From Eubacterium sp. (GTDB lineage Bacteria > Bacillota > Clostridia > Oscillospirales > Ruminococcaceae): a stretch of DNA of 64,000 bases. The number at the start of each line of letters is the position of its first letter. The stretch's first letter is position 1. Below the pieces are notes generated by a model. It was given only the letters and a program-made list of their open reading frames with translations, was not told the DNA's origin and made no database searches. The DNA is taken from contig JAFLRX010000009.1 of assembly GCA_022511265.1 (NCBI GenBank), positions 1 through 64,000 on the forward strand. Reading direction: 5' to 3'. Shown piece by piece: positions 1-64,000 of the stretch. The position numbers were made by a program, and so were the translations under genes.

Positions 1-56
1 AGAGCACCTGCCTTTTAAGCAGGGTGTCCCGGGTTCGATTCCCGGGTGGATCACCA
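1..56 (+). tRNA. tRNA-Lys (anticodon TTT), 5' end missing
   Basis: The window opens inside a tRNA gene. Visible are the end of the D arm, an anticodon stem CCTGC/GCAGG around the loop CTTTTAA (anticodon TTT, lysine), a T arm with GGTTCGATTCC, and a genome-encoded CCA at 54-56. About 20 nucleotides, the 5' acceptor strand and most of the D arm, lie left of the window. Confidence 0.95.
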
Positions 57-100
57 AAAATCGACAAATCTCGTCAGAGGTTTGTCGATTTTTACTTTTT
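57..100 (+). terminator. Intrinsic terminator of tRNA-Lys
   Basis: AAATCGACAAA pairs with TTTGTCGATTT and a T-run follows, starting directly after the CCA end. Confidence 0.85.
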
Positions 101-173
101 CACTATTCACTCTTCACTTCTCACTGTTTTTACGGTCGATTTTTGGAAGTAATAAGTAATAGTGAATAGTGAA
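99..173. repeat. Inverted repeat TTCACTATTCAC / GTGAATAGTGAA
   Basis: A 12-bp inverted repeat (99-110 and 162-173) with about 50 nt between the arms lies between the tRNA terminator and the terminator of the AraC gene. There is no ORF in it. It could be a remnant of a small palindromic element; no function is assigned. Confidence 0.5.
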
Positions 174-200
174 GAAGTAATACTAACCCTGCGGGCGCAA

Positions 201-245
201 AAACAACCCTGCGGGCAACATTTAACCGTCCGCAGGGTTGTTGTT
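201..245 (-). terminator. Terminator of the AraC-type gene
   Basis: Read on the minus strand, AACAACCCTGCGG pairs with CCGCAGGGTTGTT and TTTTG follows. The motif AACCCTGCGGGC occurs once more just outside (184-195), so one arm is duplicated. Confidence 0.75.
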
Positions 246-1176
246 ATTTATTAGCTTTCTTTATCGGTCTTAGTATCTGATAGCCCAGACCCTCGGGGTA
301 GTGGCGCTGATAGCACTGACAGATATCTTCGTTCCATTCGTAACCGCTGCCGCCAAAGTCTTTATAATCTTTCAGGTCATAATTCCACGCAAGGTTTTCC
401 ACTCTGCCCATGACCTCGCCGTTGTCTTTCATATAATCAAACGGCGGATGATAGAAAACCATGTAATAGCTGCCCGGAAACTCTCTTATCTCAAATCCCT
501 CAGGCACTACACCGTCATAATCCGCATCCACTCCGATGCCGTAAAAATATCTTCGTTCGCCGCGGTCGTTTTTCGTCCAGCCTGCCGTATGTCCCGTTAC
601 CACCGGATGTGAAACATCCCTCATGCTTTCGATTATCCCACACACTCTGTCGCAGTCATGATTTTCCCAAAAATCGCCGTACCCTAGGGCTTTTTCGTCC
701 CATATGCCGATGTACTTGTGCGCCGGGATATATTCCACCCGTACGCGCGCTTCGGTAAGTGCAAATTCGCTCATTGTTATTCCTCCTTTATATAGCTTGT
801 CATAATGCCAAGGGTGGAAAACTTCTTTACGTCCGAAAAGCGGAATGGGTACTTGTGAAACGCGAAAAGCGGCCGGTGTGCACCCGAAGGCCGCCGAAAA
901 GGCTCTCGTCAGAGCCTCCTGCGATGAATACCCGTACTTTACGGCAATATCAATAATACGCTCTGATGTGTTTTTTATCTCCACAGCCGCTAAAGTCAGA
1001 CGGCGTAAAGAAACATAGCTTTTTATCGTCATGCCGCATATTTCATGAAAGCGGACAGAGCAGTAATACGGCGAATAGCCTATCTGCTTTGACATCTCAA
1101 GCAGCGTCGGGCTTTCGGTGATATGCTCTTCTATCCAGTCGATCATTTTCTGTATAGATTCATTCCATTCGTACAA
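244..1176 (-). CDS. AraC-family regulator with GyrI-like effector domain
   Basis: A 310-residue transcription regulator of the AraC/XylS family with the DNA-binding part at the N-terminus. Residues about 8-105 hold the two helix-turn-helix motifs, including IGYSPYYCSVRFHE and the family-typical IAVKYGYSSQEALTRAF. Residues about 140-305 look like a GyrI/SOUL-type effector-binding domain (EYIPAHKYIGIWDEK at its start). This HTH-first layout is that of Rob/TipA-like regulators that sense small amphipathic molecules; the ligand is not deducible. The start is TTG with a strong GAGGGAGG ribosome site about six bases upstream. The gene next upstream on the same strand is an APH-fold kinase, which suggests a small-molecule response or resistance module, but this is only context. 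Confidence 0.88.
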   Translation of the reverse strand: MYEWNESIQKMIDWIEEHITESPTLLEMSKQIGYSPYYCSVRFHEICGMTIKSYVSLRRLTLAAVEIKNTSERIIDIAVKYGYSSQEALTRAFSAAFGCTPAAFRVSQVPIPLFGRKEVFHPWHYDKLYKGGITMSEFALTEARVRVEYIPAHKYIGIWDEKALGYGDFWENHDCDRVCGIIESMRDVSHPVVTGHTAGWTKNDRGERRYFYGIGVDADYDGVVPEGFEIREFPGSYYMVFYHPPFDYMKDNGEVMGRVENLAWNYDLKDYKDFGGSGYEWNEDICQCYQRHYPEGLGYQILRPIKKANK

Positions 1177-1244
1177 GCCGTTCCCTCCCTCAAAGCTATT
1201 GTACCATTATCGGCGGAGGAATATCTTGATATATGTTGTGAACA

Positions 1245-2135
1245 TCAACGCTCTTGATACCAGGTGGGTACTATCCTTGTCATTCCGTCATACCAGCTCA
1301 GCACGTCATTCGCCTGATTTATCATCGTGTCTATCTCGCCCTGACCGAACGGTATCGCCCACGGCAGAGAGGACAAGGTGTTGCTGGAGATATACAGTGC
1401 CAGCAGCCGCCAAAATTCTTCCGGAACATCACCGTCAAAATAGCCGTCCACCATGCCGCTCGCAAAGCGCGGAGTACTCTGTGCGCACCATACTATGCGG
1501 TTAAACTCCTCCCACGGGTCGCCCCACTCAAAACGGTTGAAATCAATAATTACCAGTCTGCCGCCGTCCTCTATCATCATGTTGCCGATATGATAGTCTC
1601 CGTGCTGCATGCTCTGCGGACGGCCTTTAAGCAGGCGGCGGTTTTCGTTTGCATATTTGATGAACAACTCGCCATTTTCATATTTCAACGGGCAGTTGGT
1701 GTACATCTCTATCTTGCGGTCTATTTTGCGATTGAACATTGTCTCCCACTCCTCCGCGTCATCGGGTGCGGGGATATTGTGCAGCTGCTTTAGTATCCGC
1801 CCTGCCTCACAGCCGTAACGATACTGCTCTTCCTCCGACATGCCGGGTATAATATCCTCCGCGTCTGCTCCGTTAACACGGCTTTGCAGCGAATATACAC
1901 CCTTTTCGCCGTCCCAGCCGTCCTCACATACGCCAAATCCCATGGGCATAGCCATCGGTATGCCCAAACGCGCGGCGCGCTGCATGTACTGAAACTCCTG
2001 TTTTTTGCGGTCATACTGCTCCATAGGCGAAAGTCTCAGCAGATATTCATTGCCGCCGCGTACGGCAAAGTATTTTTTGTCCGACGACCACCCTTTTGTT
2101 ACCGGGGTGAGGGATGAAAATGATGATAATAACAT
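1245..2135 (-). CDS. Aminoglycoside/choline phosphotransferase-fold kinase
   Basis: A 296-residue protein of the APH family, which transfers phosphate from ATP to small hydroxylated compounds. The catalytic loop is intact (QHGDYHIGNMM, HGD-x4-N) and the metal-binding aspartate follows in IIDFNRFEWGDP, where the usual DFD is DFN. The N-terminal lobe has a short nucleotide-binding beta sheet; the C-terminal lobe is helical. Length is normal for the family. A GGAGTG ribosome site precedes the ATG. It lies about 70 bp upstream of the AraC-type regulator on the same strand. The substrate cannot be read from sequence; an antibiotic, a choline-like compound or a sugar are all possible, and sequence alone does not justify calling it a resistance gene. 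Confidence 0.85.
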   Translation of the reverse strand: MLLSSFSSLTPVTKGWSSDKKYFAVRGGNEYLLRLSPMEQYDRKKQEFQYMQRAARLGIPMAMPMGFGVCEDGWDGEKGVYSLQSRVNGADAEDIIPGMSEEEQYRYGCEAGRILKQLHNIPAPDDAEEWETMFNRKIDRKIEMYTNCPLKYENGELFIKYANENRRLLKGRPQSMQHGDYHIGNMMIEDGGRLVIIDFNRFEWGDPWEEFNRIVWCAQSTPRFASGMVDGYFDGDVPEEFWRLLALYISSNTLSSLPWAIPFGQGEIDTMINQANDVLSWYDGMTRIVPTWYQER

Positions 2136-2202
2136 ATAGACACTCCTTTTTCAAAAAAGTATATAAATTTTAGCATACCATCCGAAAAAAGTCAACTATG
2201 AA

Positions 2203-2231
2203 AAAACAGCCCCACAGGGCTGCTTTTTCTT
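2203..2231 (-). terminator. Terminator of the 94-residue gene
   Basis: On the minus strand AAGCAGCCC pairs with GGGCTGTT and a T-run of six follows, 12-40 bases after the stop codon. Confidence 0.85.
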
Positions 2232-2242
2232 GGCGTTATGAA

Positions 2243-2527
2243 TTATGCGTTAGCCTTATTCAGCCAGATATACGCCACGTCCAGCGCGTCGTACAGGCTG
2301 CCCCTCTCGCCGGATTTAGCGATTATCTCGCTTGCGGGTACGCTGGTCGGGTCGGTCGCCATGATCTGTACCCTTGTCTTATCGGCTACGTCAAGGTCTT
2401 TCACCTTATGCTGGGACAAAACGGTAAGCATTGCCACATACTTATCCGACATACTTCCGTAGTATATCGTATTGTCCTTTCTCACCAGCGGAAGTCCGCG
2501 GTAAGAGAAAAATTTCTGCTGTGCCAT
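2243..2527 (-). CDS. Small conserved-looking protein of unknown function (94 aa)
   Basis: A 94-residue soluble protein that I do not recognise. It starts MAQQKFFSYRGLPLVR and contains YYGSMSDKYVAMLTVL and a C-terminal helical part with ALDVAYIWLNKA. There are no membrane segments, signal peptide, cysteines or metal motifs. It has its own ribosome site (GAAAGGG) and terminator and lies between the ABC/GldG cassette and the kinase. Codon use resembles the neighbours, so it is probably a resident gene. Similar short proteins seem common in Ruminococcus-type genomes, but I cannot assign a domain. Confidence 0.7.
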   Translation of the reverse strand: MAQQKFFSYRGLPLVRKDNTIYYGSMSDKYVAMLTVLSQHKVKDLDVADKTRVQIMATDPTSVPASEIIAKSGERGSLYDALDVAYIWLNKANA

Positions 2528-2583
2528 ATTTTCACCCTTTCATAAAATATATAATATCAAATATCTTTTTATAGTATATTGCA

Positions 2584-4080
2584 TCAATATTCTTCCTGAA
2601 TATTTCCGCCGTTCAGTATCGCTTCAAAGTTCGTCTGATATCTCACACCATATACACGGCGCACCTTATAGCGCACCTGACCGTTGACCGCGATGATGCA
2701 GGTAAGGTCTTCCTCTGACGAATACAGCTCTACGGTGTCCACACCGTCGCCCTGCGTTCCGTCATGACTGCGGCGGTATTTGTACTCAAAGCTGCCTATC
2801 AGGGTATTGTCCTCGGTCAGCTCGCCGACATATATCTTCTCTGCGTGGCAGGAAAGCAGATAGCGGTAGAATGAGCGGAAATCCGGACCGTACAGCTGCT
2901 TTTCGCCGTCCAGTGTAAAGGTTGCTGTGTCGGAATCGTTGCCCACTATCTTTACTGTATGGCTCTCGCCCTCGCCGTTGGCAAAGGTAACGGTATCAAT
3001 ATTATAAATATACGGTGTAAGGAACTGGGTATAAAGTATATCGTCCACCGTTATCTTGACCCACGGCAGCTTGTCAATGGGGAACACATACACGACATCT
3101 CTGCCCTGCAGCTTGCCGTAATACCCGGTTATCTCATCGGTCACGGCACCCGTCTCAGAGTTGACCGCGTAAATGGCATTGCCTATGTCTATCTTTACTA
3201 CCTCGTCGTTCAGCACCATGCCGGCACTGCAATACGGGTCGTCCAGCCCGTACTCCGCCAGCTGCTCCGCCGTCGGGTTGATAGCCTCTGCGGAGGACGC
3301 CACAAGCTCGAACAGACCGTAAAGTATGCCCATATCCTTTTCGTCGTCCGCCAGTACGTCGTGGTGGCTGGATATTTCATATCCTACATAGACGTTGGTG
3401 TTTTCCAGCTCGGGGTCTGCGTCGGGCAGCTTATCCAGCACGATGTCCCTGTCAAGGTCTTTTCTTGATATACGAAGTCTGCTCACCACGTCGTTATCGC
3501 CGTCAAAGCTTGGGATAAACCCGCTCAGCAGCATATAATCCAGATACTTGCCCTGTGAGAATAAAATATCATTCTCATTTACAAGATAGACCGTATCACT
3601 GTCGCCCAGCTTGAAATACCAGCCGCCCGCGCCCTCGTTCTTATTGCCGACGATGCATTTTATGCTGTCGTATTTTCCATCCTTGAAATCAAGGCTGAAC
3701 TCGGAGGTAGGCTTATCAAGTCCGTATTTGCCGAGGTCGCCGGAGTTTTCCTCCACCTTCTGGAGTGCGGTCAGCTCTGCCGCGTTTTTCATCACCGTGC
3801 TGTATACGGCGGTGTTGGCGTAATCCTCCGGGATTTCGTCTATACCCCATTTTTCCATGCCGAGGCGGTTTATGGCAAACTCGCCGTTTTCGTTGCTGAT
3901 AGTCAGCTTTGAAATATCATCCGCCGCATAGTTAAACAGATCCACCGACTCGTGTATATCCGGTGTGCTGCTTGTCTCTTCCTCGGGCCGGGGCGCTGTC
4001 AGCACCAGCGCCGTCACAGTCACACCGAGTACGGCTATGCCCGCGGCGGACGCCAGCAGTATTTTAGCATTTTTCTTCAT
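2584..4080 (-). CDS. DUF4340 membrane-anchored protein of the GldG cassette
   Basis: A 498-residue protein with a single N-terminal membrane anchor (residues about 6-27, after MKKNAK) and a large extracytoplasmic part made of repeated beta-rich segments. It matches DUF4340, which in Firmicutes and Bacteroidetes is the last gene of ABC/GldG-type operons. Recognisable pieces are DDISKLTISNENGEFAINR near the start and repeated YGLDKP / YGLDDPYCSAG segments. It begins 31 bp after the gldG-like stop, with an AAGGAG ribosome site, and closes the four-gene operon 7409-2584. Its molecular role is unknown; a subunit or partner of the exporter is the natural inference. Confidence 0.82.
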   Translation of the reverse strand: MKKNAKILLASAAGIAVLGVTVTALVLTAPRPEEETSSTPDIHESVDLFNYAADDISKLTISNENGEFAINRLGMEKWGIDEIPEDYANTAVYSTVMKNAAELTALQKVEENSGDLGKYGLDKPTSEFSLDFKDGKYDSIKCIVGNKNEGAGGWYFKLGDSDTVYLVNENDILFSQGKYLDYMLLSGFIPSFDGDNDVVSRLRISRKDLDRDIVLDKLPDADPELENTNVYVGYEISSHHDVLADDEKDMGILYGLFELVASSAEAINPTAEQLAEYGLDDPYCSAGMVLNDEVVKIDIGNAIYAVNSETGAVTDEITGYYGKLQGRDVVYVFPIDKLPWVKITVDDILYTQFLTPYIYNIDTVTFANGEGESHTVKIVGNDSDTATFTLDGEKQLYGPDFRSFYRYLLSCHAEKIYVGELTEDNTLIGSFEYKYRRSHDGTQGDGVDTVELYSSEEDLTCIIAVNGQVRYKVRRVYGVRYQTNFEAILNGGNIQEEY

Positions 4081-4110
4081 TTAGGCGTATCTCCTTTCCT
4101 GCTGTCAGGA

Positions 4111-5670
4111 TCACTTATGGATACGTCTGATCCAGATGATTATTCCCGCAATGATGATAACCAGCGGCAGCACAGCTACGAATATAACCACCATCGTGTT
4201 CTTCTGCGCCTCGGTTATCTCCAGCGGTACGGTGTCATAGGACTTCGGGGTGAGCGTCAGTCCCTCTTCCTTGCCGCTGCATACATTGAATATATTCATC
4301 ATAAACTCCGCGTTGTTTGTAGCGGAGGTCATATACAATGTGCCGAACATCTCCATGCCGCCTATGGTGATAACTCTGCTGATGAACGGGTCAACACCCT
4401 CAAACCTTGTCTTGGTGGTCTGTACCGCCACCGGCAGAGACGACTTTGCCATACTGTCGTCCGGCTTCCAGTTATCGCCGGAATTTTGCGGCTTTACTAC
4501 CGCGCCGTTATAGGTGGCCAGCAGCACCTGAGACTCTAAATTACTCTGTGCGTTGTTGTGATCCGACCAAAGCATATTTATCGCGCTCATATTATTAGTC
4601 AGTACAGGAGCGTCGCTGGCAAGCTCGGAGAACTCGCTGTCCGGCACCTGAAGATACTGGTATGTCGGCATCTCGGTCGCGGCATAATTGCCGTCGGTCT
4701 GGTATACGGTACCCTTTTGGACAGCCATGCCCCAGTCCTCCAGCAGCCCGTCAAGGTTGGGCGATTCGCCCAGCGCGGGATTGGAGACATATATAAGGTT
4801 CTTTTCAAATATACCTTTGTTGTCCAGCCAGTCATCCAGCTTAGTTACGTCCGCCACCGAATAATCGGAGGTCGGTCCGAATATGAACACAAAATCATAT
4901 TCATCGCTTATCGAGGCGGAAAGGGTAATGTTCACGCTCTCAACTATATAACTGTTGGTTTCAAGCAGCTGCTCTACAACGGGGTTCTTTGTCTCACCGT
5001 AGCCGGTCAGCACCGCAACCTTTACCGGGTCAACGTCGGTGACGTTCATTATCGCGGATACTACTGCCTGCTCGCAGTTGGCCTCGACGCTTTCTATCTG
5101 CGTCATACCGTACATAAGGTACTGCTCGTTATATTTTATCGAAAGATAATCGTCATACGCCAGCACCTTTGCGCGGCTGGGTCCTGTGGCCTTGCTCTCA
5201 ACGACTATCTGGTCAGCGGATATCGTCTGGGTATAGCCGGACTGAAAACCGGGGTTAGCCACAATGTCGATATAATTCAGCGTGATCTTGTCACTGCTGT
5301 TGGCTATTCTCTTTAGTATCTCATTGGTCTGATAGAAGTACGAGCCCGCGCCGGAAAAATCGCCCTCTTCGCTGGTAACGGTGATAGTTACTTCATCGGT
5401 GATGCCGGAAAGATAATCCACCGTGCTTTGCTCGATGCTGTACAGTCCCTCATCGGTGAGGTCAGCGGCAACGAAAAACCGCTCGCCCAGCAATGTGATA
5501 ACAACATTTATCAGCACAACGAAAACTATGAATATTACGGTAAACAGCACCGAAAGGCTGCCGTATTTGAATTTTTTATTCTTAAACGGATTCAGACTTT
5601 TGCCGGTTTTTTTCTGCTTGTTCTCGGTTTTGACTTCAGTCTCGACAACCGTTTCTTTTTTCTCGTCCAT
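4111..5670 (-). CDS. GldG-family ABC-associated protein
   Basis: A 519-residue membrane protein of the GldG / ABC_transp_aux type. A basic cytoplasmic N-terminus (about 33 residues) is followed by a transmembrane helix (about 38-60), a large extracytoplasmic domain with the family signature LTDEGLYSIEQSTVDYLSG, and a second transmembrane helix near the C-terminus ending WIRRIHK. In gliding Bacteroidetes GldG works with GldF and GldA; Firmicutes carry the same cassette without gliding, and the substrate is unknown. It is in operon with the permease upstream (24 bp gap) and DUF4340 downstream, with an AAGGAG ribosome site. Confidence 0.85.
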   Translation of the reverse strand: MDEKKETVVETEVKTENKQKKTGKSLNPFKNKKFKYGSLSVLFTVIFIVFVVLINVVITLLGERFFVAADLTDEGLYSIEQSTVDYLSGITDEVTITVTSEEGDFSGAGSYFYQTNEILKRIANSSDKITLNYIDIVANPGFQSGYTQTISADQIVVESKATGPSRAKVLAYDDYLSIKYNEQYLMYGMTQIESVEANCEQAVVSAIMNVTDVDPVKVAVLTGYGETKNPVVEQLLETNSYIVESVNITLSASISDEYDFVFIFGPTSDYSVADVTKLDDWLDNKGIFEKNLIYVSNPALGESPNLDGLLEDWGMAVQKGTVYQTDGNYAATEMPTYQYLQVPDSEFSELASDAPVLTNNMSAINMLWSDHNNAQSNLESQVLLATYNGAVVKPQNSGDNWKPDDSMAKSSLPVAVQTTKTRFEGVDPFISRVITIGGMEMFGTLYMTSATNNAEFMMNIFNVCSGKEEGLTLTPKSYDTVPLEITEAQKNTMVVIFVAVLPLVIIIAGIIIWIRRIHK

Positions 5671-5694
5671 TCTTTAACTCCTTAGTATAAATGC

Positions 5695-6399
5695 TTACGA
5701 CCAACGCCTTTTCTCAAGCACCCTTACGGTGAGGAAAAGGAATATTCCGATAACGCTTAAGAAGAATATCACGCTGGAAAGGCTGAATATTCCGTTGGTT
5801 ATCTCGGCATAGCGCGAATAGATGGATATGCTTTCAAACGCAGTCCTGAAAATACCGGAGGGTATCTGATTTACCAGCGTGTCCAGCAGCAGCACCATAA
5901 GGTTGATGAAAAAGCTGCCTATCGCCGCTATCATCTGGTTTTCGGTCAGTGCCGAGACGAAAAGTCCGTCCGCGACGAATATACCGCCCAGCAGCAGCAG
6001 ACCTACCGTGTTGCCCCATATCGGCAGCCAGGAGACCTTGGCAAAGGTGGACATTATAAAGCCGTATATCGGCATAATCGCTACGCCCATCGCAAAGATA
6101 ACGTACGCGGAAAGGAACTTGCCGAACACCAGCGAAAACAGGCTGACAGGCGCGGTCAGCGTCAGCTGGTCGGTCTTCTGCTTTTTATCGTCCGACAGCA
6201 GTCTCATGGTCAGCAGCGGTACGAATATCATCAGCACCATAAACATCATCAGGAACACGGTGGACATATCGGTAGAGCCGACGTCCAGCGAAAAGATCCA
6301 GAAAAACAGTCCCGAAAAAGCATAATATATCGCAAGGAACACATATCCCAGCGGCGAGGTGAAATATGCCCTGAATTCACGTCTGAATATTGCCAGCAT
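5695..6399 (-). CDS. ABC-2 type permease (GldF-like)
   Basis: A 234-residue integral membrane protein with about six hydrophobic segments, beginning MLAIFRREFRAYFTSPLGYV, the usual start of GldF/NosY-like ABC-2 permeases. The cytoplasmic loop MRLLSDDKKQKTDQLTLT is typical for coupling to the ATPase. It lies 14 bp after the ATPase stop with an AGGAGG ribosome site. With the ATPase, GldG and DUF4340 proteins it should form a single exporter or envelope-remodelling complex. Substrate unknown. Confidence 0.88.
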   Translation of the reverse strand: MLAIFRREFRAYFTSPLGYVFLAIYYAFSGLFFWIFSLDVGSTDMSTVFLMMFMVLMIFVPLLTMRLLSDDKKQKTDQLTLTAPVSLFSLVFGKFLSAYVIFAMGVAIMPIYGFIMSTFAKVSWLPIWGNTVGLLLLGGIFVADGLFVSALTENQMIAAIGSFFINLMVLLLDTLVNQIPSGIFRTAFESISIYSRYAEITNGIFSLSSVIFFLSVIGIFLFLTVRVLEKRRWS

Positions 6400-6413
6400 T
6401 TTTATCCCCCTCC

Positions 6414-7409
6414 TTACGCTTTATCGGCAAGCCTGCTGTTTATGCTTGCCTCTATCTTGTCGGCGTGTCCGTACATATCGCCGGTGGTTATCTTCAGGAA
6501 TATCTCCTCCAGCGTCAGCTCGCTGGAGCGCATCATCAGCAGCGGATAGTTGCGTGACGCGAGCTTTTTGGATACGTCTCTGCGGATGTCGCAGCCGTCC
6601 TTACCGGTCAGGTAGAACTCCGCAACGCCCGGCTCGATGTTTTCTTTGTTTATTCTTACCTCTTTCATCTCGGGTATGGATGAAAGCAGCTTCTTTATCT
6701 CATTGGGGTTGCCCTCTGCCCTTACTATCAGCTTGTGGTCGTTGGAGAGGTTCTTCACCAGCTTTTCCGAGCTGTCGTCCGCCACTATCCTGCCGCGGTT
6801 GATTATCACTATGCGGTCGCATACCGCCTGCACCTCGGACAGTATATGGCTGGAAAGTATCACGGTGTGGTTTTTACCCAGCTTTTTTATAAGTGTACGT
6901 ATCTCGATTATCTGCTTGGGGTCAAGTCCGACAGTCGGCTCGTCCAGTATCAGCACCGGCGGATTGCCCACCAACGCCTGCGCCACGCCGACACGCTGCT
7001 TATAACCCTTTGACAGGTTCTTTATTACGCGCTTTCTCACGTCGGTTATCTTTACCAGCTCGCATATCTCGTTAAGGTGCGAGTTTATCGGCAGCTTGCA
7101 CTTTTTCAGCCTGTAGACAAATTTCAGATATTCTTCAACGGTCATGTCAAGATAAAGCGGGGGCTGCTCGGGCAGATATCCTATCAGCTTTTTCGCCTTC
7201 AGCGGCTCTTCAAGGATGTCTATCCCGTTTATCATCGCTTTTCCGTCGGTGGAGGAAAGGTAGCCGGTGAGTATATTCATCGTAGTTGTCTTTCCCGCGC
7301 CGTTAGGCCCAAGAAAGCCCAGTATCTCGCTCTCGCCCACCTTGAACGAAACGCGGTCTACCGCCAGCTTGGCGCCGTATCGCTTTGTAAGATTTTGTAC
7401 TTCGATCAT
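6414..7409 (-). CDS. ABC transporter ATP-binding protein (GldA-like)
   Basis: A 331-residue ABC ATPase. Walker A is GPNGAGKTT (about residues 35-43), the signature is LSKGYKQRVGVAQAL, Walker B is VLILDEPTVGLDP, and the switch histidine is in ILSSHILSEV. About 110 residues after the nucleotide-binding domain form a C-terminal extension common in the CcmA/GldA group. First gene of the operon 7409-2584, with ribosome site AAGGAG. It powers the permease encoded next. Confidence 0.93.
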   Translation of the reverse strand: MIEVQNLTKRYGAKLAVDRVSFKVGESEILGFLGPNGAGKTTTMNILTGYLSSTDGKAMINGIDILEEPLKAKKLIGYLPEQPPLYLDMTVEEYLKFVYRLKKCKLPINSHLNEICELVKITDVRKRVIKNLSKGYKQRVGVAQALVGNPPVLILDEPTVGLDPKQIIEIRTLIKKLGKNHTVILSSHILSEVQAVCDRIVIINRGRIVADDSSEKLVKNLSNDHKLIVRAEGNPNEIKKLLSSIPEMKEVRINKENIEPGVAEFYLTGKDGCDIRRDVSKKLASRNYPLLMMRSSELTLEEIFLKITTGDMYGHADKIEASINSRLADKA

Positions 7410-7500
7410 TTGCTGCTCCTTAAGTGTTTTTGCCGCACTGCGGCAGTATATTAAATATTATAATTTACCAGCGTGACAATAAAGTGACAGGGCAATGAAA

Positions 7501-8388
7501 TTATCTCTTTGCCTCGCTCTTGTCTCTCGCAAGCTGTTCTTTCAGCCCGTCGAGACTGTCAAATCTGCGCTCAGGGCGGATAAAGCGCTCCAGCGACACC
7601 CTCAGCGTCCTGCCGTACAGGTCGCCGTCAAAGCCGTCTATATGCGTCTCGCCCAACGGACGGTCTTTATAATCCACCGTCGGCTTTACCCCAATGTTGG
7701 TGACCGACCGATAGATAACTCCGTCTACCTCCACCGAGCTTTTATACACGCCGAATCTCGGCATAACTATATTATCGGGGAACAGCTGGTTTATCGTCGG
7801 AAAACCTATCGTCCGCCCCAGCCTGTTGCCGTATATGACCTCGCCCTCATAGCCGAACTCATATCCCAGCAGGCGGTTTGCCCTTGCTATCTCCCCGTCT
7901 TTTATCAGATTTTTTATCGCGGTAGAATGTACTATCTGCCCGTCCAGCGAAAACGGCGGGATTATCACCGTCTCTATCCCGTATCTGCCGCATATCCGCT
8001 TGAACTGCTCCGCGTCGCAGCCGCCGCCCGACCCCAGCCGAAAATCAAAGCCGCAGATGACGGTCTTTGCGTTCATTATCTTTACCAGCACACGGGAGAC
8101 AAAATCCTCTGCGGTATAGTCTCTTACCGTGTCAAAATCGGGTGAGTAAATGTACTCCAGCCCGGTCTGTGCCAGCTTTTCCAGCTTCATGTCGTTGGAC
8201 AGCAGATTTTCTATTTTCTCTCTTTTGGGCAATGCCGTGTCAGAATGAAAGGTAAACATCGCCGACGCCGCCTCATGGCGAAACGCCTCTTTTATTACCT
8301 CCATATGGCCTAAATGCAGCCCGTCGAAAAAGCCGACAGCTACCGCCGTAGGCGGCATATCTATAAGATTGTAGGTTATATCCGTCAT
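7501..8388 (-). CDS. ribF: Bifunctional riboflavin kinase / FAD synthetase
   Basis: A 295-residue cytosolic enzyme that phosphorylates riboflavin to FMN and adenylates FMN to FAD. The N-terminal nucleotidyltransferase half has VAVGFFDGLHLGHMEVI (the GFFDGxHxGH signature), and the C-terminal kinase half has GRTIGFPTINQL (family PTxN). Length is normal. It is the last gene of the translation operon, 30 bp after truB, an order common in Firmicutes. Confidence 0.95.
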   Translation of the reverse strand: MTDITYNLIDMPPTAVAVGFFDGLHLGHMEVIKEAFRHEAASAMFTFHSDTALPKREKIENLLSNDMKLEKLAQTGLEYIYSPDFDTVRDYTAEDFVSRVLVKIMNAKTVICGFDFRLGSGGGCDAEQFKRICGRYGIETVIIPPFSLDGQIVHSTAIKNLIKDGEIARANRLLGYEFGYEGEVIYGNRLGRTIGFPTINQLFPDNIVMPRFGVYKSSVEVDGVIYRSVTNIGVKPTVDYKDRPLGETHIDGFDGDLYGRTLRVSLERFIRPERRFDSLDGLKEQLARDKSEAKR

Positions 8389-8418
8389 GCTCTTTCTGTC
8401 CTTTTATCTAATTTCTAT

Positions 8419-9336
8419 CTAATTCGTTACTTCCAGATATATGGGCTTTGCCCCGTTTTCGTTCGCTCTGACAAGCCCTAAAAACCGCCCGTCAGCGTCT
8501 TTTATTCGTATTATCCCGTCCGCGCCGCACAGCTTTTCCGCCAGCGCGTTCGGCACAGTGCCGTTTAAGAACAGCCGCGTCTGCCGCCCGTCCAGTATCT
8601 CCGTAGGACAGCCGTCAAACAGCCGCTCGGTAGGTATCAGTCTTGCTTTCAGTTGCTCGGGTGAAAGCTCTCTTAGTTCTTCCAGTTTTATGCAGTCAGA
8701 CAGCGTAAAACCCGCCGACCTTGTACGCACCAATGCGGTCATTATCCCGCCCACGCCCAACGTCTTGCCTATGTCGGCGATAAGCGTGCGGATATATGTA
8801 CCCTTAGAGCAGTCTATCAACAGCTCTCCGCTGCGATGCCGCTCGTCATAGCTGATAAGCTCGATACCGTATACGGTTATTTTTCGCGCGGCGCGTTCTA
8901 TCTCGCCGCCGCTGCGCGCTATGTCGTACAGCCGCTGACCGTTTACCTTTACGGCGGAATACATCGGCGGTGTCTGTTCTATCCCGCCGATAAATTTATG
9001 TATTACATCTTCCAGCTCTTCACGGCTTACCGCTTTGTCGCTTCGCTCGGTGACCGCACCCCACACGTCCTCGGTGTCGGAGACTGCCCCCAGCCGAAAG
9101 CCCGCACGGTACTGCTTGTTTTCGTCCGGCAGTATATCAACGGTCTTTGCCGCCCTGCCGACAAACAGCGGAAGCACACCTGTCGCCATAGGGTCCAGCG
9201 TGCCGCCGTGCCCTATCTTGCGTGTACCTGCCGATTTTCTCGCTATCGCTACTATGTCGAATGAAGTAAAATCCTGCGGCTTGTCTATGCAGATCACTCC
9301 GCACGGCTCGCCGTTAGTCACAGTTATCAATCGCAT
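8419..9336 (-). CDS. truB: tRNA pseudouridine-55 synthase
   Basis: A 305-residue enzyme that isomerises U55 in the T loop of tRNAs. The catalytic aspartate is D48 in GGTLDPMATG; the N-terminal strand GVICIDKPQDFTSFD and the KGTYIRTLI segment are family hallmarks, and a C-terminal PUA-like part follows. The annotated ATG lies inside the end of nrnA (23 bp overlap). A GTG at 9321, which overlaps the nrnA stop by 8 bp, is an equally plausible start because family members usually begin just before the GVxxIDKP strand. No good ribosome site decides between them, so translation is likely coupled to nrnA. Confidence 0.94.
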   Translation of the reverse strand: MRLITVTNGEPCGVICIDKPQDFTSFDIVAIARKSAGTRKIGHGGTLDPMATGVLPLFVGRAAKTVDILPDENKQYRAGFRLGAVSDTEDVWGAVTERSDKAVSREELEDVIHKFIGGIEQTPPMYSAVKVNGQRLYDIARSGGEIERAARKITVYGIELISYDERHRSGELLIDCSKGTYIRTLIADIGKTLGVGGIMTALVRTRSAGFTLSDCIKLEELRELSPEQLKARLIPTERLFDGCPTEILDGRQTRLFLNGTVPNALAEKLCGADGIIRIKDADGRFLGLVRANENGAKPIYLEVTN

Positions 9337-10276
9337 TCATCAGCACGGGCAAAAGCATGGCCTTTACCTCGTCCAATGTACCCTCCAGCGTACAGCCCGC
9401 CGCGCGCGCGTGACCGCCGCCGTTGAATTTCTCGCACAGCTTTGCCGCGTCTATCTTCTCACTGCTGCGGACGGATATCTTGAATACCTTTTCTTCCTTT
9501 TGCTTGACAGTTACGCCCAGCTCCACGCCCTCGATACGTCTCGGCAGCCCTGCGATACCGTTAAAGTCCTCCGCGTCCACGCTTCCGCTGTGTCTGTCCA
9601 TCAGCTCCAGCGTCAGGCATACCAGCGCTATCTTATCATCGGCATAGAACTCCATGCTGTCGTATACGTCCTGTTCGAGGCTTATCCTGCCCTTTGACTT
9701 CATATCAAACAGCATATAATTTAGCCCCGCGTACGGGAAGTGATATTCCATCAGCTTTGCCGCGATTTGATGGGTACGCGGCGTTGTGTTGGAAAAGCGG
9801 AAGCATCCCGTATCGGTCGAAAGCCCGGTATAAAGGCAGGCGGCTATCTTGTCGTTCAGCGGTACGTCCAGCTCTTCGGCTATCTCGTATATCAGCTCGC
9901 AGGCTGCGGCAGAGTCCGGCTCTACCAGCGTAAACTCGGCAAACTCGGTGCGGCTGCCGTGGTGGTCTATCGCCAAGAACACCTCGTCACCGTACACCTT
10001 GTCCAGTGCGCCCAGCAGCTTGCGGTCGGCGACATCGACGCTGACTATCGTCTTATGCTCAAACTCCTGCACCTCTATCGCCTCTGCCAGATACTTCATC
10101 CTGTCGGCGACCTCGTCGGCGCAAAGGCATTTCGCGCGCTTGCCCATCTTTTGCAGTATTCCGCACAGTGCATAAGCACAGCCCAATGTGTCCCCGTCGG
10201 GATTGGCATGGCTGAGTATCAGATAATCGTCGTACTGCTTCAGCATCCTTGCCGCCCGTTTTACATCAATCAGCAT
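9314..10276 (-). CDS. nrnA: Bifunctional oligoribonuclease / pAp phosphatase (DHH-DHHA1)
   Basis: A 320-residue phosphodiesterase that degrades nano-RNAs and dephosphorylates 3'-phosphoadenosine 5'-phosphate. Metal ligands are visible in SHANPDGDTLG (D27, D29), VSVDVADRKL, and the DHH motif AIDHHGSRTEF. The DHHA1 substrate-binding motif FNGGGHARAAG is near the C-terminus. It lies between rbfA and truB, its usual Firmicute place, with a GGAGAA ribosome site. Confidence 0.93.
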   Translation of the reverse strand: MLIDVKRAARMLKQYDDYLILSHANPDGDTLGCAYALCGILQKMGKRAKCLCADEVADRMKYLAEAIEVQEFEHKTIVSVDVADRKLLGALDKVYGDEVFLAIDHHGSRTEFAEFTLVEPDSAAACELIYEIAEELDVPLNDKIAACLYTGLSTDTGCFRFSNTTPRTHQIAAKLMEYHFPYAGLNYMLFDMKSKGRISLEQDVYDSMEFYADDKIALVCLTLELMDRHSGSVDAEDFNGIAGLPRRIEGVELGVTVKQKEEKVFKISVRSSEKIDAAKLCEKFNGGGHARAAGCTLEGTLDEVKAMLLPVLMNAIDNCD

Positions 10277-10291
10277 AATTTTTTCTCCGTT

Positions 10292-10657
10292 TTATTCGGC
10301 TTTATCCTCTTCTGCCTTCGGCAGACCTTCTATTACCTTTTCTATATGCTCGTAATAATCCAGCGAGTTATCCGGCAAAAATATCAGCTCCGGCAGCTTG
10401 CGCAGCTTTATGCGCTGATTTATCCGCCGCTTGAAAAATCCCGACGCGTCGGTCAGCGCAGCCACCGCCTTATCAGTCTTTGCCTCGCTGCCCATACAGG
10501 AAACATACAGCTTACAGTATGACAGGTCGTTTGTCAGCATACACTGTGTTATGCTCACCAACTTGCCCGCCACACGCGGGTCTTTTATATCCCGTATCGC
10601 AACGGATATTTCTCTTTTGATATCCTCGGATACTCTGTCGATGTTGAAATTTGTCAT
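10292..10657 (-). CDS. rbfA: 30S ribosome-binding factor A
   Basis: A 121-residue KH-like protein that assists late maturation of the 30S subunit near the 16S rRNA 5' end. The family signature DPRVAGKLVSITQC followed by DLSYCKLYVS, and the C-terminal ELIFLPDNSLDYYEHIEKVI, are present. Short gap after infB, AAAGGA ribosome site. Confidence 0.94.
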   Translation of the reverse strand: MTNFNIDRVSEDIKREISVAIRDIKDPRVAGKLVSITQCMLTNDLSYCKLYVSCMGSEAKTDKAVAALTDASGFFKRRINQRIKLRKLPELIFLPDNSLDYYEHIEKVIEGLPKAEEDKAE

Positions 10658-10680
10658 AAAATCAGTCCTTTATCTGCGGT

Positions 10681-13281
10681 TTAGTCGCGGTATTCTTCGG
10701 TGATGAATGCCTCAAAAATATCGCCCTCTTTAATATCGGTGAATTTCTCAAGGCTTATACCGCACTCATAGCCCTCGGCAACTTCCTTAACGTCGTCCTT
10801 AAAGCGGCGCAGTCCCGCGATCTTATCCACCGCGAGAATAATGCCGTCACGCACTATTCTTACCTCGCCGTTTCTCTGCACCTTGCCGGACTGTACATAC
10901 GAGCCTGCAACTACGCCCACGCCGGATATCCTGATGGTCTGGCGCACCTCTACACGTCCGGTGTCCACCTCGCGGAACTTGGGCGCGAGCATGCCCTTCA
11001 TTGCGGTCTGTATCTCCTCTATCGCGTCATAAATTACGCGGTAAAGGCGTATATCCACGTCGTCACGCTTTGCGTTTTCTGCCGCGGCGGGTGCGGGACG
11101 CACATTAAATCCTACGATTATCGCGCCGGACGCCTTCGCGAGCATTACGTCGCTCTCGCTTACCGCGCCGACCGCTCCGTGTATAACTTCTACCCTTACT
11201 TCCTCGTTGGTCAGCTTTTCCAGCGACTGAGTAACCGCCTCGACAGAGCCCTGTACGTCCGCCTTGACGATTATCGGCAGCTTCTTCATGGTGCCTTCTT
11301 CTATCCGTGAGAACAGGTTGTCAAGGCTTACCTTGGTGTACTTGCTGAACTGCTCCTGCTTTGCGTCGAACTTTCTCTTTTCAACCAGCTCTCTCGCAAG
11401 ACGCTCATCCTCTACCGCCGCGAAGTCGTCGCCCGCGTTCGGTACCTCGGCAAGACCCATTATCTCAACCGGTACGGAAGGACCTGCTTCTTTAACTGTC
11501 CTGCCCTTGTCGTCACGCATTACGCGCACATGTCCTACCGCCGTGCCCGCGATAATAACGTCGCCGGTGTGCAGCGTACCCGCCTGTACCAGTACGGTGG
11601 CTATCGGACCTCTGCCCTTGTCTATTCTTGCTTCTATTACAACGCCCTTTGCCATACGGTCAGGGTTGGCCTTCAGCTCTAATACGTCTGCGGTGAGGTT
11701 TACCATCTCCAGCAGCTCGTCAATGCCCTGACCCGTCTTTGCGGAGACAGGCACGCAGATGATATCGCCGCCCCATTCCTCGATGACAAGGCCGTGCTCG
11801 GTCAGCTCTTGCTTTACCTTTTCGGGGTTTGCGCCGGGCTTATCCATCTTGTTGATGGCTACTATAATAGACAACTCCGCAGCCTTGGCGTGGTTTATCG
11901 CCTCGACCGTCTGCGGCATTATGCCGTCGTCGGCAGCGACTACCAGTATAGCGATATCGGTTGCCAGCGCGCCGCGCGCACGCATAGCGGTAAACGCCTC
12001 ATGTCCGGGGGTGTCCAGGAATGTGATATCCCGTCCGCCCGCCTTTACACGGTATGCGCCGATATGCTGGGTGATACCGCCGGCCTCGCCCGCGGTGACG
12101 TTGGCGTCGCGTATCTTATCAAGCAGCGAGGTCTTACCGTGGTCAACGTGTCCCATAACAACAACTACGGGAGAACGCGGCTGTAAATTATCCTCGGTGT
12201 CCTCTACCTCTTCAAACAGACGCTCTTCAATGGTGACTACAATTTCCTTGGTTACCTTCGCGCCCAATTCCTCGGCCACTATGCAGGCGGTGTCAAAGTC
12301 CACCGTTTGGTTAATATTAGCCATTACGCCGAGGGTGAACAGCTTTTTAATAACCTCTGCCGCCGTCATCTTCAGGCGTGAAGCCAGCTCGGACACCACT
12401 ATCTCATCGGGTATCTGTATTTCCAGCTGCTTTTTGCGCGCCCTTTCCAGCTCGAGACGCTTTAGCTTTTGTGCCTCGGTCTCGCGCTTTTTGCTGAACT
12501 GCTGCTTGTTCTTCTGAGACTTCTGGTTTATCTTCTGCTTTTTGGTATAATTGTCATTGCCGCGTCTGTCGTCGCCTGCGATAGACTCGTATCTTTCGTT
12601 GTATTTGTCAAGGTTTACGTAGCTGCCCCTTGTGTCAACGCGCTTGGTCACCTGCTCGCCGCGCTGTACCGCCTCGCCCTTTACCTTGCCCTTAGGCGGT
12701 TCGTTGGTCTTAATGCTGGACAGGTCGATAGCGGGCTGTACCGGCTGTGCGGGACGCTTCGGTCTGTCGTCCCTGCGGCGGTCGTTGTTGCGGTCGCCTT
12801 GACGGTTATCCTTGCCGCCCTCGGCTCTGGGCTTGCGCTCGGGCTGCTTGTCGTCGCGGCGCGGTCTTTCCTGATTGCCGTTCGCCTTAGCCTGAACGGG
12901 TTCAGCCTTTTTAGGTTCTGCCTTTTTAGGCTCAGCAGCCTTTTCGGCGGGTTTTTCCGCGGGCTTTTCAGCCGACTTTTTCTCCGCCTTAGGCTCGGAT
13001 TTTTCCGCTTTTCCCGCCTTTGCGGGCTCTGCCTTTTCCTTGGCGGGCTTAGGCTCGGACTTCTTCGGCTCCGGCTTTACCGCCGACGCGAAGAACGCGT
13101 CAAAGCTCTCCACCTGATTATCCTGAGAATATTTCTCCAGTACAAATGAAATTTCTTCCTCGGTCAGGCTCGCCTGAGTTTTCTTCTGTACCCCCAGCTG
13201 CTCGGCCAGCAGAGCGGAAATCTCCGCCGCCGTCACCTTGAGGTCTTTTGCCAATTCATTCACACGGTATTTTTGTTCCAT
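10681..13281 (-). CDS. infB: Translation initiation factor IF-2
   Basis: An 866-residue GTPase that places initiator tRNA on the ribosome. Order: an IF2-N domain (about 3-55), a 200-residue K/E/A/P- and then R/D-rich linker (about 60-260), a second IF2-N domain (about 285-340), the G domain with [12 protein letters not shown] near residue 378, DTPGHEAF and NKMDKPG, then the beta-barrel domains and the C2 domain that binds fMet-tRNA. Full length, with an AGGGGAA ribosome site. The linker repeats KPAEKPAEK- and [10 protein letters not shown]-like units. Confidence 0.96.
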
Positions 13282-13314
13282 TAACGATTCCCCTTTTTAG
13301 GTCAAATATCTATA

Positions 13315-13623
13315 TCAATTATCTATATATAAACTAGACAGGCTGCCAAACAAGCCCTTATCTAAGATAGCAATGATACCCGTCCTTGCGGACAGCACGG
13401 CTTTTATCTCGTCCATACTCACATCGGTGCAGATATGCGGCACCGAATATTTGTCACAGATAAAGCCGACCTCTTTCAGAGTCTTTTCCGAAAGGTCGCA
13501 GGCAGTGAATACTCCGCATACCTTTGAGCCTTTCTTCTTTATCTCGTCGCAGACCGCGTCAAAGCCATATGCCAGCTTGCCCGCCCTGCGGCAAAGTCCG
13601 AGAGTGCTGAGAAATCTGTTCAT
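13315..13623 (-). CDS. ylxQ: YlxQ, L7Ae-family ribosomal-like protein
   Basis: A 102-residue protein of the L7Ae/L30e/S12e fold, a kink-turn RNA binder encoded between ylxR and infB in Firmicutes. It starts MNRFLSTLGLCRRAGKLAYG, the typical family start, and has a conserved FTACDLSE segment. Its ATG overlaps the ylxR stop (ATGA, 4 bp), so the two are translationally coupled. Confidence 0.9.
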   Translation of the reverse strand: MNRFLSTLGLCRRAGKLAYGFDAVCDEIKKKGSKVCGVFTACDLSEKTLKEVGFICDKYSVPHICTDVSMDEIKAVLSARTGIIAILDKGLFGSLSSLYIDN

Positions 13624-13892
13624 TCTTCCTCACTCTCCAGCTGCTCCAGCAGCCTATCGTATACCTCCGGCGGCACCGCGCATTTCAGGCTGCGTTCCAG
13701 TCCGCGCTTTTTGCGCGCCGCTTCAAAGCATTCTCTGCTTTTGCAGATGTAGGTACCTCTGCCGGACTTTTTACCGGTCAGGTCAAGCAAGAACTCATCC
13801 TCCGGCGTATGCACCACCCGGATAAGCTGCTTTTTCTCTTTCATCTGCTCGCAGCCCGCGCATTTGCGCTGCGGTATTTTTCTGACAGCCAT
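13620..13892 (-). CDS. ylxR: YlxR / RnpM family protein (DUF448)
   Basis: A 90-residue basic protein. RKIPQRKCAGCEQMKEKKQL at the N-terminus and SGRGTYICKSRECFEAARKK are the YlxR signatures; this family binds RNA, and in Bacillus it was reported to modulate RNase P. Strong CGGAGG ribosome site, 18 bp after nusA. Confidence 0.92.
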   Translation of the reverse strand: MAVRKIPQRKCAGCEQMKEKKQLIRVVHTPEDEFLLDLTGKKSGRGTYICKSRECFEAARKKRGLERSLKCAVPPEVYDRLLEQLESEEE

Positions 13893-13910
13893 TGCGGATA
13901 CCTCCGTATA

Positions 13911-14993
13911 TTATTCCTGTTCGTCCTCTATTCCTTCATAAAATCCGCTTTCGGGACGGATATCTATCTTATATCCGGTCAGCTTTGCGGCAAGCTTTGC
14001 GTTTTGTCCCTTGTTGCCTATTGCCAGCGACAGCTGGTTGTCAGGCACTATCGCGGTGCAGCTCTTTACGTCGCCCTCGTGTATCTCAACACGGATAACG
14101 TCGCTGGGCTTTAACGCCTGCGCGATAAACAGCGCGGGGTCTTCGTCATAGAATACCACATCCATCTTCTCGCCGTTCAGCTGCTCGCACACCTTGCTTA
14201 TTCTCTGTCTCTGCGGTCCTATGCAGGCACCCAGCGCGTCTACGTCGGGGTTCTTGCTGATAACCGCGACCTTCGAGCGAAAGCCCGGCTCGCGGCTTAT
14301 CGCCTTTATCTCCACGGTGCCGTCATGTATCTCCGGCACCTCCTGCTCAAACAGTCTCTTTACCAGCTCTTTATTTACACGGGAGATCTTGAGGGTGGGT
14401 CTGCGGTCGGACGCGGATACGCCGGACACATAAACCTTTATCATATCGCCCTCTTCGATTATCTCGCCGGGTATCTGCTCGCTCTTGAACAGCGGCACCT
14501 CGTTGCCGTTGATGTCAACAATCGCGTTGCCGGTGCGGGGCTCTATCTTCTGTACCTTTACGGTGACAGCCTCAGCCTGCAGACCGCCCCACTGCTCTAC
14601 CAACTGCTCGCGCTCTACTTCCTTGATGCCCTGCTTTATCACCTGCTTGGCAGTCTGCGCGGCAATTCTGCCGAAATGTCTGGTGTCCAGCTTTATGGAT
14701 ACCATATCGCCGATCTTCAGCTTTCTGCGGGTATGCGCCTTAGCCTCTTCCTTGGATATCTGATTTGCGGGGTCTTCTACCTCTTCAACGACCTCTTTTT
14801 GTATAGCCACGTCGAATTTGCCCTTTTCCATATCAAAATCAAAGGTCATATTCTCACTCTTGGGATAATCGCGCTTTATCGCGATAACCAGCGCAGTGCG
14901 TATCTTTTCCAGCAGCACCTCCGGCTCTATCCCCTTTTCCTTTGCCAGAAGCGTCAGCGCCTCGTAAAATTCCGCATTGTTCGCGTTACTCAT
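13911..14993 (-). CDS. nusA: Transcription elongation/termination factor NusA
   Basis: A 360-residue factor that binds RNA polymerase and nascent RNA. N-terminal polymerase-binding domain (1-125), S1 domain (about 135-200, GNAIVDINGNEVPLF), then two KH domains (DALGACIGPQRQRI and LAIGNKGQNAKLAAKL). It lacks the extra C-terminal acidic repeats of proteobacterial NusA, as usual in Firmicutes. Confidence 0.96.
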   Translation of the reverse strand: MSNANNAEFYEALTLLAKEKGIEPEVLLEKIRTALVIAIKRDYPKSENMTFDFDMEKGKFDVAIQKEVVEEVEDPANQISKEEAKAHTRRKLKIGDMVSIKLDTRHFGRIAAQTAKQVIKQGIKEVEREQLVEQWGGLQAEAVTVKVQKIEPRTGNAIVDINGNEVPLFKSEQIPGEIIEEGDMIKVYVSGVSASDRRPTLKISRVNKELVKRLFEQEVPEIHDGTVEIKAISREPGFRSKVAVISKNPDVDALGACIGPQRQRISKVCEQLNGEKMDVVFYDEDPALFIAQALKPSDVIRVEIHEGDVKSCTAIVPDNQLSLAIGNKGQNAKLAAKLTGYKIDIRPESGFYEGIEDEQE

Positions 14994-15019
14994 TTTCCGT
15001 TTTTCCTCCGTTTAATTTA

Positions 15020-15511
15020 TTAAAGATCAAGATTGATCCGTTTACATCTTGATAATGCAAAGCTTTGCTCTTTTCCGTCGATCATCAGCGTTACCGTGCC
15101 TTGCTCGGCGTCATAGCCGCAAAGCTCGCCGCTGTGATAATTCGTCACGCCGTTGTCGGTGCGTACCGCCGCCCTTATCGGCTGACCCATCATACGCTCA
15201 AAATGCTCCGGCTTTCTCAGCTGTCGGTCCAGCCCCGGCGAGCCGACCTCCGCCACGTCGATAAGCTCTAAGCAGGACAAGGTGTCTATCGCCTCGTTCA
15301 GCGGCCCCGTTATCTGCTCGCATTCTTCATCGTCGATACCGCCGTCCGGCTTGTCGAACAGCACCTTGAGATACCACAGCGCGCCCTCTTTTTCAAAGAT
15401 GACGTCCCACAGCTCATAGCCGTACTGCGCAACTATCGGTGCGACCTTTTCAAGCGTCTCCCGCTCGACCTCTTCGGCGCGGTTTTTCTTACCGCCCTTT
15501 TGTTTTGCCAT
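15020..15511 (-). CDS. rimP: Ribosome maturation factor RimP
   Basis: A 163-residue 30S assembly factor. The conserved IVAQYGYELWDVIFEKEG and ELIDVAEVGSPGLDRQLRKP segments are present. First gene of the translation operon, with an AAGGAG ribosome site and a 108-nt leader behind a consensus promoter. Confidence 0.94.
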   Translation of the reverse strand: MAKQKGGKKNRAEEVERETLEKVAPIVAQYGYELWDVIFEKEGALWYLKVLFDKPDGGIDDEECEQITGPLNEAIDTLSCLELIDVAEVGSPGLDRQLRKPEHFERMMGQPIRAAVRTDNGVTNYHSGELCGYDAEQGTVTLMIDGKEQSFALSRCKRINLDL

Positions 15512-15576
15512 AAAAACATCTCCTTATGCCGAACACGTCTCCTTCTCACAGTTTCGGCTATTTGCCCATATAAGCA

Positions 15577-15604
15577 CTAAAGACTGAGAGGTCTCAGTCT
15601 TTAG
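15577..15604 (-). promoter_or_regulatory. Near-perfect palindrome in the rimP leader
   Basis: CTAAAGACTGAGA (15577-15589) pairs with TCTCAGTCTTTAG (15592-15604), 13 bp with almost no loop. It lies about 15 nt after the predicted transcription start and 66 nt before rimP. No T-run follows, so it is not a classical terminator. It could be an operator dyad or a 5'-end stabilising hairpin. Confidence 0.6.
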
Positions 15605-15625
15605 CTTAGCGTATTCTACCAATAT

Positions 15626-15654
15626 ATTATAACCCCTTTTTTTGCTTTTGTCAA
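15626..15654 (-). promoter_or_regulatory. Consensus promoter of the rimP-ribF operon
   Basis: On the minus strand TTGACA (15654-15649), a 17-bp spacer and TATAAT (15631-15626). Both hexamers are perfect matches to the vegetative sigma consensus. Confidence 0.9.
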
Positions 15655-15724
15655 TAGTTTTTTGGGTGTTTTTACAGTATTTGGGGGATTTTTTCGCTTT
15701 GAGAAGTGAATTTTATTGCAAAAA

Positions 15725-15759
15725 CGCAAAAACAAACAGCCGCGATTCGCGGCTGTTTG
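15725..15759 (-). terminator. Ferredoxin terminator
   Basis: AAACAGCCGCG pairs with CGCGGCTGTTT and GTTTTTG follows on the minus strand, 17 bases after the ferredoxin stop. Confidence 0.9.
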
Positions 15760-15775
15760 CGTTGTTATGTTCTGA

Positions 15776-15943
15776 TTATTCCTCAGCGGGTGCGCCAACG
15801 GGACATACACCTGCGCAAGCACCGCAGGAGATGCAGGTATCTGCGTCAATAGTATACTTGTCGCCTTCGGAAATAGCACTTACGGGGCACTGATCAGCGC
15901 AAGCACCGCAAGCGATACACTCATCGGAAATTTTGTAAGCCAT
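15776..15943 (-). CDS. 2[4Fe-4S] ferredoxin (55 aa)
   Basis: A 55-residue clostridial-type ferredoxin. Its two cluster motifs are CIACGACADQCP (C9, C12, C15, C19) and CISCGACAGVCP (C37, C40, C43, C47), each CxxCxxCxxxCP. It starts MAYKISDEC with a strong AAGGAGG ribosome site. It is monocistronic, with its own promoter and terminator. This small electron carrier serves low-potential reactions such as pyruvate:ferredoxin oxidoreductase and hydrogenase in anaerobes. Confidence 0.96.
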   Translation of the reverse strand: MAYKISDECIACGACADQCPVSAISEGDKYTIDADTCISCGACAGVCPVGAPAEE

Positions 15944-15994
15944 TGTCCAGCCCTCCTTATATAATAGCGGTTAACGTAAGTATAACCTGCTTCT

Positions 15995-16022
15995 ATTGTA
16001 ACATATTTTCAGAAAAAATCAA
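15995..16022 (-). promoter_or_regulatory. Ferredoxin promoter
   Basis: Minus strand TTGATT (16022-16017), 16-bp spacer, TACAAT (16000-15995), preceded by TG (TGT before TACAAT, extended -10). About 50 nt lie between it and the ferredoxin ATG. Confidence 0.75.
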
Positions 16023-16092
16023 GAGATTTTTTGAATTTTTCGCGAAATTTTTAAGAATTATTGGTTAGTTTTAACAAACACTCTACAGTCTG

Positions 16093-16962
16093 TCAATCCT
16101 CTAAGCCCTTTAATGCCTGAAGCTCTTCTCTGTTGACGCGTATCTTGCCGTCCTTCAGTATCCGCGCGTCCGAGCGGTTGACCGTTATCGGCGGTGCGTC
16201 GGGGGGATTTTTGTCAAGCTTTACCTTTATCGCACCGGTCAGCAGGTTGCTGTCCTCTACCACGCCTTTGCCCTCGGGGGTGTCCACCAGCGCGCCTATT
16301 TTCGGAGTTATCTTCAGCAGCTCTTCATAGCAGTCCTGCTCGTATTTAAGGCAGCACATCAGTCTGCCGCAGGTGCCGGATATTTTGGTCGGGTTTAATG
16401 ACAATGATTGCTCCTTTGCCATTTTAATGGACACCGGCTGAAACTCGCCTAAAAAGGACGAACAGCAGAACTTTCTTCCGCAGATGCCCAGTCCGCCCAT
16501 CATCTTCGCTTCGTCCCTGACACCTATCTGCCGCAGCTCGATACGGGTGCGGTAAACCGACGCGAGATCCTTTACCAGCTCGCGGAAATCCACACGGCTC
16601 TCGGCGGTAAAGTAGAACAATATCTTACTGCCGTCAAAGGTGCAGTCTATGTCAATCGGCTTCATCTCCAGCTTGTGGTCGGCTATCTTCTGGGTGAACG
16701 TCTTCATTATCTCCTGCTCTTTCAGGCGGTTTTTCTCCAGCGTCTCCAGGTCATGCTCGGTGGCGGGGCGTATTATCGCCTTCAACGGCTGTACCACCTT
16801 TTCGTCCTCTATATCGCGGTTGGGTATCACCACCTCGCCGCACTCTACTCCGCGCGCGGTCTCCACTATCACGCGGTCGCCGTTGTCCAGCTTTTTACCG
16901 CCCGGGGAAAAGTAATACACCTTTCCGACGTCCTTAAATCTCACTCCGATTATTTCAGTCAT
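16093..16962 (-). CDS. ricT: RicT / YaaT, PSP1-domain protein
   Basis: A 289-residue cytosolic protein of the PSP1 family. MGGLGICGRKFCCSSFLGEF and KISGTCGRLMCCLKYEQDCY hold the conserved cysteines. In Bacillus RicT joins RicA and RicF in an Fe-S-containing complex that supports RNase Y and mRNA maturation and, through phosphorelay effects, sporulation. It follows holB as in Bacillus. Confidence 0.92.
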   Translation of the reverse strand: MTEIIGVRFKDVGKVYYFSPGGKKLDNGDRVIVETARGVECGEVVIPNRDIEDEKVVQPLKAIIRPATEHDLETLEKNRLKEQEIMKTFTQKIADHKLEMKPIDIDCTFDGSKILFYFTAESRVDFRELVKDLASVYRTRIELRQIGVRDEAKMMGGLGICGRKFCCSSFLGEFQPVSIKMAKEQSLSLNPTKISGTCGRLMCCLKYEQDCYEELLKITPKIGALVDTPEGKGVVEDSNLLTGAIKVKLDKNPPDAPPITVNRSDARILKDGKIRVNREELQALKGLED

Positions 16963-16994
16963 TTTATATCCCTTTCATTAAGTTCTTTTATGTT

Positions 16995-17939
16995 TTATGC
17001 CAGTATCGAAAACAGCTCGCTGCAAATATCACATTGGGTAACCTTTACCGAAAGGTTGAATTTTTTCTGCTGTGCGTATTCGGACAGCTTTTCGCTGAGC
17101 AGATACAGCTTGTCGGCGGGCAATTTTTCGGCAAGTGCCGCCGCGCCCTCGTTCATGTACCCTGTGCGTATCAACGCCCTGCATACCGTGTCGTACAGCA
17201 GCTCTATAAGCTCGAACAGCTCTTTTCTGTCGCCCGCCGAGCTGAACAGCACAAGCGCCTCGTACTCGTCCTTATGCGCCAGCGCCTTAGCTATACCGTC
17301 GGATATCTCCGACAGCCTTTTCAGCTTTTCATCGCCCGACGCCGCCAGCGCCCTGCCGGGGTTCGCCCCGTATCTGGACGCGGCGTCCTCCGCCTCGCCC
17401 CGTTCCATACCGTTAAAGACGAGACAGTCGGCACATTCCTTCTCGCTCATTTCGTCCAGCCTGATATGTATAAGACGCGACATGACCGTCTCCAGCATTA
17501 CCGACGGGTTTTCACAGGTGAAAATATAGCGGCAGCTTTCCTGCGGCTCTTCTATTATCTTCAGCAGCAGGTCCTGATATTCGCCTGTCAGCTCTTCGCA
17601 TTGGGTGAATACGTATACCTTCAGTCCGCCGTCGTTCGGCTTGTAAAAGCTGTCGTGCACTATCGCGCGCACGCTGTCCTTGGTGTACTTTTCACCGCGG
17701 GCGAATATCACGTCGGGGTGCTGTCCCTCCGCCGTCTTGCGGCAGTTAAGGCACTCTCCGCAGGGCGCGCCGTCAACCGGTGCGTCGCACATCATCAGCT
17801 GGGCGCAGTACAGTGCCAGCGTACGCTTGCCTATGCCGTTTTCCCCGGTGAATATTATGCCGTGCGGCATACGTCCGCCCAGCGAAAATTCCTTTAGCAG
17901 CGCGGCCTCGCGCTGCTTTCCGAATAATCTGACGACCAT
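16995..17939 (-). CDS. holB: DNA polymerase III delta' subunit
   Basis: A 314-residue clamp-loader subunit of the AAA+ family. Walker A is FTGENGIGKRTLAL, the zinc-binding cysteines lie in CDAPVDGAPCGECLNCRK, and the sensor region follows in EEPQESCRYIFTCENPSVM. I chose the ATG at 17939 (MVVRLFGKQREAALLKEF) over an in-frame start at 17987, because that one lies inside darA and adds 16 atypical residues. The chosen ATG is one base after the darA stop, so the two genes are coupled. Confidence 0.9.
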   Translation of the reverse strand: MVVRLFGKQREAALLKEFSLGGRMPHGIIFTGENGIGKRTLALYCAQLMMCDAPVDGAPCGECLNCRKTAEGQHPDVIFARGEKYTKDSVRAIVHDSFYKPNDGGLKVYVFTQCEELTGEYQDLLLKIIEEPQESCRYIFTCENPSVMLETVMSRLIHIRLDEMSEKECADCLVFNGMERGEAEDAASRYGANPGRALAASGDEKLKRLSEISDGIAKALAHKDEYEALVLFSSAGDRKELFELIELLYDTVCRALIRTGYMNEGAAALAEKLPADKLYLLSEKLSEYAQQKKFNLSVKVTQCDICSELFSILA

Positions 17940-17940
17940 T

Positions 17941-18270
17941 TTATACCTTTTCAAACCGCTCGATATCGGTGACGAATATGGTCGCACCGCCGACGAACAC
18001 CTCTACCGGCACGCCGGAGGAATAGCCCAGCCCGCCGTAGGACTCGGCAGCGGAAGTGACAACTTCCTTTCTCTTGTGAGAATGCTGCTTGATTATCCCG
18101 ATTATCTCGTCCACACGGTCATTTTCCGAGCAGATAAGAAAGGTGGTGTTGCCCGCCATAAGAAATCCGCCGGTAGACGCAAGCTTGGTCGCCTGAAAGC
18201 CTGCCCTCGTTATCCCCGACTGCACCTCACGCGAGTCGTCGTTGTTTACTATCGCATATATCAGTTTCAT
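17941..18270 (-). CDS. darA: Cyclic-di-AMP receptor DarA (YaaQ, PII-like)
   Basis: A 109-residue PII-like protein (MKLIYAIVNNDDSREVQSGI at the start) with the conserved TKLASTGGFLMAGNTTFLI and a C-terminal VEVFVGGATIFVTDI strand. DarA trimers bind c-di-AMP; the downstream partner is not established. I chose the ATG at 18270, with AGAGG upstream, over a TTG at 18285. It stands directly before holB, as in Bacillus apart from the missing yaaR. Confidence 0.92.
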   Translation of the reverse strand: MKLIYAIVNNDDSREVQSGITRAGFQATKLASTGGFLMAGNTTFLICSENDRVDEIIGIIKQHSHKRKEVVTSAAESYGGLGYSSGVPVEVFVGGATIFVTDIERFEKV

Positions 18271-18325
18271 AGATGAACCTCTCAAAGTTATATATATTTA
18301 AGTATATCATATTTTATTGTTATCG

Positions 18326-19639
18326 TCAAGATTGGGATACAACATATATATCTTTTTTTTCGCTTATGCGCAACAGCTCTGCCGCCTGCTCATCTATTAC
18401 CTCTCCCGGCATTATCAGCGGCACGCCCGGCGGACAGGGCGAGTACAGCTCTGCGCATATTTCGCCGACCGCATCATTTAATGATACACGGCGGCGGGGC
18501 GCGTAAAACGCCTCATACGGCGGCATCGCCTGAACGGTATTTATATACCCAAGCTTTTCCGCGGGTGCTGTCTGCTGGAAAATATCATTATTCAAGATAA
18601 CATTTTTTACCGCCGCAAAGTCTGCGTCGCCGCTCGACGTGCCGAACAGCAGCACGCAGTATTCGCCGTCGGCATATTCGCACTCTATCCCGTGCTTTCT
18701 CAGGCAGTCGGCACAGGAAAAACCGCTGCTGCCGACCGCCGCGCAATCTAATGTTATCCTCATGCCGTCACTGTCGTACAGCGGCACACCTGCCGCCGTC
18801 AGCTGTGCTTTCAGCGCGGCGACCTTGCCGCATACCTCTTTCACCGCATCGGGGTGTTCGGTAATATATCCGTTGAATTTATCAAGGCTGTCCAGTATAA
18901 GATATGACGGACTGGAGGTGGCAAACGCGCACATCATTTCCTTGGCAAGCGGTGAGAATTTTTCATCGCCGATATGCAGATACGCGCCGCCGGTCAGCAC
19001 CGGCAAAGTTTTATGCGCCGAGTCGGCGCACATCGCCGCGCCGAGTGCTGTCGGGTGGCTGTTCTCGCCGTCAAAGGCCAGATACGCGCCGTGCGCGTTA
19101 TCCGCCAGCAGCGGCACACCGTGCCTGCGGCAGACCTCGGCGATGCCTTTAATATCGCTTCTGCCGCCGTAATAATCTATCGAGTTTATGAAAACCGCCG
19201 CAGTGTCGGATGTTATCCTTTCCTCTATCGCCGCGGGCGAAATATCCGCGCTCATAAATTTTTCGGGATACACCCATATCGGAGTCAGCCGCAGATGTAT
19301 GCAGGAGGATATAAACGCGCGGTGACTGGAGCGGGAGGCTATCACTTTGCTTTTCCCGCCGCCGTACGCTTTGGCAAGTGCCAGCATGGCGTTTATCGCC
19401 AAGGTGCTTCCGGAGCATGAATACAATGTCTTACGCGTGCCGAACAGTCGCGCGGCATTTTGCTCGCTCTGCGTGATGATATCGCCTGTCAAATCGCTTT
19501 CGTACAGGCTGTCCGCGCCATGTATCTCGGTTATGTCCAGCGGATTTTCGCCGCCCTTATGTCCGGGCATATGGCAGCGTACCGTACCGCTGTTTGCGTA
19601 TTCTGTCAGAAAATCGTGTATCGGGGTAAGTGAAGGCAT
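18326..19639 (-). CDS. yaaO: YaaO-like Orn/Lys/Arg decarboxylase family protein
   Basis: A 437-residue PLP enzyme of the fold-type I Orn/Lys/Arg decarboxylase family, short form. Hallmarks are CHMPGHKGG near the N-terminus, the glycine-rich YSCSGSTLAINAML, the aspartate in LLADNAHGAYL, and the PLP lysine in SADSAHKTLPVLTGGAYLH. It lacks the N-terminal wing domain of the enterobacterial inducible enzymes. Reaction: decarboxylation of a basic amino acid; lysine versus arginine cannot be separated by eye. The ATG at 19639 has AAGGAG upstream and starts the family-typical sequence; a start at 19696 would add 19 unrelated residues. In Bacillus yaaO opens the yaaO-tmk-darA-yaaR-holB-ricT cluster, matching the order here apart from tmk and yaaR. 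Confidence 0.88.
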   Translation of the reverse strand: MPSLTPIHDFLTEYANSGTVRCHMPGHKGGENPLDITEIHGADSLYESDLTGDIITQSEQNAARLFGTRKTLYSCSGSTLAINAMLALAKAYGGGKSKVIASRSSHRAFISSCIHLRLTPIWVYPEKFMSADISPAAIEERITSDTAAVFINSIDYYGGRSDIKGIAEVCRRHGVPLLADNAHGAYLAFDGENSHPTALGAAMCADSAHKTLPVLTGGAYLHIGDEKFSPLAKEMMCAFATSSPSYLILDSLDKFNGYITEHPDAVKEVCGKVAALKAQLTAAGVPLYDSDGMRITLDCAAVGSSGFSCADCLRKHGIECEYADGEYCVLLFGTSSGDADFAAVKNVILNNDIFQQTAPAEKLGYINTVQAMPPYEAFYAPRRRVSLNDAVGEICAELYSPCPPGVPLIMPGEVIDEQAAELLRISEKKDIYVVSQS

Positions 19640-19884
19640 ATTATTCTCCTTAAAATATCTTATTTTTATTTTATCACGGCGGCAGGATTTTTTCAATATT
19701 TCGGGGAAAATAAAATTATCGTGACGAAAAACTGTTTTTCGTCAAAATTCACAATATTATAAAAGTTTTTGTTGCAAATTTGTTAAATCTTTTGAAAAAC
19801 TATAGACAAAAAAACTTCACAGGTGTATAATATAGGTTGCGTAACTACCGCCCGACCTATGGGGCGAAAGAAAGGATAATTTCG

Positions 19885-20649
19885 ATGGAAGTAACATTAG
19901 AAAAGCTGATATCAGCCGGTACAAAGGTTGACGTATATGAAAGCGGCGAATACGCCGTAAAGGTGTTCAAGCCCAACTCCCCCAAGACTATCGTCTTTTA
20001 TGAGGCACACATGAACTCGAAGATTGAGGAGACGGTAATCAACATACCCCCTATCGCCGAGGTAGGACGCCTTGACGACGGCAGATGGGCTATCGCCAGC
20101 CAGTTCATAAAGGGCAAGACACTGGCCGAGATAATGGAAGAAGAGCCGGAAAACCGTGACGCATACCTTGACGACATGGTAGAGATACAGCTGGATATCC
20201 ACGAGCAGACCCTGTCCGGCGTAACCAAGCTGAAGGACAGCCTGCGCAGGCAGATAGAAAGCCTTGACGTGATAGACCACATCAAAAAGTACGAGCTGCT
20301 GACCCGTCTGGACAGCGCGCCCAAGCACATCAAGCTGTGCCACGGCAATTTCGGACCTGAAAACATTATCGTCACCGACGATAACGAGGTATTTATACTC
20401 GACTGGGTGGGTGCCTCCGTCGGCAACGCCAGCGCGGATATCGCAAAGACATATCTCAAGCTGTCGTTCAAGTCCACCGAGCTTGCGGAAAAGTACATGA
20501 ACCTTTTCTGCAAAAAGACGGGTACTTCTAAAAAGTACGTTCAGGAATGGCTGCCGATAATGGCGGCGTCCTCGCTCGCGAGCGATACCTACACCAAGGA
20601 AGAGCGCGAGGTACTGCTGACCTGGCTGGATGTTGTTGACTATTCATGA
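19885..20649 (+). CDS. APH-like kinase-fold protein with altered catalytic loop
   Basis: A 254-residue protein with the aminoglycoside/choline kinase fold. N-lobe: VDVYESGEYAVKVFK, with the ATP-binding lysine. C-lobe: CHGNFGPENIIV and FILDWVGASVGNASADIAK. The catalytic loop normally reads HGD-x4-N; here the aspartate is replaced by asparagine (codon AAT at 20344-20346) while the metal-binding Asp of ILDW stays. It may be inactive, a regulatory binder, or use another base. The start at 19885 has GAAAGGATAA upstream; an earlier in-frame codon at 19837 lacks a site. It is monocistronic with its own terminator. Confidence 0.83.
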   Translation: MEVTLEKLISAGTKVDVYESGEYAVKVFKPNSPKTIVFYEAHMNSKIEETVINIPPIAEVGRLDDGRWAIASQFIKGKTLAEIMEEEPENRDAYLDDMVEIQLDIHEQTLSGVTKLKDSLRRQIESLDVIDHIKKYELLTRLDSAPKHIKLCHGNFGPENIIVTDDNEVFILDWVGASVGNASADIAKTYLKLSFKSTELAEKYMNLFCKKTGTSKKYVQEWLPIMAASSLASDTYTKEEREVLLTWLDVVDYS

Positions 20650-20663
20650 CGTATATATTTTAA

Positions 20664-20687
20664 GTCGCCGAAAGGCGGCTTTTTTTG
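20664..20687 (+). terminator. Terminator of the kinase-like gene
   Basis: GTCGCC-GAAA-GGCGGC hairpin followed by seven T, 15 bases after the stop. Confidence 0.92.
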
Positions 20688-20724
20688 TTATCTGAAAATT
20701 TTTTGAAAATTTTACTTCAAGGTA

Positions 20725-20753
20725 TTAACATTTGATGAAGTTTGTGGTATAAT
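20725..20753 (+). promoter_or_regulatory. Promoter of the PBP/methyltransferase operon
   Basis: TTAACA (20725-20730), 17-bp spacer, TATAAT (20748-20753) with TGG before the -10 (extended -10). About 70 nt of leader precede the PBP ATG. Confidence 0.82.
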
Positions 20754-20828
20754 CATAATGTATAATAATGTTCTGCATTCGGCGGAACACGGAGTATATT
20801 GCATTTCACTATAAAGGAATGATGATAA

Positions 20829-23240
20829 ATGAGCGACAACAAAACAAAATACTACAACGCAGAAAACTTTGACGACGGTCTTGAGGACAAAAAGCCCGCC
20901 GTCAAGAAAACATCGCACAAGAAAAAGAAGAAGAAAAAAAGCGGAAATCCCGTAAAGCAGGTGCTGGGCATTATAGGCACCACATTGCTCAGTCTTGTGA
21001 TGATAGTGGTTATCACCGGATGTATCGTTGCGACCGCCTTTACCGTATATGTAATGCAGTTTGCGGACAGCGCGTTTGACGTTGACCTGCAAAATGTCGA
21101 GCTGAGCTATACCAGCTTTATCTACGCCACCGACAAGGACGGCAACGAGATAGAGGTGACACGACTGTCCGGCGATGAAAACCGCATATGGGTAGACATC
21201 GAGGATATCCCCCGCCACCTGCAGGACGCGTATATCGCGGTAGAGGACAAGCGATTTTTCGAGCATGACGGTGTTGACTGGATACGTACCATGTACGTTG
21301 CGGCGTCCACGCTGTTCAACGGCTACGGACAGGGCGGCTCGACCATAACCCAGCAGTTAGTCAAGAACATAACCGGCGACGACCGCGTAAGCCCTGACAG
21401 AAAGTTCAGGGAGATATTCCGCGCGCTGACACTGGAGACAAAATACACAAAGATCGATATACTTGAGGCCTACCTTAACCGTGTACCGCTGGGCAATACG
21501 GTGTACGGCGTTGGCAGTGCCGCCTACCATTATTTCGGCAAGTCGGTGGACCAGCTGACAATAGCTGAATCGGCGATACTTGCGGGCATGACATCTTCCC
21601 CCGGTGTGGCTAACCCCTACGCCGACCTTGAGCTGTCCCGTAAAAACCAGCTGAACGCGCTTGCGCTGATGTACGAGCAGGGTCTGATAACCACCGCCGA
21701 GTACGAGCAGGCAAGAAACGAAAAGGTGCAGTTCCGCCTTATCGTCAAGGGTGACGCATACGGCTATACCGACCCGAGATATGAAGAATACTACGGCACC
21801 AACGAGGACGACGAGGACGAGGACCTTGACGATGACGTACTGTACAACGACGAGGACGATTACGAGGCATATCGCTGGAACGACTATGACGTCACCCAAA
21901 ACTGGTACGTTGACGCCGCGATAGAACAGGTAATAGAGGACCTTGCGGAGATGAAGGGTCTCAGCTACAGCGCCGCGCGCGAGGCGGTATACAGCGGCGG
22001 CTATAAGATATACCTCAATATGGATATGGAGCTGCAGGAAAAGCTGGAGGAGTTCTTTAAGGACCCCTATAACTTCTTCCCCTATTACGATACACAGGCA
22101 CTGGAAGAGGACCTGATACAGGGCGCGTTTGTGCTGGCAGACTTCCACGGCAGGATAGTGGCACTCGCGGGCGGCATCGGCGACAAGCCGGGTGAGAACT
22201 GCTTTAACCGTGCGACTATGGGCTTGCTGCCGATAGGCTCTACCATGAAGCCGATATCGGTATACGGACAGCTGATAGATAAGGACATCATCAGCTATTC
22301 CTCACCGATGAGAGACGCACCCAGCGTAATACTGGAGAACGGCAGCAGATGGCCGTACAACTTTGAAAACATGCATTACGGAGACTATGTACCCGCATGG
22401 TACGCGGTACAGCAGTCGATAAACACCTGCGCGGTAAGAGGCGCGCAGCTGCTGGGCGTTGAGACCTGCTTTGACTTCCTCTCGGAAAAGCTGGGCGTAA
22501 CCACGCTGGACTACACCAATGACAAGGCGCTGTCTCCTATCGCTCTCGGACAGCTTACCGAGGGTATGTACCTTGACGAGCTGGCAGGCGCGTTCCAGAT
22601 ATTCGGCACCGGCGGCATATATTACGACCTAAAGCTGTACAGCAAGGTCACCGACTATAACGATAAAGTGATACTGGAAATGGACACCATTGGCGAGCGT
22701 GTAATGGACTCTGACAGCGCATACATCACCAACCGCATGATGAAGACCGTTGTCGAGGCGACCAGCGGCACCACCGGACGTTACGCCAAGATAGAGGGCA
22801 TGGAGGTAGTCGGAAAGACCGGTACCTCTAACGATGACCGTATCGTAGCTTTCGCCGGGCTTACACCTGAATATGTCGGTGTAATAAGAATAGGCTATGA
22901 CGACAACAAGTCGATATACGGCAAGAACTATACCGCAATGGGTCAGGTATGGCATGACTTTATGGTGACGATAATAGATGATAATTCGATAAAGACCTTC
23001 ACCGCCGACCCGAATGTCGTACAGAGAAACTACTGCACAAGCAGCGGCTTGCTCGCAGGGTCGAAGTGTACCAGCACCAATGTGGGATATTATAAGAAGG
23101 ACACCCTGCCCAAGGTCTGCAATTACCACGGCGAAGGCGGAGGCTCGACCCATTACGGCGAGACCTTGCTGGAGCCTGACTGGCAGGCAACCACCACAAC
23201 AAGCAACCGCAACGAGTCCTCGACCTCATCGGGCAGCTGA
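20829..23240 (+). CDS. Class A penicillin-binding protein (PBP1A-type)
   Basis: An 803-residue bifunctional peptidoglycan synthase. A lysine-rich cytoplasmic tail (1-45) is followed by one membrane anchor (about 46-76). The GT51 glycosyltransferase domain has its catalytic Glu in AVEDKRFFEHDGVDW (near residue 139) and GGSTITQQLVKN. The transpeptidase domain has SxxK at S471-TMK, SxN at S530-IN, and KTG at K663-TGT. Between the two domains lies an acidic stretch (about 320-350, NEDDEDEDLDDD and more). The C-terminus is a Ser/Thr-rich tail. It polymerises and cross-links the cell wall; the active residues are all present. Confidence 0.95.
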   Translation: MSDNKTKYYNAENFDDGLEDKKPAVKKTSHKKKKKKKSGNPVKQVLGIIGTTLLSLVMIVVITGCIVATAFTVYVMQFADSAFDVDLQNVELSYTSFIYATDKDGNEIEVTRLSGDENRIWVDIEDIPRHLQDAYIAVEDKRFFEHDGVDWIRTMYVAASTLFNGYGQGGSTITQQLVKNITGDDRVSPDRKFREIFRALTLETKYTKIDILEAYLNRVPLGNTVYGVGSAAYHYFGKSVDQLTIAESAILAGMTSSPGVANPYADLELSRKNQLNALALMYEQGLITTAEYEQARNEKVQFRLIVKGDAYGYTDPRYEEYYGTNEDDEDEDLDDDVLYNDEDDYEAYRWNDYDVTQNWYVDAAIEQVIEDLAEMKGLSYSAAREAVYSGGYKIYLNMDMELQEKLEEFFKDPYNFFPYYDTQALEEDLIQGAFVLADFHGRIVALAGGIGDKPGENCFNRATMGLLPIGSTMKPISVYGQLIDKDIISYSSPMRDAPSVILENGSRWPYNFENMHYGDYVPAWYAVQQSINTCAVRGAQLLGVETCFDFLSEKLGVTTLDYTNDKALSPIALGQLTEGMYLDELAGAFQIFGTGGIYYDLKLYSKVTDYNDKVILEMDTIGERVMDSDSAYITNRMMKTVVEATSGTTGRYAKIEGMEVVGKTGTSNDDRIVAFAGLTPEYVGVIRIGYDDNKSIYGKNYTAMGQVWHDFMVTIIDDNSIKTFTADPNVVQRNYCTSSGLLAGSKCTSTNVGYYKKDTLPKVCNYHGEGGGSTHYGETLLEPDWQATTTTSNRNESSTSSGS

Positions 23241-23241
23241 T

Positions 23242-24354
23242 ATGAAATTGAGACTTACCGCACCCTGCCGCTTTGGGTTGGAAAAGACGCTGTCCTTTGA
23301 GATAAAAAGGGCGGGCGGAGAAAATTTAGAGATAAGCGACGGCAGGATAAACTTTGACGGAGACGAAACCGTGCTGGTGCGCTGCAACCTGACGCTGTCG
23401 GTGGCAGAGCGCGTGGGGATAGTGCTGGGAGAATTTACCGCCACCACCTTTGACGAGCTGTTCGAGCAGGTAAAGGCATTGCCCGTAGAGCAGTTTGTCG
23501 GAAAATTCGACCGCTTTCCGGTAAAGGGGCACAGCCTTAATTCGGTACTGAAAAGCGAGCCCGCCTGTCAGAAGATAATAAAAAAGGCACTGGTAGAGCG
23601 GCTGAAAAGCGTGTACGGCATCGGATATTTTCAAGAGACCGAGGCACTGTATCAGTTCGTCTTTTCGATAATGAAAAACAAAGTGACTGTCACATTAGAT
23701 ACCACCGGCGACGGTCTGCACAAGCGCGGCTATCGCAAGCTGTCCAACGCCGCCCCGATAAGAGAAACATTGGCGGCGGGCATTGTAGACTTGGCGCGGG
23801 TGAGGGATAACGACGTTATCTGCGACCCGTTCTGCGGCAGCGGCACGCTGCTGATAGAAAGCGCGCTGAAAGCACTGAACATCGCCCCGGGGCTGAACCG
23901 CACCTTCTCCGCCGAGGAGTGGGAATGTATACCGAAACAGCTGTGGCAGGACGAGCGAGAGCGCGCACGCGCCGCGATAAAGACCGACTGCGGCTTTACC
24001 GCGTACGGCTTTGACATTGATGAAGAGGCGGTGCAGCTGACCCTGCACAACGCCAAAGAGGCGGGCGTTGCCGACAGGATACATGTCGAAAAGCGGGATA
24101 TCAAAGATTTTACCTATCCAGAAAATGTCACCTGTGTTTTAACTAATCCGCCGTACGGCGAGCGGCTGCTGGAGCAAGAGCAGGCGCGAGAGCTGTACAA
24201 GGCGCTGGGCAAGGCGCTGTTGCCGCTGGACGGCAGACGGGCATACGTCATTACGCCGGACGCGGAGTTTGAGACAATGTTCGGGCAAAAGGCCGGAAAG
24301 AACCGCAAGCTGTACAACGGCATGCTGATGTGCAGGCTGTACAGTTATTATTAA
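23242..24354 (+). CDS. THUMP-domain N2-guanine rRNA methyltransferase (RlmL/YpsC-like)
   Basis: A 370-residue S-adenosylmethionine-dependent methyltransferase. An N-terminal ferredoxin-like/THUMP RNA-binding part (1-160) precedes a Rossmann domain with ICDPFCGSGTLLIES (SAM binding) and the catalytic CVLTNPPYGERL (NPPY, base amine methylation). Bacillus YpsC and E. coli RlmL-N modify 23S rRNA G2445; I infer the same target. The ATG at 23242 follows the PBP stop by one base and begins MKLRLTAPCRFGLEK, the usual family start; longer in-frame starts lie inside the PBP gene and are rejected. Confidence 0.9.
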   Translation: MKLRLTAPCRFGLEKTLSFEIKRAGGENLEISDGRINFDGDETVLVRCNLTLSVAERVGIVLGEFTATTFDELFEQVKALPVEQFVGKFDRFPVKGHSLNSVLKSEPACQKIIKKALVERLKSVYGIGYFQETEALYQFVFSIMKNKVTVTLDTTGDGLHKRGYRKLSNAAPIRETLAAGIVDLARVRDNDVICDPFCGSGTLLIESALKALNIAPGLNRTFSAEEWECIPKQLWQDERERARAAIKTDCGFTAYGFDIDEEAVQLTLHNAKEAGVADRIHVEKRDIKDFTYPENVTCVLTNPPYGERLLEQEQARELYKALGKALLPLDGRRAYVITPDAEFETMFGQKAGKNRKLYNGMLMCRLYSYY

Positions 24355-24363
24355 AAACATACG

Positions 24364-24402
24364 AAAACGCCCCTCCGTCTAACGGAGGGGCGATATTTTT
24401 TC
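24364..24402. terminator. Bidirectional terminator between convergent genes
   Basis: CGCCCCTCCGT-CTA-ACGGAGGGGCG with a T-run on the right for plus-strand transcripts and T-rich sequence on the other side. It serves the methyltransferase gene and the convergent msrC gene. Confidence 0.88.
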
Positions 24403-24891
24403 TCAGCTTTTTACCGCATTAGATATTATTTCTGCGGCGCGGCTCAGCCCGTCCGCGTCCTCGCTATCAAAGCGCGCGGGCACGGGGCTGTCTATATCTA
24501 TCACCCCGTACAGCGTGCCGTCCGCAAGCAGTATCGGTACTACTATTTCAGAGTTGGTGGCAATGTCGCAGGCTATATGATTGCAGCAGCTATGCACGTC
24601 CTCAACTATCTGTACCTCCAGTGTTTCGGCGGCGGTGCCGCACACCCCCGCACCTACAGCTATCTCGGCGACCGCAGGCTTGCCTTGAAAAGGTCCTAAT
24701 ATCAGTCTTCCGTTTTTGTAAAGATAAAACCCCGCCCAGTTGACGGTTTTCAGCTCCATCATAAGCAATGCCGAGGCATTCGCCAGCACTGCTGTAATGT
24801 CTTTTGTTTCTTCGGTTATTTTTTGCAGCTGTTCATTGATATAGCTGTACAGCCCCGGCTTTGAGTCAAATGCTTTGTATTCTATATCCAT
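24403..24891 (-). CDS. msrC: Free methionine-(R)-sulfoxide reductase (GAF domain)
   Basis: A 162-residue GAF-fold enzyme that reduces free methionine-R-sulfoxide. Family motifs VNWAGFYLYKNGRLILGPFQ, GAGVCGTAAE (C84) and HIACDIATNSEIVVP (C108, by alignment the catalytic Cys) are present. The first of the three family cysteines, normally in GKPxC, is Val74 here; C102 and C103 (HSCCNH) are extra. It is the last gene of the MATE-deacetylase-msrC operon (11-bp gaps). Confidence 0.9.
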   Translation of the reverse strand: MDIEYKAFDSKPGLYSYINEQLQKITEETKDITAVLANASALLMMELKTVNWAGFYLYKNGRLILGPFQGKPAVAEIAVGAGVCGTAAETLEVQIVEDVHSCCNHIACDIATNSEIVVPILLADGTLYGVIDIDSPVPARFDSEDADGLSRAAEIISNAVKS

Positions 24892-24902
24892 AACGGCTCC
24901 TT

Positions 24903-25520
24903 TTACTTTACTATAGAGTACATTTCCCCGCGTACGGGTGTTTTTCCTTTTCTCTTAAACAGCTCGCTGACAGTGACGAACTCGTACCCGTCGCCTTGCA
25001 TGGCGGGGATTATTTCATCCAGCGCGCTGACGGTCTGTGTGTTGCCGGACATATCGTGCAGCAGTATTATCGTGCCGTCGCCGACCTGTGCCAGTATTCT
25101 CTCCACACGCTCTCCGACGGTCACCTTCGGGTCCCAGTCGTCCGCCCCGACCCCGCAGATAAAGGTCTTATCTATGCAGTCATACATATGCGGGGCGACC
25201 GCGATGTACGGCGGGCGGAAAAACTCCGGCGTCCTGCCGCAGATAGCCGTTATCTTTTCATCGGTGGCGGCTATCTCCGCGCGGATAGCGTCAACGTCCA
25301 TATCGCTCATCGCAGGGTGGGAGAGCGAGTGGTTCTCAAGCTCACAGCCCTGCTGTACGGCGGACGCAGCCACCGCTGCGCTGTGCTCGTTTATGTTATT
25401 CCCTATCAAGAAAAATGTTGCGGGTATGTTGTATTTTTTCAGCATCTCCAATACCAAAGGTGTGGTATCGGTGTTAGGGCCGTCGTCAAAGGTCAGCGCG
25501 GCAAGCTTTTTGTTTTCCAT
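24903..25520 (-). CDS. Polysaccharide deacetylase (NodB homology)
   Basis: A 205-residue NodB-domain deacetylase of the CE4 family. Catalytic and metal residues: TFDDGPN (D,D), HSLSHPAMSD (H..H), RPPY and ILLHDMSG. No signal peptide is seen, unlike most peptidoglycan deacetylases, so it may act in the cytoplasm or be exported in another way. The ATG at 25520 has AAGGAGAAG upstream; a start at 25565 would overlap the MATE gene. Operon with MATE upstream and msrC downstream. Confidence 0.88.
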   Translation of the reverse strand: MENKKLAALTFDDGPNTDTTPLVLEMLKKYNIPATFFLIGNNINEHSAAVAASAVQQGCELENHSLSHPAMSDMDVDAIRAEIAATDEKITAICGRTPEFFRPPYIAVAPHMYDCIDKTFICGVGADDWDPKVTVGERVERILAQVGDGTIILLHDMSGNTQTVSALDEIIPAMQGDGYEFVTVSELFKRKGKTPVRGEMYSIVK

Positions 25521-25531
25521 GATCTTCTCCT

Positions 25532-26884
25532 TTATTCCTGCGTCAGATAACACTTTGTGCGCCATCTGCCGCTTTTATACCGTATTACGCCCATCACGGC
25601 GGTCAGCACCCAAGTAAGGCAGGTGGTGCCCCACACCGCCCAGCTGCCTATCACGGTTATCGCGGTGAGGATAAGCCCAAAGCCGATACGTCCCACCACT
25701 TCGGCAAGCCCGTTGATAAACGCGTAGCCGACGTCACCCGCGCCGTTGAGCAGTCCTCTTGTCGCCTGCAATACACCCAAAAACGGGTAGAACAGGCAGG
25801 ACAGCATCAGCGCGCTGCCGCCCCTGTCTATCGTCTCCGAGCCGCTGACAAAGCAGCCGACTATCAGCCGATTCAGCAGCAAGAACACCACCATAACAGC
25901 CGCCGCGAAAATAATACACGTCTTTATTGCCTGGCGATAGCCTTTTTCGATACGCTCGGGCTTGCCGGCACCGGCGTTCTGCCCCGTAAAGGCGGACATA
26001 GCGGAGTTCAGCGAGACGAACGGCTGCTGTATCAGCTGCTCGACCCGCATGGTCGCGGTATACGCCGCCATGACGGTATCGCCGAAGCCGTTGGCGATAG
26101 TCTGCAAGAATATCATAGACACCGATACCATACCGTATTGCAGCGCGATAGGCACACCTGTCTTGACGGTGCGCAGCAGCATGTTACCGTTCAGCGCGGC
26201 ATGCTCTTTATTAAACTTAAAAAACGGATTTTTCCAAAACGCATATCCGATACTCAGCACCGAGGACAGCCCCTGCGCTATTACCGTCGCCCACGCCGCG
26301 CCGCTGACGCCCCAGTTAAACACCAGCACGAACAGCAGATCAAGCCCGACATTCAGCAGGCTGGAGATTATAAGAAATATCAGAGGTGTTTTCGCGTCGC
26401 CCAGGCTGCGCATGACGGAATTTATCCAGTTGTACGCCGCCACCGCAATAGTGCCGCCTACGGCGATACGCATATACGCGGTAGCGTCCCCCAGCAGATG
26501 TCCCGGCGTACCCATCAGCGACAGCACAGGCTGTGCCAGCAGTGCGGCGACAACGCTGACCACCAGCCCGATTGCGCCTATGCAATAGGCGGAGTTGGTT
26601 ATGTACTTTTTTACGTCGTTGTCTCTCCCCGCGCCGAAGCATTGCGCGATAAGCACCCCCGCACCGATAGACAGCCCGTTGCATATAGTATAAAACAAAA
26701 ACGTGATAGAGCTTGTCGAGCCTACCGCCGCCAGCTTGTCATCTCCGAGATACTGCCCCACGACTATCGAGTCGGTGATATTATATACCTGCTGAAACAG
26801 GTTGCCGATAAGCAGCGGTATCGAAAACATCAGTATATGCCGCAGCTCGCTGCCCTCGGTCATTTTACGCATCTGTATGCTCAT
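25532..26884 (-). CDS. MATE-family multidrug/cation antiporter
   Basis: A 450-residue, 12-helix transporter. The N-terminal LIGNLFQQVYNITDSIVVGQYLG and the matching second-half segment MSAFTGQNAGAGKPERIEKG are typical of the MATE family. These proteins export drugs or metabolites in exchange for Na+ or H+. Of two close ATGs I prefer the one at 26884, which has GAGG six bases upstream; the ATG at 26896 has it only two bases away. Confidence 0.92.
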   Translation of the reverse strand: MSIQMRKMTEGSELRHILMFSIPLLIGNLFQQVYNITDSIVVGQYLGDDKLAAVGSTSSITFLFYTICNGLSIGAGVLIAQCFGAGRDNDVKKYITNSAYCIGAIGLVVSVVAALLAQPVLSLMGTPGHLLGDATAYMRIAVGGTIAVAAYNWINSVMRSLGDAKTPLIFLIISSLLNVGLDLLFVLVFNWGVSGAAWATVIAQGLSSVLSIGYAFWKNPFFKFNKEHAALNGNMLLRTVKTGVPIALQYGMVSVSMIFLQTIANGFGDTVMAAYTATMRVEQLIQQPFVSLNSAMSAFTGQNAGAGKPERIEKGYRQAIKTCIIFAAAVMVVFLLLNRLIVGCFVSGSETIDRGGSALMLSCLFYPFLGVLQATRGLLNGAGDVGYAFINGLAEVVGRIGFGLILTAITVIGSWAVWGTTCLTWVLTAVMGVIRYKSGRWRTKCYLTQE

Positions 26885-27003
26885 AATAATCCTCATATCC
26901 TCTTTTTGCTATAATGAGTATAGCACAATTCACTTAATAATGCAATCGCTTTGATTGCATACGGACATAAAATTACATCCGCACCAAAAATTGTTAATTT
27001 TAT

Positions 27004-27032
27004 TTGACTTTTTAACGAAAATAATGTATAAT
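27004..27032 (+). promoter_or_regulatory. Promoter of the sensor-GGDEF gene
   Basis: TTGACT (27004-27009), 17-bp spacer, TATAAT (27027-27032). The ATG is 44 nt further on, behind CGGAGG. Confidence 0.88.
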
Positions 27033-27076
27033 AATTTTGTATGGACATTCAGTAAAGAAATATCGGAGGATGTTCT

Positions 27077-28969
27077 ATGATAGGGAAATACAAAATAATC
27101 GCGCTGTGCACCTGCCGCCTACAGGATAATGAGTGTCACCAGTTTATCAACGCGCTTCACAAAAGGCTGACGCCAATGGGCTATCGCCTGTTTGTATACA
27201 GCGGCTGCTCCGACACGCGTGAGGGTAAAGAGAACACCGACGCCCAGCTGTCGATATACGACCTGGTGGACAGCTCGTTCGTAGACGCGGTAATAGTACA
27301 TACAGACAGGATAAAAAATCCTACCGTGTACGCAAATATCATAAAGCAGATGAAAGCCGCAGGGCTGCCCGTGATAGTGCTGGGTGACCGCTTTGACGGC
27401 TGTCTCAATATCGGGTATGATTACAATGCAGGCTTTGCCAATGTGGTAGAGCATCTTGTGGTCGATCACGGCATAACCGACCTGCACATGATAGCGGGCG
27501 TTAAGGATAACGAATTTTCTGATGAGAGAATTGCGGCGTTCAAAGATGTGCTGACGCGGCACGGCATACCGTTCAGCCCCGATATGGTAAGCTACGGCGA
27601 TTTCTGGTCTATCCCCGCGGTGGCGGCGGTAGAAGCATTGATGCAAAAGGGTCGCCTGCCCCGCGCGCTGGTCTGCGCGAACGACTATATGGCGATAGCG
27701 GTGGCGGATCATCTGAAAGAAAACGGCATATCAATACCCGACGACGTGATAGTCACCGGCTTTGATGGGACCTCTGTCATATATTGCAGCGAGCCGACCG
27801 TCACCTCCGTCCACGTCAACGACGATGATGTAATAGACGTTATCTGCGATAGTTTTTCAAAGATGTTTGAGGGGAAAGACTATGCGGGCGACGTCTCTAT
27901 CGTCCCGCAGACGATATATAACGAATCCTGCGGCTGTACCCCGACCAAAAAGGAAAACGGCGCAGCACTGTTCAACGAGCAGCATAATCTTTTTTACCGC
28001 TTTCAAAATGAAAACATCATCCTTTCAAAGGCGTCCGCTACGATACAAAAATGCGGCAGCCTCGGAGAAATCGCCTACGCGATGCGCAAAAACGATATGA
28101 TGTACGGTATGTGCTGCCTTGTTAAAAAAGAATTTATTGACGAGTCGGTCAACCCCGAACAGATAATGGAGCATGGCTTTGGCGATGAGCTTTTCCTGCT
28201 GTATGACGCGGATCTGATGGATAATAAGAAAAGACAGGGCGAGCAGTTTGTTCAGTATTATATGCCCGCAGATGAAATCATACCGAATTTAGAACACTTT
28301 TTGGAGGACGGCAGGATATTTATATTCACCGCGTTGCACTATCTCGACGTGCCGATGGGATATCTGTGCTTTTATTTCAGCGAGTATGCCGACGGAAATT
28401 ATTACAAGGTTCCGCAGACGACCAACGTACTGAACAACGCCCTCGGCGGACTGCGCAGCCTGCGGCATCAGCGTTATCTTCTAAAGCAGATAGACAATAT
28501 GTCACGCATAGATGTGCTGACAGGGCTGTTCAACCGACGCGGCTTTCTTATAGAGTACAGCAAGCTGACCGAAGGCTCGGAGATAGTCCCACTGACGGTA
28601 ATTATGTGCGACGTTGACGGACTGAAATACATAAACGACACCTTCGGACATGAGGAGGGCGACGTAGTTATTTACACTGTGGCGCAGGCACTAAAGCAGT
28701 CCTGCCCGTCCGACGCTATCATCACGCGGTTCGGCGGAGATGAGATGATGGCAGTGTTTAAGAGCGGACCGAACGGCGGCAATTTTCAGGCGATGCTTGA
28801 CGAACGGCTGGCGCAGTTCAACGAAAGATCCGGCAAGCCCTATAAGGCCGCCGCAAGTGTCGGCGTATATCATACCGACGAAAATAAAAAGCTGAGCTTT
28901 GAAGAGCTTATCAAAAAGTCAGACGTGCTGATGTACGAGGAAAAACGCCGGAGAAAATCCAAAGCATAA
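27077..28969 (+). CDS. Cytosolic LacI-type sensor fused to GGDEF diguanylate cyclase
   Basis: A 630-residue protein with no signal peptide or membrane helix. Residues about 5-285 form a periplasmic-binding-protein-like type I sensor of the LacI/GalR kind, without its HTH (VIVLGDRFDGCLNIGYDY, ALVCANDYMAIAVADHL, PDDVIVTGFDGTS). A linker region (about 310-460) follows and may be GAF-like. Residues about 470-630 are a GGDEF domain (RIDVLTGLFNRRGF, TRFGGDEMMAVF). The active loop reads GGDEM. No RxxD inhibition site is seen upstream (CPSD instead). It should make c-di-GMP in response to a cytosolic ligand, probably a sugar-like molecule. Confidence 0.9.
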   Translation: MIGKYKIIALCTCRLQDNECHQFINALHKRLTPMGYRLFVYSGCSDTREGKENTDAQLSIYDLVDSSFVDAVIVHTDRIKNPTVYANIIKQMKAAGLPVIVLGDRFDGCLNIGYDYNAGFANVVEHLVVDHGITDLHMIAGVKDNEFSDERIAAFKDVLTRHGIPFSPDMVSYGDFWSIPAVAAVEALMQKGRLPRALVCANDYMAIAVADHLKENGISIPDDVIVTGFDGTSVIYCSEPTVTSVHVNDDDVIDVICDSFSKMFEGKDYAGDVSIVPQTIYNESCGCTPTKKENGAALFNEQHNLFYRFQNENIILSKASATIQKCGSLGEIAYAMRKNDMMYGMCCLVKKEFIDESVNPEQIMEHGFGDELFLLYDADLMDNKKRQGEQFVQYYMPADEIIPNLEHFLEDGRIFIFTALHYLDVPMGYLCFYFSEYADGNYYKVPQTTNVLNNALGGLRSLRHQRYLLKQIDNMSRIDVLTGLFNRRGFLIEYSKLTEGSEIVPLTVIMCDVDGLKYINDTFGHEEGDVVIYTVAQALKQSCPSDAIITRFGGDEMMAVFKSGPNGGNFQAMLDERLAQFNERSGKPYKAAASVGVYHTDENKKLSFEELIKKSDVLMYEEKRRRKSKA

Positions 28970-28974
28970 AAAAC

Positions 28975-29011
28975 TAAACCGCTGCCTGAAAAGGGCGGCG
29001 GTCTTGTTCTG
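28975..29011 (+). terminator. Weak terminator-like hairpin after the GGDEF gene
   Basis: ACCGCTGCC pairs imperfectly with GGGCGGCGGT and CTTGTTCTG follows. The T-run is poor. Confidence 0.45.
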
Positions 29012-29068
29012 CATAAAATATACATATTATATCAGTTAAACTCCTATTATTATATCAATATTTTTCAG

Positions 29069-29097
29069 TTGCAAATCGGCTGAAAATATGTTATACT
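29069..29097 (+). promoter_or_regulatory. guaA promoter
   Basis: TTGCAA (29069-29074), 17-bp spacer, TATACT (29092-29097), TG one base before the -10. The leader of about 40 nt is too short for a purine riboswitch. Confidence 0.8.
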
Positions 29098-29142
29098 TTT
29101 AAAAAGCAAAAAGACGGGCTCAACAAGAAAGGGGAAGAAAAA

Positions 29143-30687
29143 ATGGACGGACATGAAAAGGTACTTGTAATAGACTTCGGCGGGCAGTATAATCAGCTTA
29201 TCGCGCGCCGTGTCAGAGAGCATAACATCTACTGCGAGGTTGTGCCCTACAAAACTCCTATAGAGAAAATAAAGGCGGAGAACCCCAAGGGCATAATCTT
29301 CACCGGCGGACCCGCGAGCGTATATCTTGACAGCTCGCCGCATATTTCCAAAGAGATTTTCGAGCTGGGCGTGCCGATACTCGGCATCTGCTACGGCGCA
29401 CAGCTTATGGTATATACCCTCGGCGGCGTAATAGGCAAGGCAAACGATAACTCGCTGGCGGAATTCGGCAGAACAGAGTGCGACTTTGACAACAGCTGCG
29501 CGCTCTTCAACGGGCTGAAAGAACGCTCGGTGGTATGGATGAGCCATAACGATTACATAGAACAGCTGCCGGAGGGATTCCGTGCCGCGGCACACAGCGC
29601 AAAGTGCCCCTACGGCGCGATAGAAAACCCCGAGAAGAAATTTTACGCTACGCAGTTCCACCCCGAGGTAAATCATACCGAGCAGGGCTTTGAGATGCTC
29701 GGAAAATTCCTGTTTGATGTTTGCGGCTGCAAGGGCGACTGGACAATGTCCAGCTATGCGCAGACCGCGATAGAGGAGATACGCACAAAGGTGGGCGACG
29801 GCAAGGTGCTGCTGGCGCTATCCGGCGGCGTTGACAGCTCGGTAGCCTGCGCGCTGCTGTCCAAGGCGGTGGGCAATCAGCTGACCTGCGTGTTCGTAGA
29901 CCATGGCTTTATGCGTAAAAACGAGGGCGACGAGGTAGAAAAGGCCTTCGCCGACTGGGACGTTAACTTTGTACGCGTCAACGCTGGCGAGCGTTTTATC
30001 GCAAAGCTCAGCGGCATCAGCGAGCCGGAGCAAAAGCGTAAGCTGATAGGCGAAGAATTTATCCGCTTATTTGAAGAAGAGGCAAAGAAGATAGGCAAGG
30101 TGGATTTCCTAGTTCAGGGTACTATCTACCCCGACGTTATAGAAAGCGGCACCGGCGACGCGGCGGTGATAAAGTCACACCACAACGTCGGCGGACTGCC
30201 GGATTATGTGGACTTTAAGGAGATAATCGAGCCGCTGCGCCTGCTGTTCAAGGACGAGGTGAGAAAGCTCGGCACCGAGCTGGGACTTGCCGACTATCTG
30301 GTATGGAGACAGCCGTTCCCCGGTCCGGGTCTCGCGATAAGAATAATCGGCGAGATAACCCGCGAAAAGCTGAGCATACTTCAGGACGCGGACCTTATCT
30401 TCCGCGAGGAGATAGTCAACGCGGGACTTGACCGCGATATCAATCAGTACTTCGCGGTGCTGACCGATATGCGCTCAGTCGGCGTCATGGGCGACGGCAG
30501 GACATACGATTACACACTCGCGCTGCGCGCGGTGACCACCAGCGACTTTATGACCGCAGACTTTGCACGGATACCGTACGACGTACTGGAAAAAGCCAGC
30601 GTGCGAATAGTCAACGAGGTTGGGCATATCAACAGAGTGTGCTATGATATTACTTCTAAGCCCCCGGCGACTATTGAGTGGGAGTAA
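29143..30687 (+). CDS. guaA: GMP synthase (glutamine-hydrolysing)
   Basis: A 514-residue enzyme that converts XMP to GMP with glutamine and ATP. Class I glutamine amidotransferase domain: nucleophile C83 in GICYGAQL and HPE in [14 protein letters not shown] pyrophosphatase domain: P-loop [12 protein letters not shown]. The C-terminal dimerisation domain ends with the conserved [13 protein letters not shown]. Full length, with a GAAAGGGG ribosome site. Confidence 0.97.
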
Positions 30688-30715
30688 AAAAATTTAGGTT
30701 TATTTACAAAAACTA

Positions 30716-30744
30716 TTGACTTTTTTAAAAAATTCACATATAAT
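30716..30744 (+). promoter_or_regulatory. Near-consensus promoter before the Abi gene
   Basis: TTGACT (30716-30721), 17-bp spacer, TATAAT (30739-30744). It starts transcription about 6 nt before the hairpin at 30757. Confidence 0.9.
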
Positions 30745-30756
30745 ATAAATAACAGA

Positions 30757-30794
30757 ACCCGACACGCCTCTCAACGATGCGTACCACGTCGGGT
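30757..30794 (+). ncRNA. Two-tier hairpin RNA upstream of the Abi gene
   Basis: ACCCGAC (30757-30763) pairs with GTCGGGT (30788-30794); inside it ACGC (30764-30767) pairs with GCGT (30779-30782), leaving a loop and a short bulge. A T-rich stretch CATTTTAC follows. The hairpin lies directly at the predicted 5' end of the Abi transcript. It may be an independent small RNA, an attenuator or a 5'-UTR structure; which one cannot be decided from sequence. Confidence 0.55.
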
Positions 30795-30822
30795 CATTTT
30801 ACTATTATAAGAGGAATGACAA

Positions 30823-31743
30823 ATGAAATCAAAATCGTATCAACCCAGAGAACTAAAAGAACACCAACCGCCTTTGACGATTGATGAGCAAATCAACAAT
30901 TTAAAAAGAATCGGTCTGATAATCGAGGACGAAGAGTATGCCCGTGATATTCTCAATGATATTTCTTATTTTCGCCTAATTAAAGCATACGGCCTCGGTT
31001 TAAAACCAAGAAACGGTAAATATTTTGAAGGTGTAAATTTTGACCAGATTGTTGAACTTTATTTGTTCAACGCAAATTTCAGGCAACTCATTTTTGCTCA
31101 GATTGAACGTGTAGAGGTTAATTTACGCTGCCGTGTTGCAAACTATTTCTCTTGTGAGCATGGAATATTCGGTTATATGGATGAGAACAACTTTCAAGAT
31201 TCCAACCGTCACCAAGAATTCCTCAAAGATGTTGAAGAGGAACTCAGCCGAAACAGTAGATCGCCATTTGTGAAGAATTTTCAGAAAAACTATATAGGCG
31301 GCAACCTTCCGTTATATGCGATTGTTGAACTGATAAGCTTTGGTACTCTATCAAAATTTTACAAGAATATGAAAAATTCTGATAAAAAGGCTATTGCGAA
31401 CATGTATGGGATTGGATTTACATATCTTGAGAGTTGGTTTGAACATATTTCATATGTGCGGAATATATGCGCCCACTATGGAAGATTATATAACGCAGTC
31501 TTAGTAAAAAGGCCTATGCTTTATTCTCAAGACACCATGGAGAACGCTGATAACTCGCGCATTTTCACAACACTGCTGTGCTTAAAGCGTCTGATTATCA
31601 ATGATGAGCATTGGGAGAAGTTTGTAACGCAAATCTCACAGCTTTTGAAAAAGTATCCACATGTCAATATTAAGCTAATGGAATTTCCGGAAAACTGGGA
31701 TGAACTACTGATTCCATCCAAAGAAACTGCTAAAATCGGCTGA
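30823..31743 (+). CDS. Abi_2 (AbiD/AbiF-type) HEPN abortive-infection protein
   Basis: A 306-residue protein of the Abi_2 family. PLTIDEQINNLKRIGLII near the start, DISYFRLIKAYG, and the HEPN motif RNICAH (R213, H218) followed by YGRLYN are visible; RxxxxH forms the RNase centre of HEPN toxins. It is expected to cut RNA during phage infection and stop growth. The gene is visibly more AT-rich than its flanks, with A-ending codons, which suggests acquisition by transfer. It has its own promoter, structured leader and downstream hairpin, and stands alone with no protein antitoxin gene beside it. Confidence 0.88.
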   Translation: MKSKSYQPRELKEHQPPLTIDEQINNLKRIGLIIEDEEYARDILNDISYFRLIKAYGLGLKPRNGKYFEGVNFDQIVELYLFNANFRQLIFAQIERVEVNLRCRVANYFSCEHGIFGYMDENNFQDSNRHQEFLKDVEEELSRNSRSPFVKNFQKNYIGGNLPLYAIVELISFGTLSKFYKNMKNSDKKAIANMYGIGFTYLESWFEHISYVRNICAHYGRLYNAVLVKRPMLYSQDTMENADNSRIFTTLLCLKRLIINDEHWEKFVTQISQLLKKYPHVNIKLMEFPENWDELLIPSKETAKIG

Positions 31744-31877
31744 TATCATCTGATTATGACAGCATGCAACCGTTTTTATATGGTAGTGGTCAATTGTACA
31801 TAAAATATTGCGTATAGATACTTATGCGATCCTGTCAGTTTTTTAGCTTTTCAAAACAATGTTTGAAAATGATCCAT

Positions 31878-31915
31878 AAAAAAGAGCTAACTGATTTTTC
31901 AGTTGGCTCTTTTTG
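31878..31915. terminator. Bidirectional terminator after the Abi gene
   Basis: AAAGAGCTAACTGA pairs with TCAGTTGGCTCTTT, with T-runs on both outer sides. It serves the Abi gene (plus) and the small gene ending at 31918 (minus). Confidence 0.85.
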
Positions 31916-31917
31916 CT

Positions 31918-32082
31918 TTACAACTTTGTGAAATACCATAAGAAAGTATACTCATTGAAATCAATTCTATTTCCGTTATCATCAATCACATAGATACCAT
32001 CAATGATATAGGAATACTGATACTCCGCTCCGATATGGAAACAGCCCTCATTAGGAATATGATGACATCTACATTTACCCAT
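31918..32082 (-). CDS. Small Cys/His-rich protein (54 aa), unknown function
   Basis: A 54-residue protein with a strong AGGAGG ribosome site seven bases before ATG. The N-terminus MGKCRCHHIPNEGCFHIG has three cysteines and three histidines, enough for one metal site; the rest is acidic and aromatic (EYQYSYIIDGIYVIDDNG). It is AT-rich like the Abi gene and unlike the radical SAM gene 22 bp upstream, so it may belong to the same imported segment. I do not recognise the family. The bidirectional terminator follows its stop immediately. Confidence 0.72.
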   Translation of the reverse strand: MGKCRCHHIPNEGCFHIGAEYQYSYIIDGIYVIDDNGNRIDFNEYTFLWYFTKL

Positions 32083-32104
32083 TACTTTCCTCCTTTATGC
32101 CCTC

Positions 32105-32968
32105 TCAAAACAACCTCACCTGCTCCTCCGGGTCGGGGAACTCGTCGATATACCTAAACACATCCTCGTTTCGGCTCATCACGCCGTGCTTTGCGCATTC
32201 GGTGTGGAAAATCTTCATCAGTGCGTCGTTGTTTGGGCTGACGCACTCGTACGAAAAGCCGTAGGTGCGGTGGTATTTCTCCCGCAGTCCCGGGAAATGC
32301 CTGTCCAATGCGAGGTAAAAATACTCGCGGTCGCCGTCGCGCAGCGTCACACCAACGCCAAAGCTGATTATGCCCTTCACCCCCGCCTCAAAGCAATAAT
32401 CCAGAACGCCCCGCAGGTTTTCCTCGGTATCGTTGATGAACGGCAGCAGCGGCGACAGCCACACCACGGTGGGTATGCCGTTGTCGCGCAGGGTTTTAAG
32501 TGCTTCAAAACGTTTTCGAGTGCCGCATACGTTCGGCTCCAGTATACCGCAAAGCTGCTCGTCGTAGGTAGTCAGCGTCATCTGCACCACACACTTTGCC
32601 TTTTCGTTTATGCTTTTCAGCAGGTCCAGGTCTTGCAGTACGCGGTCGGACTTGGTTTGCAGCGCGACCCCGAACCCGTAACGGTCGATAATCTCAAGGC
32701 ACTGACGGGTAAGCCGCAGCTGTTCTTCGCAATGCATGTACGGGTCGCACATACCGCCGGTGCCTATCATACAGCGGCGGCGCTTTTTGCGCAGGGCAGC
32801 CTCCAGCAGCTGCGGGGCGTTCCGCTTTACCTCGATATCCTCAAAGTCATGGGTAAACTGATAACAGGTGCTGCGGCTGTCGCAGTATATACAGCCGTGG
32901 GTGCAGCCGCGGTATATATTCATGCCGTTTCTCGGCGAGAGTATCCCTTTGACGTCAACGTAATGCAT
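32105..32968 (-). CDS. SPL-family radical SAM protein
   Basis: A 287-residue radical S-adenosylmethionine enzyme. The [4Fe-4S] motif is CTHGCIYC (CxxxCxxC, about residues 22-29) within NIYRGCTHGCIYCDSR, close to that of the spore photoproduct lyase-like and Rv2578c-type group. Downstream come GTGGMCDPYMHCEEQLRLTR and VWLSPLLPFINDTEENLRG. Its reaction is unknown: true SplB is longer and has other conserved cysteines, so I do not call it photolyase. AAGGAG ribosome site; divergent from ypeB. Confidence 0.87.
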   Translation of the reverse strand: MHYVDVKGILSPRNGMNIYRGCTHGCIYCDSRSTCYQFTHDFEDIEVKRNAPQLLEAALRKKRRRCMIGTGGMCDPYMHCEEQLRLTRQCLEIIDRYGFGVALQTKSDRVLQDLDLLKSINEKAKCVVQMTLTTYDEQLCGILEPNVCGTRKRFEALKTLRDNGIPTVVWLSPLLPFINDTEENLRGVLDYCFEAGVKGIISFGVGVTLRDGDREYFYLALDRHFPGLREKYHRTYGFSYECVSPNNDALMKIFHTECAKHGVMSRNEDVFRYIDEFPDPEEQVRLF

Positions 32969-32990
32969 AGCGCGCTCCTTTTGCTTTAAA

Positions 32991-33112
32991 TAAGGGGCAA
33001 CGCCCCGTCATTCAACAAGCGACCGGGGCGTTAGCCCCTTAGGATTTCAGTGGGAGATTTAACTCCCACTGAAAGGCTAAATGTCTCCCGCCGCCTTAGA
33101 GGCGGGGGACAT
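32991..33112. mobile_element. Cluster of three strong hairpins, possible IS200/IS605-derived element
   Basis: Three consecutive stem-loops lie between two divergent genes. First, TAAGGGGC-AACGCCCCG with CGGGGCGTT-AGCCCCTTA (32991-33041, one bulge). Second, TTCAGTGGGAG with CTCCCACTGAA (33046-33073). Third, ATGTCTCCCGCC with GGCGGGGGACAT (33081-33112, one G-U). Closely spaced subterminal hairpins of this kind are found at ends of IS200/IS605 elements and their non-autonomous derivatives. No transposase or TnpB gene is here. The assignment is inference. Confidence 0.45.
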
Positions 33113-33130
33113 AGTCGCGGTTACAATTCA

Positions 33131-33168
33131 ATTATACACTATTTTTTCGCAAAAAAACAGTGTATAAT
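33131..33168. promoter_or_regulatory. Long AT-rich palindrome upstream of ypeB
   Basis: ATTATACACT (33131-33140) pairs with AGTGTATAAT (33159-33168), with T6/A6 inside. It could be a terminator-like structure or an operator; the right arm also contains TATAAT. Confidence 0.5.
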
Positions 33169-33191
33169 ATGAAATTTTTATGAAAAAATAA

Positions 33192-33220
33192 GATTAAATT
33201 CCTGCCCCCCAACCATAATA
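33192..33220 (+). promoter_or_regulatory. Possible forespore (sigma-G-like) promoter of ypeB
   Basis: GATTA (33192-33196), 17-bp spacer and CATAATA (33214-33220). The -10 fits the sigma-F/G type CATWMTA; the -35 matches GHATR at four of five positions. ypeB is a sigma-G gene in Bacillus, which makes the reading sensible but not proven. Confidence 0.4.
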
Positions 33221-33279
33221 CCAACAAACAAGAAAAAATCGGCAGGATACAGACATAAAGAAAGGATGAAATTTATATT

Positions 33280-34626
33280 ATGAATATAAGCAAACGATGC
33301 TTTGTAAGGATAATCAGCTTTCTTGCCGCGCTGGCAGTGGTGATGGGCGTAATGGCGGCACAGAGTTTTCGCACCGCTAACGCGCTGAAGGCGCAGATGG
33401 AATACACCATGATGAAAAACGTGGAGGATCTCTCCGCCAACATCGACAACATCAACACCTCGCTTAGCAAGGGCATATACGCGGGCACGCCCGAGATGAT
33501 GTCCCAGCTCTCCGCCAAGCTGTGGAGCGACGCCGCCAGCGCAAAGGCCGCACTCTCCCAGCTGCCGGTGGCACAGCTGAATTTGGAGAACACCTTTAAG
33601 TTCCTGTCCCAGGTCGGCAACTATTCCAAGAGCCTTGCGGACAGATATTCCGCAGGCGAAGAGCTGACCGACGAGGACAGAGACAACCTGATAGCACTTG
33701 CCGAGTACGCGCAGAAGCTGAGCGACCAGATGTGGCAGGTCGAGCAGAAGATAAACAGCGGCGAGCTGAGCTTTGAGCAGACCGCCGACGGTATATGGGG
33801 CAGCGGCAGCAAAGACCAACCGCAGTACGTTACCGAGGGCTTTACCGATTTTGAAGAGGGCTATGACAGCTATCCGAGGCTGATATATGACGGCCCGTTC
33901 TCCGACCATATACTTGAAAAAGAGCCGGAGATGCTGAAGGGTCAGCGTGATATTTCTGCAGAGGACGCGCTGGAGATAGCCAAAAAGGCAAGCGGCGCGG
34001 ACGACCTGACCCACACCGACAACGATGACGAGCAGGGCAAAATGCCGTCCTACGTCTTTTCCAACCAAAACGGCGTAAGCGTATCAGTCACCCGCGCGGG
34101 CGGCTATGTAAGCTATATGATAGGCTATCGCGCGGTGGAAAACCGCGGCATCTCCGCCAACGAGGCGACCGAGAGAGCCAAAAAGTTCATTCAGAACATC
34201 ACCAAGGACAGCGTGACCGACACCTATTATGAGATAAACAACAACATCTGCACTATAAACTTCGCGGGTGAAAAGGACGGAGTTATACTCTACACCGACC
34301 TGATAAAGGTCAGCGTGGCAATGGATAACGGCGAGATACTCGCCTATGACGCGCGCGGTTATCTCACCAACCACACCGACCGCGATATTAATGAGCCGTC
34401 ATTGTCCGAAGAGGACGCACGCGCAAAGCTGTCCAAGCAGCTGAACGTAAACAGCAGCGGGCTGGCGGTCATCCCCTCCTCCGGCACAAACGAGCGGTAC
34501 TGCTATGAATTTGCCTGCACCACACCCGAGGGACGTCAGATGCTGGTGTATATCAACGCGGACACCGGCAAGGAAGAGCAGATACTGATACTCCGAATAA
34601 GCGAGAACGGCACATTGACGGTATAA
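33280..34626 (+). CDS. ypeB: Germination protein YpeB
   Basis: A 448-residue spore protein needed in Bacillus for localisation and stability of the cortex-lytic enzyme SleB. An N-terminal signal-anchor (residues about 9-28) is followed by the YpeB helical domain (YTMMKNVEDLSANIDNINTS and onwards) and C-terminal PepSY-like repeats (ISAEDALEIAKKAS, ISANEATERAKKF, LSEEDARAKLSKQL). Full length, with a GAAAGGA ribosome site. Its usual partner sleB is not adjacent; the next gene codes for a different cell-wall hydrolase fold. Its presence indicates an endospore-former. Confidence 0.93.
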   Translation: MNISKRCFVRIISFLAALAVVMGVMAAQSFRTANALKAQMEYTMMKNVEDLSANIDNINTSLSKGIYAGTPEMMSQLSAKLWSDAASAKAALSQLPVAQLNLENTFKFLSQVGNYSKSLADRYSAGEELTDEDRDNLIALAEYAQKLSDQMWQVEQKINSGELSFEQTADGIWGSGSKDQPQYVTEGFTDFEEGYDSYPRLIYDGPFSDHILEKEPEMLKGQRDISAEDALEIAKKASGADDLTHTDNDDEQGKMPSYVFSNQNGVSVSVTRAGGYVSYMIGYRAVENRGISANEATERAKKFIQNITKDSVTDTYYEINNNICTINFAGEKDGVILYTDLIKVSVAMDNGEILAYDARGYLTNHTDRDINEPSLSEEDARAKLSKQLNVNSSGLAVIPSSGTNERYCYEFACTTPEGRQMLVYINADTGKEEQILILRISENGTLTV

Positions 34627-34739
34627 CACCGATCCGCTTTCTAAAAGGGTTTACACGCCATCGTAAGAAATTTCATCTTATTTTCACAGAACTTTCCTTA
34701 AAAATTTACCCTGATTAGGATATTTTTTCAAAAAACCGC

Positions 34740-34768
34740 TTGACATTTCGCGGAAAATAATGTATACT
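34740..34768 (+). promoter_or_regulatory. Promoter of the NlpC/P60-like gene
   Basis: TTGACA (34740-34745), 17-bp spacer, TATACT (34763-34768), TG one base before the -10. The ATG is 60 nt further. Confidence 0.88.
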
Positions 34769-34828
34769 TTATCTTGTATAAAAGTATAGTTTCAGCATTG
34801 CCTTATAATTGTCCGGCAGGAGATCCAA

Positions 34829-35455
34829 ATGAACAAAGGTATTGCCTTGCTGGCCGCGGTGGCAGTTATTTCTATAATGACCTGCGGATGCGGCGGCACG
34901 GATAATTCATCACAGAACAGCTACAGCAGCATCGAAGAAAACAGCCAGATACTCGAATCTAAACCCGAATCGACATCCGGCACCCCGGAAACAAGCGTAC
35001 CGCAGACCACCACAGCGCAAACAACAGCGCCGCAGGAAAGCGAGCCACAGCCGGGACAAAGCACCGAGGTTCCCGATACTCGCGCGCAGATAGTCGAGAC
35101 GGCGCAGGCGCTGATAGGCATTGATTTTGCTACCGGCGGCGCGTCACCCGAGACAGGCTTTGACAATTCGGGACTTATATATTATGTGTTGAGGGAAAAC
35201 GGGTACATCAACTGCCCGCGCTCTACCTACGATCAGAAAAATATGGGCACCCGAATAAATATCGACCAGCTTCAGCCCGGAGACCTTGTGTTCTTCGTAG
35301 ACAAGGACACCGACAACGAGATAGGCTTCGGCGGTATATATATCGGGGACGATCAGTTGATATACAGCCCCTACCCCGGAGAAAAGGTCAAGTACGCAGA
35401 CCTTACCGGCTCCTACTGGCGCACCAATTTCGACTGCGCGGTGAGAGTATTTTAA
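34829..35455 (+). CDS. NlpC/P60-fold lipoprotein lacking catalytic residues
   Basis: A 208-residue secreted protein. The N-terminus MNKGIALLAAVAVISIMTCGCG looks like a lipoprotein signal (lipid Cys at 19 or 21), followed by a Ser/Thr/Pro/Glu linker (about 22-82) and an NlpC/P60 domain. The catalytic region normally reads GFDCSGL; here it is GFDNSGL, with Asn113 in place of the nucleophile (codon AAT at 35165-35167). The motif that normally carries the catalytic His (HVGIYIG) is FGGIYIG. The fold-defining QPGDLVFF is intact. So it is most likely a wall-binding pseudoenzyme rather than an endopeptidase. It lies directly downstream of ypeB, with its own promoter. Confidence 0.88.
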   Translation: MNKGIALLAAVAVISIMTCGCGGTDNSSQNSYSSIEENSQILESKPESTSGTPETSVPQTTTAQTTAPQESEPQPGQSTEVPDTRAQIVETAQALIGIDFATGGASPETGFDNSGLIYYVLRENGYINCPRSTYDQKNMGTRINIDQLQPGDLVFFVDKDTDNEIGFGGIYIGDDQLIYSPYPGEKVKYADLTGSYWRTNFDCAVRVF

Positions 35456-35488
35456 TCAGAATATGACATTGTCCTTCATAAAACAAAC

Positions 35489-35525
35489 AAAAACGCCGTC
35501 TGAGCTTTCAGGCGGCGTTTTTGTG
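35489..35525 (+). terminator. Terminator of the NlpC/P60-like gene
   Basis: AAACGCCG-TCTGAGCTTTCAGG-CGGCGTTT with TTTGTGTT following. Confidence 0.9.
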
Positions 35526-35541
35526 TTGCAAAACAAATCTG

Positions 35542-35651
35542 TTTTCACAGTTTTCACACGCTTTTCACTGTTGTTACCGCTTTGTAACCATTGTTACTGA
35601 TTTGTAACAATTTGTTACCGTATTGTTACCTCATTGTAACCGCTTTGTAAT
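35542..35651. promoter_or_regulatory. Helically phased array of TTTTCAC and GTWAC units
   Basis: Three TTTTCAC units (35542, 35551, 35562) run into eight GTTAC/GTAAC-type pentamers starting at 35573, 35584, 35593, 35604, 35614, 35625, 35636 and 35647 (the last is GTAAT). The spacings are 9-11 bp with a mean near 10.6, one helical turn. GTTAC and GTAAC are reverse complements, so orientation varies. The array abuts the -35 of the promoter at 35651. It may be a multi-site operator, an UP-element-like region or intrinsically bent DNA. Confidence 0.75.
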
Positions 35652-35678
35652 TGCATTTTGAGAAAAATATGGTATACT
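35651..35678 (+). promoter_or_regulatory. Strong promoter with extended -10, no gene behind it
   Basis: TTGCAT (35651-35656), 16-bp spacer, TATACT (35673-35678) preceded by TGG (extended -10). Transcription would start near 35685. Confidence 0.8.
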
Positions 35679-35684
35679 TAAATT

Positions 35685-36010
35685 GTAGGAAGAATACAAC
35701 TCCATTAACAAAAACACGGCAACATTTTCAAAACGCTTTGGCAATATCCGTTGTAAAATTTCCGAAATGCTCTGCAAATACTCCTGCATAGCCGCACGGC
35801 AGTCACCCCTCAACTCCTACGGCAAAGCACTGATGATGTGTGAAGATTCTTCCCGGTGGGCTTGCCGGATTAACAGCTCCGGCAACGCTCATCTTTGACT
35901 TAAGCGGATTTATCCGATAGTTAGTCTATGAGTATATTATGAAAAAAAGCTGTTTTTTCTCCTCTTTCTAAAAAAAGCGAGACCGCCCGAGTAAATCGGG
36001 CGGTTTTGCT
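35685..36010 (+). ncRNA. Candidate structured non-coding RNA (about 320 nt)
   Basis: A promoter at 35651-35678 and a strong terminator at 35982-36010 bracket a segment without a plausible plus-strand gene. Internal structure includes TTGCCGGA (35862-35869) pairing with TCCGGCAA (35878-35885), and GAAAAAA/TTTTTTC (35941-35959). The middle part, with GCACGGCAGTCACCCCTCAA and CTCCTACGGCAAAGCAC (about 35794-35830), has unpaired-looking, non-coding character. I see no RNase P, tmRNA or SRP signature. It may belong to a known class of abundant clostridial RNAs (6S, or the raiA type) or be new. Confidence 0.62.
35982..36010 (+). terminator. Terminator of the candidate ncRNA
   Basis: ACCGCCCGA-GTAAA-TCGGGCGGT followed by TTTGCTT. 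Confidence 0.9.
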
Positions 36011-36137
36011 TGTCGAAAAACCCTCCCTTCGGTCGGATTTTTCGACAAGCTTAACAGCCGCTCTTTTTTATTTTTTTTGGAGCGGCTGTTTTATTGCAAA
36101 TGGGGGTGAAAACCCTGATGGTTTTCCCCCCCCCCCC
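36009..36137. repeat. Train of three further hairpins ending in a C12 tract
   Basis: CTTGTCGAAAAA with TTTTTCGACAAG (36009-36049), AACAGCCGCTC with GAGCGGCTGTT (36053-36090), and GGGG-TGAAAACC with GGTTTTC-CCCC (36102-36132), whose right arm is part of a run of 12 C (36126-36137). There are no ORFs. Together with the two terminators on either side, this makes five strong stem-loops in about 225 bp. Confidence 0.7.
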
Positions 36138-36181
36138 ATACCCCTCTTTCCTTCCGGTATCTCAAAATTTTTCACAAACAA

Positions 36182-36206
36182 CCCCGCCCGATTTCTCGGG
36201 CGGGGT
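36182..36206 (-). terminator. Terminator of the substrate-binding-protein gene
   Basis: CCCCGCCCGA-TTTC-TCGGGCGGGG, followed on the minus strand by TTGTTTGTG, about 20 bases after the stop at 36225. The stem sequence resembles the ncRNA terminator on the other side. Confidence 0.8.
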
Positions 36207-36224
36207 TTGCTTGCTGTATGACAA

Positions 36225-37655
36225 TTACTGTAATATCAACGTCGTCTGCTCTCCTGCCAGAGAAGCAGTCTCGCGGATATCTCTTTGCAGCGGGAGGATA
36301 AGATTTTTCTTGCTCAGATACTCCTCTAAGCTCTGATAAAAATCCACCGCATCTATCTTGGGGTAGCTCGTGTAAAAATCCGCAATAGCGTCAGCGTTGA
36401 TAAGGTCCTTATAGTTGCCGTAATATATGATTATATCACATTCAGAGGCGTTCGTCTCGTTGATGTCGTCCAACACCCGAGAAAGCTGCACGCCTTTCTT
36501 TGTCAGCGCCTTTTCCAGCTCTCTGTATATACTCAGCGACGCAGGATCATATCCGCAAAGCACGGTCAGCTTGTTTGTGCTGCCAAAGCTGCCCTCCGTT
36601 ATCAGCGAGTGATAGTTCGGCTGGGGCAGATATGCGGACACTATGCCGTCAGCATAAGTGCCGTAATCATGCGAGCGTTCAAAAAACGCTTTGCCGTCTA
36701 TCGCCTGAGTGATAGCGTTGCGCACCGTCTCGCCGGATATATTATTGAACAGCAGATAATATCCGGTGTCGCGCTCTGACGCGTAGATATCGTATGCGCC
36801 GTTTTCCACCATAAGGTCAAAATGGTCGTCCGGGTTTATCCTGAACACATCCGCCTGCTGTTCGCCTATCTCCTTGCCAAAGCTGCTGTACATCAGCACC
36901 CTCAACGTGACCTGCTTATAATCCTTAACCGACTTGGAAAAAGGGTTTTGCTCCAGTATTATGTCCTCATTCGGCACCAGCGAGGAAACCTTATACGCGC
37001 CGGTACCCAGCATGGTATGCCTGTCGCTGTCGGGGTCGTCGTTGTACACGAGCGGGATATCAAATACCTCTATATTGTATATGCTGGGATAATAGAACGA
37101 AAATGTCAGCGTGTTCTCGCTATCTACCGTTATTTCGGAGATGTTTTCCACCAGCTCTTTGTATACAGAGTCCTGCTCTTTAAACCATTCGTAAGACGCC
37201 TTTACGTTTTCGGCACTGATATGTGTACCGTCACTGAAGGTCCGCGAGGTGTCCAGCCTTACCACTGCCTTATTTCCGCTTGTAATAGTTATACCCGATG
37301 CGTTCAGATAGCTTATCCTACCCTCTCCGTCAATATTGACCAGCGGCTCGTAAACCAGCCTTTTCAGGTATGTGCCCGCCTCATCGTCATAGATGTAGGG
37401 GTGGATGGTCATAGGCGCGGAGGATATACCTATTATCAGCGTATCGCGGCGTTCGCCCGTCTTAGGCAGCACCAGAGAGCTGTCGCCCACAAACAGCGTG
37501 CGGTCGTCGCTCAGCAGACCTTTTACCGGCTGGGGACGCGTCAGTATAACTATCAAGGTCACCGCAATCAAAACTATCGCGCCGGCAATGATAAAAATAT
37601 GCTCTTTTTTCAGGTTAAGCTTTTTTAAGCTATAGCTTTTGGGATCAAATTTCAT
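36225..37655 (-). CDS. Membrane-anchored family 5 (peptide-type) substrate-binding protein
   Basis: A 476-residue protein with a basic cytoplasmic tail, one transmembrane helix (about 19-39) and an SBP_bac_5 fold outside. Signatures: DTLIIGISSAPMTIHPYIYD, YLKRLVYEPLVNIDGEGRI, FSDGTHISAENVKASYEWF and GTGAYKVSSLVPNEDIILEQ. The family usually has a lipobox and sits with OppBCDF-type genes; here there is neither, so it may be an orphan binder or sensor. It starts 50 bp after the giant adhesin gene, beyond a hairpin, and has no clear ribosome site. It may be read through from the adhesin transcript. Confidence 0.87.
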   Translation of the reverse strand: MKFDPKSYSLKKLNLKKEHIFIIAGAIVLIAVTLIVILTRPQPVKGLLSDDRTLFVGDSSLVLPKTGERRDTLIIGISSAPMTIHPYIYDDEAGTYLKRLVYEPLVNIDGEGRISYLNASGITITSGNKAVVRLDTSRTFSDGTHISAENVKASYEWFKEQDSVYKELVENISEITVDSENTLTFSFYYPSIYNIEVFDIPLVYNDDPDSDRHTMLGTGAYKVSSLVPNEDIILEQNPFSKSVKDYKQVTLRVLMYSSFGKEIGEQQADVFRINPDDHFDLMVENGAYDIYASERDTGYYLLFNNISGETVRNAITQAIDGKAFFERSHDYGTYADGIVSAYLPQPNYHSLITEGSFGSTNKLTVLCGYDPASLSIYRELEKALTKKGVQLSRVLDDINETNASECDIIIYYGNYKDLINADAIADFYTSYPKIDAVDFYQSLEEYLSKKNLILPLQRDIRETASLAGEQTTLILQ

Positions 37656-37668
37656 ACTTTAATCGCAA

Positions 37669-37690
37669 AAGGGGGTAAATTTACCCCCTT
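37669..37690 (-). terminator. Perfect palindrome between giant gene and SBP gene
   Basis: AAGGGGGTAAA and its exact complement TTTACCCCCTT, followed on the minus strand by TTTGCG. It probably acts as a terminator or attenuator after the giant gene. Confidence 0.65.
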
Positions 37691-37705
37691 CGCTTTTTCC
37701 TTTCT

Positions 37706-40700
37706 TTAAGACCTCTTACGTCTTACAAGTTCTTCGATAACGTATGCAGCGCCTGCCATTGCCAGCAGCCATACTATCATGCTGCCTTCAAGCTGTACGC
37801 CGGTATTTACGTTGTCGCCGCCGTCATCAGGCTGATCAGGATTGATCGGCTGATAGCCCAGATAGATGTTGGTGCGGTTGTCGCCGTCGATCTTCCATAC
37901 CTTGCCGTAGTAGTTGACAGCTTCCTTAATGAGGGCGATGTCTATATCGGTGGTTATACCCTCGGTAGGAACATTGCTGCCGTCTATAGTATAACGCTCG
38001 CCGAGTATGTTTTCCTTATCAAGGCTCATTGCGTCATACCGGAATACGGTGGTAAACATCATGCCGTCCGGCTTTACGGTTCTTATCCTGTACTGGTACG
38101 GTACGCCGTTTGCGTCCAGTACATCCAGCTCTTCAAAGGTGAATACGCCGTTTTCGTCAGTTACAGCGGTAAGTCCGTTATAGCTCTCGTATACCCAGTT
38201 CTCGTGTACCGACTTGTCACCTGCGGTTGCTGCCTTTTCAGTGTCGGGTAGCTTGGTCTCAGGCTTGGTCTCATCGTCTACAGCGAAGAAGCTGTCGCCT
38301 ATCGTAGGATCGCTGTCGCCTATAGTGACATCCTTATCCACAGTCTCAACGACCTGAACCTCAAGGTATACTGTCTCGCCTGCTATCGGCTTTTCGTCAT
38401 CATCAAGGATGCCGTTGCCGTTAGTGTCTACGAACATTACACCCGAGATGCTGCCCTTGCGGTACTCCATAAGTCCGGCGTCAATGCCTGCTACCGAGTG
38501 ACCGGAAGCTATATTGTAGCCGTTTATGATGTACTCAGGCTGAGTATCGTCATCCGCAAAGTCCGCAAGTATTATCAGATCGCCTGCCTGCTCAAGGTAG
38601 GAGGTCATTTCATTGAGGTCGCTGTCAAGCTCTCCTCCGTTGGACTGGAATACCGTAACATCATAGTTATCCGGCAGATCCTTGATCCTTACTCTATAGC
38701 CGTAGAGAATGTACTCTCCGTCTTCGCCTATACCGTACAGCTTGAGGTTAGCAAAACCGTAGCGTCCGTTCTTATTGGTATGTGTGCTGAGCTCGCCGAG
38801 TACCTTCCACTCGCCGTCAACATAGCCCATAAGCTCCAGAGTTACCTCTATGCCGGGTATGCCTTCTTCATCCTCATAGATGCCGTTGCGGTCAGCGTCA
38901 TCCCATACGATACCGCTGATGCTGTGACCCTCAAACGGTGCAAAGCCCGCGTTGTACTGGGTCAGTGTAACACCCTTTACTATGTCGTAATCAGCGATCA
39001 TGTAATGTCCGTTGATGTCGTTACGTCCGTTCATATTTACGCCGAGTACGATATATCCGTCCATCATTTCGGACAGCTTGGTGTCCGCCTTGATTATCTG
39101 ACGGTCAGCGGTGAGTGCGCTGTCGCGATCTCCGTTGGCAACCTGATAATAGGTTGCGGGTTTGTTGCTGTCGGTTATCAGCCACAGCTCATAGCCGTAG
39201 AGATATCTGTTCTCGCCGTCCGTGCCGAATACCGGCAGTTTATCTGCGGTATAGTTGCCGTTGGGCTGGGTCTTAACTGTCTTGTAGTACTCTGCGTCTT
39301 CGCTGCCGTTGTCGAGTATCCACTCGCCGGTCGCTTCATCATAGCGATAACGCTTGAGTCCTATCTTATAATTCTCAAGGCCTCTGTCTTCTTCGGTGAT
39401 AAGACCGTTATAGTCTATATCCTCAAAGACATTACCCTTTATTGCGCCGGGCGTGTAGAGGGTAAAGCCGGCATTGTATTCGTCTCTGTCCTCTGCCATG
39501 GTGACATCGCGTCCAGCTACATCGAAGTAGCTGTCGGTATCACTGTCTGACTTATGGGCAAGCACGATATAACCGTCCTGTACCTCCGGAAGTGTCTCGT
39601 CAGCCTTTATCAGTCTGCCGTCTATTGTCAGCGCGCTGTCGCCTATACCGTTACCGAACTGATACTTGGTAACCGCATAGCCCTCAGGCTCGCTTATCAT
39701 AAACAGCTTGTAGCCGTACAGATACTTCACTTCGTCTATCTCAACGTAGGTGTAGAGATTATCGAATACATATCTGCCCTTGCCGTTTGTCTTAGCGGTT
39801 GCGAAGTATTCTTCATCCTCGCCCTGTGCCAAGATCCACTCGCCGCTCTCCTCGTCGTAACGATAACGCTTCAGGCCTATCTCGATGCCGGACATCATGA
39901 TATCATCATCGTCTATCAGACCGTCATAATTCTCGTCGTCGAATACAACGCCGGTGATCTGTGCGGTTTCGTATATCGTAAATCCAAGGTGATATCCGGT
40001 TACATCCACGCCTTCTGCTACGTCGTAGCCTTCAACGTAATCGGAGAACTCGTTTACGTTTTCGTCAGCGCCGAGCTTTCTCGAAATGATAATGTATCCG
40101 TCCTTGATCTCGTCAAGATCTTCCTCAGCCTTTACAAGCTGGTTGCCGGTCAGCATCAATGTGCTGTCGTCGTCGCCGCCTACCTGATACTTGGTTATCT
40201 CCAGCTTTTCGCCGTTAGGTCCTACCGGTTGCTCGATAAGATAGATCTCATAGCCGTACAGATGCGGTGTATCGTTTTCGCCGTCCTCACTGTGGGTGGG
40301 AACATTTTCAAATACATATACGCCGTCCGCGCCGGTGACTTCCGTCATATACCAGAGAGGCTGATTGTCCTCAGGCTTCTCTTCTTCGATATCTCCGTCG
40401 CCGATTTCGCCGCCCTCGGTCTTGCCGTCGCCGATTTCCTCGTCGCCGGTCAGCTTGCCGATTGCAGCCAGTACGCTTTCAACCGCAAAGCCTACGACTT
40501 CCTCGGTTTCGGGCTCTTCGGGCTGCTCAGGCTCGGGAGCATTTATCTCAGGTACATCAACAGGCTCGCTGTTGCACAGTACCCACTCGCCGTCAATGTA
40601 ACGATAACGCTTGATGCCTACCTTTACATTGCTCAGCGGCTTGTCGGTCTTAGCGTCATAGATACCGTCACGGTCAACGTCTATGAACGCCGTACCGGTT

Positions 40701-43700
40701 ATGATAGCGGTCTGCTTGCCTACATAACCGAGGTTATAGTTGTCAAGCACTCTGCCGGACGCCACATCGTAATCGCCTCTGATATTGGTGTTTGCGTATG
40801 TGGTGCTTTCATTTGCGGGCGGCGCCGCAACTACCATGCCGATATACTCTTCGGCCTTGCCTGCGCGATATCCGCCTGTGATATAATCGTCATCCATCTC
40901 GGTCTTGGTGAGCCTGTAAGAGGTGTTCTCACCTTCGCCTATCTTGATCAGCTCGTTGTCAGCAACGATACCGTTATTCACAAGGTGACGGGTTATATGA
41001 TAGCCCTCCGGCATACCTGCAACTGTCAGTCTGTAGCCGGCAAGGTAAATCTCTCCGTCTACTCTGAACTGTGTCGGTACTTCGATCTCGTACTCGCCGT
41101 TCGGTGTAGTGTCGGTTATAACAGCGGTGTAGGTGATCGGCTCGCCGTCTGCGTCATATATTGCCTTCCACTCATCTTCGTCAAGGTAGTATGCCTTGGC
41201 GATCACGGTCAGCGGGTTGTTCTTGATAGCTTCTCTTATTTCATAGGTAAAGCCGTCAAGCTTGCCCTTATAGCCGTTGATGAGACCGTCATAGTTCAGG
41301 TCGTCAAATACACAGCCCTTGATAATGCTTATCTCGTACTCCTTATAACCGCCGTCGTACTCATCAAGGTCAAGCGCGGTGATAAGGTCATACTTAACGC
41401 CATTGCACTCGCGTACATAGTGGGTGTTTTCAGGCTTGGTCGCCTCGTCTGCCACTATCGCGTACTCGCCGTCGGCCATCAGGTAATCGTCCTTCAAGTC
41501 GTTTACTCTCTCGCCTGCGGCATTTACACGGTAAAGCGTGATAGCGTACTGATCAAGGTCAGGATGCTTGGATACCAGCGCCTTATAGCCTGCGAGGTAA
41601 TACTCGCCGTCTATCAGCACGTAAGTGTCAAGTCCGGTAAAGGTGAAGTTGCCGTTCGCGTCGGTCATAACAGGTACGATAGAGATGTTGGTCTTTATCA
41701 TATCGCCGCCGTCCATGGGCTCGGTCACAAGCTCGGAGTTGACGTTGATCCACTTGCCGTCCTTATAATAGTACTTTTCAAGTCTTATCTGTACGTCGGC
41801 AATACCTTCTTCATCATCGTCCAGTATACCGTCGTAATCAGCGTCGCTCCAGATAGTACCGCTGAGCGAGCCCTTGTCAAACTTGATAAGTCCTGCGTCA
41901 TGTGTGGTCTCGTCGACAGTCTTGTTAACATCGAAGTAGCCGAGTGCGTTTTCTATCAGCATTTCCTCACGGTTGCCCAGGCTCGGGTCGCCGTATCTGT
42001 CATCTACCTCGTCATCGGGTATCTGCTCTGCTACTATGATATAATCGCTGTCTTCGTTCAGCCACATTGTTGCCGCGATAAGGTCGCTGTCGGTGGTCTT
42101 GTCGCCAACGTGCAGTCTGGTCGCTGCGTAGTCAAGCTCCTTGATATCGGTAACTATCGCTATCTTATAGGATACCAGTACGCGTACGCCGTCAACCATC
42201 GCGTAAGAGCGTACAGGTGTAAAGATGTATCTGCCCTCTGCGTCGGTGGTGGTTTCGTGCCGGTAGCTTTCGTCATCCAGCTCTATCCACTTCTGCTGGT
42301 CGTTGTCGTAGTAGTACGGTACGAGCTGAACCTCTATATCCTTGATTCCGTCTTCGTCTTCGTCGCGGATACCGTCATAGTTCTCGTCATCCCATACTAT
42401 GCCGCTTATCATTGCTGTCTGCTTTTCGATAAAGCCGAGGTTGTACTCAGTTCTATCCTTGCGTACAGAGGTATGATAGCCTTCGATAACGTCAACGTCG
42501 GACAGTCCGTCGCCATTGCCTCTTACCTTATCTGCGGTGATAACGTAATCGTTCAGATACTCTTCGATGGTGGTGTCTGCCTTGATAATTCTGCCGCTGA
42601 GTCTCAGCGCGCTGTCAAGGTAGCCGCCGTTCATCTGATACTTACCTATTACGAGGTTTTCGGTACCCTCCGGCATGCCGGTCAGGTATACCTCATAGCC
42701 GTACAGGTGCGGTATGTCACCGTTTGCACCGTCCGAGCTGTGGGTCAGTAACTCGTCAAAGATATAGTATCCGATAGAGTCTGTTTCAACAGTCTGATAA
42801 TATCCGGGATGCTCGCTGTCATCGCCGTTGTCAAGCTGCCACTCGCCGTCTCTCAGGACGTAACGCTTGATGCTTACCTTTACATGCTCGAGTGCGGTGT
42901 CTATCGCGTTGTTGAAGATACCGTCGTTATCCTCGTCTATGAACGCGATACCGCTGATGGAGGAGGTCTGCTCCTTCATATAGCCGAGGTTGTAATCGGT
43001 CAGCTCTCTGCCTTCGCCGAGGTCGAACGCGCCTTCAAGCTGCTTGATATTAACATTGTTATTAAGTCTGGTCGCAGGTGCAGCCGCAATTATCATGCCC
43101 TTGCTGCGCTCTTCGTCCTTGTTATTCTTGTAGTTGCCGCTCTTGTCGGTCTTGGTTACGGCATACTCTATGTTGCCTGCGCTTGCTTCGTACTTGTACA
43201 GCTCGCTGTCGTCGCCTGCACCGTTAAGTGCCAGGTGCTCGGTTACGTTAAAGCCCTTCGGCAGGTTATCCGCATACAGCTTATAGCCCGCGAGGTAGTT
43301 CTTACCGTCTACTCTGAACTGGGTGGGTACTTCTATCTCGTACTTGCCCTGTGCAGTCTTTTCGGTGATCTTTACGCTGTACTCTGCCTGTACGCCGTTA
43401 ACGGTGTATTCCTGCCACTTGCTGCCGTCATAATAGTATGCCTTAGCAGTTATGGTCAGCGGCTTATCCTTAAGCACATCCTGAAGTGCCGCAGCAAAGT
43501 CATCCGGCTTGCCGTCGTCATCTTCATTGATTATACCGTCAAAGTTCCAGTCTACGAATACCTGACCCTTGATGACGGAGGTCTCATATTCCTTATAGCC
43601 GCCGTCATACTCGTCAAGGTCGCGTGCGGTAATAAGGTCATACTTGACGCCGTTGTACTCACGTACATAGTGAGTGTTCTCAGGCTCTGCCGCTTCGTCC

Positions 43701-46700
43701 GCTATGATAGCGTACTCGCCGCTTGCCATCAGGTAATCGTCCTTCAGGTCGCTTACTCTGTTGGTGTCATTTACACGGTAAAGCGTTATCGCGTACTTGG
43801 ACAGGTCGGGATGCTCGGATACATATGCCTTATAGCCTGCAAGATAATACTTGCCGTCTACCAGCACATATGTGCTGAGCTCGTCAAAGGTGAAGTTGCC
43901 GTTGTTGTCTGTAACAACAGGTTCAAATTCCTCATCGGTCTTTATCCACTTACCGTCTTTATAGTAATACTGTTCAATGCTTATTTCTACTTCGGGGATA
44001 CCCTTTTCGTTGGAATCAAGTATGCCGTCGTAATCCGCGTCGCTCCAGATGATACCGCTGAGCGAGCCGGTTGCGAACTTGATAAGACCTGCGTCATAGG
44101 TGTCTTCGTCTACGACCTTGTTTACATCGAAGTAGCCAAGCTCGTTTACTATCAGCATCTCATCACGGTTGCCGAGGTTCTCGTCACCGTAGTTAGCCGA
44201 TACGTCACCGTTCGCGTCTGCCGCGTCGGCGATCTGCAATGCTACTATGATGTAGTCGTCCTGAGCGTTCAGCAGCATTGTGGATGCGTGAAGGTCGCTG
44301 TCGATATTCTTGTTCGCTCCGATATGCAGTCTTGTTACCGCATAATCAAGCTCCTTGATATCGGTGGTTACCGCTATCTTATAGGATACCAGTACAAGCT
44401 TGCCGTTCACGGTCGCGGAGGAAAGTACATCGGTAAATTCGTACTTGCCGCCGTCCTTAGTTACGGTAGTAAGTCTGTAGTCCGCATAATCAGCGGTGTT
44501 AGGCAGTGCCGTCCACTTGCCGTTCAGGTAATAGTACGGTACCAGCTCAAGGCTTATTCCGTCGATACCCGGCTCGTTTTCTTCGCTGTCACCTACAGTG
44601 TACTTGTTCTGAATACCGTCATAGTTCTTGTCATCCCAAACTATGCCGCTTATCTTAGCGTTCTCCTTCTCGATAAAGCCGAGGTTGTAACGCTCTCTTA
44701 TCACACCTGAAGTGGTGTTATAGCCCTCAACGATATCAACATCCGAAAGTGAAGGATCGGTGAGGTCTGCCTTGTCGGCGGTGATTATCAGATCATCGGT
44801 AGATACGCTGCCGTCTGCGGCAACTACGCTGCCTCTCAGGTACTCTTCAAGAGTTCTGTCAGCCTTGATCACTCTGTCGCCGACGAACAGCAGCGCGCTG
44901 TCGTTCAGCATACTGTCAGCCATCTGATACTTAGCTATCTTGAGGTTGTCGGTGCCTTCGGGCATCTCAACAAGGTATACCATATAGCCGTACAGATAGG
45001 GCTTTGCGTCGTCGGTAGAGGTCGGCAGATCGCTGAATACGTACAGACCGGTCGTTGTCAGCTCGGTTCTGTAGTAATCGCCGTTGCCGTCGTTGTCAAG
45101 CGTCCACTTGCCATTCTTCAGGATATAACGCTTGAGGCCTACCTTTACGTTCTTCAGCAGTACATCGTTATTGTTAAAGATACCGTCGTTATCCTTATCA
45201 ATGAACGCTCTGCCGCTTATAGACGAAGTCTGTATCTGAGTATAACCGAGGTTGTAATCGGTAATGTTTCTACCGCCGATAATATCGAACGAGCCGTCAA
45301 TATCCCATGCGTTGATGTAGATGCCGGTGGAGTTGTCTACATAGTGCGCCGCTACGATAATGCCGTTACGCTCTTCGTTTCTGGGTGCGAGCAGGTCGTC
45401 TGTGTAGGTGCCGTTCTTGTTGGTCTTGGTGACACCGTACATTACGCTGCCGCTGTTTTCGTGCTTGTACAGCTCGCTGTCGTCTCCCGCGCCGTTCAGT
45501 ACAAGATGTTCGGTTACGTCATAGCCTGTCGGCAGACCGTCCACGTACAGCTTATAGCCTGCGGGGTAGTTGGTGCCGTTTACTCTGAACTGTGTCGGTA
45601 CCTCTATCTCATACTTGCCGTCGGTAGAATCGTATGCTACCGTTGCGGTGTAGGTTTCGGCCGCGTCGGTGTATTCTACCCACTTGCTGCCGTTATAATA
45701 GTACGGCTTTGCTGTGATGGTCAGCTCCTGACCGGTCAGCTGTGCAATACCGTATGCAAGCTCAGTGGTAAACTCGTCAACGTGTCCGTCATCGTCACCG
45801 TTGATTATACCGTCATAGTTCCAATCCTGGAATACCTGACCGGAAATAAAGCTGGTCTCATATTCCTTATAGCCGCCGTCGTACTCGTCACGGTCCTCAG
45901 CGTAAATGATGTCGTACTTAGCACCGTCGTACTCGACTACATAGTAGTTGTCGTACTCGGTATCGCCGGACGCGGGCGTCTCGGTAGGAACGGTAGATGC
46001 TATTATCGCATACTCGTCAGCCGCCATCAGGTAATTGTCGCCGTTAAGGTCGCTGACTCTGTCGGTGTCATTTACACGGTAAAGGGTTACCGCGTACTTC
46101 GCAAGGTCGGCATGCTTGGATACCAGCGCCTTATAGCCTGCGAGATAGTAATTGCCGTCTTCGTCAATTACATGCGTCTCAAGGTTGGTGAAGGTGAAGT
46201 TTCCGTTTGCGTCGGTGATAACAGGTACGAGCAGTGCGTTGTCCTTTACCCACTTGCCGTCCTTATAATAGTATCTTTCAAGTCTTATCTGTACGCCGGC
46301 AATGCCTTCCTCAGGCTCGTCGCCGAAGTCCATAATACCGTCGTAATTATCATCGTTCCAGATACGTCCGCTGAGCGAGCCCTTCTCGAACTTGATAAGA
46401 CCTGCGTTGTAGCTGTCAAGCTTCTGACCGATAACTATATCGTATCCGCCGATGGTGAATTCGGGGTTCTTAGCGGTTGCGATAACCTTTTCACCCAGCA
46501 CGATGTAGCCGTCCTTCATCTCATAAAGGGTAGGATCAGCCTTGATTATCTGCTTGTTCTTGCCGCCTATCTTCAGTGCGCTGTCGTCATCGCCGTCAGC
46601 CACCTGATACTTGGTGGGTGTATAGTCGGTCTGACCCTTTATCATATACAGCTTATAGCCGTACAGATAACGCTTGCCGTTATTATCCTCCTTGAAGATG

Positions 46701-49700
46701 GGCAGATCGGTAAAGATGTAGTTATAGTCGTCGCTTACCGGCAATTCCTGACCGATGGTCACGGTCTTGTAATAATCGCCGTCGCCGTTGTCTGGCTTCC
46801 ATTTGCCGTCAACGTCAAGATACCAGCGCTCGAGACCTATCGTTACGTCGGCCAGAGTTGTCTCTGCCTTTACGGTCTCATCGTCCGCGCTTGTCTCGCT
46901 TCTGTCGATGATGCCGTCATAATCGGCGTCGTCGAATATCCAACCGCTGATGCTGCCGGAGGTGAACGGCGTAAATCCGCCGTCATACTCGTCAAGCAGC
47001 TCTACGGCAGTAACGATATCGTACTTAACATCGCCGTATTCGCGTATATAATAGGTGTCCTCGGGAGCTTCTGCCTCGTCGGCTACGATAGCGTATTCGC
47101 CGTCCGCCATCAGGTAATCGTTCTTGAGATCGCTTACTCTCTTGCCGGCAGCGGTTACGCGGTAAAGGGTTATCGCGTACTCGGTCATGTCGGGATATCC
47201 GGTTACCTTAGCCTTATAGCCTGCGAGATAATACTTGCCGTTTGTCAGCACATAGGTATCAACGTCATTGAAGATGAACTTTCCGCTGCTCAGGGTGGTG
47301 TCGGTGCCGTATGCTCCCACATATACCCAGCCCCAATCATCAGCGTTGCTGTCGGTGGGATCGTAGTAGTACTGCTCGAGAGTGATCTTGACGCCGCTTA
47401 TACCTGTTTCGGAAGTGTTATCGTAGATACCATCGTAGTTATCGTCGCTCCAGATGATACCTGCAAGCGAGCTCTTCTCAAACTGAGTGAGACCTGCGTC
47501 GTAGGTATCCTCGTCCACGGTCTTGTAGATATCGAATGCGCCGAGCGCGTTTTCTATCAGCAGCTGTGCACGGTTGCGCAGACCGTCCTCGCCGTACTGT
47601 GCCAGTATCTCGTCAAGGTGTCTGCCGTCATTGTTGGTATCCTTTATCTGCATTGCAACAATGATGTATTCACTGGTCTCGTTCAGCAGCATTGTCGATG
47701 CGATAAGGTCGCTGTCGATAGTATCGTCTATGCCGACGCGCCATCTGGTTACCGCATAATCGTTGCCGTTGATGGTGATATCGTCGATGTCGGTGATATC
47801 AAGATCTACCTTTATCTTATAGGATACCAGTACCGGCTTGCCGTCTACCGTCGCGTAGGAAAGTACATTTTCAAAGCTGTACTTGCCGTCTGCGTCGGTG
47901 GTGGTGGTCAATGCGTACTTCGCGTATTCGGTCGCGCCTATCAGTGTCTCGGTCAGCGGCTTCCAGCCGTTTACGGTGTCGTAATAGTACGGTATCAGCT
48001 CGAGGTCTATGCCCTCTATGCCTTCTTCGTATACGGGTGTTGTGCCGTCGCCGGGCAATGCTCCGCTACCGCCGTCATCAGGCTCAAGATCCTGTATGCC
48101 GTCGTAGTTCTTATCATCCCAAACGATACCGCTGATAGTAGCAGTGGTCTTTTCGGTAAAGCCGAGGTTGTAGTTGTGTCTGGTCAGCTTTGCGCCCGTG
48201 TTATATCCGCCCGCAGCAGCAGAACCGAACGAACTCTGGTCTTCGGTGTCTCTGAACTTTCTGGAGGGTATGATATAACCGTCCTTGCACTCGCTCAGGG
48301 TGCTGTGGTCGTACTTGGTCACCTCGTTGGGCGCACTTATCATCAGTGCACTGTTGGTGGCCTCTTCATCGGTAACGGGCATATAATACTTGGTTATAAC
48401 GACCTCTTCCACATCGGCAACAACCGGCATATCCAGCAGGAATACTCTATAACCGTAAAGATAGCTCTTGCCGTTGTTTTCGTATACGGTAGGCAGATTG
48501 GTGAATATATACGTGCCGTCGGGATATGTCGTGCTGTCACCTGTAACGGCGTCTGTTATAGTACGTTCATTTGCGTCTGTTATATCATAGTACTGTTTAC
48601 CGTTATAGGTTTTTGCAGCTGTGCCGTTGTCCTCTATCCACTTGTTGGTCGTATCATCGTAATAGTAGCGCTTGAGACCGATGTTGACGTCGGTTAAGAT
48701 GTAATCTCCGTCGTCCTCGTTATACAGACCGTCGTAGTTTACGTCGAAAAACGCCACACCGGTTATCGCGGAGTCTTGCTCTGCCATAACGCCGAGGTTG
48801 TAGTCGATAAGGTCTCTTTGGGCTGCCATATCGTATACGGTAGCGCCGAGAGTCTGTACGTTGGTGTTGACAGCACCGTTTGTCACCGTTGCGGTGTTTG
48901 CAGCGATGATATAGCCGTCACACTCTTCAGCTAACAAGCCTACATATACGTTATTGTAGTTGGTCTTGGTAACAGAGTATACGTAATTGTTGTTACCGTC
49001 AAGCGTCTTGTACAGTGCGCTGTCGCTGACGCCGTTGTTTGCAAGGTGCTCTACGTTAGAGGTCTTTGCCGGCTGACCGTCAGCATACAGCTTATAGCCT
49101 GCGATATAAGTCTTGCCGCCTACCATAAACTGCGTGGGTACGGGTATCTCATACGAGCCGTTGCCGGTGTAGGTTATTGTTGCGGAATAGGTCTTCTGCG
49201 TGCCGCCTTCGGTGTATTCACGCCAGGTCGTACCGTCATAGTAGTATGCGTATGCGGTAAGGGTTACCGTGTTAGGCGTGTAGAACTGCATCGACTTCTT
49301 GAGGTTGGGACTGAGACCCTCCATGTTGCCGTCGACCATATTTCTTCTGCCGTTGTCGTCCTCATCGTCGAACAGCCAACCGCTGATGGTGGACATCTCG
49401 TATGCCTTATATCCGCCGTCAAAGCCGGTAAGCTCCTCTGCGTCTACCGCAGTGAGGATATCGTACTTGGTGGTTACACCCTTATAGGTGTAAGAACGCT
49501 CGTACGGATCGGTCTTGGACGCGTACGCGCCTTCAAGCCGTACATCGGCTACGATAACGTATTCGTCTGCCGCATTGAGATAGTATACGTCGTCTATCTT
49601 GATAATGTCGCTTACACTATCGGTAGTGTTGATACGGTAGTATGTCAGTGCCCAATCATTCATTGAGATACCGCCGGTTACCTTCAGCTTATAGCCTGCG

Positions 49701-52700
49701 AGCTTGTGTTCGCCGGTGGTGGGCAGCTCGTAATATGTGCTTACATCAGCAAACTCAAAGTATCCGTCAGCCAGCGTTCCGGTAGTGCCGGAAGTGGTTG
49801 CCGTAGCGATATCACCGACATAGTGCCAATTATTGCTGTCGTCAAGATAATACTGCTCGAGTGTTATCGTAACGCCGGGTATACCCGCCTCGCTATCGTC
49901 CATGATACCGTCATATACGGAATCGCTCCAAATAGTGCCGGATATGGTGCTCTTCTCATATTCCTTGAAGCCGCCGTCATAGCCGTCCTTATCGGATGCC
50001 GTTACAAGGTCAAATGTGGTCGGCTCTTCATCGCCGGGCCATGTATACTGTACCTTGTACTGCGACTTGTTGTTGCTTGTGGTCGCGCTTGTGATAGGTG
50101 TCGCGAGTATAGCGTATTCGTCCTTGGTGGTCAGCGACTGGGAGAACAGCTCGCCTGTCTTGCCCTCACGGCACAGGTCGCTGTTGATCTGATCGCCTGT
50201 AACGGTCATCTGATACCAGGTTACGCCGTAGATGTCTTCATCTACAACACCGTTTTTATCAATTGCGGACTTTACTACCTCGGGCTTATAGCCTGCAAGG
50301 TAATACTTGTCGCCTATGCGTACATATGCATAAAGATCGTCAAAGCTGTACTTGCCGTCAGCGTCGGTCAAGGTGGTCTTGAAGTACTCGGACGGGGTTG
50401 CGGGTGCAGTTGCCGCATTCGGGTCGTCGTTGCACTCTACCCATGTAGTTCCGTTATGATAGTAACGCTTCAGTCCGATGGTAACACCGCTCAGCGGCTG
50501 GTCGCCGTCATCGTCGATGTTCATATAACCGTCGTATACTATATCGTTCCAGATATAGCCGCTGACGCTCTTCTGCTCAAACTCTTTATAACCTGCGTCA
50601 TAGCCGTCGCGGTCACGCGCGGTCACGAGGTCATAATATTTATCAAGATACTGCTTGGTATAGTAATCGTTGTATACCTGCTCGCCCTTGTTGTTGGTTG
50701 CCTTTACCGCTTCCTTAGCAACGATGATGTATTCCTTGGCATCGTTGGTGTCGGGTGTAAGCTTGCCATTGTGCAGGTCGTTCTGATATACAGCGTCGCC
50801 GTTAACGTCGATAGAGTACAGCGTCTCTGCATACTTGTCATTATCGGGGTTGGTTACTACCAGCTTGTAGCTTGCGAGGTAGTACTCGTCGCCTACCAGC
50901 ACATAGGTATCAAGATCCTCAAACGCGTACTTTCCGCCGTTGGAAGTAAGCAGGTAATCAATACCGTCAGCAGGATCGGTGCCGGGCAACGTAAATCCGT
51001 TGACCTTAACCCATGCGCCCTGTCCGCCGATACCGCCGTTGGGATCCCAGTAGTACTGCTGGAGCGTTACCTTAACGCCGTCAATACCTGCCTCGCCGTC
51101 GTCCATCTTACCGTTGTAATCGGACGCAGCTATCTCTGCGGGTGTACCGCCTACTATGCCGGAATCGTTCCATACGATACCGCTGATCTCGCCCTTTTCA
51201 AACTCTACAAGACCTGCGTCGTGAGTATCGTCGCTTACTACCTTATAGATATCGAAATATCCAAGCTCGTTCTTAATAAGCAGCGAATTCCAGTTGCCCA
51301 GTTCTTCTGCGCCGTAGTTTGCTTCTACCTCAGGCGGAACAGTTCCGTCATCGGCATCGGGTCCCGCGATCTGTACAGCTACTATGATGTAATCGCTCAG
51401 GATGCTGTTTACACCCGGATGATTATCATCATAAATATCATTTATATCGTTGAGCAGCATTGTCTCTACGATAAGATCGCTGTCGATAGTATCGTCTGTG
51501 CCGATATTCAGTCTTGTTACGGCACGGTCAACTTCCTTATCGCTGATCTTATAGCCGTCTTCGCCATCAACGATAACGTCGTTGCTGAACTTAACTCTGT
51601 AGGATACCAGCACACGCTCGTACTCGCCGTCATTATTTGCATCCAGCAATGTATGCGCACGCAGATGTTCAAATCTGTATTCGCCAAGCGGCTTAACTCT
51701 GTTATATGCGTCAGGTGTTACGCCGTCGCCGGAAATATCCGTCAGCCAGAAGTTTTCGTCAAAGTCGAACCAGTCGGGGTTTTCATCATTGCCGAGGTTT
51801 ATCTGACCGTGAGGCATCTCATGCCACTCGCCTGCCCAGTAATAGTACGGCAGCAGCTCTACCTTATAGCCTGCCAGACCGGGCTCGAGAATGTCTACTA
51901 CTTCCTCAAAGCCGTCAGCATTGATTATAGTCTCGCTGTCGTATGCGTCCTGGAGACCGTCATAGTTGATGTCATCCCAAATAGTTCCGCTTATTGTCGC
52001 ATACTCGCGCAGAGCAAAGCCTGCGTCCACGTCGTTGCGGACAATACCGTAGTTGCGGTAATGCTTGCCGTTGTAGGTAACCAGTACGCGCGGATCATCA
52101 GCGTCGTCCAGAGCATCCGCAACGATTATAAATTCATCATTGTTGCCGTTACCGAATGCCATGTAGGGCGGTAATTCGCTTGCCGCGTCAAGGTTATAGT
52201 CGGATGTCAGCACGTTGCTGTCACGGTCATAGTTAGGATCGTTGGTTATCATGAACTTGGTGGGATAATACTCACCGTTCACGGTAGACATATCGATCTT
52301 TACCTTATAGCCGGCAAGGTGGTTGGTACCGGTAACCGGCGTTTCTTCGCCGCCTTCTTCTATAGTAGGATCGGTAGGATCTGTGCCGGGCTCGACCTCA
52401 ACCTCATCAGGTATGAAGATGAACGCGGGCAGATCGTTAAAGCTGTAGGTACCGCCGTCACTCCAGGTAATGATGTTGGTAACTTCAGCAAGAGGAGTTA
52501 CGCCGTCACGCTGTACAGGTATTTCTATCTGTATCCAGGTATTTGTATCCTCGTCATAGTAATACTGTTCGAGGATGAATTTAACGCCTACATAGTTGCC
52601 GTCTGCGGTAAGGTCCGCATCAGTGAAGTTCTCATCAACAGGCTTGTATGTTCCGTCACTGTAGAGGTAGTTGTTATCAGGCATTATCGGCTCGGATACC

Positions 52701-55700
52701 CAGATGCCGTCTTCGGGGATGAAGTACTCGTCACGGATACCGTTGTAGTTTTCGTCGATAAAGACGTTCATGCCGATAAAGCCCTTACCTACTTCGATAA
52801 AGCCGAAACCGAACCTGCTGAATTCACCGTACTGGCCGTTGAATTCGCCGTTTACTAATCTTTGGTCCGGATAACCGTCTGCGTCAAAGTCTACCGCGGT
52901 CGGATTTACCAAGAAGGAGGGAGTCATATTCCAGCCTGTTGTCTGGTCGTACGCAAAGTCATTGTCGTACCATTTTACATCACCGTACGGATACGCAAGC
53001 GCGGTATCAGCGTGGGTGATAGGAACAGGCTCGTGCATCTGATCCTCATTTATGTCAGCTATATGGGCAAGTGCCACATACGACTTATAAGGATACAGTG
53101 TGGTCTTGAAGTAGCCGTCGGAATCGGTGGTCAGTATAGTGCCTTCCGGAATCGGATTGCCGTTTACATCCAGCTCGATATTGCCGTTGGCGTCTCTCTT
53201 GAACCAAGATATCTTCTTGCCGTTGTAGTCATATACTTCGGCATATTCATACTGCTCGTCGCCGAGGTCCTTCAGCTCGAAGATGAATACATTTACGTCC
53301 TTGTACGGCTCTTCGTCGTCGGTAGATTCTCTGTTGAACCAACCGTCAAGAGTGCCGCTGTGACCTGCTGTATTCTCATCATGCCAAGCATAGCCGCTGT
53401 AGAGGTAGGAGTGTGCAACACCGAGGTTGTAAGAAGTCATCTTCTTGTCATACTCACGGAATGCCGCATAGTACTCAGCACTCAGCTCGTATATGGTCTT
53501 TTCGGTCTCTACGCCGTCTTTTACAACAGTATACTTGCCGCTGACGTACTTACCGGCAGCCTCGTCATAGTAAACAGTGCCGCTGATAGGTTCGCCGTTG
53601 TCGTCGGTTATCTTTAATATCTCACCGGGATCATATACAGCCTCGATATCGATAGGATCGGAGATCATTATCAGATGTTCAGCCGGCTGATTATCCAGCG
53701 GGATACCGCCGTCAACACCGTCGTTGCCGTAGTCGGGCAGGATGTCGCCTACACGGTATACGGTAAGCGCGGTCTTGCCGTCAAAGCCGATGGTTCTGGT
53801 GGTCAGCGCGTACTCGTCATATCCCTCGGGGAAGGTATAACGCAGACGGTATCTGCCCGGCTCGATGTTGGACAGCATGAAGTAACCGTTGCGGGCATTG
53901 ATATCCATCTCGGTGGTATAGGTCAACGCCTTGCCGTAGGTTGCGTATTCATTATCACCGGTGGGGTTAACCTTTAACTTACCGGTGGTCTCGTCGATCA
54001 CGCACCAGCGTCCCTCTTCATTGAGGGCTACCGGCTCGCCGAACGAGTTAACGGGATAGCCGTTTTCATCCAGCAGCTCTACCAATACGCCGTTGATGCC
54101 CGGGTCGTCAAGTGATCCGTCTCTGCTGTAGTCAAGGTTCTTGGTTGCTCTGTGGAACAGCTTTCTCTCAAATGCTATTACTTCTTCGGTGGTCTTGATT
54201 ATCGGGCGATCCTTCGAGTCGAGTACAAGCTCGCCGTTTTCGTCAACCACATATTCGGGGTTGCCGTCGGCGTCAAGCACAGGCATCTGCACCGTCGTGG
54301 TGTTAACAACATAGCTTGCGTCGTCTTCAAAGGTAGCGCTGTAGTTCTCATCGAACCATACATACTGACCGATATAGCCCTTATCGTATGCTGCGCCCGG
54401 ATATACACCGGCTCTGTTAGAGGTCTGGAGTGCTACGTCGGTTGCGCCGTTGAGACCTGTACCGGATGTTACGAACAGGTTCCAGCCGTAGAAGCCTTCA
54501 GTAGCGTTACCGATCTCATTTTCGGTCATGTTTATCTCGTCGATAAAGAACGGATATTGAGGCAGGTTGAGCGGAGCCTTCATATTGTATGAAAGCTTGA
54601 TCTGATTTCTGCCCTTCAGCTGGAAGTTGGAAACAGGCTCTACATAGATAAGCATTATCGTTCTGCAAAGCAGTTCAAATTCCTTCGCGCTTAGGGTTGC
54701 GCCGTAAGCCCTGAATTCTTCAAGACTTACCAGTCCGCTGGCATGCTTTTCAGCATCGCCCTTATACAAGTCATCAAAGAACTTGTCGTTAGATGCTCCG
54801 TCAGGAGTCTTTGTCATCGCTTCGATATCCGCTATGTTGCCCTTGGTTATCGTGCCGTTGTCGAAATTGAACGGACCGATCCAAATGCTTACGGTATCGG
54901 TATCGGTAAGGTCGGTCGTACCTTCTGTTGCGGATACATGCTCTACCTTTATGCTGTCGATATCCAGATAGCCGCTCCAGAACGAGGATGTTCCGGCTCT
55001 CGGGTCTCTGTTGATGATACCGTCATCACCGATGTGCGGCAGTATATCAAAGATTATCGGCTTGGAGAAGCTCATACCGTCACTCATGTTGGTGACTGTC
55101 GAGTTGAACGAGTAATATGTGCCCTCCGGTACCATAGAGGGTCTGTACATACCGTTACCTGCGGTGTTTCGTCCGCTGCCGTAGTCGGAGTAGGAAGACT
55201 TCGAGGACTCCATACCGAGACCCTGAGTGAACTGGATACCGCCGATGGTGTGTACTATCGCACTCTCGTTATTGAATTTCTGGTTGTTGTTAATGTCGCG
55301 CTCATCAGATACATACGCGTGTACCGATGTAGTGTCGCCGTATGCCAACGGCAGGTAGGGTATGAACGAACCCTCCTTAAAGCCGTAGCCCTTGGTCGCC
55401 AGCATTGCGGCTTCCATCGCAAGTACGCCGTTGGTGTTAACAGGCAGGATGTACTCTACCGCAACGCTCCAGCCTACAGGCAGTACGCCCTGGAAGCTGA
55501 AGGTCATTACCTGCATCTGCAATACCTTGTCAGCAGATACCTCGGTGGGCTTGGAGTAGTAGCTGAAGTCGGAAAGCTTAAAGGCTATATCGACTCCCGG
55601 TACGGCCTTAGTTCCGTCCGGCTTGAGGACATACCATGCCCATTGCGCGTCATAGGTACTGATAGAATCCTTCAACTCAGGATGAGCGAGCAGAGAATCC

Positions 55701-58700
55701 TGATAACATGCTTCTACCGGGTTGTCGGCGTCGGCATAGTTATCTATCCTATCCATTATGTTTTCAAATCTGTCAAAGCTCAGCTGCTGAATGTAAGGAA
55801 GTACTATAGATATCTGCGGGTTAGAGGTGTTATCCTCGGTCTTGTTAGTAAGGCTGGGGATAGTCTTGCTGCCCTCGTCTATCTCTTCCTGGGTATAGTT
55901 GTGCAGCTCTGCCTTATACTTCAGTGTCGCGTAATATCCCGCGGGAAGAACGACGCTGTCGCTCCACTTGATTACCGGTATGATCTCGCCGGTCTCGGGA
56001 TCTTCTATCGCGCCTGAGGTATAGTTCCACATATTAAGGTCGATACCCATTACAGGGTTCTCACTTGCGACAAAGTATCCGCCTCTTGCAGATTCAGAGA
56101 TCACCGCGCTTTGCTCGACATAATCGCTGTACTGCGCCTGAACGGTCGCATAGTGGTTAACATGCAGTTTTTCAAGGTGTGTATTAGTTCTTGTCAGTGT
56201 AACAAACGCCGAATTGCCGAAACGGGTCATGGTCATATTGTTACCGTCGGAGAAGTTAACGTTAGATGTAACGCTGTCAGGTAAATTCCACAGCGAGTTG
56301 TCAAGTCTTGCTACGTTGAGGGTACCGTCGTCGATATCGTCTAATTCTTCGATCTCAGGAGTTGCGGGATCGCCGTCTATAGCAAGTCTGAAGCCGCGGG
56401 GAACAAGTATATCATCATTCGGTACATCCTGATCCGCGTCGATGACGTAACGTACCTGATAGATGCTGGTGCGGAGTGCGCCAGAATTGATAGCCAGCAG
56501 ATGGTTTTCGGTTATCGAAAGACCTTCAGCAGGTGTAAGCTCTACCCATGCGGAGTTGGTCTCGCTGTCAAGGTTCAGCAGATATGCTTCCAGAGCATCC
56601 TCATCGTTAGAGGTAACATACATTGTCTTACCGCCGGAGGATTCCCATCTGGTCAGCTCGATATGGCAATACTCGGGGTCTTCATCGCATATCGGACAAG
56701 CTGTGTTAACCACGCCGTCAATACATCTGCTTGTGCAGGTGCATACCAGGCACTGGTCGGGATCTTCCTGGCAGGCCTTGCAATCCTGCTGAGTATTCTC
56801 ATCGCATCTGCCGAGCGAATCAACGCAATGGCATCTCGGTATTCCCGCCTCGCACTTGGAGAAGTCTGCCTTACAGATCGGGCAGTCGCGGTTTACGTAC
56901 AGGTCGCTGCACTGGTCGTCTTCTTCGCCGCAGATGCAGCCCTGCGGACGCTCTTTAGGCTTGTAGGTAACCTCAAACTTTACGTCCGAAGGTGCGGTCA
57001 CGTTTATCAGCTTCTTGAGGGTCTCATCGGTCTCCAGCTGGTACTGCATATCGTTGTAGTATGCAGGGTTGGTTTCAGCCAGCTCAACGGAGGTACCGGT
57101 ATCAAAGAGTTTACCTACCTGAATATATACGTGTATCTTCAGGTTTTTGTCAAGAATGGCTGCCGCTTCTTCGCTGAGGCCGGTCTTGGTGCGGGTATCC
57201 CATACACCTGTAGCTATACCCAGCACCTCACCGCCGACGCTCTCGTCTTCTGCGGTTGCGGGGGTCAGGGTCATAATATCGGTTCCGCGGTAGGGTATGC
57301 GATAATCAACCACAAACTGCTGAACTGCCGCGCCGGTGTTGATTATCTCGTCGATGTACATCATCATGCGATATGCACCCTTTACCGACGGGTCATTTAC
57401 TCTTGTCTGAGCATTACCGCTGATATCGGGGTTGATGATCTCTATCATCGGCTCGGAGGTATCAACACGTATCGTTGCCGCCGGCTTGAGCAGGATGACC
57501 TTAGCGGTCACGTCGCTCGCGTGTACGTCAAACGCATCCTCATAATACTCGCCGTCAAGGTCATGGTCGACTGCGGGTACAATAATGGGAAGTGTACCGG
57601 GCTTTACAAGCTCGCCGTCTTCGTCAAATTCGGGAGCCTCGCCGGGTATAATGGTTATATCGCTGTCATAAGCGGGTCTTACATATTCGTCTCTTTCGGG
57701 GTTGTACGGGGACGGCAGCTGGTCGATATTATAACCGTACTGCTTTACTTCATCTTCGTCTTCGTCGCCCTCTTCTACCTCTTCATCCTGGAGATATGTG
57801 CCGCTCATGTCATCGAAGGTTACATAAGTGTATGCAACATAGTCCTCGTCCCAGCTGTCGGGTGCGCTCATTATGCTGGAGTCGGGATCTTCCGCTCTGT
57901 CTATCATAGCAGGTATACCTACTACCATAACGTCGCCGTTGCCGAAGTAACCGGGCAGCATCTCACCGTCTACGTATCTCTGATAGGTGATGTCATCTTC
58001 ACTGCCGGGTGCGTTCTGGTCGCCGGGGGTGATTATAGTAATTCTTACGGTCTCGGTCAGATCATCGTCGTTTTCTTCACGATAGATCTCTACGCTGAAA
58101 CCGCTGTCCTCGAGATCGTCTAAAGTAAGACGTACTATCGGATAGGTCGTTACCGTGCCGTCCAGCGCAACACTGTTCGCGCGCTTGTACAGCAGGTAGA
58201 AGTCGCCTAAGCCGTTCTCTTCGTCGTACTTCTCGTAAGTAACTATTCTCGGCAGCACGAAGCTAACCACGATCTTGGCGTGCTTTACATCGCCCTGATG
58301 GTCGTAGTCTCTGGTATTTACAGTGGTATTGCCGTTCTTCCAGCTCTCGCGTACTTCGTTGCTGTTCTGGTTGAATACCTCAGCGTAATAGTACAGCTCG
58401 TCGCCGTACTGTACTGGCAGGGTATCGTCAAATACGTTGGTGGTCTTATCCCAGGCAGTGCTGCCCTCTTCAGGATAATACTCAAATGTCTCAGGCAGCT
58501 CTGCGAGCTTGTTCGCAGCCAGTGTTGCCGCGCTGCCGGTACGTCCGCCGAGCCATCCGTAATAGCCGAGCCAGTTGCCCGCAGTGCCAAAGCCGCTGCT
58601 TGCATAATCCTCAGTAGCCTCTGTCGTGGAGACAAAGCTCATGTTCTCAATGCTCGGAGCCTTGATGCGGATACGCATAGTGGTATACGCAGCCGAGTCG

Positions 58701-61700
58701 GTGTTACCGTTCGCGCTCTTGTCGTTGCTGAGGTTTACGTCTACCCAATCAAGGACATTGCATAATTCGCCGTCCTCGTTGGTGAGTGCGGGATCCTTCC
58801 ATTCTTCCAGTACTATCTTAGACTTGGTTTCATCCAGCTCCCAATAACGCTTGTCGCCCTTATTATCGGTAGCGTCTATCAACGAATATGTGTGCGATCT
58901 GATGTCGCTTTCGTCGTCGGTATACGGTATCTTGACAGTGCGCGGTACATCCGGTATAGCACCGTTGCCTACACGGTCGATACGGGTATCGCCGGGGCTG
59001 CGGAACAGGTTGGTCGAGCCTCTGGTCTTTATATCATATGTAAAGTTGCCATAGCCGGTAACAGTCTTGCTGCCTACCCAGAACGGGTTCTCGCCTGCGG
59101 CATTCAGCGCGGTGCTGTTGGCGTCGGTTATTTCGCTGTCAAGGATAAACTTATAGTTTTCCAGCTTGCTGGACAGCAGGGTATGTGCCTGCTGGTACTG
59201 CTTCAGCTCGTCGCCGTGACCCTTAGGCTGGCTCTCGGTAAAGAACTTGAAGGAGAACTTCAGCTTTTGTCCGGAGAGTACCGTTGCCTTATCGGCATTT
59301 CTTATATCGGTATCCTTCGGGATAAGAGTGATCTTAAATCTCTCGGATTCTTTAAGATATTCTACCTTGGTATCGTAGTAATGTGCTACGTCGGTAGTAC
59401 CTATAGTCGCCGTCCAGTCAAGCTCGTTAGTTGTATTAAAGGTGCTGTTTGCATCCTTTTCAAAGAGCTTGCCGTCTGTTGTCTTAGGCGTGATACCGTA
59501 AGGCAGTATCTCGGTGATTACGGGATAGTACAGCGTACCTTGTGCGCCGCCGTCGGTGGCATAGGTATGCTTCCACTTGTAATGCGAGGAGATCCAGCCA
59601 TAGTGGTCATCATCATAAGGCTGCCTGTATCCCTCATAGTTGGGGATATAGTATTGCAGGTAATAGTAGTTCTCTGCGTAGATGTTGAGGATGTTGGTCT
59701 CACCCTCGCCGTTTACGTAGTAGTTCTCTATATCTGTCTCGGATTTGCCGACCGTTGCCCATGTGCGGACAAACGGCTTGCGGATGTGCGCGCGTGTACC
59801 GGTCGATGCATATGTGGTACGTTTACCGCTCGCATAGGACGCCTTTGCGTTGTCCTTGTCAACGGTAGTCGCAAGCTTATAGTTAGAATCGCTTACGGTA
59901 TTATCAAGGTATACCTCGCGGTTGCCGATGTTCATACCGTCGATGTACGGCATGTTGGGCGAGCCGTTTACGTAGTAGGACCAAGGCTCGTGTCCCCATG
60001 CCAGATCTCTTGCGGTGTCAACGTATCCGTAACCGTTATAGAGGTAATCCATACCGCCGTACTGGGTGCTGATATATGCACCGTAGTTGCCGCTGTTGGT
60101 AGCGGTGCTGGTATAGGTGTCGGTCTTGTAGTTATAGGTGTTGCCCCACTGGCTGGTGGTGTCGTAGATCTGATAATAGCTGTCCTGCTCTACATCAACG
60201 GGACGTGCAAATACCTGATCGTAGAAGTACTCGTCATCCGGGGTCTTGTATACGTGTGACGGCAGGTCTACCTGCATCATATAACCGAAGTTAGAGCCTC
60301 TGCCAAACCACTGGTTAAGCTGCTTGTTTACGGTTATCTTGAGTACCCATGCAGCCTCTTCAACATCGTATTCTCTGTAGTCCTTGTCTACATAAGAGTC
60401 TTTAGTCTTGTTCATGTTGGCCTTGCTGAGTACGGGGTCCTGCATGATGTCGGAGGTGAGGTATTTACCGGCAGCGTCGCCCGGCATTTGCAGTATCTCT
60501 ACCGTTACCATGCCGTCGGTAGTTACATCGGTGTAAGTTGTGCCGTTATATGCGATGGTGGTGTCGAGGAAGCCGTTCTTGGTAGAAAGGCTGTTGTTTA
60601 CCTTGACCTTGATAGACTCTGCTATCGCCTTCTCAAGCGCCGCCTTTTCAGACGCGGACAGGCTTACGCCTACCTTGCCTGTAAACGCAGTCGGCTCTAT
60701 GCCCTCAGGCATTACATAGATGAACTCTACGCCGCTCTTTACTGCGTAGTCACCGTAGTTGTACGCACCAAGGCTGGTGATGAACGACTGGTCATATTGC
60801 AGGGTGGTTATGCTGTCGTCGTTAAATCTTCTGAGACGATAGCTGCCCTCGTAGTTGTCATTCCATGAATAAGTGCTGTAAGAGCTCTTATTTACAAAGC
60901 GGTCATAGCGAGAATCCGACACATAGTTCGCATAGTTGGTCGGCAGATACTCAGTGTTGGAGTCATTAGAGTTAACATTAGCGACAAACTCCGAGCTTGC
61001 AGCCAGCCATGCGGTCTGCAGGTGTGTTCTTGCCTGTGCCCATATCAGTGCCTCGGTATGGTCGCCCTGCCACAGCGTTGCATTAGCGTCGCTGTTAGTC
61101 TTGCGAGCATTGCCTATCTCCTCGCGGTATGCCATCAGTAACGTATAGTAGTCTCTGTTGGCTGTTCCCGCGCGGGATTTACTGTAATACCGTACACTCG
61201 GCAGGTTTGCGTATGCCGCTGTGGTAGACGGCGTCTGGGTGCTGTAGTAGGTTACCTGCTGATACTTCGCTACGCTCATATCGGAATCCTTGAGGTAACC
61301 GTTTTTACCCGTAACATATGTATTGTAATATGCGTCGCCGTAGGTGTCGTTGGTGTCACCCGGCATATATACGGTAGCATCCTTGAGGTATTCGTATCTG
61401 TCTACGTCGGGGTTCAGCTTACCGCTGACAGCGACGTCGTGATACAGATAGTTCATATCCATCAGCGTGCCGGAGTTGTTGAACTGCGTCAGGCTGCCGT
61501 TATAGCTGTTGGTTCTTACTTCACCGATAAACGGATAAGAAGCAGTCTCGTTATGATAGTGCGGATAGCCGTAATAGAAGCTGTGTACCTGACCGTACTC
61601 ACCCATCTTGGGGTAGTAATCTACAAAGGTATCGGAATTTCTTACGGTGTACGCCAGCGGCAGGTCTTCTTCTCTTGTTACCGCGCTGTACTGTACCTCT

Positions 61701-64000
61701 ATGTTTTCGCCGGGCTCTAACCATGCGCCGGTCTCAAACTCTATCTTATACACATAGAAGGTCCTATCGGTGGAGACGGTGTTGGCGTTGGTTCCTTTCA
61801 GCCTGATATCCGCAAACTGATGTCCGTCACCCATGCTGATACCGTCGGTATCGCTCTTGGTGGTGATCATATCTCCGCCGTAGTCGGGGATATCCTTGTA
61901 TTCAGTCACGGTTATCTTGAACTTCGGTCCGCCGTCCACCATATTTCCGTCGGGATTCATCCAGCCGGTCTTGTTCGCGTTGGTGGCATTGTCGTACCAC
62001 TTAACGCTCAGCTTATAGCCGCTCTTGGTGGTGATTACTGTATTTACATCATGCCACTGACCGTCAGCAAGCTCTGCTATTGCGCTGGCCTCAATATACT
62101 CAGGTATCTTGTCAAAGATGACAGGCTGAAGCAGCCTACCCTGTACCTCAGTGCTGGAGGCAGGGTTGGCGTTGAGTATGCTGGTCTTGAGCCATAATGT
62201 ATCGCCCGGACGATAGCCAGTCTTTTGTGCCGCACTTGCGTTGTATTTCTGGAATGCGACAGTCTCGTCGGAGAATATCTGGGTATGCAGGGTTATCAGC
62301 GGTCTCTCACGGCGTATAACAAGGCTTGCCGCGCCGTTGCCGACCAGCGTTACTTCCTTGTCAAGTATCTCCTTAGTAGCCGCTGCCTGTGTACCGTTCA
62401 ATGTTGTTGCTACGGAGTTATTCACATTTTCGGTGTGCTTGTGGGTGTACTTTACATCCGCGGATACCGACATGGTATAGGTATCGGATGCAGCACCGTT
62501 AACGTTGCCGCCATTTGTCTTGCGGACGTCTCTGTAACGTCCTACGCCGTACAGACGGAACGCGCCTGTCTGTCCGCCCGCGTCAACTACATTACGGGTT
62601 ATCAGGGTGTTGTTCTTATAGCCGCCTGCGTAATCGTCCGTATACGCGGGTATATCCTCGTAGGTCCAACGTATACCTATAGCGTATCTGATGAAGTGCT
62701 TGCCGCTCAGATTCTTGGTGGGATCTGTTTTTGCAGCCTCTACATCTTCGTCGGTGTATATCTCGCTCTCGGGTATCCATACCAGATATTTGTCGGTGGT
62801 ATTGATATCCGCGAACTGATCGGTATAGCTGTCAACTATGTTAGAGATACCTGTACCAATCTTGTCGTCATATATACCGTCCTCGCCCTTATATATTCCG
62901 TCGGCGGGGTACAGCTCGTCATGGGTGAGAGGAGCGGAGCCGCTCTGGTACAGGCTGTCTGCGCCGTCCTCCTTACCCTTGTCACCTACGACAAACAGGT
63001 ACTCAACCTTTGCGTTTGCTCCGCCGGTCGGATGCGCAAACGTCGGCATCTTTGTCAGGACAAAGTCTCTTACAAAGCTGTTGTTTACGTTATGTCCGAA
63101 CAGAACGGTGTACTCAACAACGTCAAGGTCGTGCTTTACGTCATTGTAGATATTATAGCCGGAGCTGCCCGTCTGCTTAAGCGTGAGGGTCATGCCCTGA
63201 CCGTTATACGAGTCGTTTACGTTATCAAACTTATACTCAACCTCGAGGTTAGCACTGTTGTACAGGCTCATCACGTTGTATACGCGTGACATGTATGTAC
63301 TCTCGTTGGGTATTTCGCTGTTATTATAATATTTGCTCTTACCTCTGCGGTAATGTATCGCGTCGCCGCTCAGGCTGGTATAGTCGGAGCCTGAATCCAG
63401 GTTATTGAATATAGAGGTGCTGTACGGATACGGCCAGTTAGAGCCGTCGCCGTTGGTGCGGTATACCTCATACTGAGAATAGGTATGGGTAGGTCTTGCA
63501 GCCGCCTCAAATCTCGGATATACGCTGGGTACGGTGGAATCGCCTGTCTTTATCTGGCTTGCCTTGGACTCGTCCTGTCCGCCCTCGGGTATTATCTGAG
63601 TAAGAACGGTAATAGTGAGCTTTTCACCGGGCAGCAGCTCGTAAGCCTGCTCGGCCGCGCTGTTGCCGCGTGTTACCATTTGGGTAAGGGCTTTCAGCTC
63701 GCCGACAGATATATTCAGCTGCTTGTAATTGGTGTCTGTGCTGCCGTTAATAAAGTAATATTCACTGCCATCCTTCATAACAAGGGTGGTGGTGTCTCCG
63801 TATACAGGAGTTGCGGCGCTGCCGCTGGTGGACGCGTATGCGATTATCTTATCATGCGGTATGCCGTTTGTACGTCCGGACGCAGGCACATAAGCGCCAT
63901 TTTTGTAGTCAATAAGTCCGGCGGTAGTTTTGCTTGTATTTATCTTCCAGCCGATTATGCGCTGACCTGTAGGCGCGACAAATCTGAGGTCGGGATGATA
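37706..64000 (-). CDS. Giant SdrD/Cna-B-repeat surface adhesin, 5' end beyond window
   Basis: One reading frame runs without a stop from the right window edge to the TAA at 37706: 8,764 residues and no start in sight. A GTG at 63889 is internal, since 37 open codons (YHPDLRFVAPTGQRIIGWKI and on) precede it. Order from the N-terminal side: a beta-rich Tyr/Thr/Asp-rich region without obvious short repeats (64000-57000), an 18-Cys module (56940-56665), more beta-rich adhesin-like sequence (56660-54400), and about 27 SdrD/Cna-B-like domains of 150-280 residues (54390-37900). The protein ends in a membrane anchor MIVWLLAMAGAAYVIEELV and RRKRS. Repeat domains start with ISGxxWxDxNYDGxxD, a D-x-N-x-D-G calcium-type loop. 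It is a cell-wall or membrane-anchored filamentous protein, probably for adhesion. No sortase or pilin genes are in view. Confidence 0.93.
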   Translation of the reverse strand, partial: YHPDLRFVAPTGQRIIGWKINTSKTTAGLIDYKNGAYVPASGRTNGIPHDKIIAYASTSGSAATPVYGDTTTLVMKDGSEYYFINGSTDTNYKQLNISVGELKALTQMVTRGNSAAEQAYELLPGEKLTITVLTQIIPEGGQDESKASQIKTGDSTVPSVYPRFEAAARPTHTYSQYEVYRTNGDGSNWPYPYSTSIFNNLDSGSDYTSLSGDAIHYRRGKSKYYNNSEIPNESTYMSRVYNVMSLYNSANLEVEYKFDNVNDSYNGQGMTLTLKQTGSSGYNIYNDVKHDLDVVEYTVLFGHNVNNSFVRDFVLTKMPTFAHPTGGANAKVEYLFVVGDKGKEDGADSLYQSGSAPLTHDELYPADGIYKGEDGIYDDKIGTGISNIVDSYTDQFADINTTDKYLVWIPESEIYTDEDVEAAKTDPTKNLSGKHFIRYAIGIRWTYEDIPAYTDDYAGGYKNNTLITRNVVDAGGQTGAFRLYGVGRYRDVRKTNGGNVNGAASDTYTMSVSADVKYTHKHTENVNNSVATTLNGTQAAATKEILDKEVTLVGNGAASLVIRRERPLITLHTQIFSDETVAFQKYNASAAQKTGYRPGDTLWLKTSILNANPASSTEVQGRLLQPVIFDKIPEYIEASAIAELADGQWHDVNTVITTKSGYKLSVKWYDNATNANKTGWMNPDGNMVDGGPKFKITVTEYKDIPDYGGDMITTKSDTDGISMGDGHQFADIRLKGTNANTVSTDRTFYVYKIEFETGAWLEPGENIEVQYSAVTREEDLPLAYTVRNSDTFVDYYPKMGEYGQVHSFYYGYPHYHNETASYPFIGEVRTNSYNGSLTQFNNSGTLMDMNYLYHDVAVSGKLNPDVDRYEYLKDATVYMPGDTNDTYGDAYYNTYVTGKNGYLKDSDMSVAKYQQVTYYSTQTPSTTAAYANLPSVRYYSKSRAGTANRDYYTLLMAYREEIGNARKTNSDANATLWQGDHTEALIWAQARTHLQTAWLAASSEFVANVNSNDSNTEYLPTNYANYVSDSRYDRFVNKSSYSTYSWNDNYEGSYRLRRFNDDSITTLQYDQSFITSLGAYNYGDYAVKSGVEFIYVMPEGIEPTAFTGKVGVSLSASEKAALEKAIAESIKVKVNNSLSTKNGFLDTTIAYNGTTYTDVTTDGMVTVEILQMPGDAAGKYLTSDIMQDPVLSKANMNKTKDSYVDKDYREYDVEEAAWVLKITVNKQLNQWFGRGSNFGYMMQVDLPSHVYKTPDDEYFYDQVFARPVDVEQDSYYQIYDTTSQWGNTYNYKTDTYTSTATNSGNYGAYISTQYGGMDYLYNGYGYVDTARDLAWGHEPWSYYVNGSPNMPYIDGMNIGNREVYLDNTVSDSNYKLATTVDKDNAKASYASGKRTTYASTGTRAHIRKPFVRTWATVGKSETDIENYYVNGEGETNILNIYAENYYYLQYYIPNYEGYRQPYDDDHYGWISSHYKWKHTYATDGGAQGTLYYPVITEILPYGITPKTTDGKLFEKDANSTFNTTNELDWTATIGTTDVAHYYDTKVEYLKESERFKITLIPKDTDIRNADKATVLSGQKLKFSFKFFTESQPKGHGDELKQYQQAHTLLSSKLENYKFILDSEITDANSTALNAAGENPFWVGSKTVTGYGNFTYDIKTRGSTNLFRSPGDTRIDRVGNGAIPDVPRTVKIPYTDDESDIRSHTYSLIDATDNKGDKRYWELDETKSKIVLEEWKDPALTNEDGELCNVLDWVDVNLSNDKSANGNTDSAAYTTMRIRIKAPSIENMSFVSTTEATEDYASSGFGTAGNWLGYYGWLGGRTGSAATLAANKLAELPETFEYYPEEGSTAWDKTTNVFDDTLPVQYGDELYYYAEVFNQNSNEVRESWKNGNTTVNTRDYDHQGDVKHAKIVVSFVLPRIVTYEKYDEENGLGDFYLLYKRANSVALDGTVTTYPIVRLTLDDLEDSGFSVEIYREENDDDLTETVRITIITPGDQNAPGSEDDITYQRYVDGEMLPGYFGNGDVMVVGIPAMIDRAEDPDSSIMSAPDSWDEDYVAYTYVTFDDMSGTYLQDEEVEEGDEDEDEVKQYGYNIDQLPSPYNPERDEYVRPAYDSDITIIPGEAPEFDEDGELVKPGTLPIIVPAVDHDLDGEYYEDAFDVHASDVTAKVILLKPAATIRVDTSEPMIEIINPDISGNAQTRVNDPSVKGAYRMMMYIDEIINTGAAVQQFVVDYRIPYRGTDIMTLTPATAEDESVGGEVLGIATGVWDTRTKTGLSEEAAAILDKNLKIHVYIQVGKLFDTGTSVELAETNPAYYNDMQYQLETDETLKKLINVTAPSDVKFEVTYKPKERPQGCICGEEDDQCSDLYVNRDCPICKADFSKCEAGIPRCHCVDSLGRCDENTQQDCKACQEDPDQCLVCTCTSRCIDGVVNTACPICDEDPEYCHIELTRWESSGGKTMYVTSNDEDALEAYLLNLDSETNSAWVELTPAEGLSITENHLLAINSGALRTSIYQVRYVIDADQDVPNDDILVPRGFRLAIDGDPATPEIEELDDIDDGTLNVARLDNSLWNLPDSVTSNVNFSDGNNMTMTRFGNSAFVTLTRTNTHLEKLHVNHYATVQAQYSDYVEQSAVISESARGGYFVASENPVMGIDLNMWNYTSGAIEDPETGEIIPVIKWSDSVVLPAGYYATLKYKAELHNYTQEEIDEGSKTIPSLTNKTEDNTSNPQISIVLPYIQQLSFDRFENIMDRIDNYADADNPVEACYQDSLLAHPELKDSISTYDAQWAWYVLKPDGTKAVPGVDIAFKLSDFSYYSKPTEVSADKVLQMQVMTFSFQGVLPVGWSVAVEYILPVNTNGVLAMEAAMLATKGYGFKEGSFIPYLPLAYGDTTSVHAYVSDERDINNNQKFNNESAIVHTIGGIQFTQGLGMESSKSSYSDYGSGRNTAGNGMYRPSMVPEGTYYSFNSTVTNMSDGMSFSKPIIFDILPHIGDDGIINRDPRAGTSSFWSGYLDIDSIKVEHVSATEGTTDLTDTDTVSIWIGPFNFDNGTITKGNIADIEAMTKTPDGASNDKFFDDLYKGDAEKHASGLVSLEEFRAYGATLSAKEFELLCRTIMLIYVEPVSNFQLKGRNQIKLSYNMKAPLNLPQYPFFIDEINMTENEIGNATEGFYGWNLFVTSGTGLNGATDVALQTSNRAGVYPGAAYDKGYIGQYVWFDENYSATFEDDASYVVNTTTVQMPVLDADGNPEYVVDENGELVLDSKDRPIIKTTEEVIAFERKLFHRATKNLDYSRDGSLDDPGINGVLVELLDENGYPVNSFGEPVALNEEGRWCVIDETTGKLKVNPTGDNEYATYGKALTYTTEMDINARNGYFMLSNIEPGRYRLRYTFPEGYDEYALTTRTIGFDGKTALTVYRVGDILPDYGNDGVDGGIPLDNQPAEHLIMISDPIDIEAVYDPGEILKITDDNGEPISGTVYYDEAAGKYVSGKYTVVKDGVETEKTIYELSAEYYAAFREYDKKMTSYNLGVAHSYLYSGYAWHDENTAGHSGTLDGWFNRESTDDEEPYKDVNVFIFELKDLGDEQYEYAEVYDYNGKKISWFKRDANGNIELDVNGNPIPEGTILTTDSDGYFKTTLYPYKSYVALAHIADINEDQMHEPVPITHADTALAYPYGDVKWYDNDFAYDQTTGWNMTPSFLVNPTAVDFDADGYPDQRLVNGEFNGQYGEFSRFGFGFIEVGKGFIGMNVFIDENYNGIRDEYFIPEDGIWVSEPIMPDNNYLYSDGTYKPVDENFTDADLTADGNYVGVKFILEQYYYDEDTNTWIQIEIPVQRDGVTPLAEVTNIITWSDGGTYSFNDLPAFIFIPDEVEVEPGTDPTDPTIEEGGEETPVTGTNHLAGYKVKIDMSTVNGEYYPTKFMITNDPNYDRDSNVLTSDYNLDAASELPPYMAFGNGNNDEFIIVADALDDADDPRVLVTYNGKHYRNYGIVRNDVDAGFALREYATISGTIWDDINYDGLQDAYDSETIINADGFEEVVDILEPGLAGYKVELLPYYYWAGEWHEMPHGQINLGNDENPDWFDFDENFWLTDISGDGVTPDAYNRVKPLGEYRFEHLRAHTLLDANNDGEYERVLVSYRVKFSNDVIVDGEDGYKISDKEVDRAVTRLNIGTDDTIDSDLIVETMLLNDINDIYDDNHPGVNSILSDYIIVAVQIAGPDADDGTVPPEVEANYGAEELGNWNSLLIKNELGYFDIYKVVSDDTHDAGLVEFEKGEISGIVWNDSGIVGGTPAEIAASDYNGKMDDGEAGIDGVKVTLQQYYWDPNGGIGGQGAWVKVNGFTLPGTDPADGIDYLLTSNGGKYAFEDLDTYVLVGDEYYLASYKLVVTNPDNDKYAETLYSIDVNGDAVYQNDLHNGKLTPDTNDAKEYIIVAKEAVKATNNKGEQVYNDYYTKQYLDKYYDLVTARDRDGYDAGYKEFEQKSVSGYIWNDIVYDGYMNIDDDGDQPLSGVTIGLKRYYHNGTTWVECNDDPNAATAPATPSEYFKTTLTDADGKYSFDDLYAYVRIGDKYYLAGYKPEVVKSAIDKNGVVDEDIYGVTWYQMTVTGDQINSDLCREGKTGELFSQSLTTKDEYAILATPITSATTSNNKSQYKVQYTWPGDEEPTTFDLVTASDKDGYDGGFKEYEKSTISGTIWSDSVYDGIMDDSEAGIPGVTITLEQYYLDDSNNWHYVGDIATATTSGTTGTLADGYFEFADVSTYYELPTTGEHKLAGYKLKVTGGISMNDWALTYYRINTTDSVSDIIKIDDVYYLNAADEYVIVADVRLEGAYASKTDPYERSYTYKGVTTKYDILTAVDAEELTGFDGGYKAYEMSTISGWLFDDEDDNGRRNMVDGNMEGLSPNLKKSMQFYTPNTVTLTAYAYYYDGTTWREYTEGGTQKTYSATITYTGNGSYEIPVPTQFMVGGKTYIAGYKLYADGQPAKTSNVEHLANNGVSDSALYKTLDGNNNYVYSVTKTNYNNVYVGLLAEECDGYIIAANTATVTNGAVNTNVQTLGATVYDMAAQRDLIDYNLGVMAEQDSAITGVAFFDVNYDGLYNEDDGDYILTDVNIGLKRYYYDDTTNKWIEDNGTAAKTYNGKQYYDITDANERTITDAVTGDSTTYPDGTYIFTNLPTVYENNGKSYLYGYRVFLLDMPVVADVEEVVITKYYMPVTDEEATNSALMISAPNEVTKYDHSTLSECKDGYIIPSRKFRDTEDQSSFGSAAAGGYNTGAKLTRHNYNLGFTEKTTATISGIVWDDKNYDGIQDLEPDDGGSGALPGDGTTPVYEEGIEGIDLELIPYYYDTVNGWKPLTETLIGATEYAKYALTTTTDADGKYSFENVLSYATVDGKPVLVSYKIKVDLDITDIDDITINGNDYAVTRWRVGIDDTIDSDLIASTMLLNETSEYIIVAMQIKDTNNDGRHLDEILAQYGEDGLRNRAQLLIENALGAFDIYKTVDEDTYDAGLTQFEKSSLAGIIWSDDNYDGIYDNTSETGISGVKITLEQYYYDPTDSNADDWGWVYVGAYGTDTTLSSGKFIFNDVDTYVLTNGKYYLAGYKAKVTGYPDMTEYAITLYRVTAAGKRVSDLKNDYLMADGEYAIVADEAEAPEDTYYIREYGDVKYDIVTAVELLDEYDGGFTPFTSGSISGWIFDDADYDGIIDRSETSADDETVKAETTLADVTIGLERWYLDVDGKWKPDNGDGDYYKTVTIGQELPVSDDYNYIFTDLPIFKEDNNGKRYLYGYKLYMIKGQTDYTPTKYQVADGDDDSALKIGGKNKQIIKADPTLYEMKDGYIVLGEKVIATAKNPEFTIGGYDIVIGQKLDSYNAGLIKFEKGSLSGRIWNDDNYDGIMDFGDEPEEGIAGVQIRLERYYYKDGKWVKDNALLVPVITDANGNFTFTNLETHVIDEDGNYYLAGYKALVSKHADLAKYAVTLYRVNDTDRVSDLNGDNYLMAADEYAIIASTVPTETPASGDTEYDNYYVVEYDGAKYDIIYAEDRDEYDGGYKEYETSFISGQVFQDWNYDGIINGDDDGHVDEFTTELAYGIAQLTGQELTITAKPYYYNGSKWVEYTDAAETYTATVAYDSTDGKYEIEVPTQFRVNGTNYPAGYKLYVDGLPTGYDVTEHLVLNGAGDDSELYKHENSGSVMYGVTKTNKNGTYTDDLLAPRNEERNGIIVAAHYVDNSTGIYINAWDIDGSFDIIGGRNITDYNLGYTQIQTSSISGRAFIDKDNDGIFNNNDVLLKNVKVGLKRYILKNGKWTLDNDGNGDYYRTELTTTGLYVFSDLPTSTDDAKPYLYGYMVYLVEMPEGTDNLKIAKYQMADSMLNDSALLFVGDRVIKADRTLEEYLRGSVVAADGSVSTDDLIITADKADLTDPSLSDVDIVEGYNTTSGVIRERYNLGFIEKENAKISGIVWDDKNYDGIQNKYTVGDSEENEPGIDGISLELVPYYYLNGKWTALPNTADYADYRLTTVTKDGGKYEFTDVLSSATVNGKLVLVSYKIAVTTDIKELDYAVTRLHIGANKNIDSDLHASTMLLNAQDDYIIVALQIADAADANGDVSANYGDENLGNRDEMLIVNELGYFDVNKVVDEDTYDAGLIKFATGSLSGIIWSDADYDGILDSNEKGIPEVEISIEQYYYKDGKWIKTDEEFEPVVTDNNGNFTFDELSTYVLVDGKYYLAGYKAYVSEHPDLSKYAITLYRVNDTNRVSDLKDDYLMASGEYAIIADEAAEPENTHYVREYNGVKYDLITARDLDEYDGGYKEYETSVIKGQVFVDWNFDGIINEDDDGKPDDFAAALQDVLKDKPLTITAKAYYYDGSKWQEYTVNGVQAEYSVKITEKTAQGKYEIEVPTQFRVDGKNYLAGYKLYADNLPKGFNVTEHLALNGAGDDSELYKYEASAGNIEYAVTKTDKSGNYKNNKDEERSKGMIIAAAPATRLNNNVNIKQLEGAFDLGEGRELTDYNLGYMKEQTSSISGIAFIDEDNDGIFNNAIDTALEHVKVSIKRYVLRDGEWQLDNGDDSEHPGYYQTVETDSIGYYIFDELLTHSSDGANGDIPHLYGYEVYLTGMPEGTENLVIGKYQMNGGYLDSALRLSGRIIKADTTIEEYLNDYVITADKVRGNGDGLSDVDVIEGYHTSVRKDRTEYNLGFIEKQTAMISGIVWDDENYDGIRDEDEDGIKDIEVQLVPYYYDNDQQKWIELDDESYRHETTTDAEGRYIFTPVRSYAMVDGVRVLVSYKIAIVTDIKELDYAATRLHVGDKTTDSDLIAATMWLNEDSDYIIVAEQIPDDEVDDRYGDPSLGNREEMLIENALGYFDVNKTVDETTHDAGLIKFDKGSLSGTIWSDADYDGILDDDEEGIADVQIRLEKYYYKDGKWINVNSELVTEPMDGGDMIKTNISIVPVMTDANGNFTFTGLDTYVLIDGEYYLAGYKALVSKHPDLDQYAITLYRVNAAGERVNDLKDDYLMADGEYAIVADEATKPENTHYVRECNGVKYDLITALDLDEYDGGYKEYEISIIKGCVFDDLNYDGLINGYKGKLDGFTYEIREAIKNNPLTVIAKAYYLDEDEWKAIYDADGEPITYTAVITDTTPNGEYEIEVPTQFRVDGEIYLAGYRLTVAGMPEGYHITRHLVNNGIVADNELIKIGEGENTSYRLTKTEMDDDYITGGYRAGKAEEYIGMVVAAPPANESTTYANTNIRGDYDVASGRVLDNYNLGYVGKQTAIITGTAFIDVDRDGIYDAKTDKPLSNVKVGIKRYRYIDGEWVLCNSEPVDVPEINAPEPEQPEEPETEEVVGFAVESVLAAIGKLTGDEEIGDGKTEGGEIGDGDIEEEKPEDNQPLWYMTEVTGADGVYVFENVPTHSEDGENDTPHLYGYEIYLIEQPVGPNGEKLEITKYQVGGDDDSTLMLTGNQLVKAEEDLDEIKDGYIIISRKLGADENVNEFSDYVEGYDVAEGVDVTGYHLGFTIYETAQITGVVFDDENYDGLIDDDDIMMSGIEIGLKRYRYDEESGEWILAQGEDEEYFATAKTNGKGRYVFDNLYTYVEIDEVKYLYGYKLFMISEPEGYAVTKYQFGNGIGDSALTIDGRLIKADETLPEVQDGYIVLAHKSDSDTDSYFDVAGRDVTMAEDRDEYNAGFTLYTPGAIKGNVFEDIDYNGLITEEDRGLENYKIGLKRYRYDEATGEWILDNGSEDAEYYKTVKTQPNGNYTADKLPVFGTDGENRYLYGYELWLITDSNKPATYYQVANGDRDSALTADRQIIKADTKLSEMMDGYIVLGVNMNGRNDINGHYMIADYDIVKGVTLTQYNAGFAPFEGHSISGIVWDDADRNGIYEDEEGIPGIEVTLELMGYVDGEWKVLGELSTHTNKNGRYGFANLKLYGIGEDGEYILYGYRVRIKDLPDNYDVTVFQSNGGELDSDLNEMTSYLEQAGDLIILADFADDDTQPEYIINGYNIASGHSVAGIDAGLMEYRKGSISGVMFVDTNGNGILDDDEKPIAGETVYLEVQVVETVDKDVTIGDSDPTIGDSFFAVDDETKPETKLPDTEKAATAGDKSVHENWVYESYNGLTAVTDENGVFTFEELDVLDANGVPYQYRIRTVKPDGMMFTTVFRYDAMSLDKENILGERYTIDGSNVPTEGITTDIDIALIKEAVNYYGKVWKIDGDNRTNIYLGYQPINPDQPDDGGDNVNTGVQLEGSMIVWLLAMAGAAYVIEELVRRKRS
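37709..37835 (-). other. C-terminal anchor of the giant adhesin
   Basis: A Pro/Asp/Gly-rich wall-spanning segment (NPDQPDDGGDNVNTG) is followed by VQLEGSM, an approximately 19-residue hydrophobic helix and RRKRS. This is the layout of a sortase signal, but NVNTG stands in place of LPxTG. Confidence 0.7.
37900..38926 (-). repeat. Terminal two B-type domains of the giant adhesin
   Basis: The domain starting near 38926 (SISGIVWDDADRNGIYED) and the one starting near 38450 (SISGVMFVDTNGNGILDD) belong to neither of the recurring types A-D. The last carries an inserted acidic Asp/Thr/Glu stretch (TIGDSDPTIGDSFFAVDDET) at about 38220-38335. Confidence 0.75.
38927..42415 (-). repeat. Higher-order repeat block 4 (A-B-C-D-D-D)
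   Basis: Six SdrD-like domains. A at 42415 (ISGIVWDDENYDGIRD), B near 41885 (LSGTIWSDADYDGILD), C near 41340 (IKGCVFDDLNYDGLIN), then three D-type domains near 40710 (ITGTAFIDVDRDGIYD), 39965 (ITGVVFDDENYDGLID) and 39440 (IKGNVFEDIDYNGLIT). The first D domain holds a 60-residue acidic insertion (about 40350-40570). Confidence 0.8.
42416..44659 (-). repeat. Higher-order repeat block 3 (A-B-C-D)
   Basis: Four domains in 748 codons: A at 44659 (ISGIVWDDKNYDGIQN), B near 44080 (LSGIIWSDADYDGILD), C near 43585 (IKGQVFVDWNFDGIIN), D near 42975 (ISGIAFIDEDNDGIFN). By eye the domains are closer to their counterparts in block 4 than to other domains of the same block. Confidence 0.82.
44660..48142 (-). 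repeat. Higher-order repeat block 2 (A-B-D-B-C-D)
   Basis: Six domains: A at 48142 (ISGIVWDDKNYDGIQD), B near 47475 (LAGIIWSDDNYDGIYD), D near 46960 (ISGWIFDDADYDGIID), B near 46383 (LSGRIWNDDNYDGIMD), C near 45852 (ISGQVFQDWNYDGIIN), D near 45233 (ISGRAFIDKDNDGIFN). Confidence 0.82.
48143..52000 (-). repeat. Higher-order repeat block 1 (A-B-D'-B-C-D)
   Basis: Six domains: A at 52000 (ISGTIWDDINYDGLQD), B near 51205 (ISGIVWNDSGIVGG, with the calcium loop rearranged), a D/B hybrid near 50580 (VSGYIWNDIVYDGYMN, GLKRYYHNG, then a B-like second half), B near 49950 (ISGTIWSDSVYDGIMD), C near 49395 (ISGWLFDDEDDNGRRN), D near 48775 (ITGVAFFDVNYDGLYN). Confidence 0.78.
52001..54390 (-). repeat. Three divergent lead-in B-type domains
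   Basis: Domains starting near 54390 (GYIGQYVWFDENYSATFEDD), 53405 (YLYSGYAWHDENTAG) and 52795 (GFIGMNVFIDENYNGIRD). They share the W/F-x-D-E-N-Y core with the later repeats but have different lengths and loops, and belong to none of the A-D types. Confidence 0.7.
56665..56940 (-). repeat. 18-cysteine triple module inside the giant adhesin
   Basis: Three tandem units, each C-x-C-x(3-7)-C-x(6-8)-C-x2-C-x6-C: CICGEEDDQC..CPICKADFSKC, CHCVDSLGRC..CKACQEDPDQC, CTCTSRC..CPICDEDPEYC. The flanking protein has almost no cysteine. The pattern could bind zinc or form a disulfide knot. Confidence 0.85.

Follow-up and report, generated by a model that had tools for sequence, protein, structure and literature searches.

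The locus raises the question of whether a reading frame of more than 26 kb, still open at the edge of the DNA under study, is one gene encoding one surface protein and, if so, what such a protein would do. The window, i.e. the whole stretch of 64,000 nucleotides that was analysed, corresponds to positions 1-64000 of a contig (C57) of 73,913 bases, in a genome (G000) of 2.26 Mb that is assembled in 57 contigs and 99.87% complete. The initial annotation described a frame that is uninterrupted at 37706-64000 on the minus strand, open at the edge and devoid of a start inside the window. Our analysis confirms this frame, which has 8,764 residues in the window, as well as the 37 open codons that precede the GTG at 63889 (8,727 residues from this codon onward). 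This GTG, which had been given as the earliest apparent start, is not the start of the gene, since the frame runs on to an ATG at C57:72637. Extending the sequence to the right, as the annotation had advised for finding a signal peptide and a ribosome site, revealed AGGAGG with a 7-base spacer 5' of this ATG and an N-terminus that is signal-peptide-like by inspection and conserved in the ortholog found in another genome (G030). The full-length product has 11,643 amino acids, a mass of 1,296,589 Da and a pI of 4.32; the mass predicted from the window alone (above 0.95 MDa) was thus borne out and the protein, at 1.30 MDa, is larger than could be seen from there. The claim that it ranks among the largest bacterial proteins is justified insofar as it is heavier than Ebh (1.1 MDa; PMC9302970) but has to be set against a published Omnitrophota protein of 39,678 residues (PMC10066038). 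The features discussed below are the following:

37706..64000, minus strand: in-window part of the giant gene (residues 2880-11643 plus the stop of the 11,643-codon gene)
52778..64000, minus strand: in-window part of the N-terminal (distal) region, which is non-repetitive (residues 2880-6620, with residues 36-2879 beyond the window edge)
C57:65786-66829, outside the window: first cysteine-rich array (residues 1937-2284)
56657..56938, minus strand: second cysteine-rich array (residues 5234-5327)
37847..52777, minus strand: stalk of 25 tandem SdrD_B-type units (residues 6621-11597)
37709..37813, minus strand: sorting-type tail (residues 11609-11643)
37669..37690, minus strand: RNA hairpin in the gap that separates the giant gene from its partner
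36225..37655, minus strand: partner gene, encoding a 476-aa solute-binding protein of the SBP_bac_5 family

The giant gene is real, intact and selected. From base composition, about 558 stops would be expected in 11,643 codons and none was found (log10 P of finding none, -248), against 720 and 894 in the other two sense frames. Codon usage agrees with that of 18 neighbouring genes in all ten full blocks of 1,164 codons (r 0.67-0.85), whereas the +1 frame gives correlations of -0.02 to 0.20. Long plus-strand ORFs (150-1,117 aa) lie beneath the gene; they were rejected as antisense genes and look like shadows, because the antisense codon-phase frame, with no more than 64 stops in its 11,644 codons, has a codon usage that does not fit (r 0.02-0.14). 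Furthermore, the gene is under purifying selection: eight internal unit pairs, taken from the closer ones of the 300 possible, give dN/dS values of 0.14-0.33, and four blocks compared with the ortholog give 0.16-0.27, the latter being rough ratios with dS at saturation (1.5-3.1). The strong selection that had been surmised from the intact frame is supported by these values.

An observation on base runs, suggestive only, concerns C57:37706-72637, where runs of one base that are at least 5 long number 22, fewer than the 32.4 expected from synonymous shuffles (4 of 200 shuffles as low). The 18 neighbouring genes show the opposite (94 versus 70.8). For runs of at least 6 in the giant gene the difference is not significant (24/200 shuffles), and for runs of at least 7 the comparison is uninformative (105/200).

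The C-terminal stalk consists of units of 157-282 residues, with a mean spacing of about 199 aa, organised as old four-unit super-repeats. SdrD_B (PF17210) matches the piece covering residues 7713-11643 with 180.3 bits in eight stretches and the overlapping upstream piece with 34.1 bits, the curated Pfam cut-off being 29.7 bits; it is the only family over cut-off in scans of pieces that cover the whole protein. Six sub-threshold rows from the C-terminal piece (CarboxypepD_reg, Acyl-CoA_dh_M, DUF6795, bMG3, CarbopepD_reg_2 and Chibby) were set aside since no stretch passes alone, and none of them is an adhesive family by name. The units are predicted to fold as a transthyretin-like/CnaB-type beta-sandwich, which is among the fold families listed. 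The EF-hand-type calcium loop of B repeats, D-x-[DN]-x-[DN]-G, occurs in 22 of the 25 units, while three depart from it, which makes the stalk a putative calcium-binding structure. Intramolecular isopeptide bonds are not claimed, as the invariant columns of 28 two-unit rows hold no invariant Lys/Asn. If a unit spans 4-6 nm, the stalk would measure roughly 100-150 nm, a figure that is an estimate and not a computed length. SdrD_B is found at E 0.001 in 120 of 394 genomes of the order, in 47 of them over cut-off. Among the matches listed, the longest other frames have 4,783, 4,529 and 4,366 codons (contig ends shorten frames), so the giant is more than twice as long as the next-longest SdrD_B frame among them. 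The same genome has a second SdrD_B match, around 13473 of contig C6, in a frame of 2,702 codons (25 bits, below the Pfam cut-off).

Apart from the ortholog and the cysteine module described below, the N-terminal region gave no clear match in the collections searched. Its in-window part matches no Pfam/NCBIfam family over cut-off, and even at E 0.1 Pfam returned no family for residues 1-4212 or for the next 2,400. A structure model of the N-terminal 666 residues has a pLDDT of 30.8; a PDB sequence search with an N-terminal profile gave nothing meaningful (best E 0.31), and the N-terminal query found no relatives in genome_contigs, IMG/VR, plasmids or phages. Profile-profile comparison of 50 segments yielded one weak pair only as a candidate hidden repeat (residues about 746-850 versus 999-1107, 22% identical, with a probability of 71%); the two rows that follow, at 66% and 48%, fall in the same place, and the reversed control reached 7.6% at most.

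Two cysteine-rich arrays stand out in this region. The first has about 10 units by reading (8 strict pattern matches) and the second has 3 units of the form C-x-C-x(3-11)-C-x(6-14)-C-x2-C-x(4-8)-C. In the G030 ortholog, a single unit stands in place of the about ten of the first array, and the second array has no counterpart. We know of no name for this module (C-x-C...C...C-x2-C...C), which is not unique to the giant: it occurs in 16 of 394 genomes of the order, the present one included. Seven of the 20 loci returned were read and six of them (L132, L133, L134, L137, L138 and L149) carry one or more modules (CxC...C...CPxC...C), L143 being left out of the count as the script had picked another frame. 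A hydrophobic stretch lies near the C-terminus in four of the six (L132, L133, L134 and L149). For instance, L134 encodes a CD1107-like mobile element protein (PF14283, E 7e-66) in which a module of the same spacing lies near such a stretch. CD1107-like proteins have one module in about 250-290 residues, whereas the giant has arrays of about 10 and 3. Matches of the cysteine profile to nuclear-receptor zinc fingers (E 7e-4 and worse) were set aside, as they reflect cysteine spacing alone.

What would a protein of this architecture do? We consider it probable that one intact gene gives rise to a 1.3-MDa fibre, exported and fixed to the wall, whose stalk holds out a contact region. The single protein would be exported and its C-terminus fixed to the cell wall through the sortase-type tail; its last 5,000 residues, i.e. 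the 25 SdrD_B-type beta-sandwich units, possibly stiffened by calcium at their loops, would form a long stalk that holds out the N-terminal region, about 6,600 non-repetitive residues that include the two cysteine-rich arrays. In the manner of fibrillar adhesins, this region probably contacts a surface, a neighbour cell or a polymer, and the giant would work together with the membrane-anchored solute-binding protein whose gene adjoins its own. In its mode of action, the giant is most likely comparable to a fibrillar adhesin that is anchored to the wall and has an SdrD_B stalk.

In the Clf-Sdr MSCRAMM proteins, the ligand is bound by two adjacent IgG-like subdomains, N2 and N3. In the giant, residues 1-4212 have no Pfam match and the N-terminal model has a pLDDT of 31. 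Like the Sdr/UafA-type wall-anchored proteins of staphylococci, SdrD included, the giant has repeats of the B type (PF17210); B repeats are described as calcium-binding spacers (PMC3775735). It differs from these proteins in the number of its units, 25 where they have two to five (PMC3775735), in the length of a unit, 157-282 residues against 110-113, in its 11,643 residues and in showing no detectable A domain. Since no serine-aspartate repeat was found in the sequence preceding the tail, we do not file it as an Sdr protein. As for the definition of fibrillar adhesin-like proteins (PMC8286594), the 25 units provide the stalk domain, although 'SdrD' has no hit in the accessible part of that text, and the C-terminal position of the stalk is that of fibrillar adhesins in Firmicutes, which have their adhesive part at the N-terminus. 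However, Pfam recognised no adhesive domain in the whole protein, scanned in pieces, and the definition calls for a known one; this counts against the adhesin reading and is why the giant is said to work like a fibrillar adhesin, not to be one.

The gene is rare, lineage-restricted and sparsely distributed. A query of residues 1-700 matches one of 98 other genomes (G030) and a query of the C-terminal 430 residues matches one of 70 congeners, again G030. A two-row N-terminal profile found none in the 393 other genomes of the order, an even sample from which G030 is necessarily absent, its sequence being in the profile. The G030 ortholog is split by contig ends: a piece of 5,333 codons is colinear with giant residues 1-6234 (40, 44 and 42% identity), a piece of 1,234 codons is 50% identical over residues 10762-11641, and queries of residues 4213-7173 and 6901-9844 found no other G030 contig. 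In a third genome (G035, 99% complete), only the last 80 codons of an ortholog are present, at the start of a contig (C17, L113), cut in a Pro/Thr-rich stretch beside the solute-binding protein gene; searches found no further part of the giant there. Since the C-terminal 430-residue query did not pick up even these 80 codons, pieces that are short or divergent can be overlooked.

The partner gene starts 50 bases past the giant stop and encodes a protein with an N-terminal hydrophobic anchor, in which no lipobox was seen by eye. The solute-binding protein is found at the same position after the giant in G030 (44% identical) and G035 (46% identical). Among 71 genomes, its matches are strong in three (the present one, G030 and G035) and weak in three more (1.6e-5 to 7.7e-4). 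By contrast, the upstream flanks differ: the gene upstream of the giant is presumably a glycyl-tRNA synthetase in the present genome, while we take the G030 flank, by reading, to hold glycosidase-like and oxidoreductase-like ORFs. Therefore, the giant and its partner look like an accessory unit. The upstream gene stops (L002:13168) 530 bases before the giant ATG, and the gap holds a terminator-like hairpin (L002:13146-13118) and a promoter-like TTGACA-17-TAATAT (L002:12925-12897); the latter is no evidence by itself, as four promoter-like sites occur versus 3.4 in shuffles. Relatives of this synthetase occupy 586 stretches in genome_contigs; tblastn found the giant in none of 80 loci around glyQS, in which a search with eight window genes produced five hits, spread over four loci, and the gene order of the window was not seen after glyQS in the 16 of these 80 loci that were listed. 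The nearest genome_contigs match to the C-terminal part of GlyQS (83%) belongs to a Clostridia MAG from goat omasum, and many others to gut or faeces MAGs of Clostridia, Oscillospiraceae or Ruminococcaceae, which suggests that this uncultured Clostridia bacterium is of the gut type. The intergenic hairpin (z -3.8) has a counterpart of unrelated sequence in the same gap of G030 (L101:11840-11905, z -4.4), which suggests partial termination or 3'-end protection; a consensus terminator scan finds it terminator-like on the plus strand only, not on the gene's strand. Elsewhere in the window, an ORF that we take, by reading, to be Abi-like (30823-31743, plus strand) sits in a G+C dip (0.416 at 30001-32000) and was possibly acquired.

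The partner also bears on another function, a surface scaffold for nutrient capture, in which the fibre would hold a polymer or peptide and pass fragments to the solute-binding protein. The order of the two genes is kept in three species, even though the upstream flank differs between the two in which it is seen, and the partner is under purifying selection (dN 0.037 and dS 0.27 between G030 and G035). Nevertheless, the giant has no catalytic or carbohydrate-binding family over cut-off, and no ABC transporter genes were seen beside the partner, either among the window ORFs at 16000-37700 or among the minus-strand frames of more than 250 codons of the G030 contig. We regard this scaffold as unlikely.

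The tail reads NVNTG, a hydrophobic stretch and RRKRS, while that of the G030 ortholog reads NPDTG, a hydrophobic stretch and RNKNKKK. A scan with AAYCCNNNNACNGG, which covered the NPxTG motif only, gave 34 places versus 6 for the reversed pattern. In 16 of 30 loci, NPxTG followed by a hydrophobic stretch and a basic tail ends a frame, four of them (L164, L165, L175 and L180) being less sure, with frames of fewer than 140 codons within the locus; NPxTG is therefore a common tail motif elsewhere in this genome. Three tandem sortase-family matches, two over the Pfam cut-off, lie at C21:3335-6239, and G030 and G035 have three each, all over cut-off. After this sortase trio (L128:2996-6422, on contig C21) comes an ORF that, by reading, looks SpoIID-like. 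The NVNTG of the giant deviates from NPxTG in its second residue, which speaks against straightforward anchoring of this copy; its attachment may be weaker or absent. This mismatch, together with a first half that lacks stalk units, would fit a product that is not one wall-anchored protein, being released because NVNTG is not accepted or cut up after export. On the other hand, this copy retains an intact hydrophobic stretch and an intact basic tail, its ortholog carries NPDTG and the giant frame is uninterrupted, which leaves release or cutting rather improbable.

Quite doubtful, in turn, is a bulk coat or shield, i.e. a dense layer of long acidic proteins against phages, predators or antibodies that would bind nothing specifically. 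The giant is indeed acidic all along (pI 4.1-4.9 per 1,000 residues), very large and lineage-restricted; however, about 6,600 non-repetitive residues, colinear with the ortholog at 40-44% identity up to residue 6234, exceed what a passive coat needs. Finally, although so large a gene on a draft contig of a genome in 57 contigs invites suspicion of misassembly, a frame that artificially fuses separate genes can be practically dismissed: the repeats have diverged, with no exact repeat of at least 40 bases in the 34.9-kb gene (which leads us to reject repeat collapse) and one 57-base array reported by TRF in its in-window part, no homopolymer of at least 7 bases occurs, so that slippage is unlikely too, and the N-terminal part of the ortholog is itself one frame of 5,333 codons.

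The wall-anchored fibre with a distal contact region thus remains our preferred reading, and the single huge surface-protein gene of the initial annotation is supported by the signal-peptide-like start, the SdrD_B stalk and the sorting-type tail. A bolder version, which we offer as speculation with small odds of being right, is that the giant and its membrane-anchored partner form a dedicated two-gene surface machine moving between species as a unit: a calcium-stiffened 1.3-MDa fibre reaching more than 100 nm would capture a polymer, a peptide or a neighbour via the orphan N-terminal region and cysteine modules, and the solute-binding protein would receive or sense the capture without a transporter of its own.

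Surface proteins are the next large group of bacterial proteins of more than 5,000 residues after peptide and polyketide synthetases (PMC11573180). Embp (1 MDa) and Ebh (1.1 MDa, predicted 320 nm), with about 50 repetitive domains, are likewise single giant surface proteins of similar mass (PMC9302970). Ebh is associated with three-helix bundles (from a title in the references of PMC9302970), whereas the giant has a beta-sandwich SdrD_B stalk and is more than half non-repetitive. The Giant1-5 proteins of Apilactobacillus kunkeei (3,000-8,000 residues) are also very large and extracellular, and two of the five are known only from this species and two close ones; Giant1-4 begin with beta-solenoid domains and all five genes sit side by side (PMC12863079), whereas here there is one gene with a solute-binding partner. 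The giant ORFs of Omnitrophota are similarly poorly conserved for the most part, with few annotated domains; the 39,678-residue example from V. archaeovorus has 42 predicted transmembrane helices, whereas only the C-terminal hydrophobic stretch was noted here (PMC10066038). A literature search in general terms, the protein being nameless and so not directly searchable, returned nothing recognised as this giant.

Bacterial surface fibres of this kind are known, and the giant is a version of exceptional size and sparse distribution. What is new is the combination of its size, the orphan N-terminal region, the cysteine arrays and the retained solute-binding partner. It shows, in intact form and with an ortholog, what size one surface-protein gene can reach in a 2.26-Mb genome, of which its 34.9 kb make up 1.5%, and what keeps such a gene intact: blocks of several units were duplicated long ago and then came under purifying selection. 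Moreover, the orphan N-terminal part (about 6,600 residues) and the solute-binding partner that has been kept raise concrete, testable questions on the purpose of such fibres in gut bacteria.
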